Positions 1 to 64,000 of a DNA stretch of 64,000 bases are shown here, piece after piece (within the stretch, counting starts at the first letter, position 1; the number at the start of each line of letters is the position of its first letter). The stretch lies in the NCBI RefSeq assembly GCF_002192255.1, contig NZ_CP021768.1:576001-640000 (forward strand). The letters run 5' to 3'. Made by a program: the position numbers and the translations under genes. This DNA is from Stenotrophomonas sp. WZN-1 (GTDB lineage Bacteria > Pseudomonadota > Gammaproteobacteria > Xanthomonadales > Xanthomonadaceae). A model generated the notes under the pieces. That model was not told the DNA's origin. It was given only the letters and a program-made list of their open reading frames with translations, and ran no database searches.

Positions 1-366
1 CCATGCGCCGCCATGCCCCGCAGCATCAGCGGCATCGGCACGCGCGCTCAGGCGGGCGCCCACGCGCTGGAATGGCGCCAGCAGGTGGTCGGCCAGTCGT
101 GGCCAGAGCAGTGCCACCGCGAACAGTGCCATCAGTGCCAGGGCGACCCAGCGCCCAATCTGGTTGGCCTGCGCCACCCATTGGCTGCCCACCGCAGCCA
201 GGCTGGCGACCACGGTGAAGGTGAGCGCCATGCCCAGCAGCAATGGCAGCGTGCTGCGCAGGAATGGACGGTCGGCACGCGCGAACACGAACGGCAGCAC
301 CGGCAGGATGCAGGGGCTGAGCAGGGTCAGCGCACCCCCCAGGTAGGCAAGCAGCAACAGCAGCAT
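1..366 (-). CDS. DsbD/DipZ-like cytochrome c biogenesis membrane protein (partial)
   Basis: This reading frame runs off the left edge; 122 codons are visible from the ATG at 366. The N terminus is a hydrophobic helix ending in LTLLSPCILPVLPFVFAR, the proline-flanked cysteine signature of the CcdA/DsbD transmembrane domain. In this family that cysteine passes electrons from cytoplasmic thioredoxin across the inner membrane. A second hydrophobic stretch (about residues 43-60, GMALTFTVVASLAAVGS) and a third (about 70-85) follow. The start lies 2 nt after the msrB stop, so the two are surely co-transcribed. That pairing suggests it supplies electrons to an exported methionine sulfoxide reductase. 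The C-terminal part, where DipZ proteins carry a thioredoxin-like domain, lies outside the window. Confidence 0.8.
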   Translation of the reverse strand, partial: MLLLLLAYLGGALTLLSPCILPVLPFVFARADRPFLRSTLPLLLGMALTFTVVASLAAVGSQWVAQANQIGRWVALALMALFAVALLWPRLADHLLAPFQRVGARLSARADAADAAGHGGAW

Positions 367-368
367 GG

Positions 369-941
369 TCAGGCTCCGGACGCAGTGGAAGAACCGACCG
401 GCACCCGCCAGCCGTCGGCAGTGCCTTCAGGGGCACCGGGAACGAACACCATCGCCGCACCGTTCATGCAGTAGCGCAGCCCGGTCGGGCGCGGGCCATC
501 ATTGAACACATGGCCGAGGTGGCCGCCACAGCGGCGGCAGTGCACCTCCACCCGCAGCATCCCGAAGGTGACGTCGCGGTCTTCGCCGATGGCGTTGTGC
601 AGCGGCGCCCAGAAGCTGGGCCAGCCGGTGCCGCTCTCGAACTTGGTGGACGAGGAGAACAGCGGCAGCGCACAGCCGGCGCAGGCGAAGGTGCCCTGCC
701 GGTGTTCCTTGTTGAGCGGGCTGCTCCACGGCCGTTCGGTGGCCTGCTGGCGCAGCACCGCGTACTGCGCCGGCGTCAGGCGCTGGCGCCAGTCGGCATC
801 GCTGCGCATGACCTCGAACTGTCGCGACGGACGCGCTTCGGCGGCGGCCGGGGCGGCGCGGCTGCAGGCCCCCAGGCCGAGCAGTCCGGCAGCGGTGGCA
901 ACACCGCCCAGGCCCAGCAGATGGCGGCGGGAGAGGGACAT
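369..941 (-). CDS. msrB: peptide-methionine (R)-S-oxide reductase, exported
   Basis: 190-residue MsrB, which reduces the R-sulfoxide of methionine in oxidised proteins. The SelR domain (about residues 44-170) has the zinc cysteines as CAGC (87-90) and CRRC (135-138), and the catalytic Cys158 in RYCMN. I chose the ATG at 941 because it gives the N terminus MSLSRRHLLG, a twin-arginine-type signal, followed by LGLGAC, which reads as a lipobox with Cys26. The product is therefore probably periplasmic or lipid-anchored, not cytosolic. It is immediately upstream of a DsbD/DipZ-like electron carrier, which fits an envelope repair system. The gene diverges from a two-component system across 144 bp. 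Confidence 0.93.
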   Translation of the reverse strand: MSLSRRHLLGLGGVATAAGLLGLGACSRAAPAAAEARPSRQFEVMRSDADWRQRLTPAQYAVLRQQATERPWSSPLNKEHRQGTFACAGCALPLFSSSTKFESGTGWPSFWAPLHNAIGEDRDVTFGMLRVEVHCRRCGGHLGHVFNDGPRPTGLRYCMNGAAMVFVPGAPEGTADGWRVPVGSSTASGA

Positions 942-1085
942 GGCAGACTCCGGGAACGGGCGACGGGGCCATGCTGCGCCCGCCCGGGTCAACGAATCCT
1001 CACGCAGGATTCAATTTTTCGTGAGGTATCGGCGGCCATCCCGCGCCACAATGCAGCCAGCCTCCCCACTGGCCCCGAGCTGCCG
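942..1085. promoter_or_regulatory. divergent msrB / response-regulator promoter region with inverted repeat
   Basis: The 144-bp gap between msrB (reverse) and the response regulator (forward) holds an interrupted inverted repeat, CCTCACG at 998-1004 and CGTGAGG at 1020-1026, spaced by 15 nt. Nested at its left edge is a smaller palindrome, AATCCT-N5-AGGATT (996-1012). The stretch between the halves is AT-rich (ttcaattttt), unlike its surroundings. That layout suits an operator shared by both operons, but no regulator is identified from sequence alone. Confidence 0.35.
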
Positions 1086-1805
1086 ATGTCCACCAAACGC
1101 GTGCTGATCGTTGAAGACGATGCCCACATCGCCGACCTGCTGCGCATGCATCTGGGCGACGAGGGTTACGACGTCGCCCATGCCGCCAGCGGCGATGCCG
1201 GCCTGCGCCTGCTCGAGCAGGACGGCCCGTGGGATGCGCTGGTGCTGGACGTGATGCTGCCCGGCGTGGATGGCCTGCAGGTGTGCCAGCGTGCACGCGC
1301 GATGGCACGGTACGTGCCGATCATCATCATCAGCGCGCGTGGCAGCGAAACCCAGCGCATCGTTGGCCTGGAACTGGGCGCGGACGACTACCTGGCAAAG
1401 CCCTTTTCGATGCCGGAACTGGTGGCACGGGTGCGTGCGCTGCTGCGCCGCGCCGAGGCGATGGCGCAGAGCGCACGCATCGATGCCGGCGCGATCGAGC
1501 TGGGTGGGCTGCAGCTCGATCCGGTCGCGCGCACCGCCTCGGTGGATGGCAGCGCGCTGGAGCTGACCCCGCGCGAGTTCGATCTGCTGTTGTTCTTCGC
1601 CCGTCATCCGGACCAGGTGTTCGCGCGCATGGAACTGCTCAACCAGGTCTGGGGCTACCAGCACGATGGCTACGAGCATACGGTCAACACCCACATCAAC
1701 CGCCTGCGCAGCAAGATCGAACCTGACCCGGCCAACCCACGGCGGTTGCTGACGGTGTGGGGCCGCGGCTACAAGCTGGTCGACCCGGCCGGGGCGGCGG
1801 CATGA
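1086..1805 (+). CDS. OmpR/PhoB-family response regulator
   Basis: 239-residue DNA-binding response regulator. The receiver domain (about 1-120) shows the acidic pair EDD near residue 9, phosphoacceptor Asp55 in LVLDVMLPG, and the conserved lysine in LAKPFS. A winged-helix effector domain (about 130-235) ends in TVWGRGYKL. I chose the ATG at 1086 because it gives MSTKRVLIVEDD, the normal start of the family; the frame stays open upstream but is not receiver-like there. The stop overlaps the start of the downstream histidine kinase by 4 nt (ATGA). It is transcribed divergently from msrB-dipZ, so control of that operon is a reasonable guess. Confidence 0.9.
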   Translation: MSTKRVLIVEDDAHIADLLRMHLGDEGYDVAHAASGDAGLRLLEQDGPWDALVLDVMLPGVDGLQVCQRARAMARYVPIIIISARGSETQRIVGLELGADDYLAKPFSMPELVARVRALLRRAEAMAQSARIDAGAIELGGLQLDPVARTASVDGSALELTPREFDLLLFFARHPDQVFARMELLNQVWGYQHDGYEHTVNTHINRLRSKIEPDPANPRRLLTVWGRGYKLVDPAGAAA

Positions 1806-3271
1806 TCAAGCCCAACCTGTGGCAGAAGCTGGCGGCGGTGATCGCCGCGCTGATGCTGATGTGCTGCATGGCGCTGCTGGCACTGCAGATGCGTGCCAAC
1901 ACCCGCCACGAGCAGGAGGTGGTGCAGCGGCTGTCGCTGGGCCTGGCCGAGCACATCGCCCAGCGCAGCGAACTGATGGACACCAGCGGCATGCGCGATG
2001 CCGCGGTGCGCGCGCTGTTCGGCCAGCTGATGGCGGTCAATCCCAGCGTCGAGGTCTACCTGCTGGACGACCAGGGCCGCATTCTCGGCCACGATGCGCC
2101 CAGTGGCCATCTGGTGCGCAACAAGGTGGACGTAGCACCGCTGCGCCGGCTGATGTCGGGTGCGCCACTGCCGATCCTCGGCGATGACCCGCGCAGCGCG
2201 GACGGCCGCAAGGTGTTCAGCGCTGCACCGTTGATCGTGCAGGGCCGCCAGGCCGGCTACGTGTACGTGGTGCTGGTCGGCGAACACCGGCAGATGCTCG
2301 CCGACGACCTCGCGGCCGGCAGCCAGTGGAACACCACGTGGTGGTCGGTGATGCTGGTCGGAAGCCTCGGCCTGCTGGCCGGGCTGGTGGCGTTCTACTG
2401 GGTGACGCGCCCGCTGCGGCGGCTGACCCGGCGCATCCAGGCGTTCGACATCGACGCGCCGACCCCACTGCCGCCGCCAGAGCCACTGCGGCCCGGTGAG
2501 CGCGATGAACTGGTGATCCTGGAACACGCGCACGCGCAGATGGCGCAGCGGCTGGGTGAGCAATGGCAGCAGTTGCGTCAGCAGGACCTGCAGCGGCGCG
2601 AACTGGTGGCCAACATCTCGCATGACCTGCGCACGCCGTTGTCGTCGCTGCACGGCTACCTGGAAACGCTGGCGCTGAAGGACGCCACGCTGTCGCCGGA
2701 CGAGCGCCGCCGCTACCTCGGCATTGCGCTGGCGCAGAGCGCCAAGGTCGGTCGCCTGGCACGCGCGCTGTTCGAGCTGGCGCGGCTGGAACATGGCGAA
2801 GTGCGCCTGGAGTGGGAAGTGTTCGCGCTGCCGGAACTGCTGCAGGACGTACTGCAGAAGTTCGAGCTGGCCGCGCAGGCGCGTGGCCAACAGCTGCACG
2901 CGGCGTTTCCGCCCGGCCTGCCGCTGGTCCGCGCCGACCTGGGCCTGGTCGAGCGGGTGCTGACCAACCTGCTCGACAACGCGCTGCGGCATGCGCCCGA
3001 CGGTGGCCAGATCGAGGTGCGCCTGCGTGCCACGCCCGACAGCGTGGAGGTCAGCGTGGCCGATGATGGCCCCGGGGTGGCGCCAGCGCTGCGAAACCAG
3101 TTGTTCCAGGCGCCGGCCGCGCTGGGCGCGCGGCGCGGCGAGAACGGCGGATTGGGCCTGTTGATCGTGCAGCGCATCGTGCAGTTGCATGGCCGCCGTA
3201 TCGAACTGCGCGACAGCGAACGAGGTGCGCTGTTCGTGTTTGCCCTGCCGCGCGCGGAACCGGCGGTCTAG
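1802..3271 (+). CDS. sensor histidine kinase
   Basis: 489-residue membrane sensor kinase. A transmembrane helix near residues 8-28 and a second near 180-205 enclose a periplasmic sensor region of about 150 residues. Then come a HAMP segment, the phosphoacceptor box NISHDLRTPLSSL with His274, and an HATPase domain with N box LLDNALRHA, G1 box DDGPGVAP and G2 box GGLGLLIV. The start overlaps the response-regulator stop by ATGA, so the two proteins form a cognate pair. The 3' end overlaps the converging downstream kinase by 3 nt. The signal sensed is unknown; the divergent msrB-dipZ operon points to envelope redox stress, which is inference. Confidence 0.9.
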   Translation: MIKPNLWQKLAAVIAALMLMCCMALLALQMRANTRHEQEVVQRLSLGLAEHIAQRSELMDTSGMRDAAVRALFGQLMAVNPSVEVYLLDDQGRILGHDAPSGHLVRNKVDVAPLRRLMSGAPLPILGDDPRSADGRKVFSAAPLIVQGRQAGYVYVVLVGEHRQMLADDLAAGSQWNTTWWSVMLVGSLGLLAGLVAFYWVTRPLRRLTRRIQAFDIDAPTPLPPPEPLRPGERDELVILEHAHAQMAQRLGEQWQQLRQQDLQRRELVANISHDLRTPLSSLHGYLETLALKDATLSPDERRRYLGIALAQSAKVGRLARALFELARLEHGEVRLEWEVFALPELLQDVLQKFELAAQARGQQLHAAFPPGLPLVRADLGLVERVLTNLLDNALRHAPDGGQIEVRLRATPDSVEVSVADDGPGVAPALRNQLFQAPAALGARRGENGGLGLLIVQRIVQLHGRRIELRDSERGALFVFALPRAEPAV

Positions 3272-4614
3272 CAGGCCGACTCGCCCTCCACGACACCGCC
3301 GGTTTCCAGCGGCAGGTGCAGGCGGATGCAGGCGCCGCCCAACTCCGAATCGGTCACCTCGACGTGGCCGCCATGCTTGTCGGCGACCACCTGCACCAGC
3401 GCCAGGCCAAGGCCGAAACCGGGGCTGCCCGGGTCCAGCCGCACATAGGGCTGCAGCACCTGGCCGCGAAGTTCCGGTGCGATGCCGGGGCCGTCGTCCT
3501 CCACCTGCACGCACAGCCAGCCGTCATTGACCGTGCTGGCAATGCGGACCTGCCGACGCGCGTAACGCAGCGCATTGCCGAGCAGGTTGCGCAGCGCCAG
3601 TTCCAGCATGTGCCGGTTGACGTTGACCAGGCCCGCTGGTGACAGCGCCTGCTGTACTGGCATCGGCAACGGTGCGAACTGGGCCACCACGCCGCGCACC
3701 AGCGCCGCCAGCTGCAGGCGCTGGCGGGTCAGCTGGTGGCAGCGGCCCAGTGCGGCATATTCGACGCCGGCATCGGTCAGGTGCTGCAGCCGATCCACAT
3801 CGGTGCGCAGCCCGCCCAGCGCATCGCGCTGCACATCGTCGAGTGCGGTGTCTTCCAGGTCGGCCAGGCCGAAACGCATCCGTGCCAACGGCGTGCGGAC
3901 TTCGTGTGCCACCGCCTGGGCCAGCACGCGCTGGCTTTCCAGCAGCTGCTGCAGCTGCTCGGCCATGTGGTTGAAGGCGTTGGCCAACGGCCGCACCAGC
4001 GCGGTACCGGCGCGCGGCGCGCGGGTATCCAGCTGGCCGTCGCGCATCTGCCGCGCGGCCTGGGCCAATTGCGAGACGTCGCGCCACAGCCGGTAGACCA
4101 TCACGTACATCGGCAGTGCCACCGCCACCATCAGGATCAGCAGCAGGATTGCCACACCGGATACTTCGCTGTCCTGCCAACCCTCATCCGGCAACGCTTC
4201 GTCCAGCGGACCCAGCATCACCGCATAGTCGCTGTCGCCGATCCGCTGCAGGCTGCGCATGTGCTCCAGGTCGATCTGCACACGGCCATTGTTGAACGGC
4301 GGGCGCTGGCTGGCCGGCAGCTCCTTCACCGCCTCGGCCAGCGGTACCATGCGCAGCGCGTAGGCGAAATCGGCGTCGAGTTCGCGTGCCAGCACGGGCC
4401 ACTGCTCGCGCGGCGTTTCGGCGAAGCGATGCTGCAGCAGCGCATGTGTGCCGCGCATCTCGGCCTGCAGCCCGGCTTCGGTGCGGTCTTCCAGCAGCGC
4501 GTCCCAGGCCCACAGGCCCAGCACGATCAACAACAGGTGGGCGACCAGGAAACCGATGCCGTAGCGCAGGAAGTGGAAGGCATGGCCGCGCATCGCCGAA
4601 GGCGTGCGCTTCAT
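3268..4614 (-). CDS. sensor histidine kinase, RstB-like
   Basis: About 448 residues. A helix near 15-38, a periplasmic part of about 115 residues and a second helix near 153-176 are followed by HAMP, the box AQAVAHEVRTPLARM with the phosphoacceptor His, and an HATPase domain (NLLGNALRYA, EDDGPGIAP, GFGLGLAL). Two starts are possible, 4620 (MGMKR) and 4614 (MKRTPS). I prefer 4614, whose ATG overlaps the stop of the upstream regulator as ATGA. The AHEVRTPLARMRF box and the pairing with an RstA-like regulator suggest an RstB-type kinase. Its stop overlaps that of the facing kinase gene. Confidence 0.87.
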   Translation of the reverse strand: MKRTPSAMRGHAFHFLRYGIGFLVAHLLLIVLGLWAWDALLEDRTEAGLQAEMRGTHALLQHRFAETPREQWPVLARELDADFAYALRMVPLAEAVKELPASQRPPFNNGRVQIDLEHMRSLQRIGDSDYAVMLGPLDEALPDEGWQDSEVSGVAILLLILMVAVALPMYVMVYRLWRDVSQLAQAARQMRDGQLDTRAPRAGTALVRPLANAFNHMAEQLQQLLESQRVLAQAVAHEVRTPLARMRFGLADLEDTALDDVQRDALGGLRTDVDRLQHLTDAGVEYAALGRCHQLTRQRLQLAALVRGVVAQFAPLPMPVQQALSPAGLVNVNRHMLELALRNLLGNALRYARRQVRIASTVNDGWLCVQVEDDGPGIAPELRGQVLQPYVRLDPGSPGFGLGLALVQVVADKHGGHVEVTDSELGGACIRLHLPLETGGVVEGESAC

Positions 4615-5300
4615 CCCCATGCCGAGCGGCTGAACAGGTAGCCGCGGCCGCGGACGGTCTTGATCCGTTCCGGCTGCTCGGGGTTGTCGCCCAGCTTGCG
4701 GCGCAGGCGCGAGATGCGGGCATCGATCGAACGGTCCAGGCCGTCGAAGGCGATGCCACGCAGGCCGCGCAGCAGCGCGTCGCGGTCCAGGATCTGGCCG
4801 GCGTTGCTGGCCAGCAGGAACAGCAGGTCGAACTCGGCCGTGGTCAGCTCCAGCAGGCCGCCCTGCAGGTGCACGTTGCGGGTGGACGGGTCGATGTTCA
4901 GCTCGCCGAAGCGCAGGCTGCCGTCACGCGGCTCGACGCGGCGGTGGCGGCGCAGATGGGCCCGCAGCCGCGCCAGCAGCACCCGCGGTTCGATCGGTTT
5001 GCCGATGTAGTCATCGGCCCCCAGCTCCAGGCCCAGCACCTGGTCGATGTTGTCGGTACGGGCGGTCAGCACGCAGATGATGCCGTCATAATGGGGCCGG
5101 ATCTGCCGACACACTTCGAAACCATCCTGGTCGGGCAGGCCGACATCGAGCAGCACCAGGGCCGGCTTTTCGGCCAGGATCCGGGCCACTGCGCGCTCGC
5201 CGCTGCGCTCGTGGGCCACCTGGTAGCCATGCCGTTGCAGGTAGTCGCTGACCATCGTTCCCAGGCGGGCATCGTCTTCGACCAGTACGATATCCAGCAT
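4611..5300 (-). CDS. rstA: response regulator, RstA-like
   Basis: 229-residue OmpR-family regulator starting MLDIVLVEDDARLG. The receiver has Asp52 in LVLLDVGLPDQDGF and a lysine in YIGKPIEP; the C-terminal winged helix ends in VRGRGYLF. Receiver details such as GLELGADDYIGKPIEPRVLL resemble E. coli RstA more closely than PhoB or OmpR. The frame is open 40 codons upstream, but the residues before Met 5300 do not look like protein of this family. It precedes and overlaps its kinase. A GTTAC direct repeat upstream (5473-5487) is a candidate autoregulatory site. Confidence 0.87.
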   Translation of the reverse strand: MLDIVLVEDDARLGTMVSDYLQRHGYQVAHERSGERAVARILAEKPALVLLDVGLPDQDGFEVCRQIRPHYDGIICVLTARTDNIDQVLGLELGADDYIGKPIEPRVLLARLRAHLRRHRRVEPRDGSLRFGELNIDPSTRNVHLQGGLLELTTAEFDLLFLLASNAGQILDRDALLRGLRGIAFDGLDRSIDARISRLRRKLGDNPEQPERIKTVRGRGYLFSRSAWG

Positions 5301-5649
5301 TTCCAAGGCCTCCGTCGGCGCAAACGTACCGCCACGGTACGAGCGCGGCGATGCTATCCCAGCCTTCGGGCCGCCCGGGTTCCGGGAGCGGGCGCCATTC
5401 AGCCGGGGTTGCTGGCGCACGGGCCGGGTCTCAGTCCCGGCAACAACTTGGCGTCCAGCATAGCCTGTTGCTGTTACAAAACGTTACCTTCGTGATACGG
5501 CTGGTGACGATCGCTGACAGCAAAGCGACTGACGCCGCGCAGCCCGGGGCCGAGCATGGAGTCTCCTCCGCTCCGCGTGCCGTCCCCATGTCGCCCGCCG
5601 CCCCCTGCCTGCCGAACCCGTCCCGCCGCTGCCAGTGCGGAGGCTTGCG
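5301..5649. promoter_or_regulatory. divergent rstA-like / asparagine-synthetase-like intergenic region
   Basis: 349 bp without a gene. The notable content is a direct repeat, GTTAC at 5473-5477 and again at 5483-5487, separated by exactly one helical turn, with a weaker TGATAC starting at 5493. OmpR-family regulators bind tandem half-sites at 10-bp spacing, and GTTACA is part of the known E. coli RstA box. A purine-rich ribosome-binding site (CGGAGG, 5637-5642) precedes the ATG at 5650. I see no terminator or RNA gene. Confidence 0.4.
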
Positions 5650-7551
5650 ATGAGCGGCGTGGTCGGGGCCTGGCTGCCGCCCGCCGAAGACGAGCAGCTG
5701 TTGCAGCAGCTGGCCCCGATGCTGCGCGCCCTGCAGCAGCGTGGGCGTGGCCGCATCGGCTACTGGACCGACGCCGAGGCCGGCCTCGCGCTGGGCCATT
5801 GCCGGGCGCCGACCGATACGCCGTTGCAGCCGCTGAGCTCGGACTGCGGTCGCTACGTGCTGTGCCTGGACGGCCGCCTGTACAACCGCGCTGACCTGCA
5901 GGCGCAGTTGCGCGATCTGCCCCGCAGCTGCAGCGATGCGCGGCTGCTGCTGCAGGCGATCGTCGAATGGGGGGTGCAGCGGGCGTTGTCGCGCATCGAG
6001 GGTGCCTTCGGTTTCAGCGTCTGGGACCGGGAGTCGCGCGTGCTGTGGCTGGCCCGTGATCCGGTCGGCGAGCGACCGCTGTATTACGGCTGGTACCAGG
6101 GCCAGTTCCTGTTCGCCTCCGAGTTGAAGGCGCTGCAGGCCTTCGCCGGCTTCGCGCCGAGCATCGACCAGGATGCCCTGAGCCTGCTGCTGCGCCATGA
6201 CTATGTGCCGGCGCCTCACACCATCTACCGCGGCATCCACAAGCTGGTGGCGGGCGCGATGCTGCGCATCGATCTCAGCGACCATGCCGCCGGTTACTCC
6301 AGCCAGGCAACGCAGGGAGGCGCGCGCTACTGGTGCGCACGCGATGCGATGCAGAGCGCACTGCAGGAACCGCTGCAGCCGGCGCCGAGCCTGGAGCAGG
6401 CCACCGACCAGCTCGAATCTGTGCTGCAGAAGGCGATCGCTTCACGCATGCACTCGCCGCTGGCGTGCGGCGCGTTCCTGTCCGGCGGCACCGACTCCTC
6501 GCTGGTGACGGCGATGATGCAGGCACAATCGACCCTGCCGATCGAAGCGTGGACGGTCGGCTTCGACGATCCGGGGCATGACGAGAGCGACTGGGCTTCG
6601 CAGGTCGCGCGCCACCTGGGTGTGCAGCACCACCTGCACCGGATGGACGCGCGCCAGGGCCTGGACCTGCTGCAGCGCCTGCCGCAGGTCTGGTGCGAGC
6701 CCTTCGCCGACGCTTCGCAGCTGCCGACGTTGCTGGCCAGTGAACTGCTGGGGGCGCGCAAGCCGGTGGCGCTGACCGGTGACGGTGGCGATGAACTGTT
6801 CTTCGGCCACCCCAGCTATGGCCGCGCGCTGCGCAATGCACGCCTGTGCGGTGGCCTGCCGGACTGGGTACGCGACCTGGCGCGGCGCAGCGGCAACCGC
6901 ATGAACGTCGAGCGCGGCCGCCTCGGTGGCTGGCGCGCACTGGTGGCCGAGGTGGCTGCCAACGATGTGGAAGGCCACTACCTGCAGCGCGTGACCCGCT
7001 GGCGGCAGCCGGCGCAGGTGGTGCTGGGCGCGCGCGAACCGGTGACGATCTTCCAGCAGCAGGACACGGCGCTGCCGGCCGAGGCGCGCATCCAGCTGTT
7101 GGATTTCCGCATGGACCTGGCTGAGGGCATCCTGGCCAAGGTTGATCGCGCGGGCATGGCGGCGGGCGTTGAAACCCGTGCGCCGCTGCTGGACATGGAG
7201 GTGGTTCGCCTGGCCTGGCGGCTGCCGCAGCACCTGAAGTACCACGATGGCGAGCACAAGCTGATTCTGAAGCACCTGCTGGCGCGCTACCTGCCGGAAC
7301 CGCTGGTGTATCGCCCCAAGCGCGGTTTCGGTCCGCCGATGGCGCGTTGGCTGGCGGGCCCGCTGCGCGACTGGGCGGAGGCATTGCTGGATCCGCAGCT
7401 GCTGCGCAACCAGGGCTGCTTCGATGTGGCGCGCGTGCGCGGCATCTGGGAGGCGTTCCTGCGAGGCGAGCGCAAGTGGCACACGCACCTGTGGAACGTG
7501 CTGATGTTCCAGGCGTGGCACCAGCATTGGCACGGTGGTCGCGGGCGCTGA
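5650..7551 (+). CDS. asparagine synthetase B homologue lacking the glutaminase nucleophile
   Basis: 633 residues with class II amidotransferase plus synthetase architecture. The N-terminal domain (1-200) should begin MCG, because Cys2 becomes the N-terminal nucleophile; here it reads MSGVVGAW, a serine. The glutamine-binding NGE triad is also changed (LCLDGRLYN), although SDARLLL and LGHCR are kept. The synthetase domain (about 230-630) looks intact: pyrophosphatase loop LSGGTDSSLV, GDGGDELFFGH, and KVDRAGMAAGVETRAPLLD. I chose the ATG at 5650 because CGGAGG sits 7 nt upstream; the alternative GTG at 5635 would also lack Cys2. It may be an ammonia-dependent asparagine synthetase or amidate another substrate. 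Confidence 0.85.
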   Translation: MSGVVGAWLPPAEDEQLLQQLAPMLRALQQRGRGRIGYWTDAEAGLALGHCRAPTDTPLQPLSSDCGRYVLCLDGRLYNRADLQAQLRDLPRSCSDARLLLQAIVEWGVQRALSRIEGAFGFSVWDRESRVLWLARDPVGERPLYYGWYQGQFLFASELKALQAFAGFAPSIDQDALSLLLRHDYVPAPHTIYRGIHKLVAGAMLRIDLSDHAAGYSSQATQGGARYWCARDAMQSALQEPLQPAPSLEQATDQLESVLQKAIASRMHSPLACGAFLSGGTDSSLVTAMMQAQSTLPIEAWTVGFDDPGHDESDWASQVARHLGVQHHLHRMDARQGLDLLQRLPQVWCEPFADASQLPTLLASELLGARKPVALTGDGGDELFFGHPSYGRALRNARLCGGLPDWVRDLARRSGNRMNVERGRLGGWRALVAEVAANDVEGHYLQRVTRWRQPAQVVLGAREPVTIFQQQDTALPAEARIQLLDFRMDLAEGILAKVDRAGMAAGVETRAPLLDMEVVRLAWRLPQHLKYHDGEHKLILKHLLARYLPEPLVYRPKRGFGPPMARWLAGPLRDWAEALLDPQLLRNQGCFDVARVRGIWEAFLRGERKWHTHLWNVLMFQAWHQHWHGGRGR

Positions 7552-7807
7552 TGTTCCTTCGCGGTGTGTTCTGCAAGGCGCAGGGCGGAGGCCCTTGCGT
7601 ACGAATGTCCTCCGGCGCCGGCCGTTGGCCGTCACCTCCCCCTTTACTTCGTACGCAAGGGCCTCCGCCCTGCGTACGGAGTTCGTCGGCGCCTCATTGA
7701 GAGGCTGCCGCGCGCTGCGCTCCACTCACCGCAAGCCCACCCCGGCGAGGCCCTTCAGCTCGCGGCGAATCTGGACGAAGACGCGCTTCGCAATCCGAAC
7801 GACAGGC
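7552..7807. repeat. intergenic region with 27-nt perfect inverted repeat
   Basis: The arms 7579-7605 and 7648-7674 are perfect reverse complements over 27 nt, separated by 42 nt. Each arm also contains a near-palindrome of its own (gtacgcaagggc against gccctgcgtac, one bulged base), so the whole looks like two inverted REP-like hairpins. It lies just after the asparagine-synthetase-like gene and could end transcription or be a REP dimer. The rest of the stretch, to 7807, shows nothing I recognise. Confidence 0.6.
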
Positions 7808-7844
7808 AAAAAAAGACCCGGCAGAGGGAGGGATCTGCCGGGTC
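7808..7844 (-). terminator. rho-independent terminator of the phasin gene
   Basis: Read on the reverse strand, GACCCGGCAG (7835-7844 arm) pairs with CTGCCGGGTC (7815-7824 arm) and is followed by seven T residues (7808-7814). A second hairpin, ATTGCGTGGG/CCCACGCAAT (7848-7857 with 7866-7875), sits between it and the phasin stop. Confidence 0.85.
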
Positions 7845-7890
7845 CGGATTGCGTGGGGGGAGGGACCCACGCAATGAGCGTTGCGTCGCG

Positions 7891-8238
7891 TCAGTGGTTG
7901 TTCGCGTCCGCCGTCGATTCGTTGTAGCCCTGCACCAGTTCGGACCAGGCCTTGCTGGCCTGCAGGCCGAGACCGACCACGTCCTGTTGGGCCTGGCCCA
8001 GCCGCTGCAGGTTGTCCTGCCACAGCTGCGCGCCCTTGGAGAGTGTCCCGGCCGCATCCTCGCCGCGGGCCAGTTCACCGAGCCAGCCACCGGTCGCGGT
8101 CAGGTTGCGCTCCATCACCTTCAGCTGCACGCCGAACATGCTTTCCGCGTTCTCCAACGCCAACCGGTTCGCACGCGTTGCCGCGGCGGCGAGCTGGCGG
8201 GTGGCATCACTGAAGCGATCGCTGAAGGCGGCGGCCAT
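7891..8238 (-). CDS. phasin family protein
   Basis: 115-residue, largely helical protein with the amphipathic pattern of phasins (for example NRLALENAESMFGVQLKVMERN and LWQDNLQRLGQAQQDVVG). Phasins coat polyhydroxyalkanoate granules or act as small helical chaperones. There is no polyhydroxyalkanoate synthase nearby. The gene stands alone, with a strong terminator downstream and another hairpin terminator upstream at 8307-8327, so it is monocistronic. Family assignment is by sequence pattern; the cellular target is not known from context. Confidence 0.7.
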   Translation of the reverse strand: MAAAFSDRFSDATRQLAAAATRANRLALENAESMFGVQLKVMERNLTATGGWLGELARGEDAAGTLSKGAQLWQDNLQRLGQAQQDVVGLGLQASKAWSELVQGYNESTADANNH

Positions 8239-8306
8239 GGGGCATCAGGGAGTGACTTGATGCAGTGCAGCATACGCCCTTGATGCGGCAATGCAACAAA
8301 AATAAC

Positions 8307-8327
8307 AAAGGCGCCCAGGGCGCCTTT
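8307..8327 (-). terminator. terminator downstream of queD
   Basis: AAAGGCGCCC and GGGCGCCTTT form a 10-bp stem around one base. On the reverse strand it is followed by a T-rich run (gttatttttgttgc). It lies 27 nt after the queD stop and before the phasin gene. Confidence 0.75.
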
Positions 8328-8354
8328 GAAACACCTTTCAGATCAATGGGTTGA

Positions 8355-8717
8355 TCAGGCCACCGGGCCGCGGTAACGGCAACCCGACGTGCAGGTTTCG
8401 TGCACAGTGATCTCGCTCAGCGCCGGCAGGCTCGGCTTGAGCTCGTTCCAGATCCACACCGCCAGGTTCTCGCTGGTCGGGTTCTCCAGGCCGGGGATGT
8501 CATTGAGGTAGTGATGGTCCAGGCGGTCGTAGATCGGCTGGAAGGCCGCCTTCACGTCGCCGAAATCCATGACCCAGCCGGTCTGCGCACCCGGCTCGCC
8601 CTCGACCTTCAGTTCCACCCGGAACGAGTGGCCGTGCAGGCGCGCGCACTTGTGCCCCGGCGGCACGTTGGGGAGGCGGTGCGCCGCCTCGAGCATGAAG
8701 ACTTTGAAGATTTCCAT
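8355..8717 (-). CDS. queD: 6-carboxy-5,6,7,8-tetrahydropterin synthase
   Basis: 120-residue enzyme of the 6-pyruvoyl-tetrahydropterin synthase fold. It converts dihydroneopterin triphosphate to 6-carboxytetrahydropterin, the second step of queuosine/preQ1 biosynthesis. Zinc-binding histidines are seen in EAAHRLPN and [10 protein letters not shown]; the catalytic cysteine is in [23 protein letters not shown] and the C-terminal [11 protein letters not shown] are typical. The start at 8717 gives [15 protein letters not shown]; longer readings of the frame run into the opposite-strand receptor gene and are not credible. It diverges from the TonB-dependent receptor. Confidence 0.93.
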
Positions 8718-8909
8718 GCCGGGATTGTACGCCGCGGGCGGCCGGGCAGCCTGAGCGGAGGTTGGACTTTCGTGAAGAAAGTCTTTCCATCCGGATGAAG
8801 AGATGATAGTTTCTCTTATATCCGTATGAAGAGATGTTATTGGCCGGACCGCGGCCAGGCATGGACTACTGCGGAACTTCGTCGCCCTTATCACCTCCCC
8901 CACATCGTC
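8718..8909 (+). promoter_or_regulatory. duplicated operator-like site upstream of the TonB-dependent receptor
   Basis: Two copies of TCCGGATGAAGAGATG (8790-8805) and TCCGTATGAAGAGATG (8821-8836) lie 31 bp apart, three helical turns. Each sits in an imperfect palindrome: CTTTCCATCCGGATGAAGAG around the first, and ctcttatatccgtatgaaga around the second. The surrounding DNA is AT-rich compared with its flanks. The arrangement suggests cooperative binding of a dimeric repressor that controls the receptor operon, queD, or both. The regulator is not identified. Confidence 0.5.
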
Positions 8910-11549
8910 ATGCCCAAGCACACCCTGCTCGTGGCGGCCCTGGCCGTCGCTCTGGCCGCGCCTTTGTCCGCCGCCGCCGAAACTTCCGCCGACGCCAATG
9001 GCGAAGCCAGCACCCTGGCCGCCGTGCGCGTCACCGGTTCCAACATCAAGCGCACCGATACCGAAGCCTCCAACCCGGTGCAGGTGATCGGCCGCCAACA
9101 GCTGGAACAGACCGGCAAGGCCACCGTGGCCGATGTACTGCGTTCGATCTCGGCCAACACCGGCAACGCCAGCAACGAAACCACCAACAACGGTTGGGCC
9201 TCTGGCTCGGCCGGCATTGGCCTGCGCGGCCTGTCGCAGAAGAACACGCTGGTGCTGCTCAACGGACGCCGCCTGGCCAACTACGGCTTCCCGGCCGGCG
9301 GCCTGTCCGACACCTTCGTCGATCTCAACGCCCTGCCGCTGGTCGCGGTCGAGCGCATCGAAGTGCTCAAGGACGGCGCCTCGGCGGTGTACGGCTCCGA
9401 CGCCGTGGCCGGCGTGGTCAACATCATCACCCGGCAGAACTTCGAAGGCGCCGAGATCGGCGGCAGCTTCGGCGGTGCCGACCAGGGCGGCCTGCACGAG
9501 CAGAACCTGAAGTTCGTCGGCGGCCTCGGTGATCTCGACACCGATGGCTACAACATCCTCTTCAGCCTGCAGGGTTACAACCGCGAGCGCCTCGACCAGG
9601 ACGAGCGCAACCTGACCAAGAGCGGCATCTACACCGACAAGCCCGGTGGCCGCTGGAACGGCTGGTCGGCCAAGGGCGCGCGCTATCTGGTCAACGGCGT
9701 GTCGGTGCCGATGCTCGACGCCAACGGCAACTGCCCGGCCGGTACCACCCGCGTCGCCAGCGCGCCGATCGATGGCCTGGCCGGCGATACCTGCGGTTTC
9801 AACCAGGCACCGTTCACCACGCTGATCCCCTCGACCAAGCGCTACCAGGCCTATGCCAACGGTACCTTCCGCCTGAACGACAATGTCGAAGCCTTCGGCG
9901 AAGTGCTGTACAGCCAGATCAAGAGTGCCGCGTGGTTCGGCAGCAGCCCGTTCTTCACCCTGGAAAGTGGCCGTTTCGCCTTGAACGCGAACAGCGGCCT
10001 GGCCGAGCCGGTGTCATCGCTGCTGCCGGCCAACAATCCGTACAACCCCTACGGCCGCGCGATCCCGATCGAGTACACCTTCTTCGACCTCGGCGGCACG
10101 ATCAAGACCAACCGCTCCACCGCCTATCGCGGCGTGTTCGGCCTGCGCGGCACCACTGCGAACTGGGACTGGGAAGTGGCCGCATTCGGTGCGCGCAGCA
10201 GCGAGCGCGAGAGTGTGTCCGGTGGCTTCGCCAACCGCTGGGCGCTGGCCAACGCACTGGCCACCGGCAGCTACAACCTGCTGGACCCGGCGGCCACGCC
10301 CCAGTCGGTGCGTGATTCGATCAACATCGCCACGCTGCGCCCGGCCGAGTCCAAGCTGCAGGGCGTCGACGCGAAGATTTCCGGCAGCCTGGGCCACACC
10401 TGGGCCGGCGAGATCGGCTTCGCCGCCGGTGCAGAATGGCGCCACGAGAAGCTCGACTCCAACAACCCGTGGCAGATCGATGCCGGCCTGCAGGTGCGCC
10501 CGGCCATTGCCGAAGTGCATGGCCAGCGCCAGGTCAGTGCGGCCTACGCCGAAGTGAACGTTCCGCTGGCCTCGACGCTGGAGCTGTCCGCCGCCGCGCG
10601 TGCCGATCACTACGATGATTTCGGCGATGCGTTCTCACCGAAGATCGGCCTGCGCTGGCAGCCGCTGGATTTCCTGCTGGTGCGTGCCTCGGCGTCGAAG
10701 GGCTTCCGTGCGCCGTCGCTGTCGGAGAACTCGAACAGCACCAGCATCGCCTACGGCAGTGTGGTCGACCCGCGTGATCCGGATGTGCCGGGCTCGCGCC
10801 AGAATCCGACCTTCTTCACCGTTGGCAACAACGAACTGAAGCCCGAGCGCACCAAGAGCGTGAACTTCGGCGTGGTGCTGTCGCCGTGGGCCAACACCAA
10901 CCTGAGCGTGGATTACTACCGCATCCAGCTGGACAACCTGGTCGGCACCAACAACACCCAGACCCTGGTCAACGACAACGTGGCCGGCGCCGTGCAGCGC
11001 GACGAGCGCGGCAAGCTGCAGGCGGTCTACAACCGCTACCAGAACCTGAGTGAGCTGAAGACCTCGGGCATCGATGTCGAGCTGCGCCAGCGCATCCCGA
11101 CCGCTGCGCTGGGTGACTTCACCGTGTCCTCGGCCTACACCCACGTGCGCGACTACCGTCGCCCGACCGTGGTCGGCGGCCCACTGGTGGACTACGCCGG
11201 CAGCAACCTGGGCGCAACCTTGCCCAAGGACAAGGCCACCACCACGCTGGACTGGAAGTACGGCGACTTCAACGCAGCGGTGACCTGGTACTACACCAGC
11301 GGCTACCGCCAGGAAGCCAGCACTGCAGCGAAGGCCGTGCAGCAGCGTGTCGGCAGCTACAGCCAGTACGACCTGTACCTGGCCTACACCGGTATCGACA
11401 AGCTGACGGTGTACGCCAAGGTGCAGAACCTGGCCGACAAGACGCCGCCGTACGACGCCTCGTACCCGGGCATCCGCGCGCCGTACGACTTCAGCCAGTA
11501 CGACCTGCGTGGCCGCTACTTCACGCTGGGCTTCGATTACCGCTTCTGA
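8910..11549 (+). CDS. TonB-dependent outer-membrane receptor
   Basis: 879-residue receptor. The signal peptide is [21 protein letters not shown], about 22 residues. A TonB-box/plug start ([14 protein letters not shown]) is followed by a plug domain with [12 protein letters not shown] and [21 protein letters not shown]. The barrel of about 650 residues ends in LGFDYRF with the terminal aromatic residue needed for outer-membrane assembly. I chose the ATG at 8910 because it starts the signal peptide; the frame extends upstream without one. The VTGSNIKR subfamily often occurs with secreted peptidases, and here an M14 peptidase follows after 74 nt, so peptide uptake is a reasonable inference. Confidence 0.92.
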
Positions 11550-11559
11550 TCCATCCGCC

Positions 11560-11588
11560 GCGGCCGGTCACCTGTAGGGACCGGCCGC
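11560..11588 (+). repeat. GC-rich hairpin between receptor and peptidase genes
   Basis: GCGGCCGGTC (11560-11569) pairs perfectly with GACCGGCCGC (11579-11588). There is no following T run, so it is more likely an mRNA processing, stability or partial attenuation structure than a full terminator. It would let the receptor be made in excess of the peptidase. Confidence 0.5.
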
Positions 11589-11623
11589 GCGACCGTCTGC
11601 CGTTGTGTTCCAGGGGAGTCACC

Positions 11624-14218
11624 GTGTCCTTGCATCGTCGTGCCGTTCTTCCATTGCTGATCGCCGCCGCCACCGCACTGTCCCTACCGCAGCCGGTGCA
11701 GGCACAGAGCGCCTACTTCTTTCCGCAGGTGGCCGACGCAGCGGCGTTCGATGCAGCGGTGCCCACGCCGGAGCAGTTTCTCGGCTACCCGATCGGCAGC
11801 CGTTACACGCGGCACGACCAGCTGGTGGCGTACTTCCAGGAACTGGCGAAACGCTCGGACAAGATCAGCGTGCGCGAGATCGGTCGCAGCTATGAGGGGC
11901 GCCCGCTGCTGATCGCCACCGTCACCGCTGCAGGCAACCACGCGCGGCTGGAGCAGATCCGCCAGCAGCACGCGACCCTGGCCGATCCGGCGCAGCCGCG
12001 CAGTGCGGCGGGCAACAGCCCGGTGGTGGTTTGGCTGGGCTACAGCGTGCACGGCAACGAGACCTCCAGTGCCGAAGCGGCGATGCTGACGGCGTACTAT
12101 CTGGTGGCCAACCGCAGCGCCGAAACACAGCAGTGGCTGCAGCAGGCGGTGGTGCTGTTCGACCCGGCGCAGAACCCGGACGGCCGCGATCGTGCCGCCA
12201 ACTGGCACAACGCCTGGGCCTCCGAACCGGCCTCGGCCGACCCGGCCGACAAGGAGCACGTCGAGCCGTTCCCGCAGGGCCGCACCAACCACTACTTCAC
12301 CGATCTCAACCGCGACTGGCTGGCCCTGACCCAGCAGGACTCGCGGCCGAAGGTGGAGGTGTTCCACCAGTGGTACCCGAACGTGCAGATCGACTTCCAC
12401 GAGATGGGCAAGGACAGCACCTACTACTTTGAACCGTCGCCGAAGAGCATGCACAGCCCGCTGATTCCAGCGGCGTCGTATGAATTCAACAAGACCCTGG
12501 CCAAGTACCACGCGCAGGCGTTGGATGCGCTGGGCTCGCTGTACTACACCGGCGAGAACTTCGACAACTTCTCGCCGGTCTACGGCTCCACTTACCCGGA
12601 CTTCCATGGCGCTGTCGGCGTTACCGTCGAGCAGGCCAGCTCGCGCGGCCGCGTGCAGGAATCGGTGAATGGCCTGCTGACCTTCCCGTTCACCATCCGC
12701 AACCAGGTCGCCACCGGGCTGGGCACCGTGCGTGGTGCAGTGACCGAGCGCAGCGGCCTGTTCGACCTGCAGAAGCAGTTCTTCCAGAGCGCACTGAAGC
12801 AGGCCGCACAGCAGCCGGTGAAGAGTTTCGTGTTCGGTGATGTGCATGACCCGGCACTGACCCGTCGCCTGCTGGAATTGTTGCTGCTGCATCGCATCGA
12901 GGTGCGCGCGCTGGATCGTGCCGTCACTGTCGATGGACAGCGTTTCGATGCCGGCAGTGCTTACGTGGTGCCGGTGCAGCAGGCGCAGTTCCGCCTGGTG
13001 CATTCGATCTTTGCCGAGACACCGCCGATCAAGGGCGACGTTTTCTACGGCAGCACCAGTTACGCGATCGCGCCGGCGTATGGTGTGGCCTTCGCGGGCA
13101 GCCGCAGCCGAATCGAAGGCGGCGCACGCGTGACCGCGCTGCCGGTAGAGCCGGGCGCAGTGCTGGGCGGTCAGGCCGGATTCGCCTACGGGATCGACTG
13201 GCGCGACTACAACGCGGGGCGCGCGTTGGCTGCGCTGCAGGACAAGGGTGTGAATGCACGCGCGGCATTCCAGCCGTTCACCACCGCGACCGCGCAGGGC
13301 GAGGTCAGCTTCGCCGCCGGCAGCCTGGTCATTCCGGTCGCCGGGCAGTCGCTGCAGGGCGCGGCGCTGCTTGAAGCAGTGACGTCCGCCGCGCGCGCTG
13401 CCGGCGTGCAGGTGCACGCGTTGTCCAGCGGCCGCAGCCGCGAGGGCATCGATCTTGGAAGTGACGGCGTCAAAGCGCTGCGCAAACCCGCGGTTGCGCT
13501 GGTGATGGGCGAGGGCGTGGCCGCCACCGAGATCGGCTCGGCCTGGTTCCTGTTGGACCAGCAGCTGCGGTTGCCCGCCAGCAAGCTGGATCCCCAGCAG
13601 CTGGGCAAAGTGCCTCTGGATCGCTACACCACTATCGTGCTGTCCGGCGGAACCTACACCGGCATCGATGCCACGGCGGTGGCTGCACTGAAGCGCTGGA
13701 TACAGGCCGGTGGTTCACTGGTGACCTACGGCAGTGCCTCGAAGTGGGCGATCGAACAGAAGCTGGCCGACGGCGAAAAGCTCGGCAAGGAAGAAGAGGC
13801 TGCTGACGAGAGCCGCCGTGCGTTCGGCGACCAGCGCGACATCGCCGCGATCGAGCGGGTCAGCGGCAACATTCTCAGTGCCGACGTGGATACCAGCCAT
13901 CCGCTGTCGTTTGGCGTGCCACGCCGGCAGCTGGCGATCAACAAGGAAAACACGGTGACGCTGCAGCCGAGCGCGAACCCGTTCTCGACGGTGGTGCGCA
14001 TCGACACGCCGCCGCGGGTGAATGGCTATCTCTCCGAGCGCAACCGCACGCGGGTGGCGGGCAGCGCATGGCTGCTGGTGTCAGCGCAGGGGCAGGGCAA
14101 CGTAGTGCTGTTTGCCGATGACCCGGCGCATCGCAAGTATTGGCACGGGACGGATCGGTTGCTGATCAACGCGATCTTCTTCGGGAATCTGGTGAATCCG
14201 AGTAAAGCGCGGGGTTGA
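11624..14218 (+). CDS. secreted M14-family zinc carboxypeptidase
   Basis: 864 residues from a GTG at 11624, chosen because AGGGGAG lies 5 nt upstream and the next residues form a signal peptide (SLHRRAVLPLLIAAATALS, cleaved near VQAQSA). The N-terminal catalytic domain has the zinc motif GYSVHGNETSS (HxxE) and the third ligand in QIDFHEMGKDSTYYFEPS, with NPDGRDR typical of M14. The long C-terminal region (about 400-864) resembles other Xanthomonadaceae M14 proteins and includes a glutamine-amidotransferase-like segment (IVLSGGTYTGID). It probably trims peptides outside the cell or in the periplasm for the upstream receptor. Confidence 0.87.
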   Translation: MSLHRRAVLPLLIAAATALSLPQPVQAQSAYFFPQVADAAAFDAAVPTPEQFLGYPIGSRYTRHDQLVAYFQELAKRSDKISVREIGRSYEGRPLLIATVTAAGNHARLEQIRQQHATLADPAQPRSAAGNSPVVVWLGYSVHGNETSSAEAAMLTAYYLVANRSAETQQWLQQAVVLFDPAQNPDGRDRAANWHNAWASEPASADPADKEHVEPFPQGRTNHYFTDLNRDWLALTQQDSRPKVEVFHQWYPNVQIDFHEMGKDSTYYFEPSPKSMHSPLIPAASYEFNKTLAKYHAQALDALGSLYYTGENFDNFSPVYGSTYPDFHGAVGVTVEQASSRGRVQESVNGLLTFPFTIRNQVATGLGTVRGAVTERSGLFDLQKQFFQSALKQAAQQPVKSFVFGDVHDPALTRRLLELLLLHRIEVRALDRAVTVDGQRFDAGSAYVVPVQQAQFRLVHSIFAETPPIKGDVFYGSTSYAIAPAYGVAFAGSRSRIEGGARVTALPVEPGAVLGGQAGFAYGIDWRDYNAGRALAALQDKGVNARAAFQPFTTATAQGEVSFAAGSLVIPVAGQSLQGAALLEAVTSAARAAGVQVHALSSGRSREGIDLGSDGVKALRKPAVALVMGEGVAATEIGSAWFLLDQQLRLPASKLDPQQLGKVPLDRYTTIVLSGGTYTGIDATAVAALKRWIQAGGSLVTYGSASKWAIEQKLADGEKLGKEEEAADESRRAFGDQRDIAAIERVSGNILSADVDTSHPLSFGVPRRQLAINKENTVTLQPSANPFSTVVRIDTPPRVNGYLSERNRTRVAGSAWLLVSAQGQGNVVLFADDPAHRKYWHGTDRLLINAIFFGNLVNPSKARG

Positions 14219-14250
14219 GGCGTTTGGCGCCGAGTTGTTGCTGGGTTTGG

Positions 14251-14430
14251 GAGGCAGGGGGCCTCAGCCAGGACACGCCGTAAACCCCGCTCCGCGGTCC
14301 GGCCCAGCCGCTGGCGGCTGTGCGTTCGGGCGCTTGCGAAGCGGTGCTTCGCAAGCAAAGCGCCCTCACCCATGGGGGCTCGATGGCGCCATCCATGGCG
14401 CCAACGGTCCTGGCTGAGGCCCCCTGCCTC
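14251..14430 (+). repeat. large inverted-repeat element, copy A
   Basis: The outer arms 14251-14274 and 14407-14430 are perfect 24-nt reverse complements. Inside are the family core (gccgtaaaccc near 14277, ccatgggggctcg near 14370) and an inner hairpin GGCGCCAT-CC-ATGGCGCC (14385-14402). Compared with copies B-E this one carries an extra 70 nt or so, including the hairpin gcttgcgaagc/gcttcgcaagc. It lies between converging genes. Confidence 0.85.
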
Positions 14431-14586
14431 CTATGACAGTTTCCTGCGGGCGCGGACGCATCAAACCCAAGGCGGGAGCAAGGGCAAAAGCAAAAGCAAA
14501 AGCAAAAGCATCAGCACTTGCTCTTGATCTTGATCTTGCTTCACCCGGCTACCCGGCGGGAGAAGAAGGCGCAGGCAATGCTTGAA
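14431..14586. repeat. linker between inverted repeats A and B with period-6 tandem repeats
   Basis: Contains four copies of GCAAAA (14484-14507) followed by a degenerate cttgat tandem (about 14520-14537), both of period six. The same kind of period-six, GCAA-type tract flanks copies C, D and E, so it seems to be part of the element. Apart from the A and B repeats and the rhlE terminator, the remainder of the 14219-14817 gap holds no gene I can support. Confidence 0.6.
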
Positions 14587-14695
14587 GCGGATGGGCGTTG
14601 GGGCCAGCGCAAAACCGTGAGGCGCATGGATGCGCCGACCGAGCCCCCATGGATGGGTTTACGGCGTGTTTTGCGCTGGCCCCACGCCCATCCGC
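14587..14695 (-). repeat. large inverted-repeat element, copy B
   Basis: The arms 14587-14615 and 14668-14695 are complementary over 28 bp with a single bulged T. The core is in the opposite orientation to copy A: inner hairpin GGCGCAT-GG-ATGCGCC (14621-14636), then gagcccccatgg and gggtttacggc. The arm sequence is unrelated to that of copy A. Confidence 0.85.
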
Positions 14696-14741
14696 CCTCA
14701 GCGCAACGCACCGCCGGCTTCTACTCACGGTAGCCAGTAAC

Positions 14742-14769
14742 AAAAAAGGACGGCGCGTCAGCGCCGTCC
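14742..14769 (-). terminator. rho-independent terminator of the RhlE-type helicase gene
   Basis: On the reverse strand GGACGGCGC pairs with GCGCCGTCC (14748-14769) and is followed by six T residues. It lies about 50 nt after the helicase stop. Confidence 0.85.
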
Positions 14770-14817
14770 CCCGATAGCCTCCCGCGCAGCGGGAAGCACA
14801 ACAGCTGTCAGCTGTGA

Positions 14818-16233
14818 TCAGCCGGCGCGACCGCCGCCGTTGCCACCCTGGCCGCGGCCACGGCCGCCACCATTGCCGCCACCGCCACGACGCTGGCCCT
14901 GACCGGCACCCGCACGCTGCTGGCCATTGCCACCGCCCTCGCGGCGGCCACCGCCGGCCTTCTTCGGGCCGGCATGTGCATGGCGCGGCGCATCGCCGTG
15001 CGGACGGCGTGCGTGGCTCTTGCGCGGTGCGCGCTCGCCGGTATCGTGCTCGGCCTTGCCCGGCGCACTGTTGCCCCAGCGGATCGGCGTCTGCAGCTCG
15101 AAGCCCGGCACGTCGCGGATGTCCATGTCGCGGCCCAGCAGGCGCACGATCGCGCGCAGCAGCTTCACTTCATCCTGCGCCACCAGCGAAATCGCCTGGC
15201 CGGTTGCACCGTTACGGCCGGTACGGCCGATACGGTGCACGTAGTCCTCGGCCACCATCGGCAGGTCGAAGTTGATCACCTTCGGCAGCTCGTTGATGTC
15301 GATGCCGCGCGCGGCAATGTCGGTGGCCACCAGCACGGTCACGCGGCCGGCCTTGAAGTCACCCAGCGCACGCAGACGCTGGCCCTGGCTCTTGTTGCCA
15401 TGGATCGCCGCGGTCTTGATGCCCGACTTTTCCAGGAACGTGGCCAGCTTGTCGCTGCCGTGCTTGGTGCGGGCGAACACCAGGGTCTGCTCGCGGCTGT
15501 CCTGCGCCAGCAGGTGCAGCAGCAGGTCGCGCTTGCGGCCGGCATCGACCGGGTGCACACGGTGAGTGATGGTCTCGGCCACGGTGTTCTTCGGCGTCAC
15601 CTGGATCTGTTCCGGGTTGCGCATGAACTCCAGCGCCAGCTGGCGGATGTTGTCCTCGAAGGTGGCCGAGAACAACAGGGTCTGGCGGTTCTGCTTCGGC
15701 AGCTTGGCCAGGATGCGCTTGATCGACGGCAGGAAGCCCATGTCGAGCATGCGGTCGGCTTCGTCCAGGATCAGCACTTCGATGCCGGACAGGTCGACGC
15801 TGCGACGCTCAAGGTGGTCGATCAGGCGGCCCGGGCAGGCCACCAGCAGGTCCACACCACGGCGCAGGATGTCCAGCTGGTTGCCCATGCCGACGCCGCC
15901 GTAGATGCAGGCGCTGGGGATGCGCAGGTACTTGCTGTAGCCACGCAGGCTGTCATGCACCTGGGTGGCCAGCTCGCGGGTCGGGGCCAGGATCAGCGCA
16001 CGCGGCTTGCGCGGGCCGGCACGCACTTCCTGCGAGGCGGTGCCCAGATGCTGCAGCAGCGGCAGGCCGAAGGCGGCGGTCTTGCCGGTGCCGGTCTGTG
16101 CGCCGGCCAGCAGGTCGCGACCGGCCAGCGCCAGCGGGATCGCCTGCTGCTGGATCGGGGTCGGGTTTTCGTAGCCCTGCTCGGCGAGCGCGCGCAGCAG
16201 GAAGGGCGCCAGGCCCAGCGATTCAAAAGACAT
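14818..16233 (-). CDS. rhlE: DEAD-box RNA helicase, RhlE type
   Basis: 471 residues. All core motifs are visible: Q motif region NPTPIQQQAIP, motif I AQTGTGKT (45-52), PTRELA, motif II LILDEADRMLDMGF, motif III FSAT, and motif VI HRIGRTGR. The C-terminal tail of about 90 residues is rich in glycine and arginine (GGGRREGGGNG type), an RNA-binding extension common in RhlE proteins. It unwinds RNA during ribosome maturation or decay; the precise role is not shown by context. The 5' leader contains a perfect palindrome CTGTCCG-AA-CGGACAG (16261-16276), 28 nt upstream of the start, which may affect its translation. Confidence 0.92.
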   Translation of the reverse strand: MSFESLGLAPFLLRALAEQGYENPTPIQQQAIPLALAGRDLLAGAQTGTGKTAAFGLPLLQHLGTASQEVRAGPRKPRALILAPTRELATQVHDSLRGYSKYLRIPSACIYGGVGMGNQLDILRRGVDLLVACPGRLIDHLERRSVDLSGIEVLILDEADRMLDMGFLPSIKRILAKLPKQNRQTLLFSATFEDNIRQLALEFMRNPEQIQVTPKNTVAETITHRVHPVDAGRKRDLLLHLLAQDSREQTLVFARTKHGSDKLATFLEKSGIKTAAIHGNKSQGQRLRALGDFKAGRVTVLVATDIAARGIDINELPKVINFDLPMVAEDYVHRIGRTGRNGATGQAISLVAQDEVKLLRAIVRLLGRDMDIRDVPGFELQTPIRWGNSAPGKAEHDTGERAPRKSHARRPHGDAPRHAHAGPKKAGGGRREGGGNGQQRAGAGQGQRRGGGGNGGGRGRGQGGNGGGRAG

Positions 16234-16527
16234 TGAGTTTGCTCCAAGTACAAGAAACGCCTGTCCGAACGGACAGACGGGGGCAGATCAAACTGATCGG
16301 CTGACTCGGAGCGTTCCCGTGAACCGCGCTGCGAGAATTGGGTGCAGCCGGCACGAAGCGCAGGCTGGAATGCGTGACGAACGGCGTCGGAGTGGGGGCG
16401 GGCGAAGAGGGCGGACCCTGGTCGCCGGCGGTCCCGGAGGGAAACGGACGGCCGCTGCAGACCGCGCAAGTCTAAACGATATTTGAGACTTCACGCAAAA
16501 AGGCCTGTTCAGGTAGGGGGGCTCTCT
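16234..16527. other. leader and upstream region of rhlE
   Basis: First part of a 648-bp gap between divergent genes. It holds the palindrome at 16261-16276 in the rhlE leader and otherwise nothing I recognise. The second half of the gap is occupied by repeat copy C, so the forward gene at 16882 has only about 90 bp of unique upstream sequence. Confidence 0.4.
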
Positions 16528-16773
16528 GCAGGGCTGCGCCCTGCACCCGCAGAGGCTGAAGCAACGGCAAAGGCCGGGTTCCTGTGGGTAGGCGGGGTGG
16601 GGCCGGTGGCAGGGGACGCTGCAAGTACGTCCATGTAAGCTCGGTCGCCGCATCCATGCGGCTCACGCCCCTGCCACCGGACCCACACCGCCCCGCCAAA
16701 CCCGCAGACAACCCAGAGCCGGCTGTTGCTGTTGCTTTGGCTTGCAAAGCAGGTGCAGGGCTGCAAGCCCTGC
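16528..16773 (+). repeat. composite inverted-repeat element, copy C
   Basis: The most complete copy. It runs: hairpin GCAGGGCTGCGCCCTGC (16528-16544); period-six tract gaagcaacggcaaagg; left arm (16591-16614); core with inner hairpin CCGCAT-CC-ATGCGG; right arm (16668-16697); period-six tract gctgttgctgttgc; hairpin gcagggctgcaagccctgc (16755-16773). The arms are imperfect because the right one carries an insertion. The core is degenerate (gctgcaagtacgtccatgta where others have gccgtaaacccgtccatggg). Confidence 0.8.
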
Positions 16774-16881
16774 CGAACCCCCTCCTGCGGTAGGGTGGGC
16801 CAATGCCGCGCTGCAGCTTGGCGTCGCCGCAGATTTGATTACACTTGAAACTTGTTTGCCCACGACTCCGGACACCCACCC

Positions 16882-17871
16882 ATGAAGCTTGGTTCTTTGA
16901 AGGAAGGCGGCCGCGACGGCACCCTGATCGTCGTCTCGCGTGACCTGCGCCACGGCGTGCGCGCCACCGGCATTGCCGCCACCCTGCAGCAGGCCCTGGA
17001 GGACTGGAGCCACATCGCACCGCGCCTGAACGCCCTGTACGAATCGCTCAACGCCGGCGACGCCGATGGCGTGTTCGACCTCGATCCGCAGGCGCTGGCC
17101 GCGCCGATGCCGCGTGCCTATGAGTTCGTCGATGGCAGCGCCTACCTGCCGCATGTCGAACGCGTGCGCCGCGCCCGTGGCGCTGAGGTGCCGGAGAGCT
17201 TCTACACCGACCCGCTGATGTACCAGGCCACCAGCGCCGGCTTCTACGGTCCGCGCGACGCGGTCAAGGTGGTCAGCGAGGACTACGGCATCGACCTGGA
17301 AGCGGAGATCGTGGTGATCACCGACGACGTGCCGATGGCCGCCACTCCGGAACAGGCCGCCGGCCATATCCAGCTGGTCGGCCTGGTCAACGATGTCTCG
17401 CTGCGCAACCTGATCCCGGGCGAGCTGGCCAAGGGCTTCGGCTTCCTGCAGTCCAAGCCGCGCTCGGCGCTGTCGCCGGTGTTCGTCACTCCCGATGAGC
17501 TGGGCGCCGCGTGGCAAGACAGCAAGGTGCACCTGCCGCTGTTGACCCACATCAACGGTCAGTGGTTCGGTGCGCCGGAAGCGGGCGTGGACATGCAGTT
17601 CAACTTCGCCCAGCTGGTCGCACATGCGGCCAAGACCCGTCCGCTGGGCGCCGGCACCATCGTCGGCTCGGGCACCATCGCCAACGAAGACACCAGCAAG
17701 GGTGCCTCGTGCTTCGCCGAGCAGCGCGTGGTCGAAACCCTGCGCGACGGCAAGCCGAGCACGCCGTTCATGTCGTTCGGCGATGTAGTCCGCATCGAGA
17801 TGCTCGATGCCGCCGGCAACAGCATCTTCGGTGCGATCGAGCAGCGCATCGAACAGGCCACCAAGGCCTGA
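16882..17871 (+). CDS. fumarylacetoacetate hydrolase family protein
   Basis: 329 residues of the FAH fold. It most likely hydrolyses 4-fumarylacetoacetate to fumarate and acetoacetate, the last step of tyrosine/homogentisate breakdown, because maleylacetoacetate isomerase follows 14 nt later. The metal-site signature is in DLEAEIVVITDDVP and LVGLVNDVSLRN; GTIVGSGTIANED is the conserved C-terminal motif. I chose the ATG at 16882, which gives MKLGSLKEGGRDG, the standard N terminus; the upstream extension of ten codons has no homology signature. Confidence 0.88.
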   Translation: MKLGSLKEGGRDGTLIVVSRDLRHGVRATGIAATLQQALEDWSHIAPRLNALYESLNAGDADGVFDLDPQALAAPMPRAYEFVDGSAYLPHVERVRRARGAEVPESFYTDPLMYQATSAGFYGPRDAVKVVSEDYGIDLEAEIVVITDDVPMAATPEQAAGHIQLVGLVNDVSLRNLIPGELAKGFGFLQSKPRSALSPVFVTPDELGAAWQDSKVHLPLLTHINGQWFGAPEAGVDMQFNFAQLVAHAAKTRPLGAGTIVGSGTIANEDTSKGASCFAEQRVVETLRDGKPSTPFMSFGDVVRIEMLDAAGNSIFGAIEQRIEQATKA

Positions 17872-17885
17872 GCAGGGAGGCGGCG

Positions 17886-18554
17886 ATGGAGATCCCGGTC
17901 GACGACGGCATCGTGCTGTACACCTACTGGCGATCCAGCGCCGCCTACCGCGTGCGCATCGGCCTGGAGCTGAAGGGCCTGGCCTGGGGCGCGCGGCCGG
18001 TGCACCTGGTGCGCGAGGGCGGCGAACAACACCTGGACGCCTATCGTGCGCTCAATCCGCAGCAGCTGGTGCCCACCCTGCTGCATGACGGGCATGCGCT
18101 TACCCAGTCGCTGGCGATCCTTGAGTACCTGGACGAGCGCTTCCCGCAGGTGCCGCTGCTGCCGGCCGACGCTGCTGGCCGCGCGCGGGTGCGGGCGCTG
18201 GCCCAGCTGGTGGCCTGCGACATCCACCCGATCAACAACCTGCGGGTGATGCAGTACCTGGAGCGCACCCTGCAACTGCCGGCCGACGCCCGCACGCAGT
18301 GGACGCTGCATTGGATCGCCGAGGGCTTTGCTGCGATGGAAGCCCTGCTGGCCAGCAGCACGGACACCGGCACCTTCTGCCACGGCGACCGTCCCGGGCT
18401 GGCGGACATCTGCCTGCTGCCGCAGCTGTACAACGCGCATCGTTTCGGCCTGGACCTGGCGCCGTACCCGACCCTGCGCCGCATCGAAGCGGCGTGCCAG
18501 GCAGTGGACGCCTTCGACCGCGCCCGCCCGGAAAACCAGCCCGACGCCACCTGA
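17886..18554 (+). CDS. maiA: maleylacetoacetate isomerase (zeta-class glutathione S-transferase)
   Basis: 222 residues. The N-terminal thioredoxin-like domain has the zeta-GST motif YWRSSAAYRVRIGLELKG (the catalytic serine region), followed by NPQQLVPTL and ALTQSLAILEYLDERFP; the helical C-terminal domain contains ACDIHPINNLRVMQYL. It isomerises 4-maleylacetoacetate to 4-fumarylacetoacetate using glutathione, feeding the upstream hydrolase. SD-like AGGGAGG precedes the ATG at 17886. The stop is followed within 6 nt by palindromic repeat R1. Confidence 0.92.
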   Translation: MEIPVDDGIVLYTYWRSSAAYRVRIGLELKGLAWGARPVHLVREGGEQHLDAYRALNPQQLVPTLLHDGHALTQSLAILEYLDERFPQVPLLPADAAGRARVRALAQLVACDIHPINNLRVMQYLERTLQLPADARTQWTLHWIAEGFAAMEALLASSTDTGTFCHGDRPGLADICLLPQLYNAHRFGLDLAPYPTLRRIEAACQAVDAFDRARPENQPDAT

Positions 18555-18559
18555 AAGTA

Positions 18560-18622
18560 GAGGGGGCGGAGGGGATTAAGTCGTATATGCACTTACGACT
18601 TAATCCCCTCCGTCCCCTTTCT
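18560..18622. repeat. palindromic repeat R1
   Basis: Two 23-nt arms (18562-18584 and 18595-18617) with one mismatch enclose the 10-nt loop atatgcactt. It lies between converging genes. The right arm supplies the last codons and the TAA stop of the UdgX-family gene on the reverse strand. A second copy, R2, is at 21386-21441. Confidence 0.85.
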
Positions 18623-20060
18623 GCCGCAATCGGGCCAGGTCATCGCGGAACAACCGGTAGGCATCCTCGCGGCGGGCATCGTTGGTCTGCCGCAACACCC
18701 ATGCCGGGTGCACCGTGGCGTAGCCGCGCGTGCCGTCCTCGAGGGTGTGCCAGCGTCCGCGGTCGCGTGAGAGGTCGAAATCACGACCGAATACCGAAGC
18801 TGCCGCAGTGGCGCCGAGGCACACGATCACCTGGGGCCGCACACGTGCGATCTCACCCATCAGCCAAGGGCGGCATGCCTGGACGTGGCGGCTCTCCGGC
18901 CGCTTGTGCAGCCGCACCTTGCCGCGCCGTTCATGGTGGAAGTGCTTCACCGCGTTGGTGAGGTACAGCTGGGCGCGATCGATTCCCAGTTCCGCCAGTG
19001 CGCGGTCCAGCACCTGGCCGGCAGGTCCTGCGAACGGCTGTCCGCGCAGGTCCTCGGTATCGCCAGGCTGTTCTCCGACCAGCATCACCTCGGCGCCTGC
19101 CGGCCCTTGCCCGAACACGGTCTGCGTGGCCTGCTCCCAAAGCGGGCACTGGCGGCAGGCACTGGCCTGTCCGCGCAGATTCTCCAGGCTGCTGGAATCG
19201 GTCGCCGATGTCGCAGCGTTCGCTCGCAGGGGAATCCGGCGTTGCGGTGCCTGCGCGGGACGGTCATGCATTTCCTGCACGCGGTCGGACGCGTCCCTCA
19301 CCAGGCGTGGCAGCAATTGTGCTTCAGGCAGGTGGCGCCAGTACTTTGCCGGCATCTCCTGCATCATCATCCGTGTGTTGAGCCGTGCCGGATTGAAGAT
19401 GCTCGCGTAGTAGGTCTGCCACAGCGACTCGCGTGCGTCCTCGGGCGGGGCGTCCTCGCGCCGTGCGCCGGGGCCGAAGGCAAGCGCCTGCCCATCCCAG
19501 GCGACGCTGCGCGAAGGCGTTAGGATCGCCCAGCGCATGCCGGTGAAGCGGCGCGCGAAGAAGGGCGCGACCCGATCGACAATGTGGTGCTGTGGCTCGA
19601 ACCAGGCGATGAACGCATCAGGCTGGCCAGGCACCTCGCGGAAGCGCACGAACGCCTTCATCTTGTGCGTGTCACGGCGGACCGCCTGGGTCATGGCCAT
19701 CGCCCGCAGTAGGTCGGCATCGGCGGGGTTTGACAGCACCGAGCGTTCGCCATGGGTGATGCGCCACAGCAACCGGTACAGGAGGGCCATGCGCTGCCCG
19801 TCGCGATGACACAGGCAGGTGGCCGCCAGCTCCAGGAAGTCGCGCGGTACGTTCGGTGCGCCAGCATCGGCCTGCACGGGCGCCGAGGTGACCGCGGGCG
19901 CATCCAGCAGTGATGCGTCGCTGCTCTCCAGCCAGTCCAGCTGCTCCGGCGCGACGCCGCGCAGCAGGGCTTCACGCGCACCGTTGCGCCAGGCCTCCAG
20001 CGACCATGGCGGATCCACCCGCAGCGACCAGCGCTGCGCGTCAGGCCGCGGACGGTGCAT
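18600..20060 (-). CDS. UdgX-family uracil-DNA glycosylase fused to a DUF4130 domain
   Basis: 486 residues in two parts. The N-terminal domain (about 1-260) is the DUF4130 type that accompanies a radical SAM partner. The C-terminal domain (about 285-480) is a family 4/5-like uracil-DNA glycosylase with iron-sulfur cysteines (ACRQC 301-305, Cys396), GEQPGDTED (329-337) and the UdgX loop GKVRLHKRP (380-388), equivalent to KRRIH. In M. smegmatis UdgX the loop histidine links covalently to the abasic site; here His385 is kept but the loop is altered. The start overlaps the radical SAM gene by 20 nt. The last six residues and stop are encoded by repeat R1. Confidence 0.87.
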   Translation of the reverse strand: MHRPRPDAQRWSLRVDPPWSLEAWRNGAREALLRGVAPEQLDWLESSDASLLDAPAVTSAPVQADAGAPNVPRDFLELAATCLCHRDGQRMALLYRLLWRITHGERSVLSNPADADLLRAMAMTQAVRRDTHKMKAFVRFREVPGQPDAFIAWFEPQHHIVDRVAPFFARRFTGMRWAILTPSRSVAWDGQALAFGPGARREDAPPEDARESLWQTYYASIFNPARLNTRMMMQEMPAKYWRHLPEAQLLPRLVRDASDRVQEMHDRPAQAPQRRIPLRANAATSATDSSSLENLRGQASACRQCPLWEQATQTVFGQGPAGAEVMLVGEQPGDTEDLRGQPFAGPAGQVLDRALAELGIDRAQLYLTNAVKHFHHERRGKVRLHKRPESRHVQACRPWLMGEIARVRPQVIVCLGATAAASVFGRDFDLSRDRGRWHTLEDGTRGYATVHPAWVLRQTNDARREDAYRLFRDDLARLRQKGDGGD

Positions 20061-21324
20061 CGAACAGCGAACCCTGTCGCGGGGGCGGGGCCAGCTGCGC
20101 GCGTAGCGCCGCCGGATCGTCCAGCGCCTTGCGCGGATGATGGTCGGCCAGTTGCACGAAGGGCAGCAACTTGCTCATGGGCGCCTTCAGGCGTGCCACA
20201 TCGGCTACCCGCAGGCGACCGTGGCGGCGTGCCATCAGCACGCGCTTGACGTTGCGCACGCCGAGGCCGGGCACGCGCAGCAGCATTTCCTTCGGTGCCC
20301 GGTTCAGATCGACCGGAAAGCGCTCGGGATGGCGGATCGCCCAGGCCATCTTCGGGTCGATATCCAGATCGAGCATGCCGTCCTGGGTGGTATCGGTAAT
20401 CTCATCCACGCCGTAGCCGTAGAAGCGCAGCAGCCAGTCAGCCTGGTAAAGGCGATGTTCGCGCTGCAGCGGTGGCGGCTGCAGTGGCAGCTGCCGGCTG
20501 GCGTCCGGAATCGGGCTGAACGCGGAGTAGTAGACCCGGCGCATGCGGTAGTTGCCGTACAGGCTGTCGGCGCTGGCCAGGATCTGCTGGTCGTTTGCCC
20601 CGTCCGCGCCGACGATCATCTGGGTGCTCTGCCCGGCCGGTGCAAAACGGGGAGGGCGCGGGCGAGCGCTGCGGCTGGCCGTCGGTGCCACCGCTGCAGG
20701 GGCATTGCGAGCTTCCTTGGCCTCCTCGATGCGCCAGCGCAGTTCGCCCATCGCGCCACGGATCGAATGCACCGTCTTTTCCGGCGCCAAGGCGCTCAGG
20801 CCGGCTTCGGTGGGCAGTTCCACGTTGATGGACAGGCGGTCGGCATAGCGCCCGGCACTGGCCAGCAGTTCCGGCGAGGACTCGGGAATGGTCTTGAGGT
20901 GGATGTAGCCGGCGTAGCGGTGTTCTTCGCGCAGCTGCCGGGCCACTTCCACCATCTGTTCCATGGTGTAGTCCGCATTGCGGATGATGCCGCTGGACAG
21001 GAACAGGCCCTCGATGTAGTTGCGCTTGTAGAAGTCCAGGGTGAGCGTGACCACCTCCTCCACGCTGAAACGTGCACGGGGCACGTTGCTGGAAACCCGG
21101 TTCACGCAATAGGCGCAGTCGTAGATGCAGAAGTTGGTCAGCAGGATCTTCAGCAATGAAACGCAGCGGCCATCGGGCGTGTAGCTGTGGCAGATGCCCA
21201 TGCCCTCGGTGCTGCCGATACCGCCACTGGCGCGCGAATCGCGCTTGCCCGAGCCGCTGGAGGCGCAGGAGGCGTCGTATTTGGCGGCGTCGGCCAGGAT
21301 GGCCAGCTTGCGGATGGTTTCCAT
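20041..21324 (-). CDS. putative DNA modification/repair radical SAM protein
   Basis: 427 residues. The radical SAM cluster motif is CIYDCAYC (Cys66, Cys70, Cys73). A barrel region contains LFLSSGIIRNADYTMEQM and the C-terminal part has helix-hairpin-helix signatures (LLRVPGLGVRNVKRVLMARRHG), indicating DNA binding. This family is regularly found next to the UdgX-DUF4130 protein and overlaps it here, so the two probably act on the same damaged or modified base. The chemistry is not established. The pair is isolated between repeats R1 and R2, which suggests an inserted cassette. Confidence 0.87.
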   Translation of the reverse strand: METIRKLAILADAAKYDASCASSGSGKRDSRASGGIGSTEGMGICHSYTPDGRCVSLLKILLTNFCIYDCAYCVNRVSSNVPRARFSVEEVVTLTLDFYKRNYIEGLFLSSGIIRNADYTMEQMVEVARQLREEHRYAGYIHLKTIPESSPELLASAGRYADRLSINVELPTEAGLSALAPEKTVHSIRGAMGELRWRIEEAKEARNAPAAVAPTASRSARPRPPRFAPAGQSTQMIVGADGANDQQILASADSLYGNYRMRRVYYSAFSPIPDASRQLPLQPPPLQREHRLYQADWLLRFYGYGVDEITDTTQDGMLDLDIDPKMAWAIRHPERFPVDLNRAPKEMLLRVPGLGVRNVKRVLMARRHGRLRVADVARLKAPMSKLLPFVQLADHHPRKALDDPAALRAQLAPPPRQGSLFDAPSAA

Positions 21325-21343
21325 TGAGGAAACCTACGGATGA

Positions 21344-21366
21344 GCGGTCTCATTGGATGAGACCGC
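21344..21366 (-). repeat. 9-bp hairpin upstream of the radical SAM gene
   Basis: GCGGTCTCA and TGAGACCGC pair perfectly around TTGGA. It lies between repeat R2 and the radical SAM start, in the leader of that gene. There is no T run, so terminator function is doubtful. Confidence 0.4.
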
Positions 21367-21385
21367 CCCTGAACGCTTCAGAAGA

Positions 21386-21441
21386 GGGGGCGGAGGGAGC
21401 GACGTCGCAAGTGCATATACGACTTAATCCCCTCCGTCCCC
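21386..21441. repeat. palindromic repeat R2, degenerate copy of R1
   Basis: The right arm 21419-21441 is identical to the R1 right arm. The left arm 21386-21408 matches R1 only at its outer and inner ends; the middle has become gagcgacgtcgc. The loop aagtgcatat (21409-21418) is the exact reverse complement of the R1 loop while the arms keep their orientation. It lies 12 nt after the pilU stop. Confidence 0.8.
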
Positions 21442-21453
21442 TTTCTCGTGCGG

Positions 21454-22581
21454 TCAGAAGCCGTGGGTGATGCTGGGTGCGCCCGCCGAGAAATCGGCGT
21501 ACGGGTCGTGCTCGCCGCTGCTGCCCTCGGACAGGCGGAACTTCAGGGCCAGGCCATCGCGAGAGTCGGCCGCGCGCAGCGCTTCCTCCTGCTCGATGAT
21601 GCCCGCCTTGGCCAGCCGGAACAGGCACTGGTCGAAGCTCTCCATGCCTTCTTCCAGCGAGCCTTCCATCGCCGCCTTGATCTCGTGCACCTGGCCGCGA
21701 CGCAGCAGGTCGCGGATCATCGGCGTGTTGATCAGCACCTCGGTGGCCGGCAGGCGACGGCCCTCCTTGTTCTTCACCAGGCGCTGGCTGATCACCGCAC
21801 GCAGGTTCAGCGCCAGGTTCATCAGCACGTTCTTGTGCGCGCTTTCCGGGAAGAAGTTGAGGATGCGCTCGATGGTCTGGTCGGCGTTGTTGGAGTGCAG
21901 GGTGGCCAGGCACAGGTGGCCGGTCTCGGCGAAGGCGATCGCCGCCTCCATCGTTTCCGCATCCAGGATTTCGCCGATCAGGATCACGTCCGGCGCTTCG
22001 CGCATCGCGTTCTTCAGTGCGTTGTGGAAGGCATGGGTGTCCAGCCCGACCTCGCGCTGGTTGACGATCGACATCTTGTGCTTGTGCAGGTACTCGATCG
22101 GATCCTCGATGGTGAGGATGTGACCGGTGGTGGTGCTGTTGCGGTGGTCGATCATCGACGCCAGCGAGGTGGACTTGCCGGAACCGGTGGACCCCACCAC
22201 CAGCACCAGCCCGCGCGGGGTCATGATGACGTCCTTCAGCACCTGCGGCAGGTTCAGCTCCTCGATGCTCGGAATCCGGCTGCGGATGGCGCGGATGACC
22301 ATGCCGACCTCGCCCCGCTGCTTGAACACATTGACGCGGAAGCGCCCGGCATCGGGCAGGGCGATGGCCATGTTGAGCTCCAGCTCGCGCTCGAACTGTG
22401 GCACCTGGCCTTCGTCCATCAGCGAGTAGGCGATCTTCTTGACCATGCCCGGTGGCAGGCCGGTGTTGCCCAGCGGATAAAGCTTCCCCTCGATCTTGAT
22501 GTAGACCGGTGCCCCGGTGGTCAGAAACATGTCCGAAGCGTTCTTTTCGGTCATCAGCTTCAGGAAGTAGCCGATATCCAT
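21454..22581 (-). CDS. pilU: type IV pilus retraction ATPase, PilU type
   Basis: 375-residue PilT-superfamily ATPase that helps power pilus retraction at the inner membrane. Walker A is GSTGSGKST, Walker B is VILIGEILDAETM, and there are Asp-box and His-box segments (TIEDPIEYLHKHK, TGHLCLATLHSNNADQT). The N terminus MDIGYFLKLMTEKNASDMFL and the length favour PilU over PilT (about 345 residues). The frame is open far upstream through other genes, but Met 22581 begins the family homology. No other pil gene is in the window; in related genomes pilT usually lies elsewhere or adjacent. Confidence 0.87.
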   Translation of the reverse strand: MDIGYFLKLMTEKNASDMFLTTGAPVYIKIEGKLYPLGNTGLPPGMVKKIAYSLMDEGQVPQFERELELNMAIALPDAGRFRVNVFKQRGEVGMVIRAIRSRIPSIEELNLPQVLKDVIMTPRGLVLVVGSTGSGKSTSLASMIDHRNSTTTGHILTIEDPIEYLHKHKMSIVNQREVGLDTHAFHNALKNAMREAPDVILIGEILDAETMEAAIAFAETGHLCLATLHSNNADQTIERILNFFPESAHKNVLMNLALNLRAVISQRLVKNKEGRRLPATEVLINTPMIRDLLRRGQVHEIKAAMEGSLEEGMESFDQCLFRLAKAGIIEQEEALRAADSRDGLALKFRLSEGSSGEHDPYADFSAGAPSITHGF

Positions 22582-22678
22582 TGCGAATTTTCCCCAACGA
22601 AACGGCCGACGCCCGTTGCCAGCACGGTGTCGGCTTGACGACAATGGCCGTGAACCGACAACCGGTACGGCCTCCCCA

Positions 22679-23068
22679 ATGAAACGACTTAGCTTCGCAC
22701 GAATGCGCCATGGCCTGTATGTGATGGCGTTTGCATTCGCACTGTCTGCCCCCGCCTGGGCGCAGGACGCTGCCCTGGAACTGGCGCAGGCCCGGCAGGC
22801 GGTCGACAAGGCCACCCAGGCCGATGCCGACCAGTACGCCCCGGACCTGATCGGACTGGCCCGGCAGGGGCTGGAGCAGGCCCAGCGTGCCGCCGGCGAC
22901 CGCCGCGAGCGCAAGAACGCCCCGGCGATGGCCCTGCGCGCCGCCGCCGATGCCGACCTGGCTCGCGTCCGCAGCGAGGAAGCCACCGTCACCGCGCAGC
23001 TGCAGCTGCGCCGCAACGAGGTCAACCAGCTGCAACGCCAGCTGTCGACCGGGGAGGACCGCCGGTGA
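22679..23068 (+). CDS. DUF4398 exported protein
   Basis: 129 residues. A signal peptide (FARMRHGLYVMAFAFALSAPAWAQ) is followed by a helical domain with repeated ALELAQARQAVDKATQ and LQLRRNEVNQLQRQL patterns, the DUF4398 type. The family is found in the periplasm or outer membrane beside OmpA-like proteins. The next gene overlaps the stop as GTGA, and that protein has the matching coiled-coil plus OmpA domain, so the two probably form one envelope complex. Exact function is unknown. Confidence 0.75.
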   Translation: MKRLSFARMRHGLYVMAFAFALSAPAWAQDAALELAQARQAVDKATQADADQYAPDLIGLARQGLEQAQRAAGDRRERKNAPAMALRAAADADLARVRSEEATVTAQLQLRRNEVNQLQRQLSTGEDRR

Positions 23069-23949
23069 AGCCGATGACCGCCGCAACCCTGGCCGCGCTT
23101 CTGGCGCTGCCGCCCCTGGCCGTGGCCGCCGACAACCCGATGGTGGCGCAGTTGAGCCAGCGGCTGATGGCCATTCAGGCCAATCCCGACACCGCTGAGC
23201 TGGGTGCCTTCGAGCGCATGCAGGCGCAGCAGGCCATCGCCACCCTGGACAAGGCCAAGCGCCGCGACCAGGAGCTGGCCACCTACCTGGCCGAGCGCCG
23301 GGTGGAGATCGCCGAGACTGCCGTGCGTACCGCACTGGCCGCGCGCGAGGTCGACCGCCTGGAGCGCACCCGCAGCGACCTGCTGATCGAGGCCAGCCGC
23401 CGCGATGCCGCCCGCGCCCGCCAGGAAGCCGAGCAGCTGAGAATGCAGGCGCAGATGCAGGCCGAGGAGGCGGAGCGCCTGCGCCAGGCCGCCGAGGCCG
23501 AAACCCTGGCCCGCCAGGACGCCGAGAACGCCCTGACCAGCGTGGCCGGCAAGCAGCAGCAGCGCCTCAGCGCCGCCCAGCAGAACGCCGCCAAGCTGGC
23601 CCGCGAGGAAGCCGAGCTGGTGTCCGGGCAGAAGCTGCCGGGTTCGAAGTTCGATGGCCGAGGCGAAGTCTTCACCTTCAATGGCGACGCATTCGCCGCA
23701 GGCGCTTCCAGCCTGTCCGGTGGGGCCCGCAACCAGGCCAAGGCGCTGGCCGAGTACTTGAACATCGGCAAGAAGGGCCGCCTGCGCATCGAGGCCTACG
23801 ACAGCGCCAACGGGGTCGGTCAGAAGCGCGCCGAAGCGCTGCGCGACGCCCTCGTTGCAGCCGGTGTCGCCAGCAACCGGATCCAGCTCAGTGGCAAGAA
23901 GGCTGCGTCTACCCGGGCACGCTCGGCCGAGGTCATCATCGCCCCGTAA
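23065..23949 (+). CDS. OmpA-family peptidoglycan-associated protein
   Basis: 294 residues from a GTG that overlaps the preceding stop (GTGA), with GGGGAGGA upstream. The signal peptide is MTAATLAALLALPPLAVAAD. A long helical region (about 40-190), rich in Arg, Glu and Ala, is predicted as coiled coil. The C-terminal OmpA domain (about 200-290) contains LAEYLNIGKKGRLRIEAYDS and GQKRAEALRDALVAAGV, which normally binds peptidoglycan. The usual NxxLSxxRA signature is weakened to GVGQKRAEA. It probably tethers the outer layer to the wall with its DUF4398 partner. Confidence 0.8.
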   Translation: MKPMTAATLAALLALPPLAVAADNPMVAQLSQRLMAIQANPDTAELGAFERMQAQQAIATLDKAKRRDQELATYLAERRVEIAETAVRTALAAREVDRLERTRSDLLIEASRRDAARARQEAEQLRMQAQMQAEEAERLRQAAEAETLARQDAENALTSVAGKQQQRLSAAQQNAAKLAREEAELVSGQKLPGSKFDGRGEVFTFNGDAFAAGASSLSGGARNQAKALAEYLNIGKKGRLRIEAYDSANGVGQKRAEALRDALVAAGVASNRIQLSGKKAASTRARSAEVIIAP

Positions 23950-23993
23950 TTGCTTGATATTGTTTGTTTTTCGTTGCGATGAGCATTCAGCCT

Positions 23994-24025
23994 GAACCCC
24001 GCCCCGGCGGGGTTCGGTCTTTTTG
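23994..24025 (+). terminator. terminator of the DUF4398-OmpA operon
   Basis: GAACCCC and GGGGTTC enclose an eight-base GC loop (23994-24015), followed by cggtcttttt. It lies 45 nt after the OmpA-like stop. Confidence 0.85.
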
Positions 24026-24273
24026 ACGCAGGGGTCTTGTACCCCGCCTTGAGCAGGCGTAGGGTCAATCGTCCGGGACGCAATGCTGCGGACCGGACGA
24101 TGGGAGGGCCGGGCCGATGCAAGCAGGGCGCGAACCGCAGCAGATCGACGTGCGCAGGCCAGTGCCGCAGGTCGTTGCAGGCGTCCAGGTGGCCATCGAC
24201 CGGCGCTCCTCCATGAACAACGCCCCGTGCCTTGCGGCCGGGGCGTTCGTGTATCTGTCGAAGGAGGTCCATC

Positions 24274-24510
24274 ATGTTTGAAGATCAGCCCCAGAGCGAG
24301 ATCGACGCCCGTCGCGCGCGTGATCCGGAGTTCAGGGCACTCCATGACCAGCACCGCAAGTTGAACAAGAAGTGCATGGACGCGGAGTTGGGTGTACTCC
24401 CGATCGATGATGTCACCCTGGGTCGCATGAAGCGTGAGAAGCTGCTGGCCAAGCAACGACTTCTGCGAATGTACGAAACACCGCTCCCAACGACGTCCCC
24501 CACGCTTTGA
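24274..24510 (+). CDS. DUF465 (YdcH-like) small protein
   Basis: 78 residues starting MFEDQPQSEIDA after a near-perfect ribosome-binding site (AAGGAGGT, 24261-24268). The central DPEFRALHDQHRKLNKKCMDAEL matches the DUF465/YdcH pattern of short helical hairpin proteins. Function is unknown. An upstream hairpin AACGCCCC/GGGGCGTT (24219-24247) may be a leader structure or a terminator for read-through. It stands alone between terminators. Confidence 0.8.
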   Translation: MFEDQPQSEIDARRARDPEFRALHDQHRKLNKKCMDAELGVLPIDDVTLGRMKREKLLAKQRLLRMYETPLPTTSPTL

Positions 24511-24811
24511 CGCACCCCGTCGCGCCCGGAACGGCGTGACCCGGCCATCGATGGCCCCGCCGGGCGCTCCTGCCCCGGCATCGCGGCACCGCCGATGAGG
24601 CGGCCGCGCCAAGGCACCACAGGCGGTGGTGCCTTGGCCTGCAGGCACAACTCACCGATGCGGGCGGTACCGGTCTCCTCGTCGATCCGGGGCCGCCCGC
24701 ATCCCTTTTGGCGGCAGGTGGGTGGCATGCCCGTACCGACCTGACATTCAGCGCCATCCGTCGGATAATCATCGGTCCGGCCCTGCGTGGCGCGAATCGA
24801 AAGTCCTCCGA
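24511..24811 (+). other. intergenic region with two strong hairpins
   Basis: 301 bp between the DUF465 gene and cystathionine beta-synthase. It holds two inverted repeats: CCAAGGCACCAC/GTGGTGCCTTGG (24609-24637) and GATGCGGGCGG/CCGCCCGCATC (24657-24703). The second is followed by a short cccttttgg and may stop transcription. A run of tctcctcg separates its arms. I found no reading frame here with protein-like composition. Confidence 0.5.
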
Positions 24812-26182
24812 ATGCCCATCCATTCTTCCGTCCTCGAACTCATCGGCCAGACCCCGATCGTCAAGGCCCAGCGCCTGGACACCGGTGTCTGCGAGCTCTA
24901 CCTGAAGCTGGAGAGTGCCAACCCGGGCGGATCGATCAAGGATCGCATCGGCCTGTCGATGATCGAGGCGGCGGAGCAGCGGGGCGACCTGAAGCCGGGC
25001 GCGACCCTGGTCGAGGGCACGGCCGGCAACACCGGCCTGGGCCTGGCGCTGGTGGCCCAGCAGAAGGGCTACCAGCTCATTCTGGTCGTTCCGGACAAGA
25101 TGAGCCGGGAAAAGATCTTCAACCTGAAGGCGATGGGCGCCGAAGTGCGCCTGACCCGTTCGGACGTCGCCAAGGGCCACCCCGAGTACTACCAGGACCT
25201 GGCCAAGACCATCGCCGAGCAGACCCCGGGCGCCTACTTCATCAACCAGTTCGGCAACCCGGACAACCCGGCCGCGCATGAATTCGGCACCGGCCCGGAA
25301 ATCCTCGAGCAGATGGGCGGCGACCTTGATGCCATCGTGTTCGGCTGCGGCAGCTCCGGCACCATGACCGGCCTGTCACGCGCCTTCGCCAAGCTGTCGC
25401 CGAAGACCGAACTGGTGCTGGCCGATCCGGTCGGCTCGATCCTGGCCGAGTACATCAACGACGGCAATCTCAACGACAAGTCGGGCAGCTGGCTGGTGGA
25501 AGGCATCGGCGAGGACTTCCTGCCGTCGATTTCCGATTTCAGCCGCGTCAAGAAGGCTTATGCCATCAGCGATGCCGAGAGCTTCCACACCGCGCGCGAG
25601 CTGCTGGGCAAGGAAGGCATCCTGGGCGGTTCGTCCACCGGCACACTGCTGGCCGCCGGCCTGAAGTACTGCCGCGAGCAGACCACGCCGAAGAAGGTGC
25701 TGGTGCTGGTGCCGGACACTGGCAACAAGTATCTGTCGAAGATGTACAACGACTACTGGATGCTGGACAACGGTTTCCTGCAGCGCCCGCAGCACGGCGA
25801 CCTGCGCGACCTGATCCTGCGCCCGTATGGCCAGCGCGACACCGTGGTGATCGGCCCGAACGACCTGCTGACCACCGCCTACCAGCGCATGAAGCTGTAC
25901 GACGTGTCGCAGCTGCCGGTGATGGAGGGTGACCAGCTGGTCGGCATCGTCGACGAAAGCGACGTGCTGCTGCACGTCTATGGCGACGAAGCGCGCTTCC
26001 GCGACCCGGTGGCCACCGCGATGGTCAGCAAGCTGGACCGGCTGGACGTGAAGTCGCCGATCGAGGCCCTGCTGCCGGTGTTCGACCGCGGCCAGGTGGC
26101 GATCGTGATGGACGGCGACACCTTCCTCGGCCTGATCACCCGCATCGACCTGCTGAATTACCTGCGTCGGCGCGTTCAGTAA
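24812..26182 (+). CDS. cbs: cystathionine beta-synthase
   Basis: 456 residues. The N-terminal PLP fold type II domain (1-320) has the Schiff-base lysine in NPGGSIKDR (Lys43), GTAGNTGLGLA and GILGGSSTGTL. The C-terminal region (about 335-456) is a pair of CBS domains (VSQLPVMEGDQLVGIVDESD; GQVAIVMDGDTFLGLITRID). It condenses serine (or O-acetylserine) with homocysteine to cystathionine. I chose the ATG at 24812 because MPIHSSVLELIGQTPIV is the conserved start. The gene is followed by metB, together making a reverse transsulfuration route from homocysteine to cysteine. Confidence 0.9.
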   Translation: MPIHSSVLELIGQTPIVKAQRLDTGVCELYLKLESANPGGSIKDRIGLSMIEAAEQRGDLKPGATLVEGTAGNTGLGLALVAQQKGYQLILVVPDKMSREKIFNLKAMGAEVRLTRSDVAKGHPEYYQDLAKTIAEQTPGAYFINQFGNPDNPAAHEFGTGPEILEQMGGDLDAIVFGCGSSGTMTGLSRAFAKLSPKTELVLADPVGSILAEYINDGNLNDKSGSWLVEGIGEDFLPSISDFSRVKKAYAISDAESFHTARELLGKEGILGGSSTGTLLAAGLKYCREQTTPKKVLVLVPDTGNKYLSKMYNDYWMLDNGFLQRPQHGDLRDLILRPYGQRDTVVIGPNDLLTTAYQRMKLYDVSQLPVMEGDQLVGIVDESDVLLHVYGDEARFRDPVATAMVSKLDRLDVKSPIEALLPVFDRGQVAIVMDGDTFLGLITRIDLLNYLRRRVQ

Positions 26183-26305
26183 GGCGTTTATCGCCGCAGA
26201 TCGCTGCTGAATCCCGGTTTATCCGCGTCAAAGCTCGTTAAGGCCGCGCTGATAGACTCCCGCTCCTTCGACGGCGCCGGTCATCGGCGCCAATCAGGAA
26301 ACGAC

Positions 26306-27481
26306 ATGTCCAACGCTTCTTCCCCGGACCGCGCGCTGGCCCTGGCCACGCTGGCCATCCATGGCGGCCAGTCGCCCGACCCCAGCACCGGCGCGGTGAT
26401 GCCGCCGATCTACGCCACCTCGACCTATGCCCAGTCCAGCCCGGGCGAGCACCAGGGCTTCGAGTACTCGCGCACGCACAACCCGACCCGCTTTGCCTAT
26501 GAGCGCTGCGTGGCGTCGCTGGAAGGCGGCACCCGCGGCTTCGCCTTCGCCTCGGGCATGGCGGCCAGCTCGACCGTGATCGAGCTGCTGGACGCCGGCA
26601 GCCACGTGGTGGCGATGGATGACATCTACGGCGGCAGCTTCCGGCTGTTCGAGCGCGTGCGTCGCCGCACCGCCGGGCTGGATTTCAGCTTTGTCGACCT
26701 GACCGATCTGGCGGCGTTTGAAGCCTCCATCACGCCGAAGACGAAGATGGTGTGGATCGAGACCCCGACCAACCCGATGCTGAAGATCGTCGACATCGCC
26801 GCGGTCGCCGCCATCGCCAAGCGCCATGGCCTGATCGTGGTGGTCGACAACACCTTCGCCTCGCCGATGCTGCAGCGTCCGCTGGAGCTGGGCGCGGACC
26901 TGGTCCTGCATTCGGCCACCAAGTACCTCAATGGCCACTCGGACATGGTCGGCGGCATGGTCGTGGTCGGCGACAACGCCGAACTGGCCGAACAGATGGC
27001 CTTCCTGCAGAACTCGGTGGGTGGCGTGCAGGGCCCGTTCGACAGCTTCCTGGCCCTGCGTGGCCTGAAGACCCTGCCGCTGCGCATGAAGGCGCACTGC
27101 GCCAACGCGCTGGCGCTGGCCCAGTGGCTGGAAAAGCACCCGGCGGTGGAGAAGGTGATCTACCCGGGCCTGGCCTCGCACCCGCAGCATGAGCTGGCCG
27201 GCAAGCAGATGGCCGGCTACGGCGGCATCGTCTCGATCGTGCTGAAGGGCGGTTTCGACGCGGCCAAGCGCTTCTGCGAGAAGACCGAGCTGTTTACCCT
27301 GGCCGAGTCGCTGGGCGGTGTGGAAAGCCTGGTCAACCACCCGGCGGTGATGACCCATGCTTCGATCCCGGTCGCGCGGCGGGAGCAGCTGGGGATCAGT
27401 GATGCACTGGTGCGGCTGAGCGTGGGTGTTGAGGAGCTGAGGGATCTGCAGGTGGATCTGGAAAGGGCACTGGGCGGCTGA
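26306..27481 (+). CDS. metB: cystathionine gamma-lyase / gamma-synthase family enzyme
   Basis: 391-residue PLP enzyme of the Cys/Met metabolism family. The PLP lysine is Lys206 in HSATKYLNGHSD, with GFEYSRTHNPTR and VVVDNTFASP also conserved. The symbol metB is traditional at this locus in xanthomonads. Being directly after cystathionine beta-synthase, it more likely works as a gamma-lyase that releases cysteine, ammonia and 2-oxobutyrate; sequence alone does not settle synthase versus lyase. It forms the left border of the O-antigen cluster. Confidence 0.9.
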   Translation: MSNASSPDRALALATLAIHGGQSPDPSTGAVMPPIYATSTYAQSSPGEHQGFEYSRTHNPTRFAYERCVASLEGGTRGFAFASGMAASSTVIELLDAGSHVVAMDDIYGGSFRLFERVRRRTAGLDFSFVDLTDLAAFEASITPKTKMVWIETPTNPMLKIVDIAAVAAIAKRHGLIVVVDNTFASPMLQRPLELGADLVLHSATKYLNGHSDMVGGMVVVGDNAELAEQMAFLQNSVGGVQGPFDSFLALRGLKTLPLRMKAHCANALALAQWLEKHPAVEKVIYPGLASHPQHELAGKQMAGYGGIVSIVLKGGFDAAKRFCEKTELFTLAESLGGVESLVNHPAVMTHASIPVARREQLGISDALVRLSVGVEELRDLQVDLERALGG

Positions 27482-27536
27482 CCGAGGTCGCGCCCAGCGC
27501 TCTATCGACCTGTCCATCAAAAGGGGCAGGCAAAGC

Positions 27537-28388
27537 ATGAACCCAGGAAGTCCAAGCATGTTCAACTCAAATCAAGCGATGAGCATGGCGCCGATCACGG
27601 CGCTGCGCTCCATCTTCCACTATCGAACGCTGATCCTGGAGATGGTGAAGCGGGAAGTGATCGGGCGCTATCGTGGATCGGTCATGGGGCTCTTGTGGTC
27701 GTTCTTTACCCCAGTGCTCATGCTGGTTGTGTACACCTTTGTCTTCAGCGTCGTGTTTCGTGCGCGTTGGGCTGGGGGGTCTGGCTCGAAAACTGAGTTC
27801 GCGGTGGTCCTGTTCGTGGGCATGATGATCTTCGGGCTGTTTTCTGAATGCATCAATCGGGCGCCGTCGCTCATCCTGTCCAATGCGAACTACGTGAAAA
27901 AGGTGATCTTTCCCCTGGAGATTCTCCCGGTGGTGTCGTTGGGTGCGGCGCTGTTCCACTTTGCCATCAGCATGGTGGTCTGGGTGTTGTTCTATCTGAT
28001 CCTGTTTGGTATCCCCTCGGTGCAGGCGCTTTGGTTGCCGATCGTGATGGTGCCGTTGCTGATCCTGTGCGTTGGCGTGTCATGGTTCCTTGCGTCGCTG
28101 GGGGTCTACCTGCGTGACGTTGGCCAGGTGATCGTGGTCGTCACGACCGCGCTCATGTTCATGTCGCCCGTGTTCTTCCCGGCAGTTGCGATGCCGGAGG
28201 AATTTCGGCCCTATCTGTACATCAGTCCGATCACTTACTTCATTGAACAGTCCCGCGAGCTCCTCATCTGGCACGGCAGTATGCATTGGGGCATGTGGCT
28301 GAAGATGATGGGTGTTTCCATTGCGGTCGCGGTACTGGGCTTTGCATGGTTCCAGAAGACCAGAAAGGGTTTCGCCGATGTCATCTGA
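27537..28388 (+). CDS. wzm: O-antigen ABC transporter permease
   Basis: 283 residues, ABC-2 type permease with six hydrophobic segments. The N-terminal FHYRTLILEMVKREVIGRYR and later NANYVKKVIFPLEILPVV are hallmarks of the Wzm/TagG family. It exports undecaprenyl-linked O polysaccharide across the inner membrane with the ATPase encoded 11 nt inside its 3' end. Its presence shows the O antigen is assembled in the cytoplasm by the ABC-transporter route. From here on GC and codon use drop relative to metB. Confidence 0.93.
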   Translation: MNPGSPSMFNSNQAMSMAPITALRSIFHYRTLILEMVKREVIGRYRGSVMGLLWSFFTPVLMLVVYTFVFSVVFRARWAGGSGSKTEFAVVLFVGMMIFGLFSECINRAPSLILSNANYVKKVIFPLEILPVVSLGAALFHFAISMVVWVLFYLILFGIPSVQALWLPIVMVPLLILCVGVSWFLASLGVYLRDVGQVIVVVTTALMFMSPVFFPAVAMPEEFRPYLYISPITYFIEQSRELLIWHGSMHWGMWLKMMGVSIAVAVLGFAWFQKTRKGFADVI

Positions 28389-29700
28389 AAACGCCATTGA
28401 GGCGGAGAGCCTCAGCAAGTGCTACCAGATTTACGACAAGCCCCGCGACCGTTTGATGCAGATGCTGCTGGGCAATGACGAGCGGCGTTTCTACCGGGAG
28501 TTCTGGGCTCTTCGGGACGTGTCGTTCAAGATTCCCAAGGGGCAGGTGTACGGCATCCTTGGCAAGAACGGCGCGGGCAAATCGACGCTGCTGCAGATCA
28601 TCTGCGGTACCTTGGCGGCGACGTCTGGCGAGGCTAGGGTCGCTGGTCGCGTCTCGGCTCTGCTGGAGCTCGGCTCGGGGTTCAATCCCGAGTTCACGGG
28701 TATCGAAAACATCTACATGAACGCCCAGCTGCTGGGCCTGACCCGCAAGGAAGTTGACGGCAAGCTGGACAAGATCATCAGCTTTGCCGACATCGGCGAT
28801 CATGTCAGCCAGCCGGTCAAGACCTATTCGAGCGGCATGTTCGCGCGACTGGCATTTTCTGTAGCCATCCATGTCGATCCAGACATCCTCATTGTTGATG
28901 AGACGCTCAGCGTTGGTGACGCCTGGTTCCAGCACAAGAGCATGGCGCGAATGCGCAAGCTCATGGAAAGCGGTTGCACCGTGCTCTTCGTCAGTCACTC
29001 CATCGACGCAGTGCGGGCACTTTGTGATTACGCCATCTGGATCGATGGTGGTACCCTCAAGATGCAGGGAAATGTCACCGAGGTGACCAATGCCTACATG
29101 AATGATGTGTTCGTCGAGCACAACAAGATCATTCTGGAGGCCAACGATGTGACGGTGGATGGTCTGCCGGATCATGCGCCCGCTGCGGAAATTGAACGAA
29201 TGGCGCAGACATCTCCGGTCGATGCGGATGGCGCGACTTCGTCGGACGAGGAGCTTGCGGATGGCGCTGTGCTGCGCATCGAGCAGGTCGGGCTGGTGGA
29301 CGCGGACGGCCGTCCGTGCCGGAAGATCGAGCAGGGGGAGGACCTCGCACTGGCCGTGGATGTACGGTTCTACAAGGATTTGAAGAACATCAGTGTGGGT
29401 TTCCTGATCAAGGACCAGTTCGGTCAGGACCTTACCGGCGAGAGCATCTTCAATTCGCAGCGCAAAGGTATCGATGTTGTTGCTGGACAATTGTTGAGGG
29501 TGCGTTTCACCTCCTGCAATCAGTTGCGTGGTGGCCAGTCCTATTCCATCGCGCTTCGAGTTAATCAGGTCAGCCGCTGGGATCGCAGTGACAATGTGAC
29601 CATCTATGCGGATGAGTTGGCTGCCGTGTTCGATGTAATGGCGGATGTGGATCAGCCCATGTGGTTCAAGTTCAAGATGCCCTTCAAGGTGAGTTACTGA
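28378..29700 (+). CDS. wzt: O-antigen ABC transporter ATPase with C-terminal glycan-binding domain
   Basis: 440 residues. The ATPase half (1-250) has Walker A GKNGAGKST (62-70), the signature YSSGMFARLAFS and Walker B DILIVDETLSVGD. The C-terminal half (about 270-440, jelly-roll type) matches the Wzt_C carbohydrate domain, which in E. coli O8/O9a types recognises the modified non-reducing end before export. Such a domain implies that this O chain ends in a cap; candidate capping enzymes are encoded at 31841 and 33797. It starts 11 nt before the wzm stop. Confidence 0.93.
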   Translation: MSSENAIEAESLSKCYQIYDKPRDRLMQMLLGNDERRFYREFWALRDVSFKIPKGQVYGILGKNGAGKSTLLQIICGTLAATSGEARVAGRVSALLELGSGFNPEFTGIENIYMNAQLLGLTRKEVDGKLDKIISFADIGDHVSQPVKTYSSGMFARLAFSVAIHVDPDILIVDETLSVGDAWFQHKSMARMRKLMESGCTVLFVSHSIDAVRALCDYAIWIDGGTLKMQGNVTEVTNAYMNDVFVEHNKIILEANDVTVDGLPDHAPAAEIERMAQTSPVDADGATSSDEELADGAVLRIEQVGLVDADGRPCRKIEQGEDLALAVDVRFYKDLKNISVGFLIKDQFGQDLTGESIFNSQRKGIDVVAGQLLRVRFTSCNQLRGGQSYSIALRVNQVSRWDRSDNVTIYADELAAVFDVMADVDQPMWFKFKMPFKVSY

Positions 29701-31841
29701 TGATTGATGTGAGCGTGGTGTTGAATATGCACAGGGAAGCGCTCTACCTCGTGCCCACTCTCAAGTCGCTGGTGCAATGTGCAGCCAAGGCCCGGGATGA
29801 AGGTGTCATCGTGGAGCTTGTCGCGGTGTTCGACCGCGCCGATGACGCAACCCGGGAGGTTTTCCGGGCGCACGATCTTTCCGTTTTCGTCGCCGTCAAG
29901 GAGGTCGACGTCGACGTTGGTTCGCTGGGTCTGGCCCGCAATGCAGGCATCGAGCGTGCTGACGGTGAGTATGTATGGACCTCCGACGCCGACGATCTCG
30001 TTTCGTCCAACGCCATTGTGGCGTTGCTCGCGGCGGCGCGCGGGCATGACCGCGCCGAGGTTGCCGTCTTCCTCGAGTACCTGTGCGCGTTCGGTGAGCA
30101 GTACCACAATGTGCGCTATGTTGATTCAAAGTTCCTGACTGCAGGCGACTTTGCATTCCAGCACCCCTATGTTTCGCGGATCTTCGTTCGCCGTTCTGCA
30201 TTCGAGTCGCTGAAGTACGATGATCTGCGCGTCACTACGGGGTTTGCATACGAAGACTGGTACTTCAATTGCCAACTGCGGGCAGCTGGCTACGACATGA
30301 TCGTAGCGCCAGATACGGTGATCTTCTATCGCCAGCGGCCAGGGAGCCTGCTACGCCAGGCCAATGCGGCGTCGGTCCGGCTGATTCCCCATAGTCGACT
30401 GTTCGATCCGGAGGTGTTTCTCGCAGACATGCGGGAGAGTCGTCGCCGGGCCGGTGACTGGAACGCGCTGTTGGCTGATCGGAAGGCGATCTTCGCCCAG
30501 GACAACACGCGCCTGTTCATGGAATCGGCGTCTCTGCAGGAATCGCTTTGGGAAGCCATCCAGCTGGAGCCGGAAATTGAACCGCATCGGGTCGAGGCTG
30601 CGGGCAGCTACAGCCCGATGCCGTGGAACCCCGAGCATTGGGGAATGCAGCTGGAGCACCTCTACGGGATGATCGGCAGAGGCCGCTTCACGGACATCGT
30701 GCTGTTGCCCTGGCTCATCGCTGGTGGTGCGGAGAAGTACATTCTGCAGGTGCTTCATGAGATCGCCGCTCAGCAGCCTGAAGCGCGGATTCTTGTGATT
30801 GCCGGTCAGGCCGCGAAGCGCCACGACTGGGTTGCCAAGCTTCCCAAGGGCTCGGTATTCATCGACATCTGCAATGCATTCCCCCACCTGGACAGCACCG
30901 ATCAGGATGCATTGACCATCAGGATGCTGCTGGCCATTCGTGAGGGGGATGCAAGGCTGCACGTGAAGTCGTCTCCATTTGCCCACCGGCTGCTGGATGC
31001 GTATGCGCCGGTGTTGACGCGCCTGTTCCGCATTGTCTACTACCGCTTCAGCGACGCCACGTATCGTTGGCGAGACACGGTTCTGCGAGGCCCTTGGGGC
31101 ATGGGTGTCCTTCGCAGGCATCTTCCCGGTTTCTGGCGGGTGCTGACCGACTGCGAGGCGATCGTCGCGGCCGATCGCAGTTTTCTCGGGCCGCTGCCTT
31201 CCTACAGCCCCATCTACGCACGCTGTGACGTGAGTTCGGCCGCAATTGACGGATCCTCGGGCCGTCTCGGGACGCGCAGAAAGCTGCTGTGGGCGTCGCG
31301 GGTGGCTCCGGAAAAGCGCCCCGAGCTGCTATCCGCTATATCGGAGCGGTTGGCAGCTCAAGGCCTGGATGTGAAAATTGACGCTTTTGGCACGGCTGAT
31401 CCGGGAGTGAACGCCAAGCACGTATTTGGCCAGGGTCAGGGCCGGATCCGGTATCGTGGTGGATTCAGCTCGTTCAGTGAGCTGCCTTTGGGCGAATACG
31501 ATGCCTTCCTCTACACAAGCTCCTTTGATGGGCTTCCCAATATCCTGCTTGAAATGGCGGGGGCGGGGCTGCCTATCATCGCGCCAGATGTCGGCGGAAT
31601 CAGCGAAGTAGTAAAGGATGACGTGACTGGGCGCCTGATTCCGTCCATGCATGACGATGCCGCTTTGGCTGACGCCTATGTTCAGGCCGTCCTCTCGCTA
31701 TACACGGAGGGTACGGATTGGCAGAGGATGTCTGAGGCATGCCGCAGTCTGATTGAGACACGCCATGGCGCCGGTGCTTTTGCCGGTCATGTTCGTGACG
31801 TGCTATGTCTGGCCCCTGAGAATAGTAGCAAGGTTGTCTAA
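29700..31841 (+). CDS. bifunctional glycosyltransferase (GT2-GT4 fusion)
   Basis: 713 residues. The N-terminal GT-A domain (1-260, GT2) has MIDVSVVLNMHREA, the metal-binding TSDADDLV and a GFAYEDWYFN acceptor motif. The C-terminal GT-B domain (about 340-700, GT4) has LLPWLIAGGAEKYILQ, the nucleotide-sugar region KLLWASRVAPEKRPEL and DGLPNILLEMAGAGLPIIAP. Two active sites in one chain suggest it adds two different sugars, or alternates them, in the O repeat. The start overlaps the wzt stop (TGATG). The same two domain types are encoded as separate overlapping genes at 36882-34697. Confidence 0.87.
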   Translation: MIDVSVVLNMHREALYLVPTLKSLVQCAAKARDEGVIVELVAVFDRADDATREVFRAHDLSVFVAVKEVDVDVGSLGLARNAGIERADGEYVWTSDADDLVSSNAIVALLAAARGHDRAEVAVFLEYLCAFGEQYHNVRYVDSKFLTAGDFAFQHPYVSRIFVRRSAFESLKYDDLRVTTGFAYEDWYFNCQLRAAGYDMIVAPDTVIFYRQRPGSLLRQANAASVRLIPHSRLFDPEVFLADMRESRRRAGDWNALLADRKAIFAQDNTRLFMESASLQESLWEAIQLEPEIEPHRVEAAGSYSPMPWNPEHWGMQLEHLYGMIGRGRFTDIVLLPWLIAGGAEKYILQVLHEIAAQQPEARILVIAGQAAKRHDWVAKLPKGSVFIDICNAFPHLDSTDQDALTIRMLLAIREGDARLHVKSSPFAHRLLDAYAPVLTRLFRIVYYRFSDATYRWRDTVLRGPWGMGVLRRHLPGFWRVLTDCEAIVAADRSFLGPLPSYSPIYARCDVSSAAIDGSSGRLGTRRKLLWASRVAPEKRPELLSAISERLAAQGLDVKIDAFGTADPGVNAKHVFGQGQGRIRYRGGFSSFSELPLGEYDAFLYTSSFDGLPNILLEMAGAGLPIIAPDVGGISEVVKDDVTGRLIPSMHDDAALADAYVQAVLSLYTEGTDWQRMSEACRSLIETRHGAGAFAGHVRDVLCLAPENSSKVV

Positions 31842-33541
31842 TGCAACACCTCCACTTCTATGCGGATCCGCACAGTATCGATGTCCTGGCCTCCGGGGAA
31901 AGCAAGGCGATCCTGATCGGCAGTGATTTCGGCTATGGCAATTTCGGTGATCTTCTCCAGCACATGGGAAGTATCAATCGGGTCAAGCGGTCTTCCGCAC
32001 TTTCGGTTGTTTCGGTGCTTTCTCTGGATGCCATCTCACGCCACGTGGGCGTGGGTTCGCTTCGCCAGTCATATGGCGTCGATGCACAGATGTTCGTGTC
32101 CTCGGCGCCACTAAATGATGATAGGGCGGCGAAGCTGGGTCTTGCGCGCATCCGGTCGCTGCGCAATGTTGCATGTGTGCAGTTGTACGGCGGCGGGTTC
32201 CTCAATGAAATGTGGGGAGGCTTCGTACTGCAGGTGACGGAGTTCTTTCTGCGCAATCTGCCTGGTGTGTCCTACTTTATTTCGGGGCAGCAGATCTCCA
32301 AGGGTTTCGCGGAAGTTGTCCAGCAGCATTGCGTTGCATTCCAACCTCAACTTATCGGTGCTCGTGACCGCGACTCGCTGCAGACCATGCAGTCGTTAGG
32401 CGTGCAGGCGCGTTACTCGTTCGACGATGCGGTTGAGCCTTTGAATGAATTGTCGCGGGTGCTCACTCCCTCGCGGGCTGACACCGGTGCCTTCCTTCAC
32501 CTCAATTCTTCCGGTTACACCGGAAACAGTGCCGAGATCGAAGAGATCTCCGCGCACATGGACGTGCTTTCCAGGCGATCCGGTACTCGTGACCTTGTGC
32601 TTTTCCAGGCATTCCAAGATGCACGGGAAGAAGTGGTTGACTCGATCGAGACCGTCAAGCGGTTGGAGGGTGGGCTCCCCTTCGTTGATCTGAATACGAT
32701 CATGTTGGTGTCCTTCATCATGAAGGGGGGCGATGCGATGCCGCCCATGCTGTTGAAGGGTGAGTACGGATATGTCTGTTCCTATCATGTAACCATGTGG
32801 CTTCAGCTCAACGGCATTCCCTGCTGGTTACGAAGCAGCAACCCTTATTACGACCAGAAGCGCAAAGCGTTGGGAGTAGAAGGGACCTTCGAAGCCTTCC
32901 TTGAGCAGATGCCGACGGTGGACCACACCGGGAATCTGCAGGAACGGGTGGCGTGGGCTAACCTTCTGGAATCCCGTCTGGGTGAACTGCCTCCCGTAGA
33001 CAACGCCATGCAATGGGATGCGTTGGGCAATGAGACCGAGCATCGTTCATTTTGCTTCAAGGGCGAACCGCGGCTTGAAACCCGCTTGAATGAAAGCTGG
33101 GCTGCCGTGCTTGGGCTACAGGAGGACGTTTCGCGTCTTAACGCTGAACTTGGAGATGCGCAGGGAGAGCGGGCTGCCGTGGATGGGGACAGGAAATCCC
33201 TCGAAGATCGACTGGCTGTTTACGGCCAGCGCCTTACACATGTCGGTGCGGAGGCTCGGCAGTACAGGCAACAGGCCGAGCATGAGCATGCAAACTGGTT
33301 GCGTGCAAACCAAGCGGAGCGGAACGCCACTGCTGTGCTACAGGAGGTCATGCAGAGCCGATCCTGGAAGTGGACGTTGCCTGTTCGCGTGGTCAATCGA
33401 TTCATGAAGACGCGCCGCTTCGATGCACAGGGAGAAGTGGGGCTATTTGAAGCCGCGCGGCGTGTCGCTGGCAAGTTGCCCATCCCTGCCCCGGTCAGAT
33501 TGCGGTTGGGCAAGTACCTCCGCGGCTTGCGGAGAGGCTGA
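31841..33541 (+). CDS. pyruvyltransferase-family protein with C-terminal coiled coil
   Basis: 566 residues. The N-terminal region (about 20-330) matches the polysaccharide pyruvyl transferase pattern: SDFGYGNFGDLLQ (28-40), LYGGGFLNE (115-123), SGQQIS (148-153) and ARDRDSLQTMQSLG (174-187). From about 416 to 505 it is charged and heptad-like (LQEDVSRLNAELGDA, SLEDRLAVYGQRL), a predicted coiled coil. This is followed by SRSWKWTLPVR and a basic amphipathic tail ending GKYLRGLRRG, which may bind the membrane. It overlaps the upstream stop by one base (TAATG). It could pyruvylate the O chain; capping is discussed in the findings. Confidence 0.72.
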   Translation: MQHLHFYADPHSIDVLASGESKAILIGSDFGYGNFGDLLQHMGSINRVKRSSALSVVSVLSLDAISRHVGVGSLRQSYGVDAQMFVSSAPLNDDRAAKLGLARIRSLRNVACVQLYGGGFLNEMWGGFVLQVTEFFLRNLPGVSYFISGQQISKGFAEVVQQHCVAFQPQLIGARDRDSLQTMQSLGVQARYSFDDAVEPLNELSRVLTPSRADTGAFLHLNSSGYTGNSAEIEEISAHMDVLSRRSGTRDLVLFQAFQDAREEVVDSIETVKRLEGGLPFVDLNTIMLVSFIMKGGDAMPPMLLKGEYGYVCSYHVTMWLQLNGIPCWLRSSNPYYDQKRKALGVEGTFEAFLEQMPTVDHTGNLQERVAWANLLESRLGELPPVDNAMQWDALGNETEHRSFCFKGEPRLETRLNESWAAVLGLQEDVSRLNAELGDAQGERAAVDGDRKSLEDRLAVYGQRLTHVGAEARQYRQQAEHEHANWLRANQAERNATAVLQEVMQSRSWKWTLPVRVVNRFMKTRRFDAQGEVGLFEAARRVAGKLPIPAPVRLRLGKYLRGLRRG

Positions 33542-33796
33542 CACTTCGCCAACGTCCTGCAACCGTGCGTGCTGACGGCCCGGTCGAATGCCTTGCAGGA
33601 CGGTTGCCTCGCCATGTTCCCGGCTGGCAGCGCGCCGGGAGGAACACGGCAGCTCCAGCCTCCCGGCTGCTCGGGGGGGGGGGGGCGGCAAGGCAGGGCG
33701 TTCGGGAACTTGATTCTGGCGGGAAAACTACATCAGTATTGAATACCTCGGCCGAGTGCCGACGCATTCTGTCCCTATGGCTCGGAGAGACATGGC
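33542..33796 (+). promoter_or_regulatory. intergenic region with a 13-G tract
   Basis: 255 bp between the pyruvyltransferase-family gene and the methyltransferase. A run of 13 G (33673-33685) lies about 110 nt before the methyltransferase start. Just upstream are complementary CCGGGAGG and CCTCCCGG segments that could form a hairpin. The stretch from 33710 to 33796 is AT-richer and could hold the promoter of the methyltransferase gene. A tract of this length is prone to slippage. Confidence 0.45.
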
Positions 33797-34666
33797 ATGA
33801 AGCGGTGTATAAGGTGTTCTTTCGCATATGACGCATCGGAGTGGGTTTGTCCTGAATGCAGCTTCGAGCCTCCAATCATCGATGGCTGGCCAGCGTTCGC
33901 CTCTGAATACGCCATTTCGACAAGTGGGTACAGGCCGGAAGTGTTTGCAGAGCTCGCCAGTCTGGAATCAGGCAGCTTCTGGTTCCGGGCGCGCAATCAG
34001 CTGCTTGTCTGGGCGTTGCGCCGCCATTTTCCGGATCTGCGTAGCTTCCTGGAGATAGGCTGCGGAACCGGCTTCGTTCTCGATGGGATTGCCCAAGCAT
34101 TTCCCGGAGCGAGGATTGCCGGCAGCGAGATCCTCAGCGCTGGCCTGCCCTTCGCTGCGCGGCGGATGGCATCGGCGGATCTGTTCCAGATGGACGCGCG
34201 GCGTGTCCCGTTCGACACTGAATTCGATGTCATCGGTGCATTCGATGTCCTTGAACATATTGAAGAGGATGAGTCTGTCCTCTCTGAAATACATCGTGCG
34301 CTGGTGGCTGGGGGCGCCGCTATCTTTACCGTGCCGCAGCATCAGTGGCTGTGGAGCAGTATTGATGAGCACGCCTGTCATGTGCGGCGCTACCGTACCG
34401 GTGAGTTGCGGGAGAAGCTGATTCGTTCGGGCTTCCAGGTAGAACTGGAGACGTCTTTTGTCAGTCTGCTGCTGCCGATGATGCTCGCGTCGCGACTCTC
34501 CAGGAAGGATGTACCGGAGCAGGACGCCAATGCGGAGATGCGTCTGCCCCGGATCCTCAATCAACTGCTGCTGGGCGTGATGGCCGTGGAGCGGGGCCTG
34601 ATCAAGTCCGGCATCCGGTTTCCCATTGGTGGAAGCAGGCTGGTGGTTGCACGCAAGATCAGCTGA
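33797..34666 (+). CDS. class I SAM-dependent methyltransferase with N-terminal zinc ribbon
   Basis: 289 residues. Four cysteines in two CxxC pairs (Cys4, Cys7, Cys18, Cys21) form an apparent zinc ribbon. The Rossmann methyltransferase domain begins at FLEIGCGTGFVLD and continues with FDVIGAFDVLEHIEED. This type is common in O-antigen clusters and modifies a sugar or a sugar intermediate. With an ABC-exported O chain it is a candidate for terminal methylation. It is separated from the upstream operon by 255 bp and converges on the next gene with 30 bp between stops. GC is lower than in the housekeeping genes. Confidence 0.8.
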   Translation: MKRCIRCSFAYDASEWVCPECSFEPPIIDGWPAFASEYAISTSGYRPEVFAELASLESGSFWFRARNQLLVWALRRHFPDLRSFLEIGCGTGFVLDGIAQAFPGARIAGSEILSAGLPFAARRMASADLFQMDARRVPFDTEFDVIGAFDVLEHIEEDESVLSEIHRALVAGGAAIFTVPQHQWLWSSIDEHACHVRRYRTGELREKLIRSGFQVELETSFVSLLLPMMLASRLSRKDVPEQDANAEMRLPRILNQLLLGVMAVERGLIKSGIRFPIGGSRLVVARKIS

Positions 34667-34696
34667 GTTCGTGATCCGGGTTGGTGCGAAGCGGCG

Positions 34697-36151
34697 TCAG
34701 TGCGCGTAGCCCGGAATCTGCTGCAATGACGCGACGAACCTTTCCCAGGTGAAGCTGCTGACGGCGTTCGACTGTATCTGGATCCACTCCGCCCGGGTAG
34801 CGGGATCCATCAGGTTGCGTACTGCTACAGAATAGTCCACCGCGGAAGCGTTGGCCGGGACCAGCATGTCTGTCGGAATCAAGTCGCTGATGCCGCCAAT
34901 CTGCGGCGCAATCACCGGAATGCCGGATGCCGTTGCTTCGAGCAACACGTTCGGAAGACCATCCCAGCAGCTGGTGTAGATGTACGCCAAGTGCTCCGGA
35001 CCAACAATGTCCGAGAACCGCTCATAGCTGCCGCGAATGCTCACGTTGCTCAGCGCTTTCAGCCGACGCAGGTTTTCGTCATCCACGGACAGTGCTGCGC
35101 CATGGACATCCCAGTGAAACTCCGGCATCGAGGACGCGAGTTCCACAACGAGATCCGGACGTTTCTGGCGTTCAAGGCGGCTGGCCCAGAGCAGACGCTT
35201 CGGGTTGATGCTCCGGTTGGGGGGCAATGATGGTACTTCCGGTGCGGGGAAATGAACCACTTGAAACAGCGATGGATCGACGCCGATCGAGTCGCGCCAT
35301 GCGGTCGGTGACGCAGCGTTGTCGGTGATGACCGCATCCAACCACGGGAGACACGTGGGCAGGAATTGCTGGGCAAGACCGGTACGGCGACCATCCGCTT
35401 CGAACTCATCGCAGTACAGGGAGGCGAACACTCGTGTTCTCTGCCGGATAGCCTTGCCAAATCGCTGCAGCATCCGCCACCCGGTATGTGAATTGATGAT
35501 ATGGATCCTGGTGGGGGCCAGCTGGACAAGAAGTCGTGCCAGCACGACCTCAGGCTCACCATGGGGAAGGCTCAGCGTTGCCAGTAAGTGGCCGCATTCC
35601 ACAAAGGGCGTGGCGTCATCCAGACGGTTGGCCCAGGGAGAGTCGCCGGGCTCAGTCGCAAGTACCAGGACGCGTTGGCCGAATGCCTCGTGCAATGCTC
35701 GGGCGTGGTGTAGAGCGCCAAGATCGGCTCCCCCCCGCTTGAGCCATGGAATCAGCAGAACCGTATCAAACTGTCGGTTGCCGATGCTGCGCCGCAACTG
35801 TTCATAGGCATGACCCGCCTGCGTCCAGTGCACGGGGGTCAGGAATGCCTGTGGACGTTGATCGAGAACTATCTCCGGGGCGAGCAGGGGGTCGACTGTG
35901 ACCGAGAGGTCGCGCAGATCCTGAACCGCCCAGCTGGGCAGCATCTGCATATGCTTCTGCGGTGCTCGCAATGTTCGACGAACCAGCAATGACGCCGCAG
36001 AGGTTGGCCAGTGTCCTGATGGATGAATCCACCGGGCACATACAAGAAGCCATGAAACCAGGGAGCTTCTCGCGCTTTCCGGCAACCTGGTCAACAACAG
36101 CCGGTCCGTGAGGGTGTAGGCGTCCCGGAGAAAATGGCGGATATTGCTCAT
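34697..36151 (-). CDS. glycosyltransferase family 4 protein
   Basis: 484 residues, GT-B fold. The key C-terminal segment reads KRLLWASRLERQKRPDLVVE and then DGLPNVLLEATASGIPVIAP, typical of GT4 retaining transferases; the N-terminal part contains LLIPWLKRGGADLGALHHA. It is similar along its length to the C-terminal half of the 713-residue fusion at 29700. The ATG at 36151 overlaps the upstream GT2 stop (ATGA), so the two proteins are translated together and may act as a pair. It is the last gene of the reverse half of the cluster. Confidence 0.83.
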   Translation of the reverse strand: MSNIRHFLRDAYTLTDRLLLTRLPESARSSLVSWLLVCARWIHPSGHWPTSAASLLVRRTLRAPQKHMQMLPSWAVQDLRDLSVTVDPLLAPEIVLDQRPQAFLTPVHWTQAGHAYEQLRRSIGNRQFDTVLLIPWLKRGGADLGALHHARALHEAFGQRVLVLATEPGDSPWANRLDDATPFVECGHLLATLSLPHGEPEVVLARLLVQLAPTRIHIINSHTGWRMLQRFGKAIRQRTRVFASLYCDEFEADGRRTGLAQQFLPTCLPWLDAVITDNAASPTAWRDSIGVDPSLFQVVHFPAPEVPSLPPNRSINPKRLLWASRLERQKRPDLVVELASSMPEFHWDVHGAALSVDDENLRRLKALSNVSIRGSYERFSDIVGPEHLAYIYTSCWDGLPNVLLEATASGIPVIAPQIGGISDLIPTDMLVPANASAVDYSVAVRNLMDPATRAEWIQIQSNAVSSFTWERFVASLQQIPGYAH

Positions 36152-36882
36152 TGCAGATCGAACAAGCGTGTTGGAGGAATGAGCGCATTCTGGCTGGCAT
36201 GCGCATTGTTCAACGAGCCAGAGCGCTTTTTCCTGACGTAGTGGACTGTCCGCTCGGCAATGACGTGAGCATGCCCCCGGGCATAGGTCTCGCAGTTCCA
36301 GTGCCAGTCTTCGAACCCGAAACCCGACTCGCCTGGACGCGCTTTCGCATAGGGCAGCTCGAGGTAGATCTCGCGGCGCGCGAAACTGCAGGCGTTCCAA
36401 GGGTTGACGGTAAGCATGCAGGCTGGATCGAAGTCCACCGCGTCGCTGCCGGTCTGCCACCACAAGCCGGTCTCTGCCTCGAACGTCACGATCAGTTCGG
36501 GATGGAGGATGGCTGATCCGGGAAGCGCTTCTGCGCGCTGATGGCAGCGGATGAGGAAATCGGCGGATAGGTAGTCGTCCCCATCGCAGATCAGGATTCG
36601 CGCGCCGGACGAGGCGAGCACAGCTTGGTTGCGTGACAGCCCCAGATCTCCGCAATCCAGATGCAGGACGCGGTCCACGCACCCGTTGGCGAGGTGAGAA
36701 TGGACGATGCGCGTGGTTTCCTCGTCTGCGCGATCCAGGGTCGCGACGACTTCCAGCGAGATGCCTGCGCTGCTTGCAGCCATCCGGCAGCGCTGCAGCG
36801 AAAGAAGACTCTTGTGAGCCAACAGCGCCTCGCGATGGAAGGTGATGATTGCTGTTACGTCATGGAGGGTAGTGGGCAGCAT
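36148..36882 (-). CDS. glycosyltransferase family 2 protein
   Basis: 244 residues, GT-A fold. The N terminus TAIITFHREALLAHKSLLSL, the metal site ILICDGDDYLS and FGFEDWHWNCE follow the GT2 pattern. It resembles the N-terminal domain of the fusion protein at 29700 (VVATLDRADEETT there reads VAVFDRADDATR), so these are paralogues. It starts 7 nt after the galE stop and overlaps the next gene by 4 nt. Sugar specificity cannot be read from the sequence. Confidence 0.83.
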   Translation of the reverse strand: MLPTTLHDVTAIITFHREALLAHKSLLSLQRCRMAASSAGISLEVVATLDRADEETTRIVHSHLANGCVDRVLHLDCGDLGLSRNQAVLASSGARILICDGDDYLSADFLIRCHQRAEALPGSAILHPELIVTFEAETGLWWQTGSDAVDFDPACMLTVNPWNACSFARREIYLELPYAKARPGESGFGFEDWHWNCETYARGHAHVIAERTVHYVRKKRSGSLNNAHASQNALIPPTRLFDLQ

Positions 36883-36889
36883 CGACCAT

Positions 36890-37900
36890 TCACGCCTTCA
36901 TGGAGTCGACCCGCATCTGCCATCGCCAAGCGTCGATGCACATCTGGTCAAGGCCCAGCGATGGCGTCCATCCAAGGAGCTCACGGGCAACGGATGGATC
37001 GGCAAAACACGAGGCAACATCACCCGTGCGGCGTTCGACGATCCTGAGCGGGATCTGGCGGCCGCTGGCGCGCTCGAAGGCCGCAACCACTTCCAGTACG
37101 CTATGACCTTGGCCGGTGCCCAGGTTGACGGTGATGCTGCGTTCGTTGCGCGCGAGGAACTCGAGCGCCTTGACATGCGCCTGCGCGAGGTCGACCACGT
37201 GGATGTAATCACGCACGCCCGTGCCATCAACGGTCGCATAGTCGCTGCCGAAGACCCGCAGATACTCGCGCTTCCCGCTTGCGACCTGCGAGATGTAGGG
37301 CATCAGGTTGTTGGGAATACCGTGGGGCGCCTCGCCAATCAATCCGGAGGGATGGGCGCCCACCGGGTTGAAGTAGCGCAGTGAGGCAACGCTGAAGCTT
37401 GGGGTGGACGTCGCGAGATCTTCGAGCATGTGCTCGCAGATCAGCTTGGATCGCCCGTAGGGGTTGGTGGTGCGGGTATTGGCCGACTCCGGGATGGGAC
37501 ACTGATCTGCCTCGCCGTAGACGGTGGCCGACGAACTGAATACGAACCTGTCTACACCGCAGGCCTGCATGGCCTGAAGAAGCGAGATCGTGCCGGTTAC
37601 GTTGTTGTCGAAGTAGTCGAGCGGGCGTTCCCAGGATTCACCGACGGACTTCAATGCGGCGAAGTGGATGACCGAGTCGATGGAGTGCTCGCGGATCACA
37701 CGCTCCAGCAACGCTCGGTCGCGGACGTCTCCCTGGACGAAAGCAGGCACCTTCCTCGAGATGGTTTCGATGCTGGCAAGTACCTCGACACCGCTGTTGA
37801 CGAGGTTGTCCAGGATTGTCACTTCATGCCCGCATGCCAGCAGCTCCACACTAGTGTGGGAGCCGATGAAGCCGGTTCCTCCAGTAACCAACACGTTCAT
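36890..37900 (-). CDS. galE: UDP-glucose 4-epimerase
   Basis: 336-residue extended short-chain dehydrogenase. The NAD site is MNVLVTGGTGFIGSHTS, the catalytic residues are in FSSSATVYGE and YGRSKLICE, and LRYFNPVGAHPSG is the GalE signature. It interconverts UDP-glucose and UDP-galactose and may also act on the N-acetyl forms, providing a galactose-type donor for the O antigen. I chose the ATG at 37900 since the Rossmann motif follows at once. It is in the reverse operon between the GtrII-like gene and the GT2/GT4 pair. Confidence 0.92.
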   Translation of the reverse strand: MNVLVTGGTGFIGSHTSVELLACGHEVTILDNLVNSGVEVLASIETISRKVPAFVQGDVRDRALLERVIREHSIDSVIHFAALKSVGESWERPLDYFDNNVTGTISLLQAMQACGVDRFVFSSSATVYGEADQCPIPESANTRTTNPYGRSKLICEHMLEDLATSTPSFSVASLRYFNPVGAHPSGLIGEAPHGIPNNLMPYISQVASGKREYLRVFGSDYATVDGTGVRDYIHVVDLAQAHVKALEFLARNERSITVNLGTGQGHSVLEVVAAFERASGRQIPLRIVERRTGDVASCFADPSVARELLGWTPSLGLDQMCIDAWRWQMRVDSMKA

Positions 37901-37973
37901 CTTGAAATACCTATCAGAGTGGATCAGCTTGCATTCAATCGGGGCTTGCACCTGAGTCTGCAGCAGGAGCAGC

Positions 37974-39521
37974 TCAGTGCATGCATATCACGACCTCGTC
38001 TCCCTGCTTGTGCAGGGAGCTGGGTGCAGGATACTTGGCCGAAGTTGAACACAGTCCAGAGAACTCGGGCGCCAGGCGGACGTTCTGGTCGCGGCCGGTC
38101 GCTTCGTCGAACAGTGGATCCAGCGCCCAATCAACGCCCAATGCCGAGATGTTCATGTCGCCCTGAGCGATACTTTGGGCGATTTCATGCGACCAGGTCG
38201 GACCCACGATTGCCAGCTTCGAAGCCGCCTCAGGATACTTCTCGGTCGCGAGGAGCGCCATTTCCCGTGCCTGCATCTGGTCCCAACGATTGAGTCGTTG
38301 CTGATTGAACAGAATCGACTGACTGTGCGCGGAAAAGATGCAGCCGCTGGTGATGAGAAGAATGCCGGCGAGAGTGACGCGGGGATCGCTGGTGGGGATC
38401 AGCACTGAAACAGCCGCTGCCAGAGCGAAGGGGACGGCGATCAGGGTACGGGGAACGGGCCACCAGGTCACCGTGACAGCGATCGGAATGAGCGCTGCGA
38501 CGGTGGCGGCAATCAGAACAACGACTGCCAGCCAGGCTGAACCCTTGGCCATCCCCAGGCGGGCCACCAACAGGACAATGAAGCCGGCGGCTGCGAGTGC
38601 TTTTGCGGGCCATGCGGCAACAGTTTCGGATTGTGCCCAGAGAACGGTAAGCAAGTGCGTCAGCTCGGTCCAGCGCTGGGACAGCAGCTCCACGGGAATC
38701 AGCTCCGAACGCCCCGTTGCTGGAACACTAGCCGTGACGAGCACCAGCTTGGCCACGAGCATGTTGCAGAGGATCAGCACAATGCCCGCCACTGCGGCGT
38801 GGACAGGCGGCGCGAGCCAGCCTTGTCTCCGCAGGAATCCCAGGCCGAGGCCTGGCGGAAGCCCGTGCTGGAGGCGGCGGACGTGCACACACAGCACGGC
38901 AATCGACAGGAAGCAGACTGCAAGCTGGTTGAACCCCATGACCAGAGTGGCCACCAGGACACTGGCAATGAGATGGGAGACCCTCACCGTTCCTGCCCCG
39001 AGCGCGCCCCGGTACAGCCGGAGTGCCAGCCACATGCCGAGGAAAGTCAGCGACATCGGCAGCGCAGCCTGGCGATAGGAAACGTACTCCGTATAGTAGG
39101 GATGGGCGCCCAGTAGGGCGCCGAGGCCGATGGCGATGGTGGCCGTGCCCTTGGGCGGAAGATCAAGCGCATCCCTGAAGAACAAACCGCTGAACACTGC
39201 TGTCGCGGCCAGTCCGATGGTGGAGAAGCTCGACATTGTCAGGTTGCAGGCATGCAGGATCACATCCATCAGTGCGCTGCCGTAGCGTCCCTGGGAGATG
39301 AAGAATCCGGCAAGGCTATTGTCCCCGGCCGCCCGGACGATCGCATAGTCATCCAAAGAGTAGCCCGGCATGAAACCTACGAGTTTCGATGCCAGGAAAA
39401 ACGCATAGTAGGCAAGCAGGAACAGCGTCCCTGCCCGCAGTTGGCCAACAACCGGTGGCAGGGTGTGTTGTCCTTCGTCCAGCATCGGGCTGGAGTGCGC
39501 AGTGGTGCTCTCGTGCGCCAT
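37974..39521 (-). CDS. polytopic membrane glycosyltransferase, GtrII-like
   Basis: 515 residues with about ten hydrophobic helices. After the first helix comes MPGYSLDDYAIVRAAGDN, with the paired aspartates placed in the first periplasmic loop, then FFISQGRYGSALMDVIL. Together these match the Glucos_trans_II/GtrII layout of lipid-phosphate-sugar-dependent transferases. A globular C-terminal part of about 100 residues follows. Such enzymes take a sugar from undecaprenyl phosphate in the periplasm and attach it to O antigen. The start is 2 nt before the end of wecE. Confidence 0.6.
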   Translation of the reverse strand: MAHESTTAHSSPMLDEGQHTLPPVVGQLRAGTLFLLAYYAFFLASKLVGFMPGYSLDDYAIVRAAGDNSLAGFFISQGRYGSALMDVILHACNLTMSSFSTIGLAATAVFSGLFFRDALDLPPKGTATIAIGLGALLGAHPYYTEYVSYRQAALPMSLTFLGMWLALRLYRGALGAGTVRVSHLIASVLVATLVMGFNQLAVCFLSIAVLCVHVRRLQHGLPPGLGLGFLRRQGWLAPPVHAAVAGIVLILCNMLVAKLVLVTASVPATGRSELIPVELLSQRWTELTHLLTVLWAQSETVAAWPAKALAAAGFIVLLVARLGMAKGSAWLAVVVLIAATVAALIPIAVTVTWWPVPRTLIAVPFALAAAVSVLIPTSDPRVTLAGILLITSGCIFSAHSQSILFNQQRLNRWDQMQAREMALLATEKYPEAASKLAIVGPTWSHEIAQSIAQGDMNISALGVDWALDPLFDEATGRDQNVRLAPEFSGLCSTSAKYPAPSSLHKQGDEVVICMH

Positions 39522-39523
39522 CG

Positions 39524-40657
39524 TCAGGTGCCTTGCGCGATCGTGGCATCCGCTGCTGCCAGGACCTGATCCAGCTGCTGCTCCAGGCCAAGCCAGAGCG
39601 GCATGCGTACCAGGCGGTTGCTGATGTCGTCGGTTACTTCCATCGTTCCAGCCACGCGACCCAGGCGGTCTCCGGCGGGAGAGGAGTGCAGTGGGATGTA
39701 ATGGAAGACCGTTTGCACTCCGCGCTCGCGCATTCCTGCGATGAAAGCAGTGCGCGCCTCCAGGCTTGGTAGCAGCAGGTAGTACATGTGTGCGTTGTGC
39801 GTGCACTCGGCCGGAATGATCGGGCGACGCAGTTGCCCCGCAGCTTCGTAGGGCTCGGCCCACGCGTCGTAGCGGTCCCAGATGGCAAGCCGGCGGGCAG
39901 TGATTTCTTCGGCATCATCCAGCTGGGCATTCAGGAATGCCGCGATGATTTCGCCGGGAAGATAGGATGAGCCCACGTCGACCCACGTGTACTTGTCGAC
40001 CTGTCCGCGGAAGAAGCGGCTCCGATTGGTACCTTTCTCGCGGATGATCTCCGCACGCTCGCCGAAGGCGGCGTCACGGCACAGTAGAGCGCCGCCTTCG
40101 CCGGAAATGACATTCTTCGTTTCGTGGAAACTGAACGCGCCAAGTTGGCCAATCGTCCCCAACGCATGTCCCTTGTAGCTGGACATGATGCCCTGGGCGG
40201 CGTCCTCAACAACATTCAGTCCGTGTCGTTGCGCGATCTCAATGATCGTATCCATTTCACACGCCACGCCCGCATAGTGGACTACACAGATGGCGCGGGT
40301 ACGCGGAGTAATCGCCGCTTCGATCAGGGCCTCGTCGATGTTGAGAGTGTCGCTCCGTATGTCGACGAATACCGGCACCGCACCACGCAGTGCGAAGGCG
40401 TTTGCCGTCGACACGAACGTGAAGGAGGGCATGATCACCTCATCACCGGGTTCCAGATCCAACAGAAGAGCGGCCATTTCCAGTGCTGCAGTGCACGAGT
40501 GGGTGAGCAGAGCACTCGCAGCGCCCGTGCGTTCCCGCATCCACTGGTGGCATTTCTTTGTAAATGGACCGTCTCCCGAAAGATGGCCATTGGCGTGCGC
40601 CTGGCCGATCATGGGAAGTTCCTTGCCGGTCATGAACGGGCGATTGAACGGAATCAT
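39524..40657 (-). CDS. wecE: dTDP-4-amino-4,6-dideoxygalactose transaminase
   Basis: 377-residue DegT/DnrJ/EryC1 aminotransferase, very similar in wording to E. coli WecE across the whole length: MIPFNRPFMTGKEL, LEMAALLLDLEPGDEVIMPS, VHYAGVACEMDTI, and the PLP lysine Lys181 in SFHETKN. EIIREKGTNRSRFFRGQVDK is also conserved. It converts dTDP-4-keto-6-deoxyglucose, made by RmlA and RmlB encoded 4-5 kb away, to dTDP-Fuc4N. With the adjacent WecD-like acetyltransferase this gives dTDP-Fuc4NAc. Confidence 0.93.
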   Translation of the reverse strand: MIPFNRPFMTGKELPMIGQAHANGHLSGDGPFTKKCHQWMRERTGAASALLTHSCTAALEMAALLLDLEPGDEVIMPSFTFVSTANAFALRGAVPVFVDIRSDTLNIDEALIEAAITPRTRAICVVHYAGVACEMDTIIEIAQRHGLNVVEDAAQGIMSSYKGHALGTIGQLGAFSFHETKNVISGEGGALLCRDAAFGERAEIIREKGTNRSRFFRGQVDKYTWVDVGSSYLPGEIIAAFLNAQLDDAEEITARRLAIWDRYDAWAEPYEAAGQLRRPIIPAECTHNAHMYYLLLPSLEARTAFIAGMRERGVQTVFHYIPLHSSPAGDRLGRVAGTMEVTDDISNRLVRMPLWLGLEQQLDQVLAAADATIAQGT

Positions 40658-40685
40658 GAGGTCTCTTTGGTGTGAGCAGTTGATA

Positions 40686-41069
40686 TCAGCCTTGGCTGAT
40701 GATGATCAGGCCGGCGACAACGGTCGCCAGGCCGACCGCCTTTGATAGGGTAAAAGCTTCGCCAAACAGCGGAATGGCCGCAACGCAGACGATCAGGAAG
40801 TTCAGTGCCATGAATGGATAGGCACGACTAAGTTCCAGTCGCGAAACCGCCAGCATCCAGCAAAGGGATGCAGCGAACGCCGCGACAAAGGCGGAAATCA
40901 CCCAAGGCTGAAGGAGCAACTGGATGACAGGAGGGAGTTTGCCCAGCCACCCGGCCGTCGTTGCCTGGTACGAACTCGCCTGCCATTTGATGACGAGCTG
41001 ACCATAGCTGGTCAGCACAATCGTTGCGGCGACCATGAACCAAGGAAAGAAAGGAGTTACGGGGTTCAC
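40686..41069 (-). CDS. small EmrE/ArnE-like flippase subunit
   Basis: 127 residues, four transmembrane helices, small multidrug resistance/EamA half-size fold. I start it at the GTG 41069, which overlaps the acetyltransferase stop as GTGA and has GGAG upstream; the first ATG (41033) would remove part of helix 1. ArnE/ArnF-type proteins flip undecaprenyl-phosphate-linked aminoarabinose. The neighbours (ArnC/GtrB-like transferase, aminosugar enzymes) suggest that this one flips an undecaprenyl-phosphate-linked amino sugar. A homodimer is likely, as only one subunit is encoded. Confidence 0.75.
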   Translation of the reverse strand: MNPVTPFFPWFMVAATIVLTSYGQLVIKWQASSYQATTAGWLGKLPPVIQLLLQPWVISAFVAAFAASLCWMLAVSRLELSRAYPFMALNFLIVCVAAIPLFGEAFTLSKAVGLATVVAGLIIISQG

Positions 41070-41821
41070 GGCCTGCTCCGTTGTGCAGCCAGGCGGCGGT
41101 CGATATGGAACGTATCGTACGCTCTCGCCAGCAACAGCCCGGCACGCGCCCATTGTCGCTGCACGGTGTAATTCCAGATCTGGGTGGAGATACTCAGGCG
41201 CACCAGGCCAGCTTCTGCATAGTGGTGCAGCAGGTGGCGCAGCAGCGTGCCGTAGTGACCTCGTCGCTCGAAAGCGGGGTGGACTGCATTGAGTACGATC
41301 TCCACGCCACCGTCCTGGACATCGCAGGTAGCGAAACCAGCGGCATCGTCGCCGTCGAACACCAGCCAGGTATCGCTGGTTGTGTCGGACGGGTCGGCAC
41401 GGCTTTGGGCCCACTCGATGTATCCGTCCAGAATCTGTGCAGCGGGCAATAGCGGATTGGCCGCATAGTGGGCCCGATAGTTCTGGAAGCCTGCGGAGGC
41501 GATGCCGCGAATTGCCTCAAGGTCGCTCAGTTGCGCGCGGCGAACATTGGGAGCCGCGTTTCCCGCAGAAGCTGGCAGCCGCACTTCATAGTAGACAAGG
41601 GTGTCAGCGTGGAGCAGTACTTCGCCCTGCTGGATCAGCGCATTGGGGACCTCGTTGCTGCCCGCCGGAAAGCGGGCAATGATGAGGTCGGCCGGGGAGG
41701 CGATAATGGCCTCGACCATGGGCGCCGCAGGCGTATCGATCCCGAGGTTCGCGCGCTCGACGTGGATCGCAAATCGATTCGAGTCCAAGGGCGAGTAGTT
41801 GAGCAAGGTCTGTTCAGGCAT
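41066..41821 (-). CDS. GNAT acetyltransferase, WecD-like
   Basis: 251 residues. The C-terminal half is a GNAT domain (LNAVHPAFERRGHYGTLLRH is the acetyl-CoA loop) ending RLSISTQIWNYTVQRQW, as in WecD-type dTDP-fucosamine acetyltransferases. The N-terminal half, with YSPLDSNRFAIHVERANLG, also fits that family. It would N-acetylate dTDP-Fuc4N made by WecE. I prefer Met 41821 (MPEQTLLNYS) over 41842, since it gives the shorter 8-nt overlap with the preceding gene. A formyltransferase role is unlikely given the fold. Confidence 0.77.
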   Translation of the reverse strand: MPEQTLLNYSPLDSNRFAIHVERANLGIDTPAAPMVEAIIASPADLIIARFPAGSNEVPNALIQQGEVLLHADTLVYYEVRLPASAGNAAPNVRRAQLSDLEAIRGIASAGFQNYRAHYAANPLLPAAQILDGYIEWAQSRADPSDTTSDTWLVFDGDDAAGFATCDVQDGGVEIVLNAVHPAFERRGHYGTLLRHLLHHYAEAGLVRLSISTQIWNYTVQRQWARAGLLLARAYDTFHIDRRLAAQRSRP

Positions 41822-42797
41822 TGTCGTTGCTCCAAGAGTCACGCCAGATCAGGTACTGCGGGCGTCTCTTGGTCTCGTTGTGCATGCGACCGACATAAAG
41901 GCCGACCACCCCAATGCTGGCCATGAGGAAGCTTCCCACCAGCCAGACCGAAGCCAGGATACTGGTGAATCCGGCGACTCGAACATCGCCCATGAGGTAG
42001 CGGTACACGGCAAATGCTGCAACGCATAGGCCCACGCCAGCGAGTGCGAAAGAAGCGGACATGACCAGTCTCAGCGGCTTGTCCGAGAATGAAAGGGCGA
42101 TCCGGGTCGCCATCTGCAGCAGCTTGCTCAGCGTGTAGCCGCTCTTGCCCACGGCGCGCTCCCCGTGTACCACGGGGGTACGAACCGTCCGAAAGCCCGT
42201 CCATCTGGCAAGCAGAGGAAGGAATCTGTCCGTTTCCGGCATCGCATTCATCGCGTCGATGACTTTGCGGCTGTAGGCGCCGAAGTTGGCGGTGCTTGGA
42301 TCGTAATTGGTATCGGTCAACCAGCCCAAAGTACGGTAGAAGGTGCGCGAGCCTGCCTGCTTGAACCAGGTGTCCTGACGTTCGATGCGTTGTCCGAGGA
42401 CGATCTCGACATCTTCCTTAAGCTCGGCCAGAAGCGTGGGAATCTCCTCAGGTATGTCCTGCAGGTCACAGTCCATCACAATCATGGCCCTGCCTCGGGC
42501 TCGTGCGATTCCAGCGCTTATCGCGGCGTGTTGCCCAAAGTTCCGTGAAAGCTTGAGCCCTCGTACCTCGGCATGGAGTTGAGACAACTCCAGGATGCGT
42601 TCCCATGCCTGGTCCGGGCTGTTGTCGTCGACGAAGATGATTTCGACTGTTCTGCTCTCATTCTTGACCGCAGCCAGGACCCTTTCGGTCAGCTCTTCCA
42701 GGCAGCTTGAGCATCCGTAGACCGGAATGACCACGGATACGTCCGGGACGAATGAGAAATCCCGAGACGGTGCCTGATTCAGGACGGTCTTTGACAT
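41814..42797 (-). CDS. GtrB/ArnC-like undecaprenyl-phosphate glycosyltransferase
   Basis: 327 residues. The GT2 domain (about 25-230) has SVVIPVYGCSSCLEEL, the metal site VMDCDLQDIPEEI and YTLSKLLQMATRI; two transmembrane helices (about 240-265 and 275-300) follow. This is the dolichol/undecaprenyl-phosphate sugar synthase plan of DPM1, GtrB and ArnC. It moves a sugar from a nucleotide donor to undecaprenyl phosphate on the cytoplasmic side. I chose Met 42797 (MSKTVLNQ). It leads the reverse operon of amino-sugar genes, so its donor is probably dTDP-Fuc4NAc. Confidence 0.83.
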   Translation of the reverse strand: MSKTVLNQAPSRDFSFVPDVSVVIPVYGCSSCLEELTERVLAAVKNESRTVEIIFVDDNSPDQAWERILELSQLHAEVRGLKLSRNFGQHAAISAGIARARGRAMIVMDCDLQDIPEEIPTLLAELKEDVEIVLGQRIERQDTWFKQAGSRTFYRTLGWLTDTNYDPSTANFGAYSRKVIDAMNAMPETDRFLPLLARWTGFRTVRTPVVHGERAVGKSGYTLSKLLQMATRIALSFSDKPLRLVMSASFALAGVGLCVAAFAVYRYLMGDVRVAGFTSILASVWLVGSFLMASIGVVGLYVGRMHNETKRRPQYLIWRDSWSNDNA

Positions 42798-42855
42798 GGG
42801 CTTTGACGGTTGCGGAGACACGCTGGTAAGGGGTCCAATGGCCGGAGCGGGAAGA

Positions 42856-42882
42856 GCATCGGCCGCACTAGGCGGCCGATGC
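42856..42882 (-). repeat. 11-bp hairpin between etfA and the O-antigen genes
   Basis: GCATCGGCCGC and GCGGCCGATGC pair around ACTA-G. On the reverse strand it lies 30 nt after the etfA stop and upstream of the GtrB-like gene. It could end etfBA transcription, though only a short pyrimidine run follows. Confidence 0.5.
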
Positions 42883-42911
42883 AGCAAAGCCTACTATTTC
42901 ACAGCGTAACC

Positions 42912-43850
42912 TTACAGCGCCTTTTCCAGCTCAGGCAGGATCGCGAACAGATCCCCGACCAGGCCGATATCGGCAATCTCGAAGATCGGCGCATCGCCGT
43001 CCTTGTTGATCGCGACGATCATGCCAGCATCCTTGATGCCGGTCAGATGCTGGATCGCACCGCTGATCCCCACCGCCACATACAGCTCCGGGGCGATGAT
43101 CTTGCCGGTCTGGCCGACCTGCAGGTCGCTGGGCACGTAGCCGGCATCGACCGCGGCACGCGAGGCGCCGACGGCGGCGCCGAGCTTGTCGGCCAGCTGG
43201 AAGATGACCTTGAAGTTCTCTTCCGAACCGACGCCGCGGCCACCGGAGACCACGCGCTTGGCGCTCTGCAGGTCCGGGCGGTCGCTGGCACCGGCGGCGA
43301 GGCCGACGAAGCGGGTGTGGGTCGGCAGGGCAGCATCTACGCTGGCCGCTTCGATGGCGGCGTTGCCGCCCTGGGCCGCTTCCGGCCACGAGGCGGCACG
43401 CACGGTGGCGACCACGATCTGGTTGGCCGGGGCTTCCACGGTGATGATCGCGTTGCCGGCGTAGATCGGGCGCTTGAAGGTGTGGCTGCCTTCAACGCTC
43501 ATCAGGTCGGAGACCTGGTTGACGCCGAGCAGGGCGGCCACGCACGGCATCAGGTCCTTGCCGAAGGTGGTCGACGGGCCGAATACGTGGGTGTAGCCCT
43601 TGGCCAGCTGCGCGATCTGCGGCGCCAGCACCTGGGCGATGGCCTGCGCGTTGGCGGCGTTGGCCACGGTCAGGACCTTGGCGACGCCGGCGATCTTCGC
43701 GGCCTCGGCGGCCACGGCGGCCGGGTCGGCGGCCAGTACCACCACGTCGATGCTGGCACCGCTGATGGCAGCGGCGGCGCTGACGGTCTTGGCGGTGGCG
43801 GCGTTGAGCTTGCCGTCGTGGTGCTCGGCGATGACGAGAATCCTGCTCAT
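42912..43850 (-). CDS. etfA: electron transfer flavoprotein subunit alpha
   Basis: 312 residues. The C-terminal FAD domain carries [38 protein letters not shown] and [16 protein letters not shown], the ETF-alpha signature. It accepts electrons from acyl-CoA and other flavin dehydrogenases and passes them to ETF-quinone oxidoreductase. The start overlaps the etfB stop (TAATG). In Xanthomonas the LPS locus is bounded by metB and etfA, as here. Confidence 0.95.
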
Positions 43851-44596
43851 TACAGCAACCCCTTCTGCTTGAGTGCGGCAATCAGTTCGGCCGCGTCCTT
43901 GACCATCACACCCTTGCTGCGCTTGGACGGCGCAGCGTACTGGGTGGTCTTGAAGGTATCGGCGGCTTCGACGCCGAGGTCGGCCAGCTGCAGGGTCTCC
44001 AGCGGCTTGGCCTTGGCCTTCATGATGTCCGGCAGCTTGATGAAGCGCGGCTCGTTCAGGCGCAGGTCGGTGGTGACCACGGCCGGCAGATCGACTTCCA
44101 GCGTTTCCAGGCCGGCGTCGACTTCACGGGTCACCGTGGCCTTGCCGTGGGCAATGTCCAGCTTGCTGGCGAAGGTCGCCTGCGGACGGCCCCACAGCGT
44201 GGCCAGCATCTGGCCGGTCTGGTTGGCGTCGTCGTCGATGGCCTGCTTGCCGAGAATCACCAGGTCCGGCTGTTCCTTCTCGATCAGCTTGAGCAGGGTG
44301 CGTGCGGCGGTCAGCGGCTGGATGGCCTGGTCGGTGACCACATGGACGGCGCGGTTGGCGCCCATGGCCAGGCCATTGCGCAGGTGCGCCTGGGCATCGG
44401 CCGGAGCAATGGTGGCGACCACGACTTCGCTGGCGATGCCCTTGTCGCGCAGGCGCAGGGCTTCTTCCAGGGCGATTTCATCGAACGGATTGGGGGACAG
44501 CTTGACGCCGTCGGTGACCACGCCGGAACCGTCCGGCTTGACCTGAATGCGGACGTTGTAGTCCACCACGCGCTTGTACGCGACGAGGATTTTCAT
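43850..44596 (-). CDS. etfB: electron transfer flavoprotein subunit beta
   Basis: 248 residues starting MKILVAYKRVVDYNVRI. The ETF-beta signature VVVATIAPADAQAHLRNGLAMG and LVILGKQAIDDDANQTGQMLA (AMP/FAD contacts) are clear. It forms the heterodimer with the etfA product. It diverges from rmlB across 258 bp in which I saw no structured element. Confidence 0.95.
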   Translation of the reverse strand: MKILVAYKRVVDYNVRIQVKPDGSGVVTDGVKLSPNPFDEIALEEALRLRDKGIASEVVVATIAPADAQAHLRNGLAMGANRAVHVVTDQAIQPLTAARTLLKLIEKEQPDLVILGKQAIDDDANQTGQMLATLWGRPQATFASKLDIAHGKATVTREVDAGLETLEVDLPAVVTTDLRLNEPRFIKLPDIMKAKAKPLETLQLADLGVEAADTFKTTQYAAPSKRSKGVMVKDAAELIAALKQKGLL

Positions 44597-44854
44597 CTGG
44601 TACGGGGTCCTTCAATAACGGGGAGAACGTCCGGTCCTCGCACAGCAACCGGTTCGGGGGTGGGATCCCGATTCTAGCTGGCTTGAGGGGACCATGCGAA
44701 TGCGTATGGTTATGCTGCGGTGCGGCAGAAAAATGCCCGCCCCATGCTTCGTTCATGGTGCGAAGGAAGTCGTGAAGGTGGCCCCGATGTATCCTGTTGA
44801 GCTGAATCAAGTTGCTGATGCGACCCACATGATTGATCAACAGGAGATCAGGTA

Positions 44855-45910
44855 GTGCCCACATGGCTTGTCACCGGCGGTGCCGGATTCATTGGCGGTA
44901 ACTTCGTTCTCGAGGCCGTGGCGCGCGGCGTCAAGGTCGTCAATCTCGACGCCCTGACCTATGCCGGCAACCTGAAGACCCTGTCCAGCCTGGACGGCAA
45001 CCCGAACCACGTGTTCGTGCAGGGTGACATCGGCGACAGCGCCTTGGTCACCCGCCTGCTGGCCAAACACCAGCCGGACGCGGTGCTCAATTTCGCCGCC
45101 GAGAGCCACGTCGACCGTTCCATCGATGGCCCGGGTGCGTTCATCCAGACCAATGTGGTGGGCACCCTGGGCCTGCTGGAAGCGGTGCGCGACTACTGGA
45201 AGGCGTTGCCGGCCGAGCAGGGCGCAGCATTCCGCTTCCTGCATGTGTCCACCGACGAGGTGTACGGCACCCTCGGTGAGACCGGGAAGTTCAGCGAAAC
45301 GACCCAGTACGCCCCCAATTCCCCGTACTCGGCGTCGAAGGCCGCATCGGACCACCTGGTGCGTGCATTCCACCACACCTACGGGCTGCCGGTGCTCACC
45401 ACCAACTGCTCCAACAACTATGGCCCGTACCATTTCCCCGAAAAGCTGATCCCGCTGGTGATCGCCAAGGCCCTGGCCGGCGAACCGCTGCCGGTCTACG
45501 GCGATGGCAAGCAGGTGCGCGACTGGCTGTTCGTGTCCGACCACTGCGAAGCGATCCGCACCGTGCTGGCCAAGGGCCAGGTCGGCGAGACCTACAACGT
45601 CGGCGGCAATTCGGAAAAGCAGAACATTGAAGTGGTGCAGGCGATCTGCGCACTGCTGGACCAGCGCCGCCCCCGCGCGGACGGCCAGCCGCGCAGCAGC
45701 CAGATCACCTACGTCACCGACCGACCCGGCCATGACCGCCGCTATGCGATCGATGCCTCGAAGCTGAAGAACGACCTGGGCTGGGAACCGGCTTACACGT
45801 TCGAGCAGGGCATCGCCTACACCGTCGACTGGTACCTGGACAACCAGGACTGGGTCAATGGCGTGCTCGACGGCAGCTACCGCCTGCAGCGCATCGGCAC
45901 CACGGCCTGA
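44855..45910 (+). CDS. rmlB: dTDP-glucose 4,6-dehydratase
   Basis: 351 residues from a GTG (44855) with AGGAG about nine bases upstream; no ATG is in frame near the start and the Rossmann motif [14 protein letters not shown] follows directly. Catalytic segments are STDEVYG and [11 protein letters not shown]. It makes dTDP-4-keto-6-deoxyglucose, used both for rhamnose (RmlC, RmlD) and for Fuc4NAc (WecE). It is the first gene of rmlBACD, and the GTG start may limit its translation. Confidence 0.95.
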
Positions 45911-45924
45911 ATCCAGGAGACACC

Positions 45925-46812
45925 ATGACCCAGCGCAAGGGCATCATCCTCGCCGGTGGTTCCGGCACCCGGCTGTATCCGATCACCAAGGGCGTCAGCA
46001 AGCAGCTTCTGCCGGTGTACGACAAGCCGATGATCTACTACCCGCTCAGCGTGCTGATGCTGGCGGGTATCCGTGAGGTCCTGATCATCAACACGCCGCA
46101 TGAGCAGGCGTTGTTCCAGCAGTTGCTGGGCGACGGTTCGCAGTGGGGCATGGACATCCAATACGCAGTGCAGCCGAGTCCGGATGGCCTGGCCCAGGCT
46201 TACCTGATCGGCCGCGACTTCGTGGCGGGCAAGCCGAGCTGCCTGGTACTGGGCGACAACATCTTCCACGGCCATGGCCTGCGCGAAGTGCTCAAGCGCG
46301 CCGACGAACGCGTGCACGGCTCGACCGTGTTCGGCTACTGGGTCAATGATCCGGAACGTTACGGCGTGGCCGAGTTCGACCAGAGCGGCAAGGTGATCGA
46401 CCTGGTCGAGAAACCGGAAAAGCCGCGCTCCAATTATGCGGTGACCGGTTTGTACTTCTATGACGGCAACGCCAGCGATTACGCAGCCGAACTGAAGCCG
46501 TCGCCGCGGGGCGAACTGGAGATCACTGATCTCAACAAGCGCTACCTGGCCGAAGGCAACCTGCACCTGGAGGCGCTCGGTCGTGGCTATGCGTGGCTGG
46601 ACACCGGTACCCACCAGTCGCTGCTGGAGGCATCCAACTTCATCGAGACCATCCAGACCCGTCAGGGCCTGCAGGTCTGCTGTCCCGAGGAAATCGCATT
46701 CGGCAAGGGCTGGATCAGTGCCGAGCAGCTGGAAGCATTGGCTGCGCCGCTGATCAAGAACGGCTATGGCCAGTACCTGCATACGCTCGCCCAGCGCGGA
46801 GTCGTTCCGTGA
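45925..46812 (+). CDS. rmlA: glucose-1-phosphate thymidylyltransferase
   Basis: 295 residues. The nucleotidyltransferase signature [22 protein letters not shown] and [17 protein letters not shown] are near the N terminus, with [11 protein letters not shown] in the active site. It makes dTDP-glucose from glucose-1-phosphate and dTTP, the committed and rhamnose-inhibited step. It starts 14 nt after rmlB. Disruption of rmlA in S. maltophilia is known to affect LPS and biofilm formation. Confidence 0.95.
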
Positions 46813-47366
46813 AGGTGATCGAGACTTCACTGCCGGGGTGCCGGGTGATCGAACCGGCGGTATTCGGTGACGAGCGCGGGTTCTTCTTCGAGACCTGGAA
46901 TGCCGAGCGCTTTACCGCACTGGGGTTGCCTGATCGCTTCGTGCAGAGCAATGTCTCATCGTCGGCCAAGGGCGTGCTGCGTGGCCTGCATTTCCAGTGG
47001 CCGCGGCCGCAGGGCAAGCTGGTCAGCGTGCTGGAAGGCGAGGTCTACGACGTCGCCGTCGACATCCGCCGCGGCTCGCCTACCTTCGGTCGTTGGGAGG
47101 CGGTGGTACTGAGTGCTGAAAACAGGAAGCAGTTCTGGATTCCTGAAGGCTTCGCCCATGGATTCGCGGTGCTGTCCGAGCGCGCACTGTTCAGCTACCT
47201 GTGCACGGATGTCTACGTCAAGGAAACCGACGCCGGCATCCGCTGGAACGATGCCGACATCGCAATTGACTGGCCGATCAGTGCACCGACCTTGTCGGCG
47301 AAAGACGAGAACGCACCGTTCCTGAAGGACATTGCCGAGGACCGCCTGCCGGTCTACACCCCATGA
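46809..47366 (+). CDS. rmlC: dTDP-4-dehydrorhamnose 3,5-epimerase
   Basis: 185 residues from a GTG that overlaps the rmlA stop (GTGA), giving [16 protein letters not shown]. The cupin-fold epimerase motifs are FFFETWN, the catalytic histidine region [10 protein letters not shown], and [15 protein letters not shown]. It epimerises dTDP-4-keto-6-deoxyglucose at C3 and C5. The next gene overlaps it by 4 nt. Confidence 0.94.
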
Positions 47367-48256
47367 CGGTGCTGGTGTTCGGCGGCAACGGCCAGGTCGG
47401 CCAGGAGCTGCTGCGCGCGCTGGCCCCGCTGGGGGCAGTGGTTGCCACCACGCGCAGCGGCACGCTGCCGGATGGCAGTGCCTGCGAAACCGCCGACTTC
47501 AGCCAGCCTGACAGCCTGCCAGCCCTGCTGGATCGTCTGCAGCCGTCGGTGGTGGTCAATGCGGCCGCTTACACCGCCGTGGACCGTGCCGAGCAGGACG
47601 TGGAGGCCGCGTTCGCGGCCAACGCGCAGGCACCGGGCGTGATCGCGCGCTGGTGTGCGGCGCACGGCGTGCCGTTCGTGCATTACTCCACCGATTACGT
47701 GTTCGATGGCCAGGGCAGCGCGCCCTACCGCGAAGACGAGCCGACCGCACCGCTGGGCGTGTATGGCACCAGCAAGCGCGACGGTGAAGACGCGGTGCGT
47801 GCGGCCGGCGGTCGCCATCTGATCTTCCGCACGGCGTGGGTCTACGCCTCGCACGGCGCCAACTTCCTGCGCACCATGCTGCGGGTGGGCGCGGAGCGCG
47901 AGCAGCTGCGCGTGGTGGCCGACCAGATCGGTACACCGACGCCGGCCGCGTTGATCGCCGATGTCACCGCGCAGGCGCTGCAGCATCCGGGCCAGTTGTC
48001 TGGTACCTGGCACCTGACGGCCAGTGGCCAGACCAGCTGGCATGGCTTTGCCGAGGCGATCTTCGCCGAGGCGTTGGCCACCGGCGCGTTGGCCAAGGTG
48101 CCGACGGTCGAGGCGATTCCCAGTTCCGAGTATCCGACCCCGGCCAAGCGCCCGGCCTGGTCGGTGCTGGACAATCGCAAGCTGCAGCAGGATTTCAGCA
48201 TCGTGCTGCCGGCCTGGCAGGACGGCCTGAAGCGGGTGATGGCGGAGATTGCCTGA
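47363..48256 (+). CDS. rmlD: dTDP-4-dehydrorhamnose reductase
   Basis: 297 residues. The NADPH site is LVFGGNGQVGQELL; catalytic STDYVFDGQG and YGTSKRDGED are conserved. It completes dTDP-L-rhamnose for the O antigen and other glycans. The start overlaps the rmlC stop (ATGA), and the gene ends the operon before a REP palindrome. Confidence 0.95.
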   Translation: MTVLVFGGNGQVGQELLRALAPLGAVVATTRSGTLPDGSACETADFSQPDSLPALLDRLQPSVVVNAAAYTAVDRAEQDVEAAFAANAQAPGVIARWCAAHGVPFVHYSTDYVFDGQGSAPYREDEPTAPLGVYGTSKRDGEDAVRAAGGRHLIFRTAWVYASHGANFLRTMLRVGAEREQLRVVADQIGTPTPAALIADVTAQALQHPGQLSGTWHLTASGQTSWHGFAEAIFAEALATGALAKVPTVEAIPSSEYPTPAKRPAWSVLDNRKLQQDFSIVLPAWQDGLKRVMAEIA

Positions 48257-48260
48257 CCCG

Positions 48261-48290
48261 GTAGGCGGCGTGCCGACCAGCGGTCGGCAC
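48261..48290. repeat. SMAG-like REP palindrome
   Basis: GTAG-headed segment followed by the palindrome GTGCCGACC-A-GCGGTCGGCAC. It sits between the converging rmlD and xanB genes, the usual place for the GTAG-type REP (SMAG) repeats of S. maltophilia. Confidence 0.6.
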
Positions 48291-48331
48291 CCACCCCGAT
48301 CCGCCGTCGGCAGCCACCAGCGGGCGCTGGG

Positions 48332-49735
48332 TCAGCTGCGCCCGTAGGTATCCTCGAACCGCACGATGTCATCCTCACCCAGATAGCTGCCGGACTGCAC
48401 TTCGATCAGTTCCAGCGGCAGTTTGCCGGGGTTGCGCAGGCGATGGGTCACGCCCAGCGGAATGTAGGTGCTCTGGTTCTCGCTGAGCAGGATCACCTCG
48501 TCACCACGGGTCACTTCGGCGGTGCCGCTGACCACGATCCAGTGCTCGGCGCGATGGTGATGCATCTGCAGGCTCAGCGTGCCGCCGGGCTTGACCGTGA
48601 TCCGCTTGACCTGGAAGCGCTCGCCGTTGTCGATCGAATCGTAGGCGCCCCACGGGCGATAGACCTTGCGATGCCAGGTGGCCTCGCTGCGGCCCTCGGC
48701 CTTGAGCTGTGCGACCACCGTCTTGACCTCCTGCATGCGGTCGGCCTTGCCGACCAGCACCGCGTCGTCGGTTTCCACCACGATCACATCGTCCAGCCCG
48801 ACCAGCGCCACCAGGCGCTGTGCGTAGGCATAGGTGTTGCGGCAGTCGATGGCGATCACGTCGCCCTGGTGGGCATTGCCATCGCCGTCCTGCTGCGAGA
48901 CATCGCGCAGCGCGGTCCACGAGCCGACATCGTTCCAGCCTGCATCCAGTGGAATCACCACGGCATCGGCGGTCTTCTCCATCACCGCATAGTCGATGGA
49001 ATCGGACGGAACGGCGGTGAAGGCGTCCTTGTCCAGGCGGGTGAAGTCGGCATCGCGACGCGCCTGCTGCCAAGCTTGGCGGCTGCCGACGAGCATGGCG
49101 GGCTGGAAGCGTTCCAGCTCCTGCAGGTAGCGCGAGGCCTTGAACAGGAACATGCCACTGTTCCAGTAGTACTGGCCGCTGCTGACGTAGTCGGTGGCGG
49201 TGTCCAGGTCGGGCTTCTCGACGAAGCGCTCGACCGCGCGCAGGCCCTGGCCATCGGCGGCCTTGATATAGCCGTAGCCGGTTTCCGGGCCGGTCGGCAC
49301 GATGCCGAAGGTGACCAGCTTGCCGGCTTCGGCGGCACCGGCGGCGGCCTGAACCGCTGCGCGGAACGCCGCCTCGTCGGTGATCACGTGGTCGGAGGGC
49401 AGCACCAGCAGCAGGGCGTCGGCGCCGTCGCGGGTGGCTTCCAGCGCGGCCACCGCGATCGCCGGGGCCGTGTTGCGGCCGACCGGCTCAAGGATGATCG
49501 CGGCCGGCTCGGCGCCAACCTGCTGCAGCTGCTCGGCGGCGACGAAACGGTGCTCTTCGTTGGCGATCACCAGCGGCCCACGCGCGGCGATCGGCGCAAC
49601 GCGCTTCCAGGTGGCCTGCAGCATCGTCAGTTCGCCCGCCAATGGCAGGAACTGCTTCGGATACGCCTCGCGCGAAAGCGGCCACAGGCGGGTACCGGAT
49701 CCACCGGACAGGATGACGGGCTGGATGCTGCTCAT
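48332..49735 (-). CDS. xanB: bifunctional mannose-1-phosphate guanylyltransferase / mannose-6-phosphate isomerase
   Basis: 467 residues, type II PMI-GMP. The guanylyltransferase signature [20 protein letters not shown] is at the N terminus. The C-terminal cupin isomerase domain (about 350-465) has the metal ligands in [20 protein letters not shown] and [10 protein letters not shown]. It isomerises fructose-6-phosphate to mannose-6-phosphate and makes GDP-mannose, with XanA doing the mutase step between. Downstream of xanA by 11 nt, in one operon. Confidence 0.94.
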
Positions 49736-49746
49736 GCGTTCCTCGG

Positions 49747-51093
49747 TTACTGCTGGATGAGGCGGGAAATGTCGTCGGTGCGCGCCTGCATCAGCGCGGC
49801 ATCGCCCCGGGCTTCAACATTCAGGCGCAGCAGTGGCTCGGTGTTGGAGCTGCGCAGGTTGAAGCGCCAGTCGCCGAAGTCGGCGCTGATGCCGTCGGTG
49901 TGATCCAGCGCCGGCGACTGCGCGGCGAAGTGTTCCATCACGCGCGCGACCGCAGCCTTGGCATCGGCAACCTTGAAGTTGATCTCGCCACTGCACGGGT
50001 AGGCGGCCATGCGGTCTTCGACCCAGTCGGCCAGCGAACGCCCGCTTTCGGAAACCAGCTGGGCAATCAGCAGCCACGGGATCATGCCGGAGTCTGCATA
50101 GGCGAACTCGCGGAAGTAGTGGTGGGCGCTCATCTCGCCGCCGTACACCGCGTCTTCGGCGCGCATCTTTTCCTTGATGAAGGCGTGGCCGCTCTTGCAC
50201 TGTACCGGCACACCGCCGGCCTGCTCGACCATGTCCACGGTGTTCCAGACCAGGCGCGGGTCATGCACGACCTTGCCGCCCGGGTTGCGCGCCAGGATCG
50301 CCTTGGCCAGCAGGCCGACCAGGTAGTAGCCCTCGATGAAGCGGCCGGTATGGTCGAAGAAGAAGCAACGGTCGAAGTCGCCATCCCAGGCGATGCCGAA
50401 ATCGGCGCCGTGCTCGCGCACCGCGTCGGCGGTGGCGGCGCGGTTCTCCGGCAGCAGCGGGTTGGGAATGCCGTTGGGGAAGCTGCCGTCCGGTTCGTGG
50501 CAGATGCGGATGAACTCGAACGGCAGGTGCGGTGCCAGCAGGTCGACGATGGCACCGGCACCGCCGTTGCCGGCGTTGACCACCAGCTTCAGCGGGCGCA
50601 GCTTGGGGGCATCGACGTAGCTCAGCAGATGCTGGATGTACGCGCTCTTGTCATGCTGGGCGCTCTGCCCGGCGCGCGGCGGCTGCGCCTCGGACGTATC
50701 GGCGGCGACCGCATCGGAAATCGCGAACAGGCCGGTATCCGAACTGATCGGGCGCGCGTTCTCCTTGACCAGCTTCATGCCGTTGTAGTCCATCGGGTTG
50801 TGGCTGGCGGTGACCATCACGCCGCCGGCCGCGCCCAGATGGTCGGTCTGGAAATAGACCTCTTCCGTGCCGCACAGGCCGATGTCGATCACCTCGCGCC
50901 CGGTGCCGCGCAGGCCTGCGGCCAAGGCGTCCTGCAGCGCAGGGCTGGTCAGGCGCACGTCGTGGCCCAGTACCACCGGGCCTGGTGCAAGCTGCGCCGC
51001 CAGTGCCACGCCGATGCGGCGCGCCAGCTCTTCGTTCAGTTCTTCCGGCACGCGGCCGCGGATGTCATAGGCCTTGAAGGCGGGCAGGGGCAT
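49747..51093 (-). CDS. xanA: phosphomannomutase/phosphoglucomutase
   Basis: 448 residues of the alpha-D-phosphohexomutase family; also called spgM in S. maltophilia. The phosphoserine loop is [16 protein letters not shown], the magnesium loop is [13 protein letters not shown], and the sugar-binding loop is [10 protein letters not shown]. It interconverts 6- and 1-phosphates of glucose and mannose, feeding both RmlA and XanB. I chose Met 51093 ([14 protein letters not shown]) with AAGGA upstream; an in-frame Met 22 codons earlier lacks homology. It diverges from scoA. Confidence 0.94.
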
Positions 51094-51232
51094 CGATCGG
51101 ATCCTTGGGGAGCTCAGCCCAAGATTGTAGTCCCAGTCCTGTATGGGAATCGTTTCCATGCCGCAACGCCACGTGACCGGTGGGTGCGCTGGCCTAGAAT
51201 GGGCGGATTACATCAACGAGGTGAGGGCGTAG

Positions 51233-51967
51233 ATGAGCAACCCGGCAACGACCGGCGGAAAGCGCGGCAAGCGCTTCGCCAGTGCGGCGGAGGCCCTGCA
51301 GGGGGTGGTCGCCGATGGCCAGACCCTGGCCGTGGGCGGCTTTGGCCTGTGTGGCATTCCCGAGGCGCTGATCGCTGCGCTGCGCGACAGCGGCGTCAAG
51401 GGCCTGACCGTGATCTCCAACAATGCCGGCGTCGATGGCTTCGGCCTCGGCCAGCTGCTGGAAACGCGGCAGATCAAGAAGATGATTTCGTCCTACGTGG
51501 GCGAGAACAAGGAATTCGAGCGGCAGTTCCTGGCCGGCGAGCTGGAACTGGAGTTCAACCCGCAGGGCACCCTGGCCGAGCGCCTGCGCGCCGGCGGTGC
51601 CGGTATCCCGGCGTTCTTCACCGCCACCGGCTACGGCACGGTGGTGGCCGAGGGCAAGGAAACCCGCGAGTTCGACGGCAAGCACTACGTGATGGAAACC
51701 GCACTGCGCGCCGACGTGGCGCTGGTCAAGGCCTGGACGGCCGACGAGGCCGGCAACCTGGTGTTCCGCAAGACCGCACGCAACTTCAACCCGGCCTGTG
51801 CGATGGCCGGCAAGGTCTGCATCGTGGAAGTGGAAGAGGTGGTGCCGGTCGGCGCCATCGACCCGGACCAGGTGCACCTGCCGGGTATCTATGTGCACCG
51901 CATCGTGCACAACGCGCATCCTGAGAAGCGAATCGAACAGCGCACCATCCGCGCGGAGGGCAACTGA
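51233..51967 (+). CDS. scoA: 3-oxoacid CoA-transferase subunit A
   Basis: 244 residues. [20 protein letters not shown] and [15 protein letters not shown] are the family I CoA-transferase alpha signatures. With ScoB it moves CoA from succinyl-CoA to acetoacetate, allowing use of acetoacetate, which the tyrosine route at 16.9-18.5 kb also yields. In xanthomonads this pair beside xanAB was once named lpsI/lpsJ because of its place near LPS genes; the sequence gives no LPS role. Confidence 0.93.
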
Positions 51968-51968
51968 C

Positions 51969-52601
51969 ATGGCGTGGACCCGTGACGAGATGGCGGCACG
52001 CGCCGCCCAGGAACTGACCGATGGCGCCTACGTGAACCTGGGCATCGGCCTGCCGACGCTGGTGGCCAACCACATTCCCGACGGCGTGGATGTGTGGCTG
52101 CAGTCGGAGAACGGCCTGCTCGGCATTGGCCCGTTCCCGACCGACGCCGAGGTCGACGCCGACCTGATCAACGCCGGCAAGCAGACCGTCACCGCACGCG
52201 CCGGCGCCAGCTACTTTGGCAGCCACGACAGCTTCGCGATGATCCGCGGTGGTCACGTCAACCTGGCCATCCTCGGCGCCATGCAGGTCACCGACAAGGG
52301 CGACCTGGCCAACTGGATGGTGCCCGGCAAGATGGTCAAGGGCATGGGCGGCGCGATGGACCTGGTGGCTGGCGTGCAGCGTGTGGTGGTGCTGATGGAG
52401 CACACCGCCAAGAACGGCGAGCACAAGATCCTGCCCGAATGCACGCTGCCGTTGACCGGCGTGGGCGTGGTCGACCGCATCATCACCGATCTGGCGGTGT
52501 TCGACGTGACTGACAAGGGCTTGCTGCTGGTGGAGGCCGCGCCGGGTGTCAGCGATGAAGAGCTGAAGGAAAAGACCGGCGTCGCGTTCCAGCGCGGCTG
52601 A
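51969..52601 (+). CDS. scoB: 3-oxoacid CoA-transferase subunit B
   Basis: 210 residues. The catalytic glutamate is in [15 protein letters not shown], the SENG motif of the beta subunit; [17 protein letters not shown] and [20 protein letters not shown] are also typical. It starts 1 nt after the scoA stop. No terminator separates it clearly from the alkB-like gene 46 nt downstream. Confidence 0.93.
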
Positions 52602-52647
52602 CGGCACGAGGGCGGCCCAAGGCCGCCTCGTTTCCTGAGGGATTGCC

Positions 52648-53235
52648 ATGCTGTTCCCCCACGACCTGCCCGATGCCGATGTCCTGCACCTGCCGGGCTG
52701 GCTGGCTGCGGCCGACGCCGACCAGCTCCTGTCCTCGCTGCAGGCCGAAGTGCCCTGGGAATCCCACCGCATCCGCATGTTCGGCAGCTGGGTGGACTCG
52801 CCGCGGCTGAGCTGCTGGATCGGCGACCCGCAGGCCCGCTATCGCTATTCCGGTGCCGAGTTCGTGCCGCACCCCTGGCCGCCTGTGTTGCTGGCCGTGC
52901 GCGAGCACCTGCGGGCCGAAGGACACGGCCACTTCAACAGCGTGCTGCTGAACCGCTACCGCGGTGGCGGTGACTACATGGGCTGGCACAGCGATGACGA
53001 GCCGGAGCTGGGGCCGGCCCCGGTGATCGCTTCGCTGAGCCTGGGCGCGGCGCGCCGATTCCTGCTGCGACGCCGCGACGACCCGGCGCGCAAGGCTGAA
53101 TTCGTGCTGGGCCATGGCGACCTGCTGCTGATGGCCGGGCAGACCCAGCGCTTCTACCAGCACGCGCTGCCGAAGATGGCGCGGGTGCAGGGCGAACGGA
53201 TCAACCTGACCTTCCGCTGGATCACGCCACGGTGA
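52648..53235 (+). CDS. AlkB-family 2-oxoglutarate dioxygenase
   Basis: 195 residues, closer in pattern to the ALKBH2/3-like bacterial AlkB group than to E. coli AlkB. Iron ligands are His114 and Asp116 in MGWHSDDEPEL and His172 in RFYQHALPK; the 2-oxoglutarate arginines are in GERINLTFRWI. NRYRGGGDYMGWHSDDE is the characteristic nucleotide-recognition region. It probably removes alkyl groups from 1-meA/3-meC in DNA. It is forward, in line with scoAB, and converges on the MCE operon. Confidence 0.9.
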   Translation: MLFPHDLPDADVLHLPGWLAAADADQLLSSLQAEVPWESHRIRMFGSWVDSPRLSCWIGDPQARYRYSGAEFVPHPWPPVLLAVREHLRAEGHGHFNSVLLNRYRGGGDYMGWHSDDEPELGPAPVIASLSLGAARRFLLRRRDDPARKAEFVLGHGDLLLMAGQTQRFYQHALPKMARVQGERINLTFRWITPR

Positions 53236-53271
53236 GAGTTGTTGCCGGGCACGACCCGGCGAATGCGGCGA

Positions 53272-53913
53272 TCAGCGCGCGACGGTCGGCTGATCGGCCT
53301 GGCCGCTCACCAGCGTCCAGCCCACCACGTCCTGGGCCAGCTGCTGCAGGCCACGCTCGAACGCGGCAGTCACCGCCGGTACGTCGGTGCTGCCCACCGG
53401 CTGCGCCTGGCGGAAGGTGCGGTCCGCGACCACGCGCTGGTCGGCGACATGGATCAGCTTGGCGTTGACCTCGATCACCACCGTCGGCGTGGCCTGGCCC
53501 TGGTAATCCGATTCGAAGCGGCGCACGTCGGTGGACAGCTTGTAATCGGCGCGGATGCCGGCGGTGCTGCGGGCCACGCCGCGGATGCGGCCGGAATCCT
53601 CGAAGCCACGTAGCAGGGTGTCCTCGATCATGTCGGTGGCCGGCTGCGCCCAGCTGGCGCCCTTGTAGATCTCCAGCTGCGACGGCGTCGGCCGCACGTT
53701 GATGCGCGGGCTGTCGACCAGGCGCGCGGCACTGGGCTTGGCCAGCACCAGCTGCCAGCTGGCTTGCGGCCAGGCTGGGTCCGCCTTGACCTGCACGGCG
53801 GGCGAATACAGCGTCACTGCGGTTTTCTCGCTGCTGCCGAGAATGGAGCAGCCGCCCAGCAGGGTGACCATCGAAGCGGCCAGCAGCAGGCGCGGAAGGG
53901 TGGTCGGGCTCAT
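53272..53913 (-). CDS. MCE-transporter-associated lipoprotein (PqiC/ABC auxiliary type)
   Basis: 213 residues. A lipoprotein signal ends VTLLGGCSILG, so the cysteine near residue 22 is lipidated. The remaining sequence, for example IRADYKLSTDVRRFESDYQG and AFERGLQQLAQDVV, matches the ABC-type transport auxiliary lipoprotein family that includes PqiC. It is the last gene of a four-gene MCE operon and overlaps the MCE gene as ATGA. It likely anchors the MCE tunnel to the outer membrane. Confidence 0.85.
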   Translation of the reverse strand: MSPTTLPRLLLAASMVTLLGGCSILGSSEKTAVTLYSPAVQVKADPAWPQASWQLVLAKPSAARLVDSPRINVRPTPSQLEIYKGASWAQPATDMIEDTLLRGFEDSGRIRGVARSTAGIRADYKLSTDVRRFESDYQGQATPTVVIEVNAKLIHVADQRVVADRTFRQAQPVGSTDVPAVTAAFERGLQQLAQDVVGWTLVSGQADQPTVAR

Positions 53914-54836
53914 TTGGGTTCGAACTCCTTCGGTGCGTCGCGGCCCAGCAGGTAGCGCGCGGGGTTGTTCTCGAGGCGGTCGCTGACCCGGCGCAGGTCG
54001 CGGATCAGGCCGCGCAGTTCGGTCAGCGTCGGGCCCAGCTGGCCGAGGCCATCGTTGGCAAAGCTGTTGATTGCGGCGCGGTTCTCGCCAAGGATCGAAT
54101 CGGCGTTGCCGGCGGCCGAATCGAGCTTGGCCAGGGTGCCGTCGAGCTTGTCGATGATGCCAGGCAGCTGCTGCACCAGGTTCTTGTCCAGGCGCTCGAT
54201 GGTGCCGTTGGTGGTCTTCAGCGTGGTGTCCAGGCTGCGGGCCGCATCGCGTGCGCTGAGCAGCAGCGCCTGGGTGCCCTGGTCGCGGTCGGCCAGGCCG
54301 CCGCTGATGGTTTCCAGATTGGCCAGCGTCGCATTGATCGAGGCCACGTTGCGGTCGCTGAGGATCTGGTCCATGCGCTCGACGATGCGGTTGGCGACGT
54401 CGGTGATGTTCTGCAGCGCCGAGGGCGTGGTCGGGATGATCGGTGCCGGGTCCTTGTTGACCGTGGTCAGCGCCGGCGACTGTGGCGTGCCGCCGCTGAG
54501 CTGGATGATCGATGGGCCGGTCAGGCTGGTGATCGCCAGCTTGGCGCGGGTATCGGTCTTGACCGGGGTGTTGGAGTTCAGGCGGATGCGCGCGACCACC
54601 TGGCGCGGGTCGTCCGGCACCAGGTTCAGTTCGGTGATCGAGCCCACCGCGATGCCGTTGTACTGCACCGGGCTGCCCACCGACAGGCCGGTCACCGCTT
54701 CGCGGAACACCACGCGGTACTCCTGCCAGGTACGGTCGGAGGAGTACTTGGCGGCCCACAGGCCGAAGGCCAGCAGGGCCAGACCGGTGATCAGGGTGAA
54801 CGCGCCGATCAGCACGTAGTTGGCTTTGGTTTCCAT
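53910..54836 (-). CDS. MCE-domain substrate-binding protein, MlaD-like
   Basis: 308 residues. A single N-terminal helix (METKANYVLIGAFTLITGLALLAF) anchors it to the inner membrane. The MCE domain (about 38-115) has VGSPVQYNGIAVGSITELNL. The C-terminal 180 residues are helical and coiled-coil-like (LDTTLKTTNGTIERLDKN, LDGTLAKLDSAAGNAD), longer than E. coli MlaD (183 residues). That suggests a longer periplasmic shaft. It carries phospholipid between the membranes with the ATPase and permease of this operon. Confidence 0.88.
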   Translation of the reverse strand: METKANYVLIGAFTLITGLALLAFGLWAAKYSSDRTWQEYRVVFREAVTGLSVGSPVQYNGIAVGSITELNLVPDDPRQVVARIRLNSNTPVKTDTRAKLAITSLTGPSIIQLSGGTPQSPALTTVNKDPAPIIPTTPSALQNITDVANRIVERMDQILSDRNVASINATLANLETISGGLADRDQGTQALLLSARDAARSLDTTLKTTNGTIERLDKNLVQQLPGIIDKLDGTLAKLDSAAGNADSILGENRAAINSFANDGLGQLGPTLTELRGLIRDLRRVSDRLENNPARYLLGRDAPKEFEPK

Positions 54837-54839
54837 GGC

Positions 54840-55667
54840 TCAGGCACTCTCGATCTGTTCGCCACGCGCGGCGCGCGCGCGGGGTCCGTGGAAGTATTCC
54901 TGGATCCACGGATGATCCAGTTTCTCGATGTCAGGCAAGGGTGCGTTGGCCACCACCCTGCGGTCGGCGATCACCGCGACCCGGTCGCAGATCGCGTAAA
55001 GCGTGTCCAGGTCGTGAGTGATCAGGAACACGGTCAGCCCCAGTGCTTCCTGCAGGGTCTTGATCAGGCGGTCGAACGCCGCCGCGCCGATCGGGTCGAG
55101 GCCGGCAGTGGGTTCGTCCAGGAACAGCAGCGGCGGATCCAGCGCCAGTGCCCGGGCCAGGCCGGCGCGCTTGCGCATGCCGCCTGACAGCTGCGAAGGC
55201 AGCTTGTTGATCGCGTCGGCAGGCAGGCCGGCCAGTTTCACCTTCAGCAGCGCCAGTTCGTAGTGCCAGCGTTCGGGCAGTTCGCGATGGTGCTCCTTCA
55301 GCGGCACCTGCACGTTCTCGCCCACGGTCAGCGAGGAGAACAGGGCGCCGTCCTGGAACAGCACGCCGGTGTTGCGCTCGATGTGCAGGCGGCTCTCGGC
55401 ATCGTCGGCACGCGCGTCGCGGCCGAGTACTTCGATCTGCCCGGCATCGGGCACGCGCAGGCCGAGGATCGAGCGCATCAGCACCGATTTGCCGGTGCCG
55501 GAGCCGCCGACCACGCCCAGGATTTCGCCGCGGCGCACGTCCAGGTCCAGGTCTTCGTGCACGGTCTGGCTGCCGAAGCGGTTGACCAGTCCACGCACGC
55601 GGATGGCCAGTTCGTGGCCCTGGTCGTCGCGCATGTCGATGGGTTCGGGGAGGGCGGATGTGCTCAT
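54840..55667 (-). CDS. MCE ABC transporter ATP-binding protein, MlaF-like
   Basis: 275 residues. Walker A GGSGTGKSV, Walker B LLFLDEPTAGLDPIGA and signature LSGGMRKRAGLARAL (with the MlaF-type LSGGM) are clear. It energises lipid movement between the membranes. It starts 1 nt before the end of the permease gene and ends 3 nt before the MCE gene, so translation is coupled along the operon. Confidence 0.92.
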   Translation of the reverse strand: MSTSALPEPIDMRDDQGHELAIRVRGLVNRFGSQTVHEDLDLDVRRGEILGVVGGSGTGKSVLMRSILGLRVPDAGQIEVLGRDARADDAESRLHIERNTGVLFQDGALFSSLTVGENVQVPLKEHHRELPERWHYELALLKVKLAGLPADAINKLPSQLSGGMRKRAGLARALALDPPLLFLDEPTAGLDPIGAAAFDRLIKTLQEALGLTVFLITHDLDTLYAICDRVAVIADRRVVANAPLPDIEKLDHPWIQEYFHGPRARAARGEQIESA

Positions 55668-55668
55668 G

Positions 55669-56790
55669 TCACCAGTCCATGTGCATGAACCACAACGCCG
55701 CGAAGGCGTCGATGATGATCACCAGCGAGATCGTCTGCACCACGCTGGAGGTGGTGCGCTCGCCGACCGACTGCGCGGTGCCTTCGACCTTCAGTCCTTC
55801 CAGGCAGCCGATCAGGCCGATCACCAGCGCGAACACGGGTGCCTTCGACAGGCCGACCAGCATGTGCCGCACTTCCATCGTCTCGTGCATGCGCGCGATG
55901 TACATCTGCGGCGGGATGTCGAGGTCGAACGCGCCGACGGTGATGCCGCCGGCCAGGCCGGCGACCATCGCGATGAAGGTCAACAGGGGCAGGGTGACCA
56001 GCAACGCCAGCAAGCGTGGCAGCACCAGCAGGTCGACCGGGTCCAGGCCCAGGGTGCGCATCGCATCGATTTCCTCGCGTGCCTTCATCGCACCGATCTG
56101 CGCGGTGAACGCACTGGCGGTGCGGCCGGCCAGCACGATCGCCGTCAGCAGCACGGCGAATTCGCGCAGGAAGGCGATGTTGACCAGCTCGACCACGTAG
56201 ATCTCGGCGCCGAAGTCGCGCAGGATGGTCGAGCCGAGGAACGCGATCACCGCGCCGACCAGGTAGGACAGCAGCGCCACCAGCGGTACCGCGTCCAGCC
56301 CGACCTGCTCCATCTGGTGCACGGTGGCGGTCAGCCGGAAGCGGCGGGGTTCCTTGACCAGCCGGGCCGCCTTGACCAGGTTCTCGCCGAGGAAGCTGCA
56401 CAGCGCCTTGATGTTGTGGCCGGTGGTGTGGACGCTGATGCCCAGCCGTTCCAGCGCGGCCAGCACGCCGAAATCGCGCTTGGGCTTGGGCCGGTCGTCG
56501 GCCACTTCCTCGATGGTGCACACCAGCGCCTGGTGGTCCGCGCGGAACTGCAGTGCGTCTTCGTGCAGGTCTGCACGGTGGGCCACGCGCAGCACCTGCA
56601 GCACGCCGGCCGAATCCAGCTGTTCGATGCCGGTAGCATCGATGCCGGTCAGTTTGTCGGGCACGCCGTGCAGGACCTCGGCCGCGGCCAGCGCGGTCTT
56701 CAAGGTCCAGGTGCCGGACAGGCGGATCAGGCCCGGGTCGTGGGCATCCTGTTCGAGCTGGGGGGCGTGGTTCGGGGTCACTTGGGCCAT
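55669..56790 (-). CDS. MlaE-like permease with fused N-terminal STAS domain
   Basis: 373 residues from Met 56790 (MAQVTPNHAPQLEQ). Residues 1-100 form a STAS/MlaB-like domain with GIDATGIEQLDSAGVLQVLR. The MlaE permease follows (about 120-373), with about five helices and VLAGRTASAFTAQIGAMKA. In E. coli the STAS protein MlaB is separate and needed for transporter activity; here it is covalently part of the permease. The upstream ATG 47 codons earlier lies in the leader and has no homology. First gene of the operon. Confidence 0.88.
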   Translation of the reverse strand: MAQVTPNHAPQLEQDAHDPGLIRLSGTWTLKTALAAAEVLHGVPDKLTGIDATGIEQLDSAGVLQVLRVAHRADLHEDALQFRADHQALVCTIEEVADDRPKPKRDFGVLAALERLGISVHTTGHNIKALCSFLGENLVKAARLVKEPRRFRLTATVHQMEQVGLDAVPLVALLSYLVGAVIAFLGSTILRDFGAEIYVVELVNIAFLREFAVLLTAIVLAGRTASAFTAQIGAMKAREEIDAMRTLGLDPVDLLVLPRLLALLVTLPLLTFIAMVAGLAGGITVGAFDLDIPPQMYIARMHETMEVRHMLVGLSKAPVFALVIGLIGCLEGLKVEGTAQSVGERTTSSVVQTISLVIIIDAFAALWFMHMDW

Positions 56791-56882
56791 TCGGATCGCA
56801 GCATAACCGTTCTGTATCGGGCTTCGCGTCGAACTCGGATGAATTTCTCCGGTGGGGCCCAGCGTAGGTAATACTACGGCGC

Positions 56883-58142
56883 ATGTCCGCAGACGCTCAC
56901 ACGATCCCCACGCCCCAGGCCACCTACGCACAGCGCGTGGCCTTTGTTTCCGAGATCGCCGGACGCCTGCACAGCTATGGCACCACGGCCCAGCGCCTGG
57001 AAACGGCGGTGGTGGCGCTGGCCCGCCAGCTCGATCTGGATTGTGAACCGTGGTCGAATCCCACCGGTATCATCCTCAGTTTCAGCGATCCGGCGCAGGC
57101 GATCGGCTCCAGCGACATCACCCGCGTGATCCGCCTGGCGCCCGGTGAGAACGACCTGCACAAGCTCAGCGTCGCTGACCACATCGCCGAGGAAGTGTCC
57201 AACGGGCGGATGAGCATCGCCCAGGGCCACACCGCGCTGCGCCAGCTGGACAAGGATCCGGGCCGGCGCGGCAAGCTGCGCACCATCCTTTCGTTCACTC
57301 TCGGCGCGGCCGGCGTGGCCGGCATGTGGAAGCTGCCGTGGCTGGACATCGCCACCGCCGGTGTCATCGGCTTGATGATCGGCCTGCTCGGCATGGTCAC
57401 CGACCGTCGCCCGGCCACCCGCGAAGCGGCCGAGGCGCTGGCCGCGCTGCTGGCCGGCATGGTTGCCACCCTGGTGGCGTCCTTCATCGGCGCGCTCAAC
57501 CTCAATACGGTGATCATCGCGTCGCTGGTGGTGCTGCTGCCCGGCATGTCGCTGACCAATGCGGTCAACGAACTGGCCAGCCAGCACTGGGTATCGGGCA
57601 CCGCGCGCTTTGCCGGTGCGCTGACCACCATCATGAAGCTCAGCGTCGGCGCGATGATCGCGGTGACCCTGGCCGACGTGCTCGGCCTGGATCCGGTGAT
57701 CCGCGCCACGCGGCCGCAGGGGCCGTGGGTGGAGTGGGGCTCGCTGCTGACCGCAGCCTTCGCCTTCGCGATGCTGTTCAAGGCCAACCGCCGCGATTAC
57801 CCGTGGGTGATCGCCGCCTCGGTGGCCGGTTATGCGATCTCCAAGTTCGGCGGCCACGCCTGGGGCGCGCCGGCTGGCATCTTCCTGTCGGCGATGCTGC
57901 TGACCGCCGGTGGCAATCTGTTCGGTCGCCTGGTCGGGCGTCCGGGTGCGATCATCCGCCTCCCCGGCATCATCATGATGGTGCCCGGCAGCACCAGCCT
58001 GCGTGGCGTGCTGACCCTGGTCCAGCAGCAGGACGTGGGCGCCGGCCAGAGCGTGTTCCTGACCGTGCTCAACGTGGTGATGGCGCTGGTCGCCGGCCTG
58101 CTGTTCGGCAACCTGCTGATGCCGGCCCGCAAAACCCTGTGA
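56883..58142 (+). CDS. ThrE-type threonine/serine exporter family protein
   Basis: 419 residues. An N-terminal cytoplasmic domain (FVSEIAGRLHSYGTTAQRLE) precedes about ten transmembrane helices, with LLPGMSLTNAVNELASQHWVSG and RLPGIIMMVPGSTSLRGVLT as family signatures. ThrE-like proteins export threonine and serine; YjjP/YjjB in E. coli are the split form exporting succinate or amino acids. Here both halves are in one polypeptide. It diverges from the MCE operon and ends before a strong bidirectional terminator. Confidence 0.82.
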   Translation: MSADAHTIPTPQATYAQRVAFVSEIAGRLHSYGTTAQRLETAVVALARQLDLDCEPWSNPTGIILSFSDPAQAIGSSDITRVIRLAPGENDLHKLSVADHIAEEVSNGRMSIAQGHTALRQLDKDPGRRGKLRTILSFTLGAAGVAGMWKLPWLDIATAGVIGLMIGLLGMVTDRRPATREAAEALAALLAGMVATLVASFIGALNLNTVIIASLVVLLPGMSLTNAVNELASQHWVSGTARFAGALTTIMKLSVGAMIAVTLADVLGLDPVIRATRPQGPWVEWGSLLTAAFAFAMLFKANRRDYPWVIAASVAGYAISKFGGHAWGAPAGIFLSAMLLTAGGNLFGRLVGRPGAIIRLPGIIMMVPGSTSLRGVLTLVQQQDVGAGQSVFLTVLNVVMALVAGLLFGNLLMPARKTL

Positions 58143-58154
58143 TGATGTCGGTGG

Positions 58155-58174
58155 GTGTGGACCTCGGTCCACAC
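58155..58174. repeat. short palindrome, REP-like
   Basis: GTGTGGAC-CTCG-GTCCACAC, preceded by tcggtggg. It lies between the exporter stop and the bidirectional terminator, resembling GTGGGT-headed REP palindromes of Stenotrophomonas. Confidence 0.5.
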
Positions 58175-58180
58175 GCCGGA

Positions 58181-58218
58181 GAATGAAAAACGCCGGCGTC
58201 CGCCGGCGTTTTTCATTC
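58181..58218. terminator. bidirectional rho-independent terminator
   Basis: An 18-bp perfect palindrome (gaatgaaaaacgccggcg and its complement) around TC, with AAAAA on one side and TTTTT on the other. It serves both the forward exporter gene and the reverse H-NS-like gene. Confidence 0.92.
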
Positions 58219-58233
58219 CAACCCGATCCGGCC

Positions 58234-58617
58234 TCAGGCCTTCTTGATCAGGAAATCTTCCGGCTTCTTGTTGCCCTTGGCGGTCAGCTCAGCCATCCAG
58301 CGCGGCTGCTTGCCACGGCCGGTCCAGGTTTCCTTGGGGTTGGCCGGGTTGCGGTACTTCGGGGCAACCTTGCCCAGCTTGCGGCCGGCGGTCTTCGACG
58401 GTGCCTTGGCGACCTTGGCCACCTTGCGCGCGCGCGGGGCCGGGGCGTCGCCGAACAGTTCCTCGATGGTGTAACCCTCGGTCTTGGCCAGCTTGGTCAG
58501 CTGGGCGCGAACCTTGGTGATCGGCCGGCGCTTGGCGACGATGGTCTGCTGCTTCTTCGCGGTGCGGATCAGGGCGCCCAGTTCGCGCGCCGACAGGCCG
58601 GTCAGGTCAATGCTCAT
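58234..58617 (-). CDS. H-NS family nucleoid protein
   Basis: 127 residues. A helical N terminus (LSARELGALIRTAKKQQ) for oligomerisation is joined by a lysine/alanine-rich linker (KVAKVAKAPSKTAGRK) to the H-NS DNA-binding motif YRNPANPKETWTGRGKQPRWM. The linker resembles that of the BpH3/XrvA-type H-NS proteins of beta- and xanthomonad bacteria. It probably silences AT-rich DNA such as the O-antigen locus. It stands alone between terminators. Confidence 0.9.
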   Translation of the reverse strand: MSIDLTGLSARELGALIRTAKKQQTIVAKRRPITKVRAQLTKLAKTEGYTIEELFGDAPAPRARKVAKVAKAPSKTAGRKLGKVAPKYRNPANPKETWTGRGKQPRWMAELTAKGNKKPEDFLIKKA

Positions 58618-58803
58618 TTACGGTTACTCCGGAAACTAATAAGTGGACGGGACGAGCCAGTCCATGGCGTCGGCGGACAGAATAGAGATGAATTAATCCA
58701 AGCACAAATGCAGGCAGGACATGCCGTGGCGGCGCGCCGGCGCTGTCGCGGTGATTTTGACCGGATTATGTCCGCTGCAATATCGGCGCGCGCTGGCGCA
58801 GGC

Positions 58804-58831
58804 AAAAAAAAGACCGGGGCAGGCCCCGGTC
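58804..58831 (-). terminator. rho-independent terminator of proS
   Basis: On the reverse strand GACCGGGGC pairs with GCCCCGGTC (58812-58831) and is followed by eight T residues (58804-58811). It begins 9 nt after the proS stop. Confidence 0.9.
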
Positions 58832-58839
58832 GTTTCATG

Positions 58840-60543
58840 TCAGCCCTGCAGTCGCTGCAGCAGGGTCGCCTTGTCCAGGCTCTCCGCGTCGCTGGCGCGG
58901 CGCGAGCGGTACTCGTAGGTGCCGGCGGCCAGGCCGCGTTCGCTGACCACCACGCGGTGCGGGATACCGATCAGTTCCATGTCGGCAAACATCGCGCCAG
59001 GGCGCAGGCCGCGGTCGTCGAGTGCAGCGTCCAGGCCCGCGTCGCGCAGCTCCTGCAGCAGGCTGGCAGCGGCGTCGGCCACGGCCGCATCGCCCTTCGG
59101 GTTGATCACGCATACCACCACCTGCCACGGTGCCATCGCGTCCGGCCAGATGATGCCGGCATCGTCATGGTTCTGTTCAATCGCGGCAGCCACCACGCGC
59201 GAGATGCCGATGCCATAGCAGCCCATCGCCATCACCGCCGCCTTGCCGTTTTCATCCAGCACGGTGGCATCCAGTGCTTCGGCGTACTTGCGGCCGAGCT
59301 GGAACACGTGGCCGACTTCGATGCCACGGGCGATCTTCAGTTCACCGCCGTCCACGGCACGGTCGCCGGCACGCACGTTGCGGATGTCGGCCACTTCCGG
59401 CTCCGGCAGGTCGCGGCCCCAGTTGACGCCGGCCAGGTGGAAGCCGGCCTCGTTGGCGCCGACGACGAAGTCGGCCATTGCCGCTACTTCGCGATCGGCG
59501 ACCACGCGGATGGCCTTGCCCGCGGCGACCGGGCCGAGGAAGCCCGGCACGCTGCCCAGGTGCTCGGCGATTTCCGCCTCGCTGGCGAAGCGCTGCTCGT
59601 CCAGGCCGGCGACCTTGGCCAGCTTGATCTCGTTGACCTCATGGTCGCCGCGTACCAGAACCAGCACGAACTGCTGTGCCTTGCCTTCGCCGGCGATCAG
59701 CGCCACCGACTTCACCGTGCGCTGCAGGTCGATGCCGAGCAGGGCCGCGACGTCTTCGCAGGTCTTCTGGGTGGGGGTATCCACCTTGCGCATCGTTTCG
59801 GCGGCGGCCGCACGCGGCGCCGGATCGGCGGCAATCGCCGCTTCCATGTTGGCTGCGTAGTCCGAGCCGGTGGAGAACACCAGCGCGTCCTCGCCGGAAT
59901 CGGCGATGACGTGGAACTCCTGCGACGCATCGCCGCCGATCGCACCGGAGTCCGCCTGCACCATGCGGAAATCCAGGCCGAGGCGGGTGAAGATGCGGCT
60001 GTAGGCCGACTTCATGTTCTCGTACTCGCGCACCAGGCACTCATCGTGCAGGTGGAACGAATAGGCGTCCTTCATCAGGAACTCGCGCGAACGCATCACG
60101 CCGAAGCGCGGGCGGATCTCGTCGCGGAACTTGGTCTGCACCTGGTAGAAGTTCACCGGCAGCTGCTTGTAGCTGGACAGCTCGCTGCGCGCGAAGTCGC
60201 AGGCGGCTTCCTCGGCGGTCGGGCTGTAGCAGAACACCTGGTCCTTGCGGTCCTTGATCTTCAGCAGTTGCGGGCCGAACTTCTGCCAGCGGCCGGTCTG
60301 CTCCCACAGTTCCTTCGGCTGGATGGTCGGAATCTGGAATTCCACGGCACCGGCCCGGTCCATTTCCTCGCGCACGATGCGCTCGACCTTGCGCAGCACG
60401 CGCAGGCCCAGCGGCGACCAGGTGTACAGGCCCGATGCCAGCTTGCGGATCATGCCCGCGCGCAGCATCAGCCGATGGCTGGTCAGCTCGGCGTCGCTGG
60501 GGGTTTCCTTGGTGGTGTGCAGGTGGAACTGGGAGAGGCGCAT
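58840..60543 (-). CDS. proS: prolyl-tRNA synthetase
   Basis: 567 residues, bacterial-type ProRS with the editing insertion. Class II motifs: motif 1 near [21 protein letters not shown], motif 2 [21 protein letters not shown], motif 3 [17 protein letters not shown]. The INS editing domain (about 230-390) contains [15 protein letters not shown]. The C-terminal anticodon domain contains [15 protein letters not shown] chose Met 60543 ([16 protein letters not shown]), the conserved start; the longer frame passes through repeat D. Confidence 0.95.
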
Positions 60544-60606
60544 CGTCGGCTTCGGATAACGGCAGAGACGTCTATTCTGCCAGCCCGGCCGGGGGGAGGG
60601 GTATCG

Positions 60607-60772
60607 GCAGGGCTGCGCCCTGCACCCGCCTGAAGCAACGTCAACAGCAACAGCGGGCTTCCTGTGGGATGGCGGGGTGGGTCCGGTGGCAGGGGACGCC
60701 GTAAACCCGTCCATGGGGGCTTGGTCGCGGCATCCATGCCGCTCACACCCCTGCCACCGGACCCACCCCGCC
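60607..60772 (+). repeat. composite inverted-repeat element, copy D
   Basis: Runs from a hairpin GCAGGGCTGCGCCCTGC (60607-60623) through a period-six tract (gcaacgtcaacagcaacagc) to a cruciform with perfect 25-nt arms (60671-60695 and 60748-60772). The core holds gccgtaaacccgtccatggg and inner hairpin GCGGCAT-CC-ATGCCGC (60727-60742). The arms resemble those of copy C 44 kb away. It lies just upstream of proS. Confidence 0.87.
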
Positions 60773-60917
60773 TTCGAGAGTTTCCTGCAAGCTGCCTGCA
60801 TTTCTGTAGAGCCGAGCCATGCTCGGCTGCTGTTCGATCAATTCTCGAAATATGCGATTTCCATGGAGATTCATTCACGCATGGCGTGGATCTACTGGCC
60901 CCCGACCAACTGTCGAA
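60773..60917. other. spacer between inverted repeats D and E
   Basis: 145 bp of lower GC between the two copies. It contains the agagtttcctgc motif that also follows copy A, and the short inverted segment tagagccgagc/gctcggctgc. I see no gene or promoter that I can support. D, this spacer and E fill the gap between proS and the DUF4124 gene. Confidence 0.4.
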
Positions 60918-61095
60918 GGCAGGGCACTGTGGGTTTGCGGGGTGTCCGCGGCATGGATGCCGCGGCCAAGCCCCCATGGACGGGTTTACGGCGGCCCCGC
61001 AAACCCACAGTGCCCTGCCATCCCCCAGGAAGCCGCTCTGGCATTTGACGTTGCCCTTGCTGTTGCCTCTGCGGGTGCAGGGCTGCAAGCCCTGC
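60918..61095 (-). repeat. composite inverted-repeat element, copy E
   Basis: Inverted relative to D. Perfect 25-nt arms (60918-60942 and 60995-61019) enclose inner hairpin CGCGGCAT-GG-ATGCCGCG and the core gcccccatggacgggtttac. To its right are a period-six tract (gttgcccttgctgttgcc) and the hairpin gcagggctgcaagccctgc (61077-61095). The arm sequence is unrelated to those of A, B and D. It ends 10 nt before the DUF4124 stop. Confidence 0.87.
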
Positions 61096-61104
61096 CGATA
61101 ACCC

Positions 61105-61479
61105 TCACTGTGCCGGGCAGTAGGCCTTGATGGCGGCTTCGGCCAATCCCTTCTGCGCGGTGTGCTGTTCCGGGGTCAACGGGGTATCGGGCTTGCCATC
61201 GCCATCGGTGTCCTGCATCACCTGGCCGCCACCGTCCAGCAGGGCCAGGTTGGCCCGGGCCGTGCTGCACTGCTCGGGGACCGGCGCGGCCGGGGTCTCG
61301 GTGCTGGCCGCAGCCTGCGGGCTGCGGGCCTGTTCGCGGGTCTCGTACTTCTTGCCCGCCGGTGGGGTCTCCGAGTACTGGGTCACGCCATTGGCGTCCT
61401 TCCATTTGTAGACGGGGCCGGCCACGGCGTTGGCACTGGCCAACAGCAGCAGGCATCCAAGGCAGGACAGGGCACGCAT
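61105..61479 (-). CDS. DUF4124 exported protein
   Basis: 124 residues from Met 61479 (MRALSCLGCLLLLASANAVAG, a signal peptide). The DUF4124 motif GPVYKWKDANGVTQYSETPP is next, followed by a proline/alanine-rich linker and a short helical end. The family is periplasmic and of unknown function. An upstream in-frame ATG at 61521 would disrupt the signal peptide. It diverges from pssA across 80 bp. Confidence 0.85.
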   Translation of the reverse strand: MRALSCLGCLLLLASANAVAGPVYKWKDANGVTQYSETPPAGKKYETREQARSPQAAASTETPAAPVPEQCSTARANLALLDGGGQVMQDTDGDGKPDTPLTPEQHTAQKGLAEAAIKAYCPAQ

Positions 61480-61559
61480 GGCAAACTCCACGGAATGGGC
61501 GCAGAACGCCGATTGCAGCATTGGCGCCGACCGCTGGCAAGTCGATTAAACTGGATTCC

Positions 61560-62336
61560 ATGGACCCGATCACACCGCCGCCGCGCTCGCGCACGATTTA
61601 CCTGCTACCCAACCTGTTCACCACCGCCGGCCTGTTCGCCGGTTTCTACGCGATCATCGCCGCGGCCAACGGGGATTTCGTCAATGCCAGCATCGCCGTG
61701 TTCGTGGCGGCGGTGATGGATGGCCTGGACGGGCGCGTGGCGCGCCTGACCGGCACCAGCAGTGAATTCGGCGTGCAGTACGACTCGCTGGCCGACCTGG
61801 TCAGCTTCGGCATGGCCCCGGCGCTGGTGATGTACCACTGGTCGCTGTCGTGGCTGAAGTTCGACGATCCGCTGCTCGGCCGCGTCGGCTGGGCCGTGGC
61901 CTTCCTGTATGCGGCCTGCGCGGCACTGCGCCTGGCCCGCTTCAATACCCAGGTGGCGGTGGTCGACAAGCGCTGGTTCGTCGGCCTGGCCAGCCCGGCC
62001 GCAGCGGGCCTGATGATGTCCTTCGTCTGGGCGTTCGCCGATGGCAACCTGGGCTGGGACGGCAACCAGCTGCGCTACGTGGCGCTGGCGGTGACGATCA
62101 TCGCTGCGCTGCTGATGGTCAGCCGCATCCGCTTCTGGAGCTTCAAGGGCGGCGCTGCCAAGGGCACCCGTTCGGACCGCGTGCCGTTCCTGGTGCTGGC
62201 ACTGGTGCCGGTGGCCATCGCCATTGCGGTCATCGACCTGCCGCGCGTGCTGTTCGCGGTTGGCATCCTGTACGCCTTGTCCGGCCCGGTGATGTGGGCC
62301 GTGCAGCGCCTGCGCAAGAAGTCCGAGGCCGCGTGA
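61560..62336 (+). CDS. pssA: CDP-diacylglycerol-serine O-phosphatidyltransferase
   Basis: 258 residues with six or more helices. The CDP-alcohol phosphatidyltransferase motif is complete: DGLDGRVARLTGTSSEFG then VQYDSLADL (Asp54, Asp57, Asp75, Asp79). It makes phosphatidylserine, the precursor of phosphatidylethanolamine. It belongs to the short, integral-membrane type II PssA rather than the E. coli PLD-like enzyme. The next gene begins at a GTG overlapping its stop. Confidence 0.92.
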   Translation: MDPITPPPRSRTIYLLPNLFTTAGLFAGFYAIIAAANGDFVNASIAVFVAAVMDGLDGRVARLTGTSSEFGVQYDSLADLVSFGMAPALVMYHWSLSWLKFDDPLLGRVGWAVAFLYAACAALRLARFNTQVAVVDKRWFVGLASPAAAGLMMSFVWAFADGNLGWDGNQLRYVALAVTIIAALLMVSRIRFWSFKGGAAKGTRSDRVPFLVLALVPVAIAIAVIDLPRVLFAVGILYALSGPVMWAVQRLRKKSEAA

Positions 62337-62836
62337 GCCAGGACCTGCCCGTGCTGTGGTCACCGGCCCAGCAGGCCTGGCTGCAGGCCATGGGCTACAC
62401 CGTCTTTCACGATGGCCAGCTGGCTGCCGAGCTGGATGCCGCGCTGCAGTTGAGCGTGGCCGAAGCCGAGGCCAGCGTCGCCCCGCCGGAACCGATGCGG
62501 GCCCCCGTGCCATCGCGCGAACAGCATGCCGGGCCGGCGCCCGCAGTCCGCCAGGAACGCCCGGCACCGCCGCGCCGCGAAACCCCGGTCAGCGCCCCGG
62601 ACACCGTGCCGGCGGCTCAGCGCCCGATGCCCAGCGGCAACGCACGCCAGCCGGTGGTCCGCCTGCCGGATCGCCTGCAGATCGCGTTGCTGCGTGCGTC
62701 CGGCTGCAACCCGAACGACCCGGCCACGCAGCGGTTGATGGACAGCTGGCCGCTGGACCAGCTGCGCCACGATCCGGCTGCCAAGCGTGCGCTGTGGCCG
62801 CAGCTGCGTGCCCTGCGCAAGCGGGGCACGCCATGA
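62333..62836 (+). CDS. holD: probable DNA polymerase III psi subunit
   Basis: 167 residues from a GTG overlapping the pssA stop (GTGA). The N terminus AQQAWLQAMGYTVF corresponds to the psi motif (E. coli WQLQQLGITQW), and the C terminus LRHDPAAKRALWPQLRALRK aligns with E. coli LRANPTARAALWQQICTYE. Between them is a proline/alanine-rich region of about 85 residues that is probably disordered. The gene is directly upstream of rimI and overlaps it, the same order as E. coli holD-rimI. Psi links chi/SSB to the clamp loader. The assignment rests on short motifs and synteny. Confidence 0.65.
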   Translation: MSQDLPVLWSPAQQAWLQAMGYTVFHDGQLAAELDAALQLSVAEAEASVAPPEPMRAPVPSREQHAGPAPAVRQERPAPPRRETPVSAPDTVPAAQRPMPSGNARQPVVRLPDRLQIALLRASGCNPNDPATQRLMDSWPLDQLRHDPAAKRALWPQLRALRKRGTP

Positions 62837-63330
62837 GTGCGGTGAGCCGGCCCGGCCCGGTCAGCCTGCGTGCGCTGCGCGAGAGCGACCTCAATGCCGT
62901 GATGGCGATCGAACTGCGGGGCTACCCTTTCCCCTGGACCCGCGGCATCTTCATCGACTGCCTGCGCGCCGGCTATCCCGGCCTGGCGATGGAGCGCGAT
63001 GGGCTGCTGATCGGCTATGGCGTGCTCAGCATCGCCGCCGATGAAGCGCACGTGCTGAACATCTGCATCGATCCGCTGGCACAGTCGCGCGGGCTGGGTC
63101 GCCAGCTGCTGCGCGCGCTGGTGCAGCTGGCCGCCGACCGCGGCGCACAGCGCGTGTTCCTGGAAGTGCGCCCGTCCAACACGCCCGCGCTGGCGCTGTA
63201 CCACAGCGAAGGATTCAACGAGATCGGTCGCCGCCCGCGCTACTACCCGGCTGCACAGGGCCGGGAGGATGCGGTGGTGATGGCGATCGAACTGGTCGAC
63301 GGCGACCTGCAGGTGATGCCGCCGCTGTAA
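62833..63330 (+). CDS. rimI: ribosomal protein S18-alanine N-acetyltransferase
   Basis: 165 residues, GNAT fold. Met 62833 overlaps the upstream stop as ATGA and gives MSAVSRPGPVSLRALRESDL. The acetyl-CoA loop is QSRGLGRQLLRALVQLA, and VFLEVRPSNTPALALYHSEGF is the RimI signature. It acetylates the N-terminal alanine of ribosomal protein S18. Its place after the psi-like gene is the enterobacterial order. Confidence 0.92.
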   Translation: MSAVSRPGPVSLRALRESDLNAVMAIELRGYPFPWTRGIFIDCLRAGYPGLAMERDGLLIGYGVLSIAADEAHVLNICIDPLAQSRGLGRQLLRALVQLAADRGAQRVFLEVRPSNTPALALYHSEGFNEIGRRPRYYPAAQGREDAVVMAIELVDGDLQVMPPL

Positions 63331-63340
63331 CGCAGACTGA

Positions 63341-63364
63341 TTGCCGGCCAGCGGCCGGCACTAC
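63341..63364. repeat. SMAG-type REP palindrome
   Basis: On the reverse strand it reads GTAGTGCCGGCCGCTGGCCG then GCAA: a GTAG head and a perfect GCCGGCC-GCT-GGCCGGC stem-type palindrome. This is the canonical form of the S. maltophilia SMAG repeats. It follows rimI. Confidence 0.88.
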
Positions 63365-63403
63365 CAACGGGTCTCCGCTGTGATCGACACATCGCCTGCC
63401 GTG

Positions 63404-63427
63404 GTAGGTGCCAACCTTGGTTGGCAC
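63404..63427. repeat. SMAG-type REP palindrome, variant
   Basis: GTAG head followed by GTGCCAACC-TT-GGTTGGCAC, an SMAG of a different stem subfamily and opposite orientation to the one at 63341. The pair sits between converging genes, a common dimer arrangement. Confidence 0.8.
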
Positions 63428-63434
63428 GCTCTCT

Positions 63435-64000
63435 TCACGCCATCCGCAGCGCAAGCACGCCGCCCACGATGAGCGACGCTGCCAGCCAGCGTGCGCGCGG
63501 TATGCGTTCGCGCAGCAGGAACACCGAGATCAGCAGCGCGAACAGGATTGATGATTCGCGCAGCGCCGAGACCATCGCCACCGGCGCCTGGGTCATCGCC
63601 CACAGGGCCATCGCATAGGAGGCCGTGGTGCCGACGCCACCGGCCAGCCCCAGTGGCCAATGCTGCCGCGCATAGTCCAGCACCACGCCGCCGCGCGTGT
63701 ACAACGCCCACAGCGGCAGCGGAATGCCCGACAGCAGGAACAACCACAGCGTGTAGCTGAGCGCGCTGCCTGACTGCCGCGCGCCCTGCGCATCGACCAG
63801 GGTGTAGGTGGCGATCATCGCCGCGGTCAGCAGCGGCAGGCGCAGCTGGCCGCCGCGCGCCCCCAGTGCCATGCACAGGATGCCGGTGCTTACCAGCACC
63901 ACGCCCAGCCACGCTGCGGCGGGCAAGGGCTCACCGAGCAGGGTGCCCGCCATTGCGACCAGGATCGGCGCGCTGCCACGCATCAGCGGGTAGGCCAGGC
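63435..64000 (-). CDS. EamA-family drug/metabolite transporter (partial)
   Basis: At least 188 residues, truncated at its 5' end by the window edge: the frame stays open to position 64000 (YPLMRGSAPILVAMAG). At least six hydrophobic helices are visible, with the C-terminal EamA half TTASYAMALWAMTQAPVAMVSALRESSILFA and the end GGVLALRMA. It resembles RhaT/YdcZ-like 10-helix transporters; the substrate is unknown. An internal Met at 63983 could be mistaken for the start. Confidence 0.75.
   Translation of the reverse strand, partial: LAYPLMRGSAPILVAMAGTLLGEPLPAAAWLGVVLVSTGILCMALGARGGQLRLPLLTAAMIATYTLVDAQGARQSGSALSYTLWLFLLSGIPLPLWALYTRGGVVLDYARQHWPLGLAGGVGTTASYAMALWAMTQAPVAMVSALRESSILFALLISVFLLRERIPRARWLAASLIVGGVLALRMA

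Follow-up and report, generated by a model that had tools for sequence, protein, structure and literature searches.

The five large inverted repeats in the window (the whole stretch of Stenotrophomonas sp. WZN-1 DNA that was analysed, 64,000 nt) are a variant of the known, little-studied TwoAYGGAY RNA motif, RF01731. The element is ~96-110 nt long, forms a three-way junction and acts as one single strand, most likely RNA, and its loop sequences make it a likely binding partner of RsmA/CsrA. An earlier note, made from the letters of this DNA, had placed five copies, and all five lie where it put them, with arms of ~25-29 bp, some of which carry one or two mismatches.

Copy A (14251-14430) has its functional strand, the one that carries CANGGANG, on the minus strand and is matched by our covariance model, R1, at contig positions 590343-590423 (-) with 34.8 bits (E 0.0015). 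Its helix H1 is split by an ~82-bp insert (roughly 14288-14369), and the motif is kept only in the H2 loop (14390-14397), the H1 loop being lost. Copy B (14587-14695, +; R1 match 590593-590689 (+), 90.5 bits) is the back-to-back partner of A and carries CATGGATG in both loops, at 14625-14632 (H2) and 14648-14655 (H1). The functional strands of the A/B pair (14251-14695) diverge, minus then plus, and the pair lies between a peptidase-like gene (+) and a DEAD-box-like gene (-) that converge on it; these and the other genes were named from their translations. Copy C (16591-16697, -; R1 match 592594-592689 (-), 91.8 bits) is single and occupies the divergent gap between a DEAD-box-like gene (-) and a FAH-like gene (+). 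Read on the plus strand, its loops are CATCCATG at 16651-16658 (H2) and CGTCCATG at 16628-16635 (H1, a TAC/GTA stem type). Copy D (60671-60772, -; R1 match 636674-636769 (-), 106 bits), likewise read on the plus strand, has CATCCATG at 60731-60738 (H2) and CGTCCATG at 60708-60715 (H1), and its back-to-back partner, copy E (60918-61019, +; R1 match 636921-637016 (+), 105.1 bits), has CATGGATG at 60952-60959 (H2) and CATGGACG at 60975-60982 (H1). The D/E pair (60671-61019) again has functional strands that diverge, minus then plus, and sits between proS-like and DUF4124-like genes, both on the minus strand; a SMAG-like GTAG repeat is found in the middle of this pair. Of the core said to be common to all copies, C is without gccgtaaaccc and has gctgcaagtacgtccatgtaagct instead, a change that is itself compensated (GCC/GGC to GCT/AGC, and CCC/GGG to TAC/GTA). 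We note that the core was first quoted on the strand opposite to the motif strand, CATCCATG being the complement of CATGGATG.

Three of the five copies were folded singly and gave z scores of -8.8 (E), -8.9 (B) and -10.5 (A), with 0 of 200 shuffles as stable. Across 68 non-redundant copies, 97.1% of 2516 cells are paired, compared with 67.2% in shuffled alignments and at most 46.0% in slid ones; both partners vary in 34 of the 37 pairs, a number that none of 500 shuffles reached (mean 27.2), and the covariation score is 0.720 against 0.180 shuffled and at most 0.125 slid. Compensatory change thus exceeds both the shuffled and the slid controls, a null that does not model phylogeny, in agreement with the claim that the structure itself is kept. 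RNAalifold alone arrives at nearly the same fold. The compensatory variation had been located in two helices, which is too few: all four covary, and in the outer arm, an external stem without conserved sequence, 22 of 22 pairs vary on both sides. The arms are indeed unrelated between A, B, C/D and E, and those from different genera look wholly unrelated by eye; within the genome, however, 94 of 105 arms chain together under single linkage with at most 5 differences in 18. Tandem G·A (G·A/A·G at H2 columns 26-27/44-45) is found in 18 of the 68 copies, most others having standard pairs there, and in just 2 of 56 copies from other genera. A bulge, mostly UUYAC, and the junction letters are also conserved, and CsrA gives no account of them.

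Base pairing in the arms distinguishes the strands. In set 1, which was aligned without a G·U preference, the arms read on the functional strand hold 68 G·U against 14 A·C, or 56 against 14 when distinct contexts are counted (p 4e-7). The imbalance recurs in the arms of other genera (41 against 5, p 4e-8) and of the named set (32 against 10, p 9e-4), wobble sets 2 and 3, unlike set 1, having been collected with a model biased towards G·U. The excess of G·U over A·C is confined to one strand, from which we conclude that one single strand is selected and not a symmetric DNA cruciform. The choice offered by the earlier note, RNA or a DNA cruciform, is therefore narrowed to the single strand, with RNA most likely. 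G·T is the better mismatch in single-stranded DNA as well, so the wobble test cannot separate RNA from ssDNA.

On the functional strand, both apical loops read C-A-N-G-G-A-N-G, with variation almost only at the two N, other genera included, and we take this loop to be the consensus CsrA/RsmA site. In the genome and its genus, where the collecting pattern left both N free and allowed at most 3 substitutions elsewhere, the H1 loop fits CANGGANG in 157 of 159 copies and the H2 loop in 145 of the 147 that are readable, leaving two departures in each hairpin; 158 of 159 H1 loops retain GGA. Strict AYGGAY describes 97 of the 159 H1 and 143 of the 147 H2 loops, and in nearly all of the remainder N1 is G or A. 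The 56 copies from other genera, collected by covariance model, keep each fixed loop position in 55 or 56 cases and have all four letters at both N positions, in both hairpins. We kept the named set out of these statistics because its collecting pattern fixed most H1 loop letters. Twenty nucleotides separate the two GGA, presumably a bridging distance for CsrA/RsmA. The features sought in a CsrA/RsmA-type RNA, namely CANGGANG with GGA in a hairpin loop and sites that come in pairs, are both present. CsrA itself is found in 145 of 149 family genomes and in 135 of the 135 good ones, with one CsrA in this genome; the element occurs in just 43 of the 149, from which it follows that CsrA does not need the element.

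The repeats had been described as belonging to no named family, which copy E contradicts: it matches RF01731 end to end and on the same strand (60911-61026) at 46.9 bits, above the Rfam gathering score of 43 bits. It is the only one of 15 RF01731 matches in the genome to pass, the other 14 scoring 23-39.6, compared with 133 matches for R1. All 15 fall on R1 matches on the same strand. The RF01731 result depends on the filters: two other scans covered E without reporting it, and copies A-D and 15 other loci gave no match in separate scans. Since E passes, yet just 1 of 15 matches does, we regard the repeats as a variant of the motif. In the published descriptions, TwoAYGGAY has two hairpins with AYGGAY loops and a poorly conserved outer stem and occurs in Gammaproteobacteria (PMC4333381, PMC2864571); one of these sources also reports tandem G·A in one stem, as in part of the copies here, and already proposes CsrA binding (PMC4333381). 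The element differs in its H1, where a 5-nt bulge takes the place of the long basal helix of the Rfam model (8 model positions are deleted in copy E), and in its loop, ANGGAN and not strictly AYGGAY. A known repeat family with independent random arms, the outcome that was to count against a conserved structure, is partly borne out: the motif is known, but the arms covary.

Other known systems were compared. CsrB and the Rsm RNAs, which sequester RsmA, are single-locus sRNAs with several GGA motifs each in hairpin loops; the element resembles CsrB, RsmX, RsmY and RsmZ in carrying GGA in such loops and differs from them in having many loci with two GGA each. For Xanthomonas, PMC7694677 gives no homologues of CsrB/RsmB, CsrC or RsmV-Z by its authors' BLAST, and describes RsmU, a product of a single gene's 3' UTR with four predicted GGA motifs. 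No RsmA-sequestering RNA of Stenotrophomonas was among the literature matches listed. Like SMAG/GTAG REPs and REPINs, the copies are dispersed intergenic palindromes with inverted doublets, but they form three-way junctions, do not have the terminal GTAG tag, exceed the 20-40 nt of SMAG and are not adjoined by the Y1_Tnp genes of this genome, so identity with SMAG/REP was rejected, as it had been before. The TIRs of S. maltophilia TIRYT (K279a ORFs 1152 and 4509) were considered because those of 1152 occur in pairs and are self-complementary. In this genome the TIRYT-like gene, L031, equated with ORF 1152 on rough genome position only, bears GGGGTCAGATCC ends instead; it has GGGGTCAGATCCCTTT on its flanks, a sequence in line with GGGGWSAS, and the repeat core is absent there. 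Integron attC, CRISPR and intrinsic terminators were considered and set aside; attC has constant ends around a variable interior, the reverse of the element.

A covariance-model search with R1 returned 133 copies in the 4.51-Mb genome. The core pattern with at most 3 mismatches gives 85 matches against 0 for a reversed control, and these numbers exclude chance. Among 176 long inverted repeats found without the core pattern, in loci fetched around copies, 148 have the core within 5 substitutions, 4 match at 7-8 only (other repeats) and 24 are without it. The element is present in at least 43 of 229 sampled class genomes and at least 43 of 149 family genomes; filters were stricter in the searches over 40 genomes, with at most 28 or 18 candidates scored per genome, which makes the positives and copy numbers minimum values. 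Two genomes, G120 and G143, have 75 and 73 copies, and of 20 copies fetched from G120, 19 are nearly identical and share their arms. There is turnover at the C locus, with presence/absence and core swaps among orthologous loci (30 compared, 9 of them unanchored and L083 in the wrong orientation). Five of these loci (L099, L101, L103, L105 and L110) run to the next gene without any element and, by eye, without arm sequence. Together with the arms shared by the G120 copies, this suggests that the arms are part of the element, and insertion-site palindromes were rejected as their source. The near-identical G120 copies and the turnover at the C locus make the element look mobile.

All 43 pairs in the genome are divergent, and two other sets show this arrangement in 21 of 24 and in 13 of 14 close neighbours. 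Such scale (133 copies; 43 of 229 genomes) with near-fixed back-to-back pairing was not found in the literature searched. With heuristic gene calls, none of the 57 clusters examined (of 90) lies inside a predicted gene; 31 are in tandem, 18 in convergent and 5 in divergent contexts, and 3 were not classed. Single copies in tandem contexts run with the genes in 7 cases and against them in 9, which gives no cis 3'-UTR logic, and such regulation was rejected; a few copies counted as single do have a partner, disrupted by an insert (e.g., L013). The pair middles, 31 of 43 of which were read, are nests of other repeats, SMAG-like among them, and a promoter within them was set aside on this reading.

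Structure, strand, loop code, pairing and spread come from the computation itself, and on them we build a proposal that we consider fairly probable. Each repeat would encode a TwoAYGGAY-type RNA on the CATGGATG strand, in which a 22-29-bp stem of free sequence closes the three-way junction. Two hairpins (H2 then H1) would rise from this junction, each with an A-N-G-G-A-N hexaloop closed by C-G, and a single RsmA/CsrA dimer would hold the two loops; the role of the long stem would be to present and protect the binding site. Only stem pairing would matter, so that arms may drift yet stay paired. As many copies are divergent intergenic pairs, transcription through a pair from either side would give one working copy, and the ~130 copies together would be a distributed RsmA-binding reservoir. 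We infer that the copies are transcribed; that they act as a sponge on RsmA is, at best, about evenly balanced.

A REPIN-like mobile DNA element, in which an HUH (Y1) or other transposase recognises a one-strand double hairpin during single-stranded transfer and RNA is irrelevant, would account for the high copy number, the doublets, back to back as in REPINs, the near-identical copies of G120, the presence/absence and core swaps at one locus and the indifference to gene orientation. We consider it unlikely. Y1_Tnp is unmatched in 11 of the 43 element-bearing family genomes, G120 and G143 included, and shows no association with the element over 149 genomes (32/11 vs 70/36, p 0.34), and was rejected as the mover; the four Y1_Tnp genes in this genome have no core within 11-12-kb stretches (best 8-9 mismatches in 24), and the loop variation follows CANGGANG. 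One bare 11-base GCCGTRAACCC occurs in these stretches, in L080.

Less probable again is a transcript-end element, whose long hairpins would, like BIMEs, shield 3' ends or halt transcription, with GGA loops that are incidental. The very stable folds, the clusters that avoid predicted genes and the few divergent contexts fit this, but protection needs no invariant loop letters, and GGA is kept in all but one of the H1 loops and in nearly all 56 copies from elsewhere. Copy C, moreover, lies in a divergent gap, and on the functional strand none of the five stems in the window is followed, by eye, by a T tract. We give very little credence to a DNA palindrome, a cruciform or repair by-product in which template switching or conversion keeps the arms alike and no folded strand is under selection. 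The long, nearly perfect arms and the quick exchange of types among copies speak for it, whereas templated repair should not produce the one-stranded excess of G·U relative to A·C seen in all three sets, and the loop constraint and the compensated changes within H1 are left unexplained.

The RsmA-binding proposal can be extended: a mobile, class-wide RNA element with ~130 copies per genome might be a distributed RsmA/CsrA sponge that replaces missing RsmX/Y/Z-type RNAs in Stenotrophomonas and relatives, with genome copy number, not one sRNA promoter, determining the level of free RsmA. We advance this tentatively and think it doubtful. In a stronger form, the repeats may be a selfish element for which CsrA binding is a means of stabilisation or spread. 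Even without RsmA binding, R1 finds 133 copies where the Rfam model has 15 matches, one above its cut-off. If the repeats do bind RsmA, a motif first catalogued in 2010, with its function described as unknown in 2014, would gain a mechanism, regulator-binding sites would have a case of spread as dispersed repeats, and an unexplained repeat class would join a central regulatory circuit, RsmA/CsrA being a global regulator.

The five inverted repeats claimed in the earlier note are present in the window, as inspection of the sequence confirms, at 14251-14430 (A), 14587-14695 (B), 16591-16697 (C), 60671-60772 (D) and 60918-61019 (E). Three of them, folded singly, are much more stable than shuffled sequence (z of -8.8 for E, -8.9 for B and -10.5 for A). 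Allowing ≤3 mismatches, the core pattern has 85 matches in the 4.51-Mb genome, and the reversed pattern has 0. The covariance-model check that the note proposed was carried out on this genome with a model, R1, built from 68 non-redundant copies instead of five; it returns 133 copies at E ≤ 0.01, in a search whose first pass scored ≤150 candidates. The 68 copies share <93% identity and were picked among 133 ungapped candidates, those carrying inserts or gapped arms being excluded; read on the complement of the strand quoted in the note, they align gap-free across 96 columns. They fold into a three-way junction closed by an outer stem (22 pairs modelled), in which hairpin H2 (9 pairs and a hexaloop) is followed by one A and then by hairpin H1 (3 + 3 pairs, a hexaloop and a 5-nt bulge). 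RNAalifold, unprompted, gives the same structure with one extra A-U pair in H2. Tandem G·A occurs at H2 columns 26-27/44-45 in 18 of the 68 copies. Of 2516 cells, 97.1% pair (67.2% shuffled, at most 46.0% slid). Both partners vary at 34 of 37 pairs, against a shuffled mean of 27.2, and covariation scores 0.720, with 0.180 for shuffles and no more than 0.125 for slid alignments. The structure was taken from these same copies and the controls ignore phylogeny, yet among the orthologues of C in relatives one site has changed on both sides, as in GGTGGCAGGGG/CCCCTGCC versus GGTGGCGGGAG/CTCCCGCC and GGTTGAGGGGG/CCCCCTCAACC. The claim that the structure itself is kept is thus borne out by compensatory change above both controls.

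The earlier note left RNA and a DNA cruciform side by side. If the arms were kept by DNA repair or as a cruciform, neither strand should show more of G·U than of A·C mismatches, or the reverse. Within the inner 22 bp of 159 distinct copies from this genome and genus, the CATGGATG strand carries 68 G·U against 14 A·C, with arms aligned without bias to either mismatch and copies whose arm starts >6 nt from the core skipped; over distinct contexts the count is 56 to 14 (p 4e-7). The excess recurs in 56 copies from other genera (41 to 5, p 4e-8) and in 39 copies from named hosts (32 to 10, p 9e-4), both sets having been found by a model that favors G·U. A cruciform is therefore very unlikely. Single-stranded DNA, too, accommodates G·T better than A·C, and the bias accordingly shows that one folded strand is kept, most simply as RNA. 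A role for the repeats as a 3'-UTR element of the upstream gene is disfavored: singles in tandem gene contexts lie 7 sense and 9 antisense.

On the functional strand, both loops read C-A-N-G-G-A-N-G, which is the consensus of CsrA/RsmA sites; papers mention the word CANGGANG together with CsrA. Of the 159 distinct copies from this genome and genus, 157 have an H1 that fits the motif, and 145 of the 147 readable H2 loops do so, leaving two departures in each; 12 copies, of which ten carry a long insert, fall outside the H2 count. Among the 56 copies from other genera (62 of the 76 rows above 48 bits have length 96, and 6 of these, from the own genus, were dropped), H2 reads C56 A55 N G56 G56 A56 N G56 and H1 reads C56 A55 N G56 G55 A55 N G56, with all four letters present at the N positions (H2, T43 G9 A2 C2 and T44 C9 A2 G1; H1, T35 G14 C4 A3 and C28 T22 A3 G3). 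The two GGA lie 20 nt apart, a spacing that one CsrA/RsmA dimer can bridge. A distant C orthologue, L098, has a different H1 with loop CAGGATG on the functional strand. CsrA does not account for the conserved H1 bulge.

Inserts alter the hairpins of some copies. In ten (L013, L022, L024, L025, L058, L069, L075, L091, L094, L096) the H2 loop is replaced by a block adding ∼79 nt, which on the functional strand holds the AGGA hairpins GCGC-AGGACA-GCGC and GGGC-AGGAC-GCCC, so that one GGA hairpin is swapped for two. A second insert, ∼82 bp in H1 (14288-14369), is common to A and two C orthologues (L087, L088), with loss of the H1 GGA.

The note did not recognize a named family in the repeats. A repeated cmscan of 511 bases places Rfam TwoAYGGAY (RF01731) at 60911-61026 on the plus strand, over copy E, scoring 46.9 bits (cut-off 43). 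Of 15 RF01731 matches across the genome at E ≤ 1, one is above the cut-off and all coincide with R1 hits on the same strand; the family is therefore already known. RF01731 went unreported in the other Rfam scans, of stretches with copy E (two scans), A-C and D and of 15 loci. TwoAYGGAY was described as a likely RNA that is probably not cis-regulatory, from human gut, gamma-Proteobacteria and Clostridiales (Weinberg et al. 2010, PMC2864571). The RMfam paper reports two strong matches between the CsrA-binding motif and TwoAYGGAY, as well as tandem G·A and a poorly conserved external stem, and poses CsrA binding as a testable hypothesis (PMC4333381). The accessible literature naming TwoAYGGAY, supplements aside, yielded no account of a dispersed repeat family. 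Our repeats are a variant of TwoAYGGAY that differs by its bulged H1 and ANGGAN loops.

With stricter filters than in the own-genome search, R1 at E ≤ 0.001 finds the element in 43 of 149 Xanthomonadaceae genomes (17/54 genera) and 43 of 229 gammaproteobacterial genomes (37/195 genera). Of these 229, RF01731 at E ≤ 0.01 recovers 18, with 11 above cut-off; the two models share 5 genomes, and 56 are positive by one or both. A fuller search of 36 positive genomes gives from 1 to at least 116 copies, the next counts being 115, 103, 93, 80, 75 and 73. Named hosts among the matches listed in a pattern scan include Marinobacter, Microbulbifer, Rheinheimera, Halopseudomonas, Cellvibrio, Oceanimonas, Zobellella, Sedimenticola, Luteimonas and Stenotrophomonas. 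The element looks mobile. At the C locus it is absent in five more distant species, and in closer relatives the core and its inserts vary. In one genome, G120, 19 of 20 fetched copies are near-identical, most within a longer repeated stretch. Of the 149 family genomes, 102 have a match to Y1 transposases (PF01797); G120, G143, G070 and G090 have none, and Y1 presence shows no association with the element (32/11 with and without Y1 among carriers vs 70/36 among the rest, p 0.34).

The 133 own copies fall into 43 pairs and 47 singles (24 on the minus strand, 23 on the plus), giving 90 clusters. Functional strands diverge in all 43 pairs, with starts 218-370 bp apart; in other genera the spacing is often near 160 bp. 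In a second locus set, close neighbors diverge in 21 cases (3 from the own genus) and converge in 3, the latter inside two tandem arrays; those from named hosts diverge in 13 cases and are tandem in 1. At L186 and L188, several pairs stand in a row as tandem arrays. SMAG-like and GGGGTCAGATCC repeats are frequent in the 31 of 43 pair middles that were read. SMAG-like and GGGGTCAGATCCG...CGGATCTGACCCC repeats are nested mid-pair, for instance at 60770-60920, as if at a favored landing site. Inverted GCAGGGCTGC..GCCCTGCACCCGC hairpins flank the composites at 16516-16785 and 60595-61106, as do hexamer tracts, for instance (CAACGT)n or (GCAAAA)n. Another near-palindromic repeat (AGGGGGCGGAGGG...), at 18556-18622 and 21380-21446 (84% alike), lies outside the R1 family. 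Of the 90 clusters, 57 have sufficient flank, and none of these falls within a gene predicted by a codon-usage heuristic, for which six genes of the window served as training set; 18 are in convergent, 31 in tandem and 5 in divergent contexts, with 3 undetermined.

Fold, strand, loop code, pairing and spread of the repeats are shown computationally, and RsmA likely binds them; the genome has one CsrA gene, with an ordinary-looking translation (by eye). In one study, the authors' BLAST found no homologues of CsrB/RsmB, CsrC or RsmV, W, X, Y and Z in Xanthomonas, and RsmU is confined to that genus (PMC7694677). For Stenotrophomonas, no RsmA-sequestering RNA appears among the literature matches listed. 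Against this background, the hypothesis that the repeats act as a distributed RsmA sponge is testable and useful: their functional strand would be transcribed, and many weakly transcribed copies would add up to the sponge.
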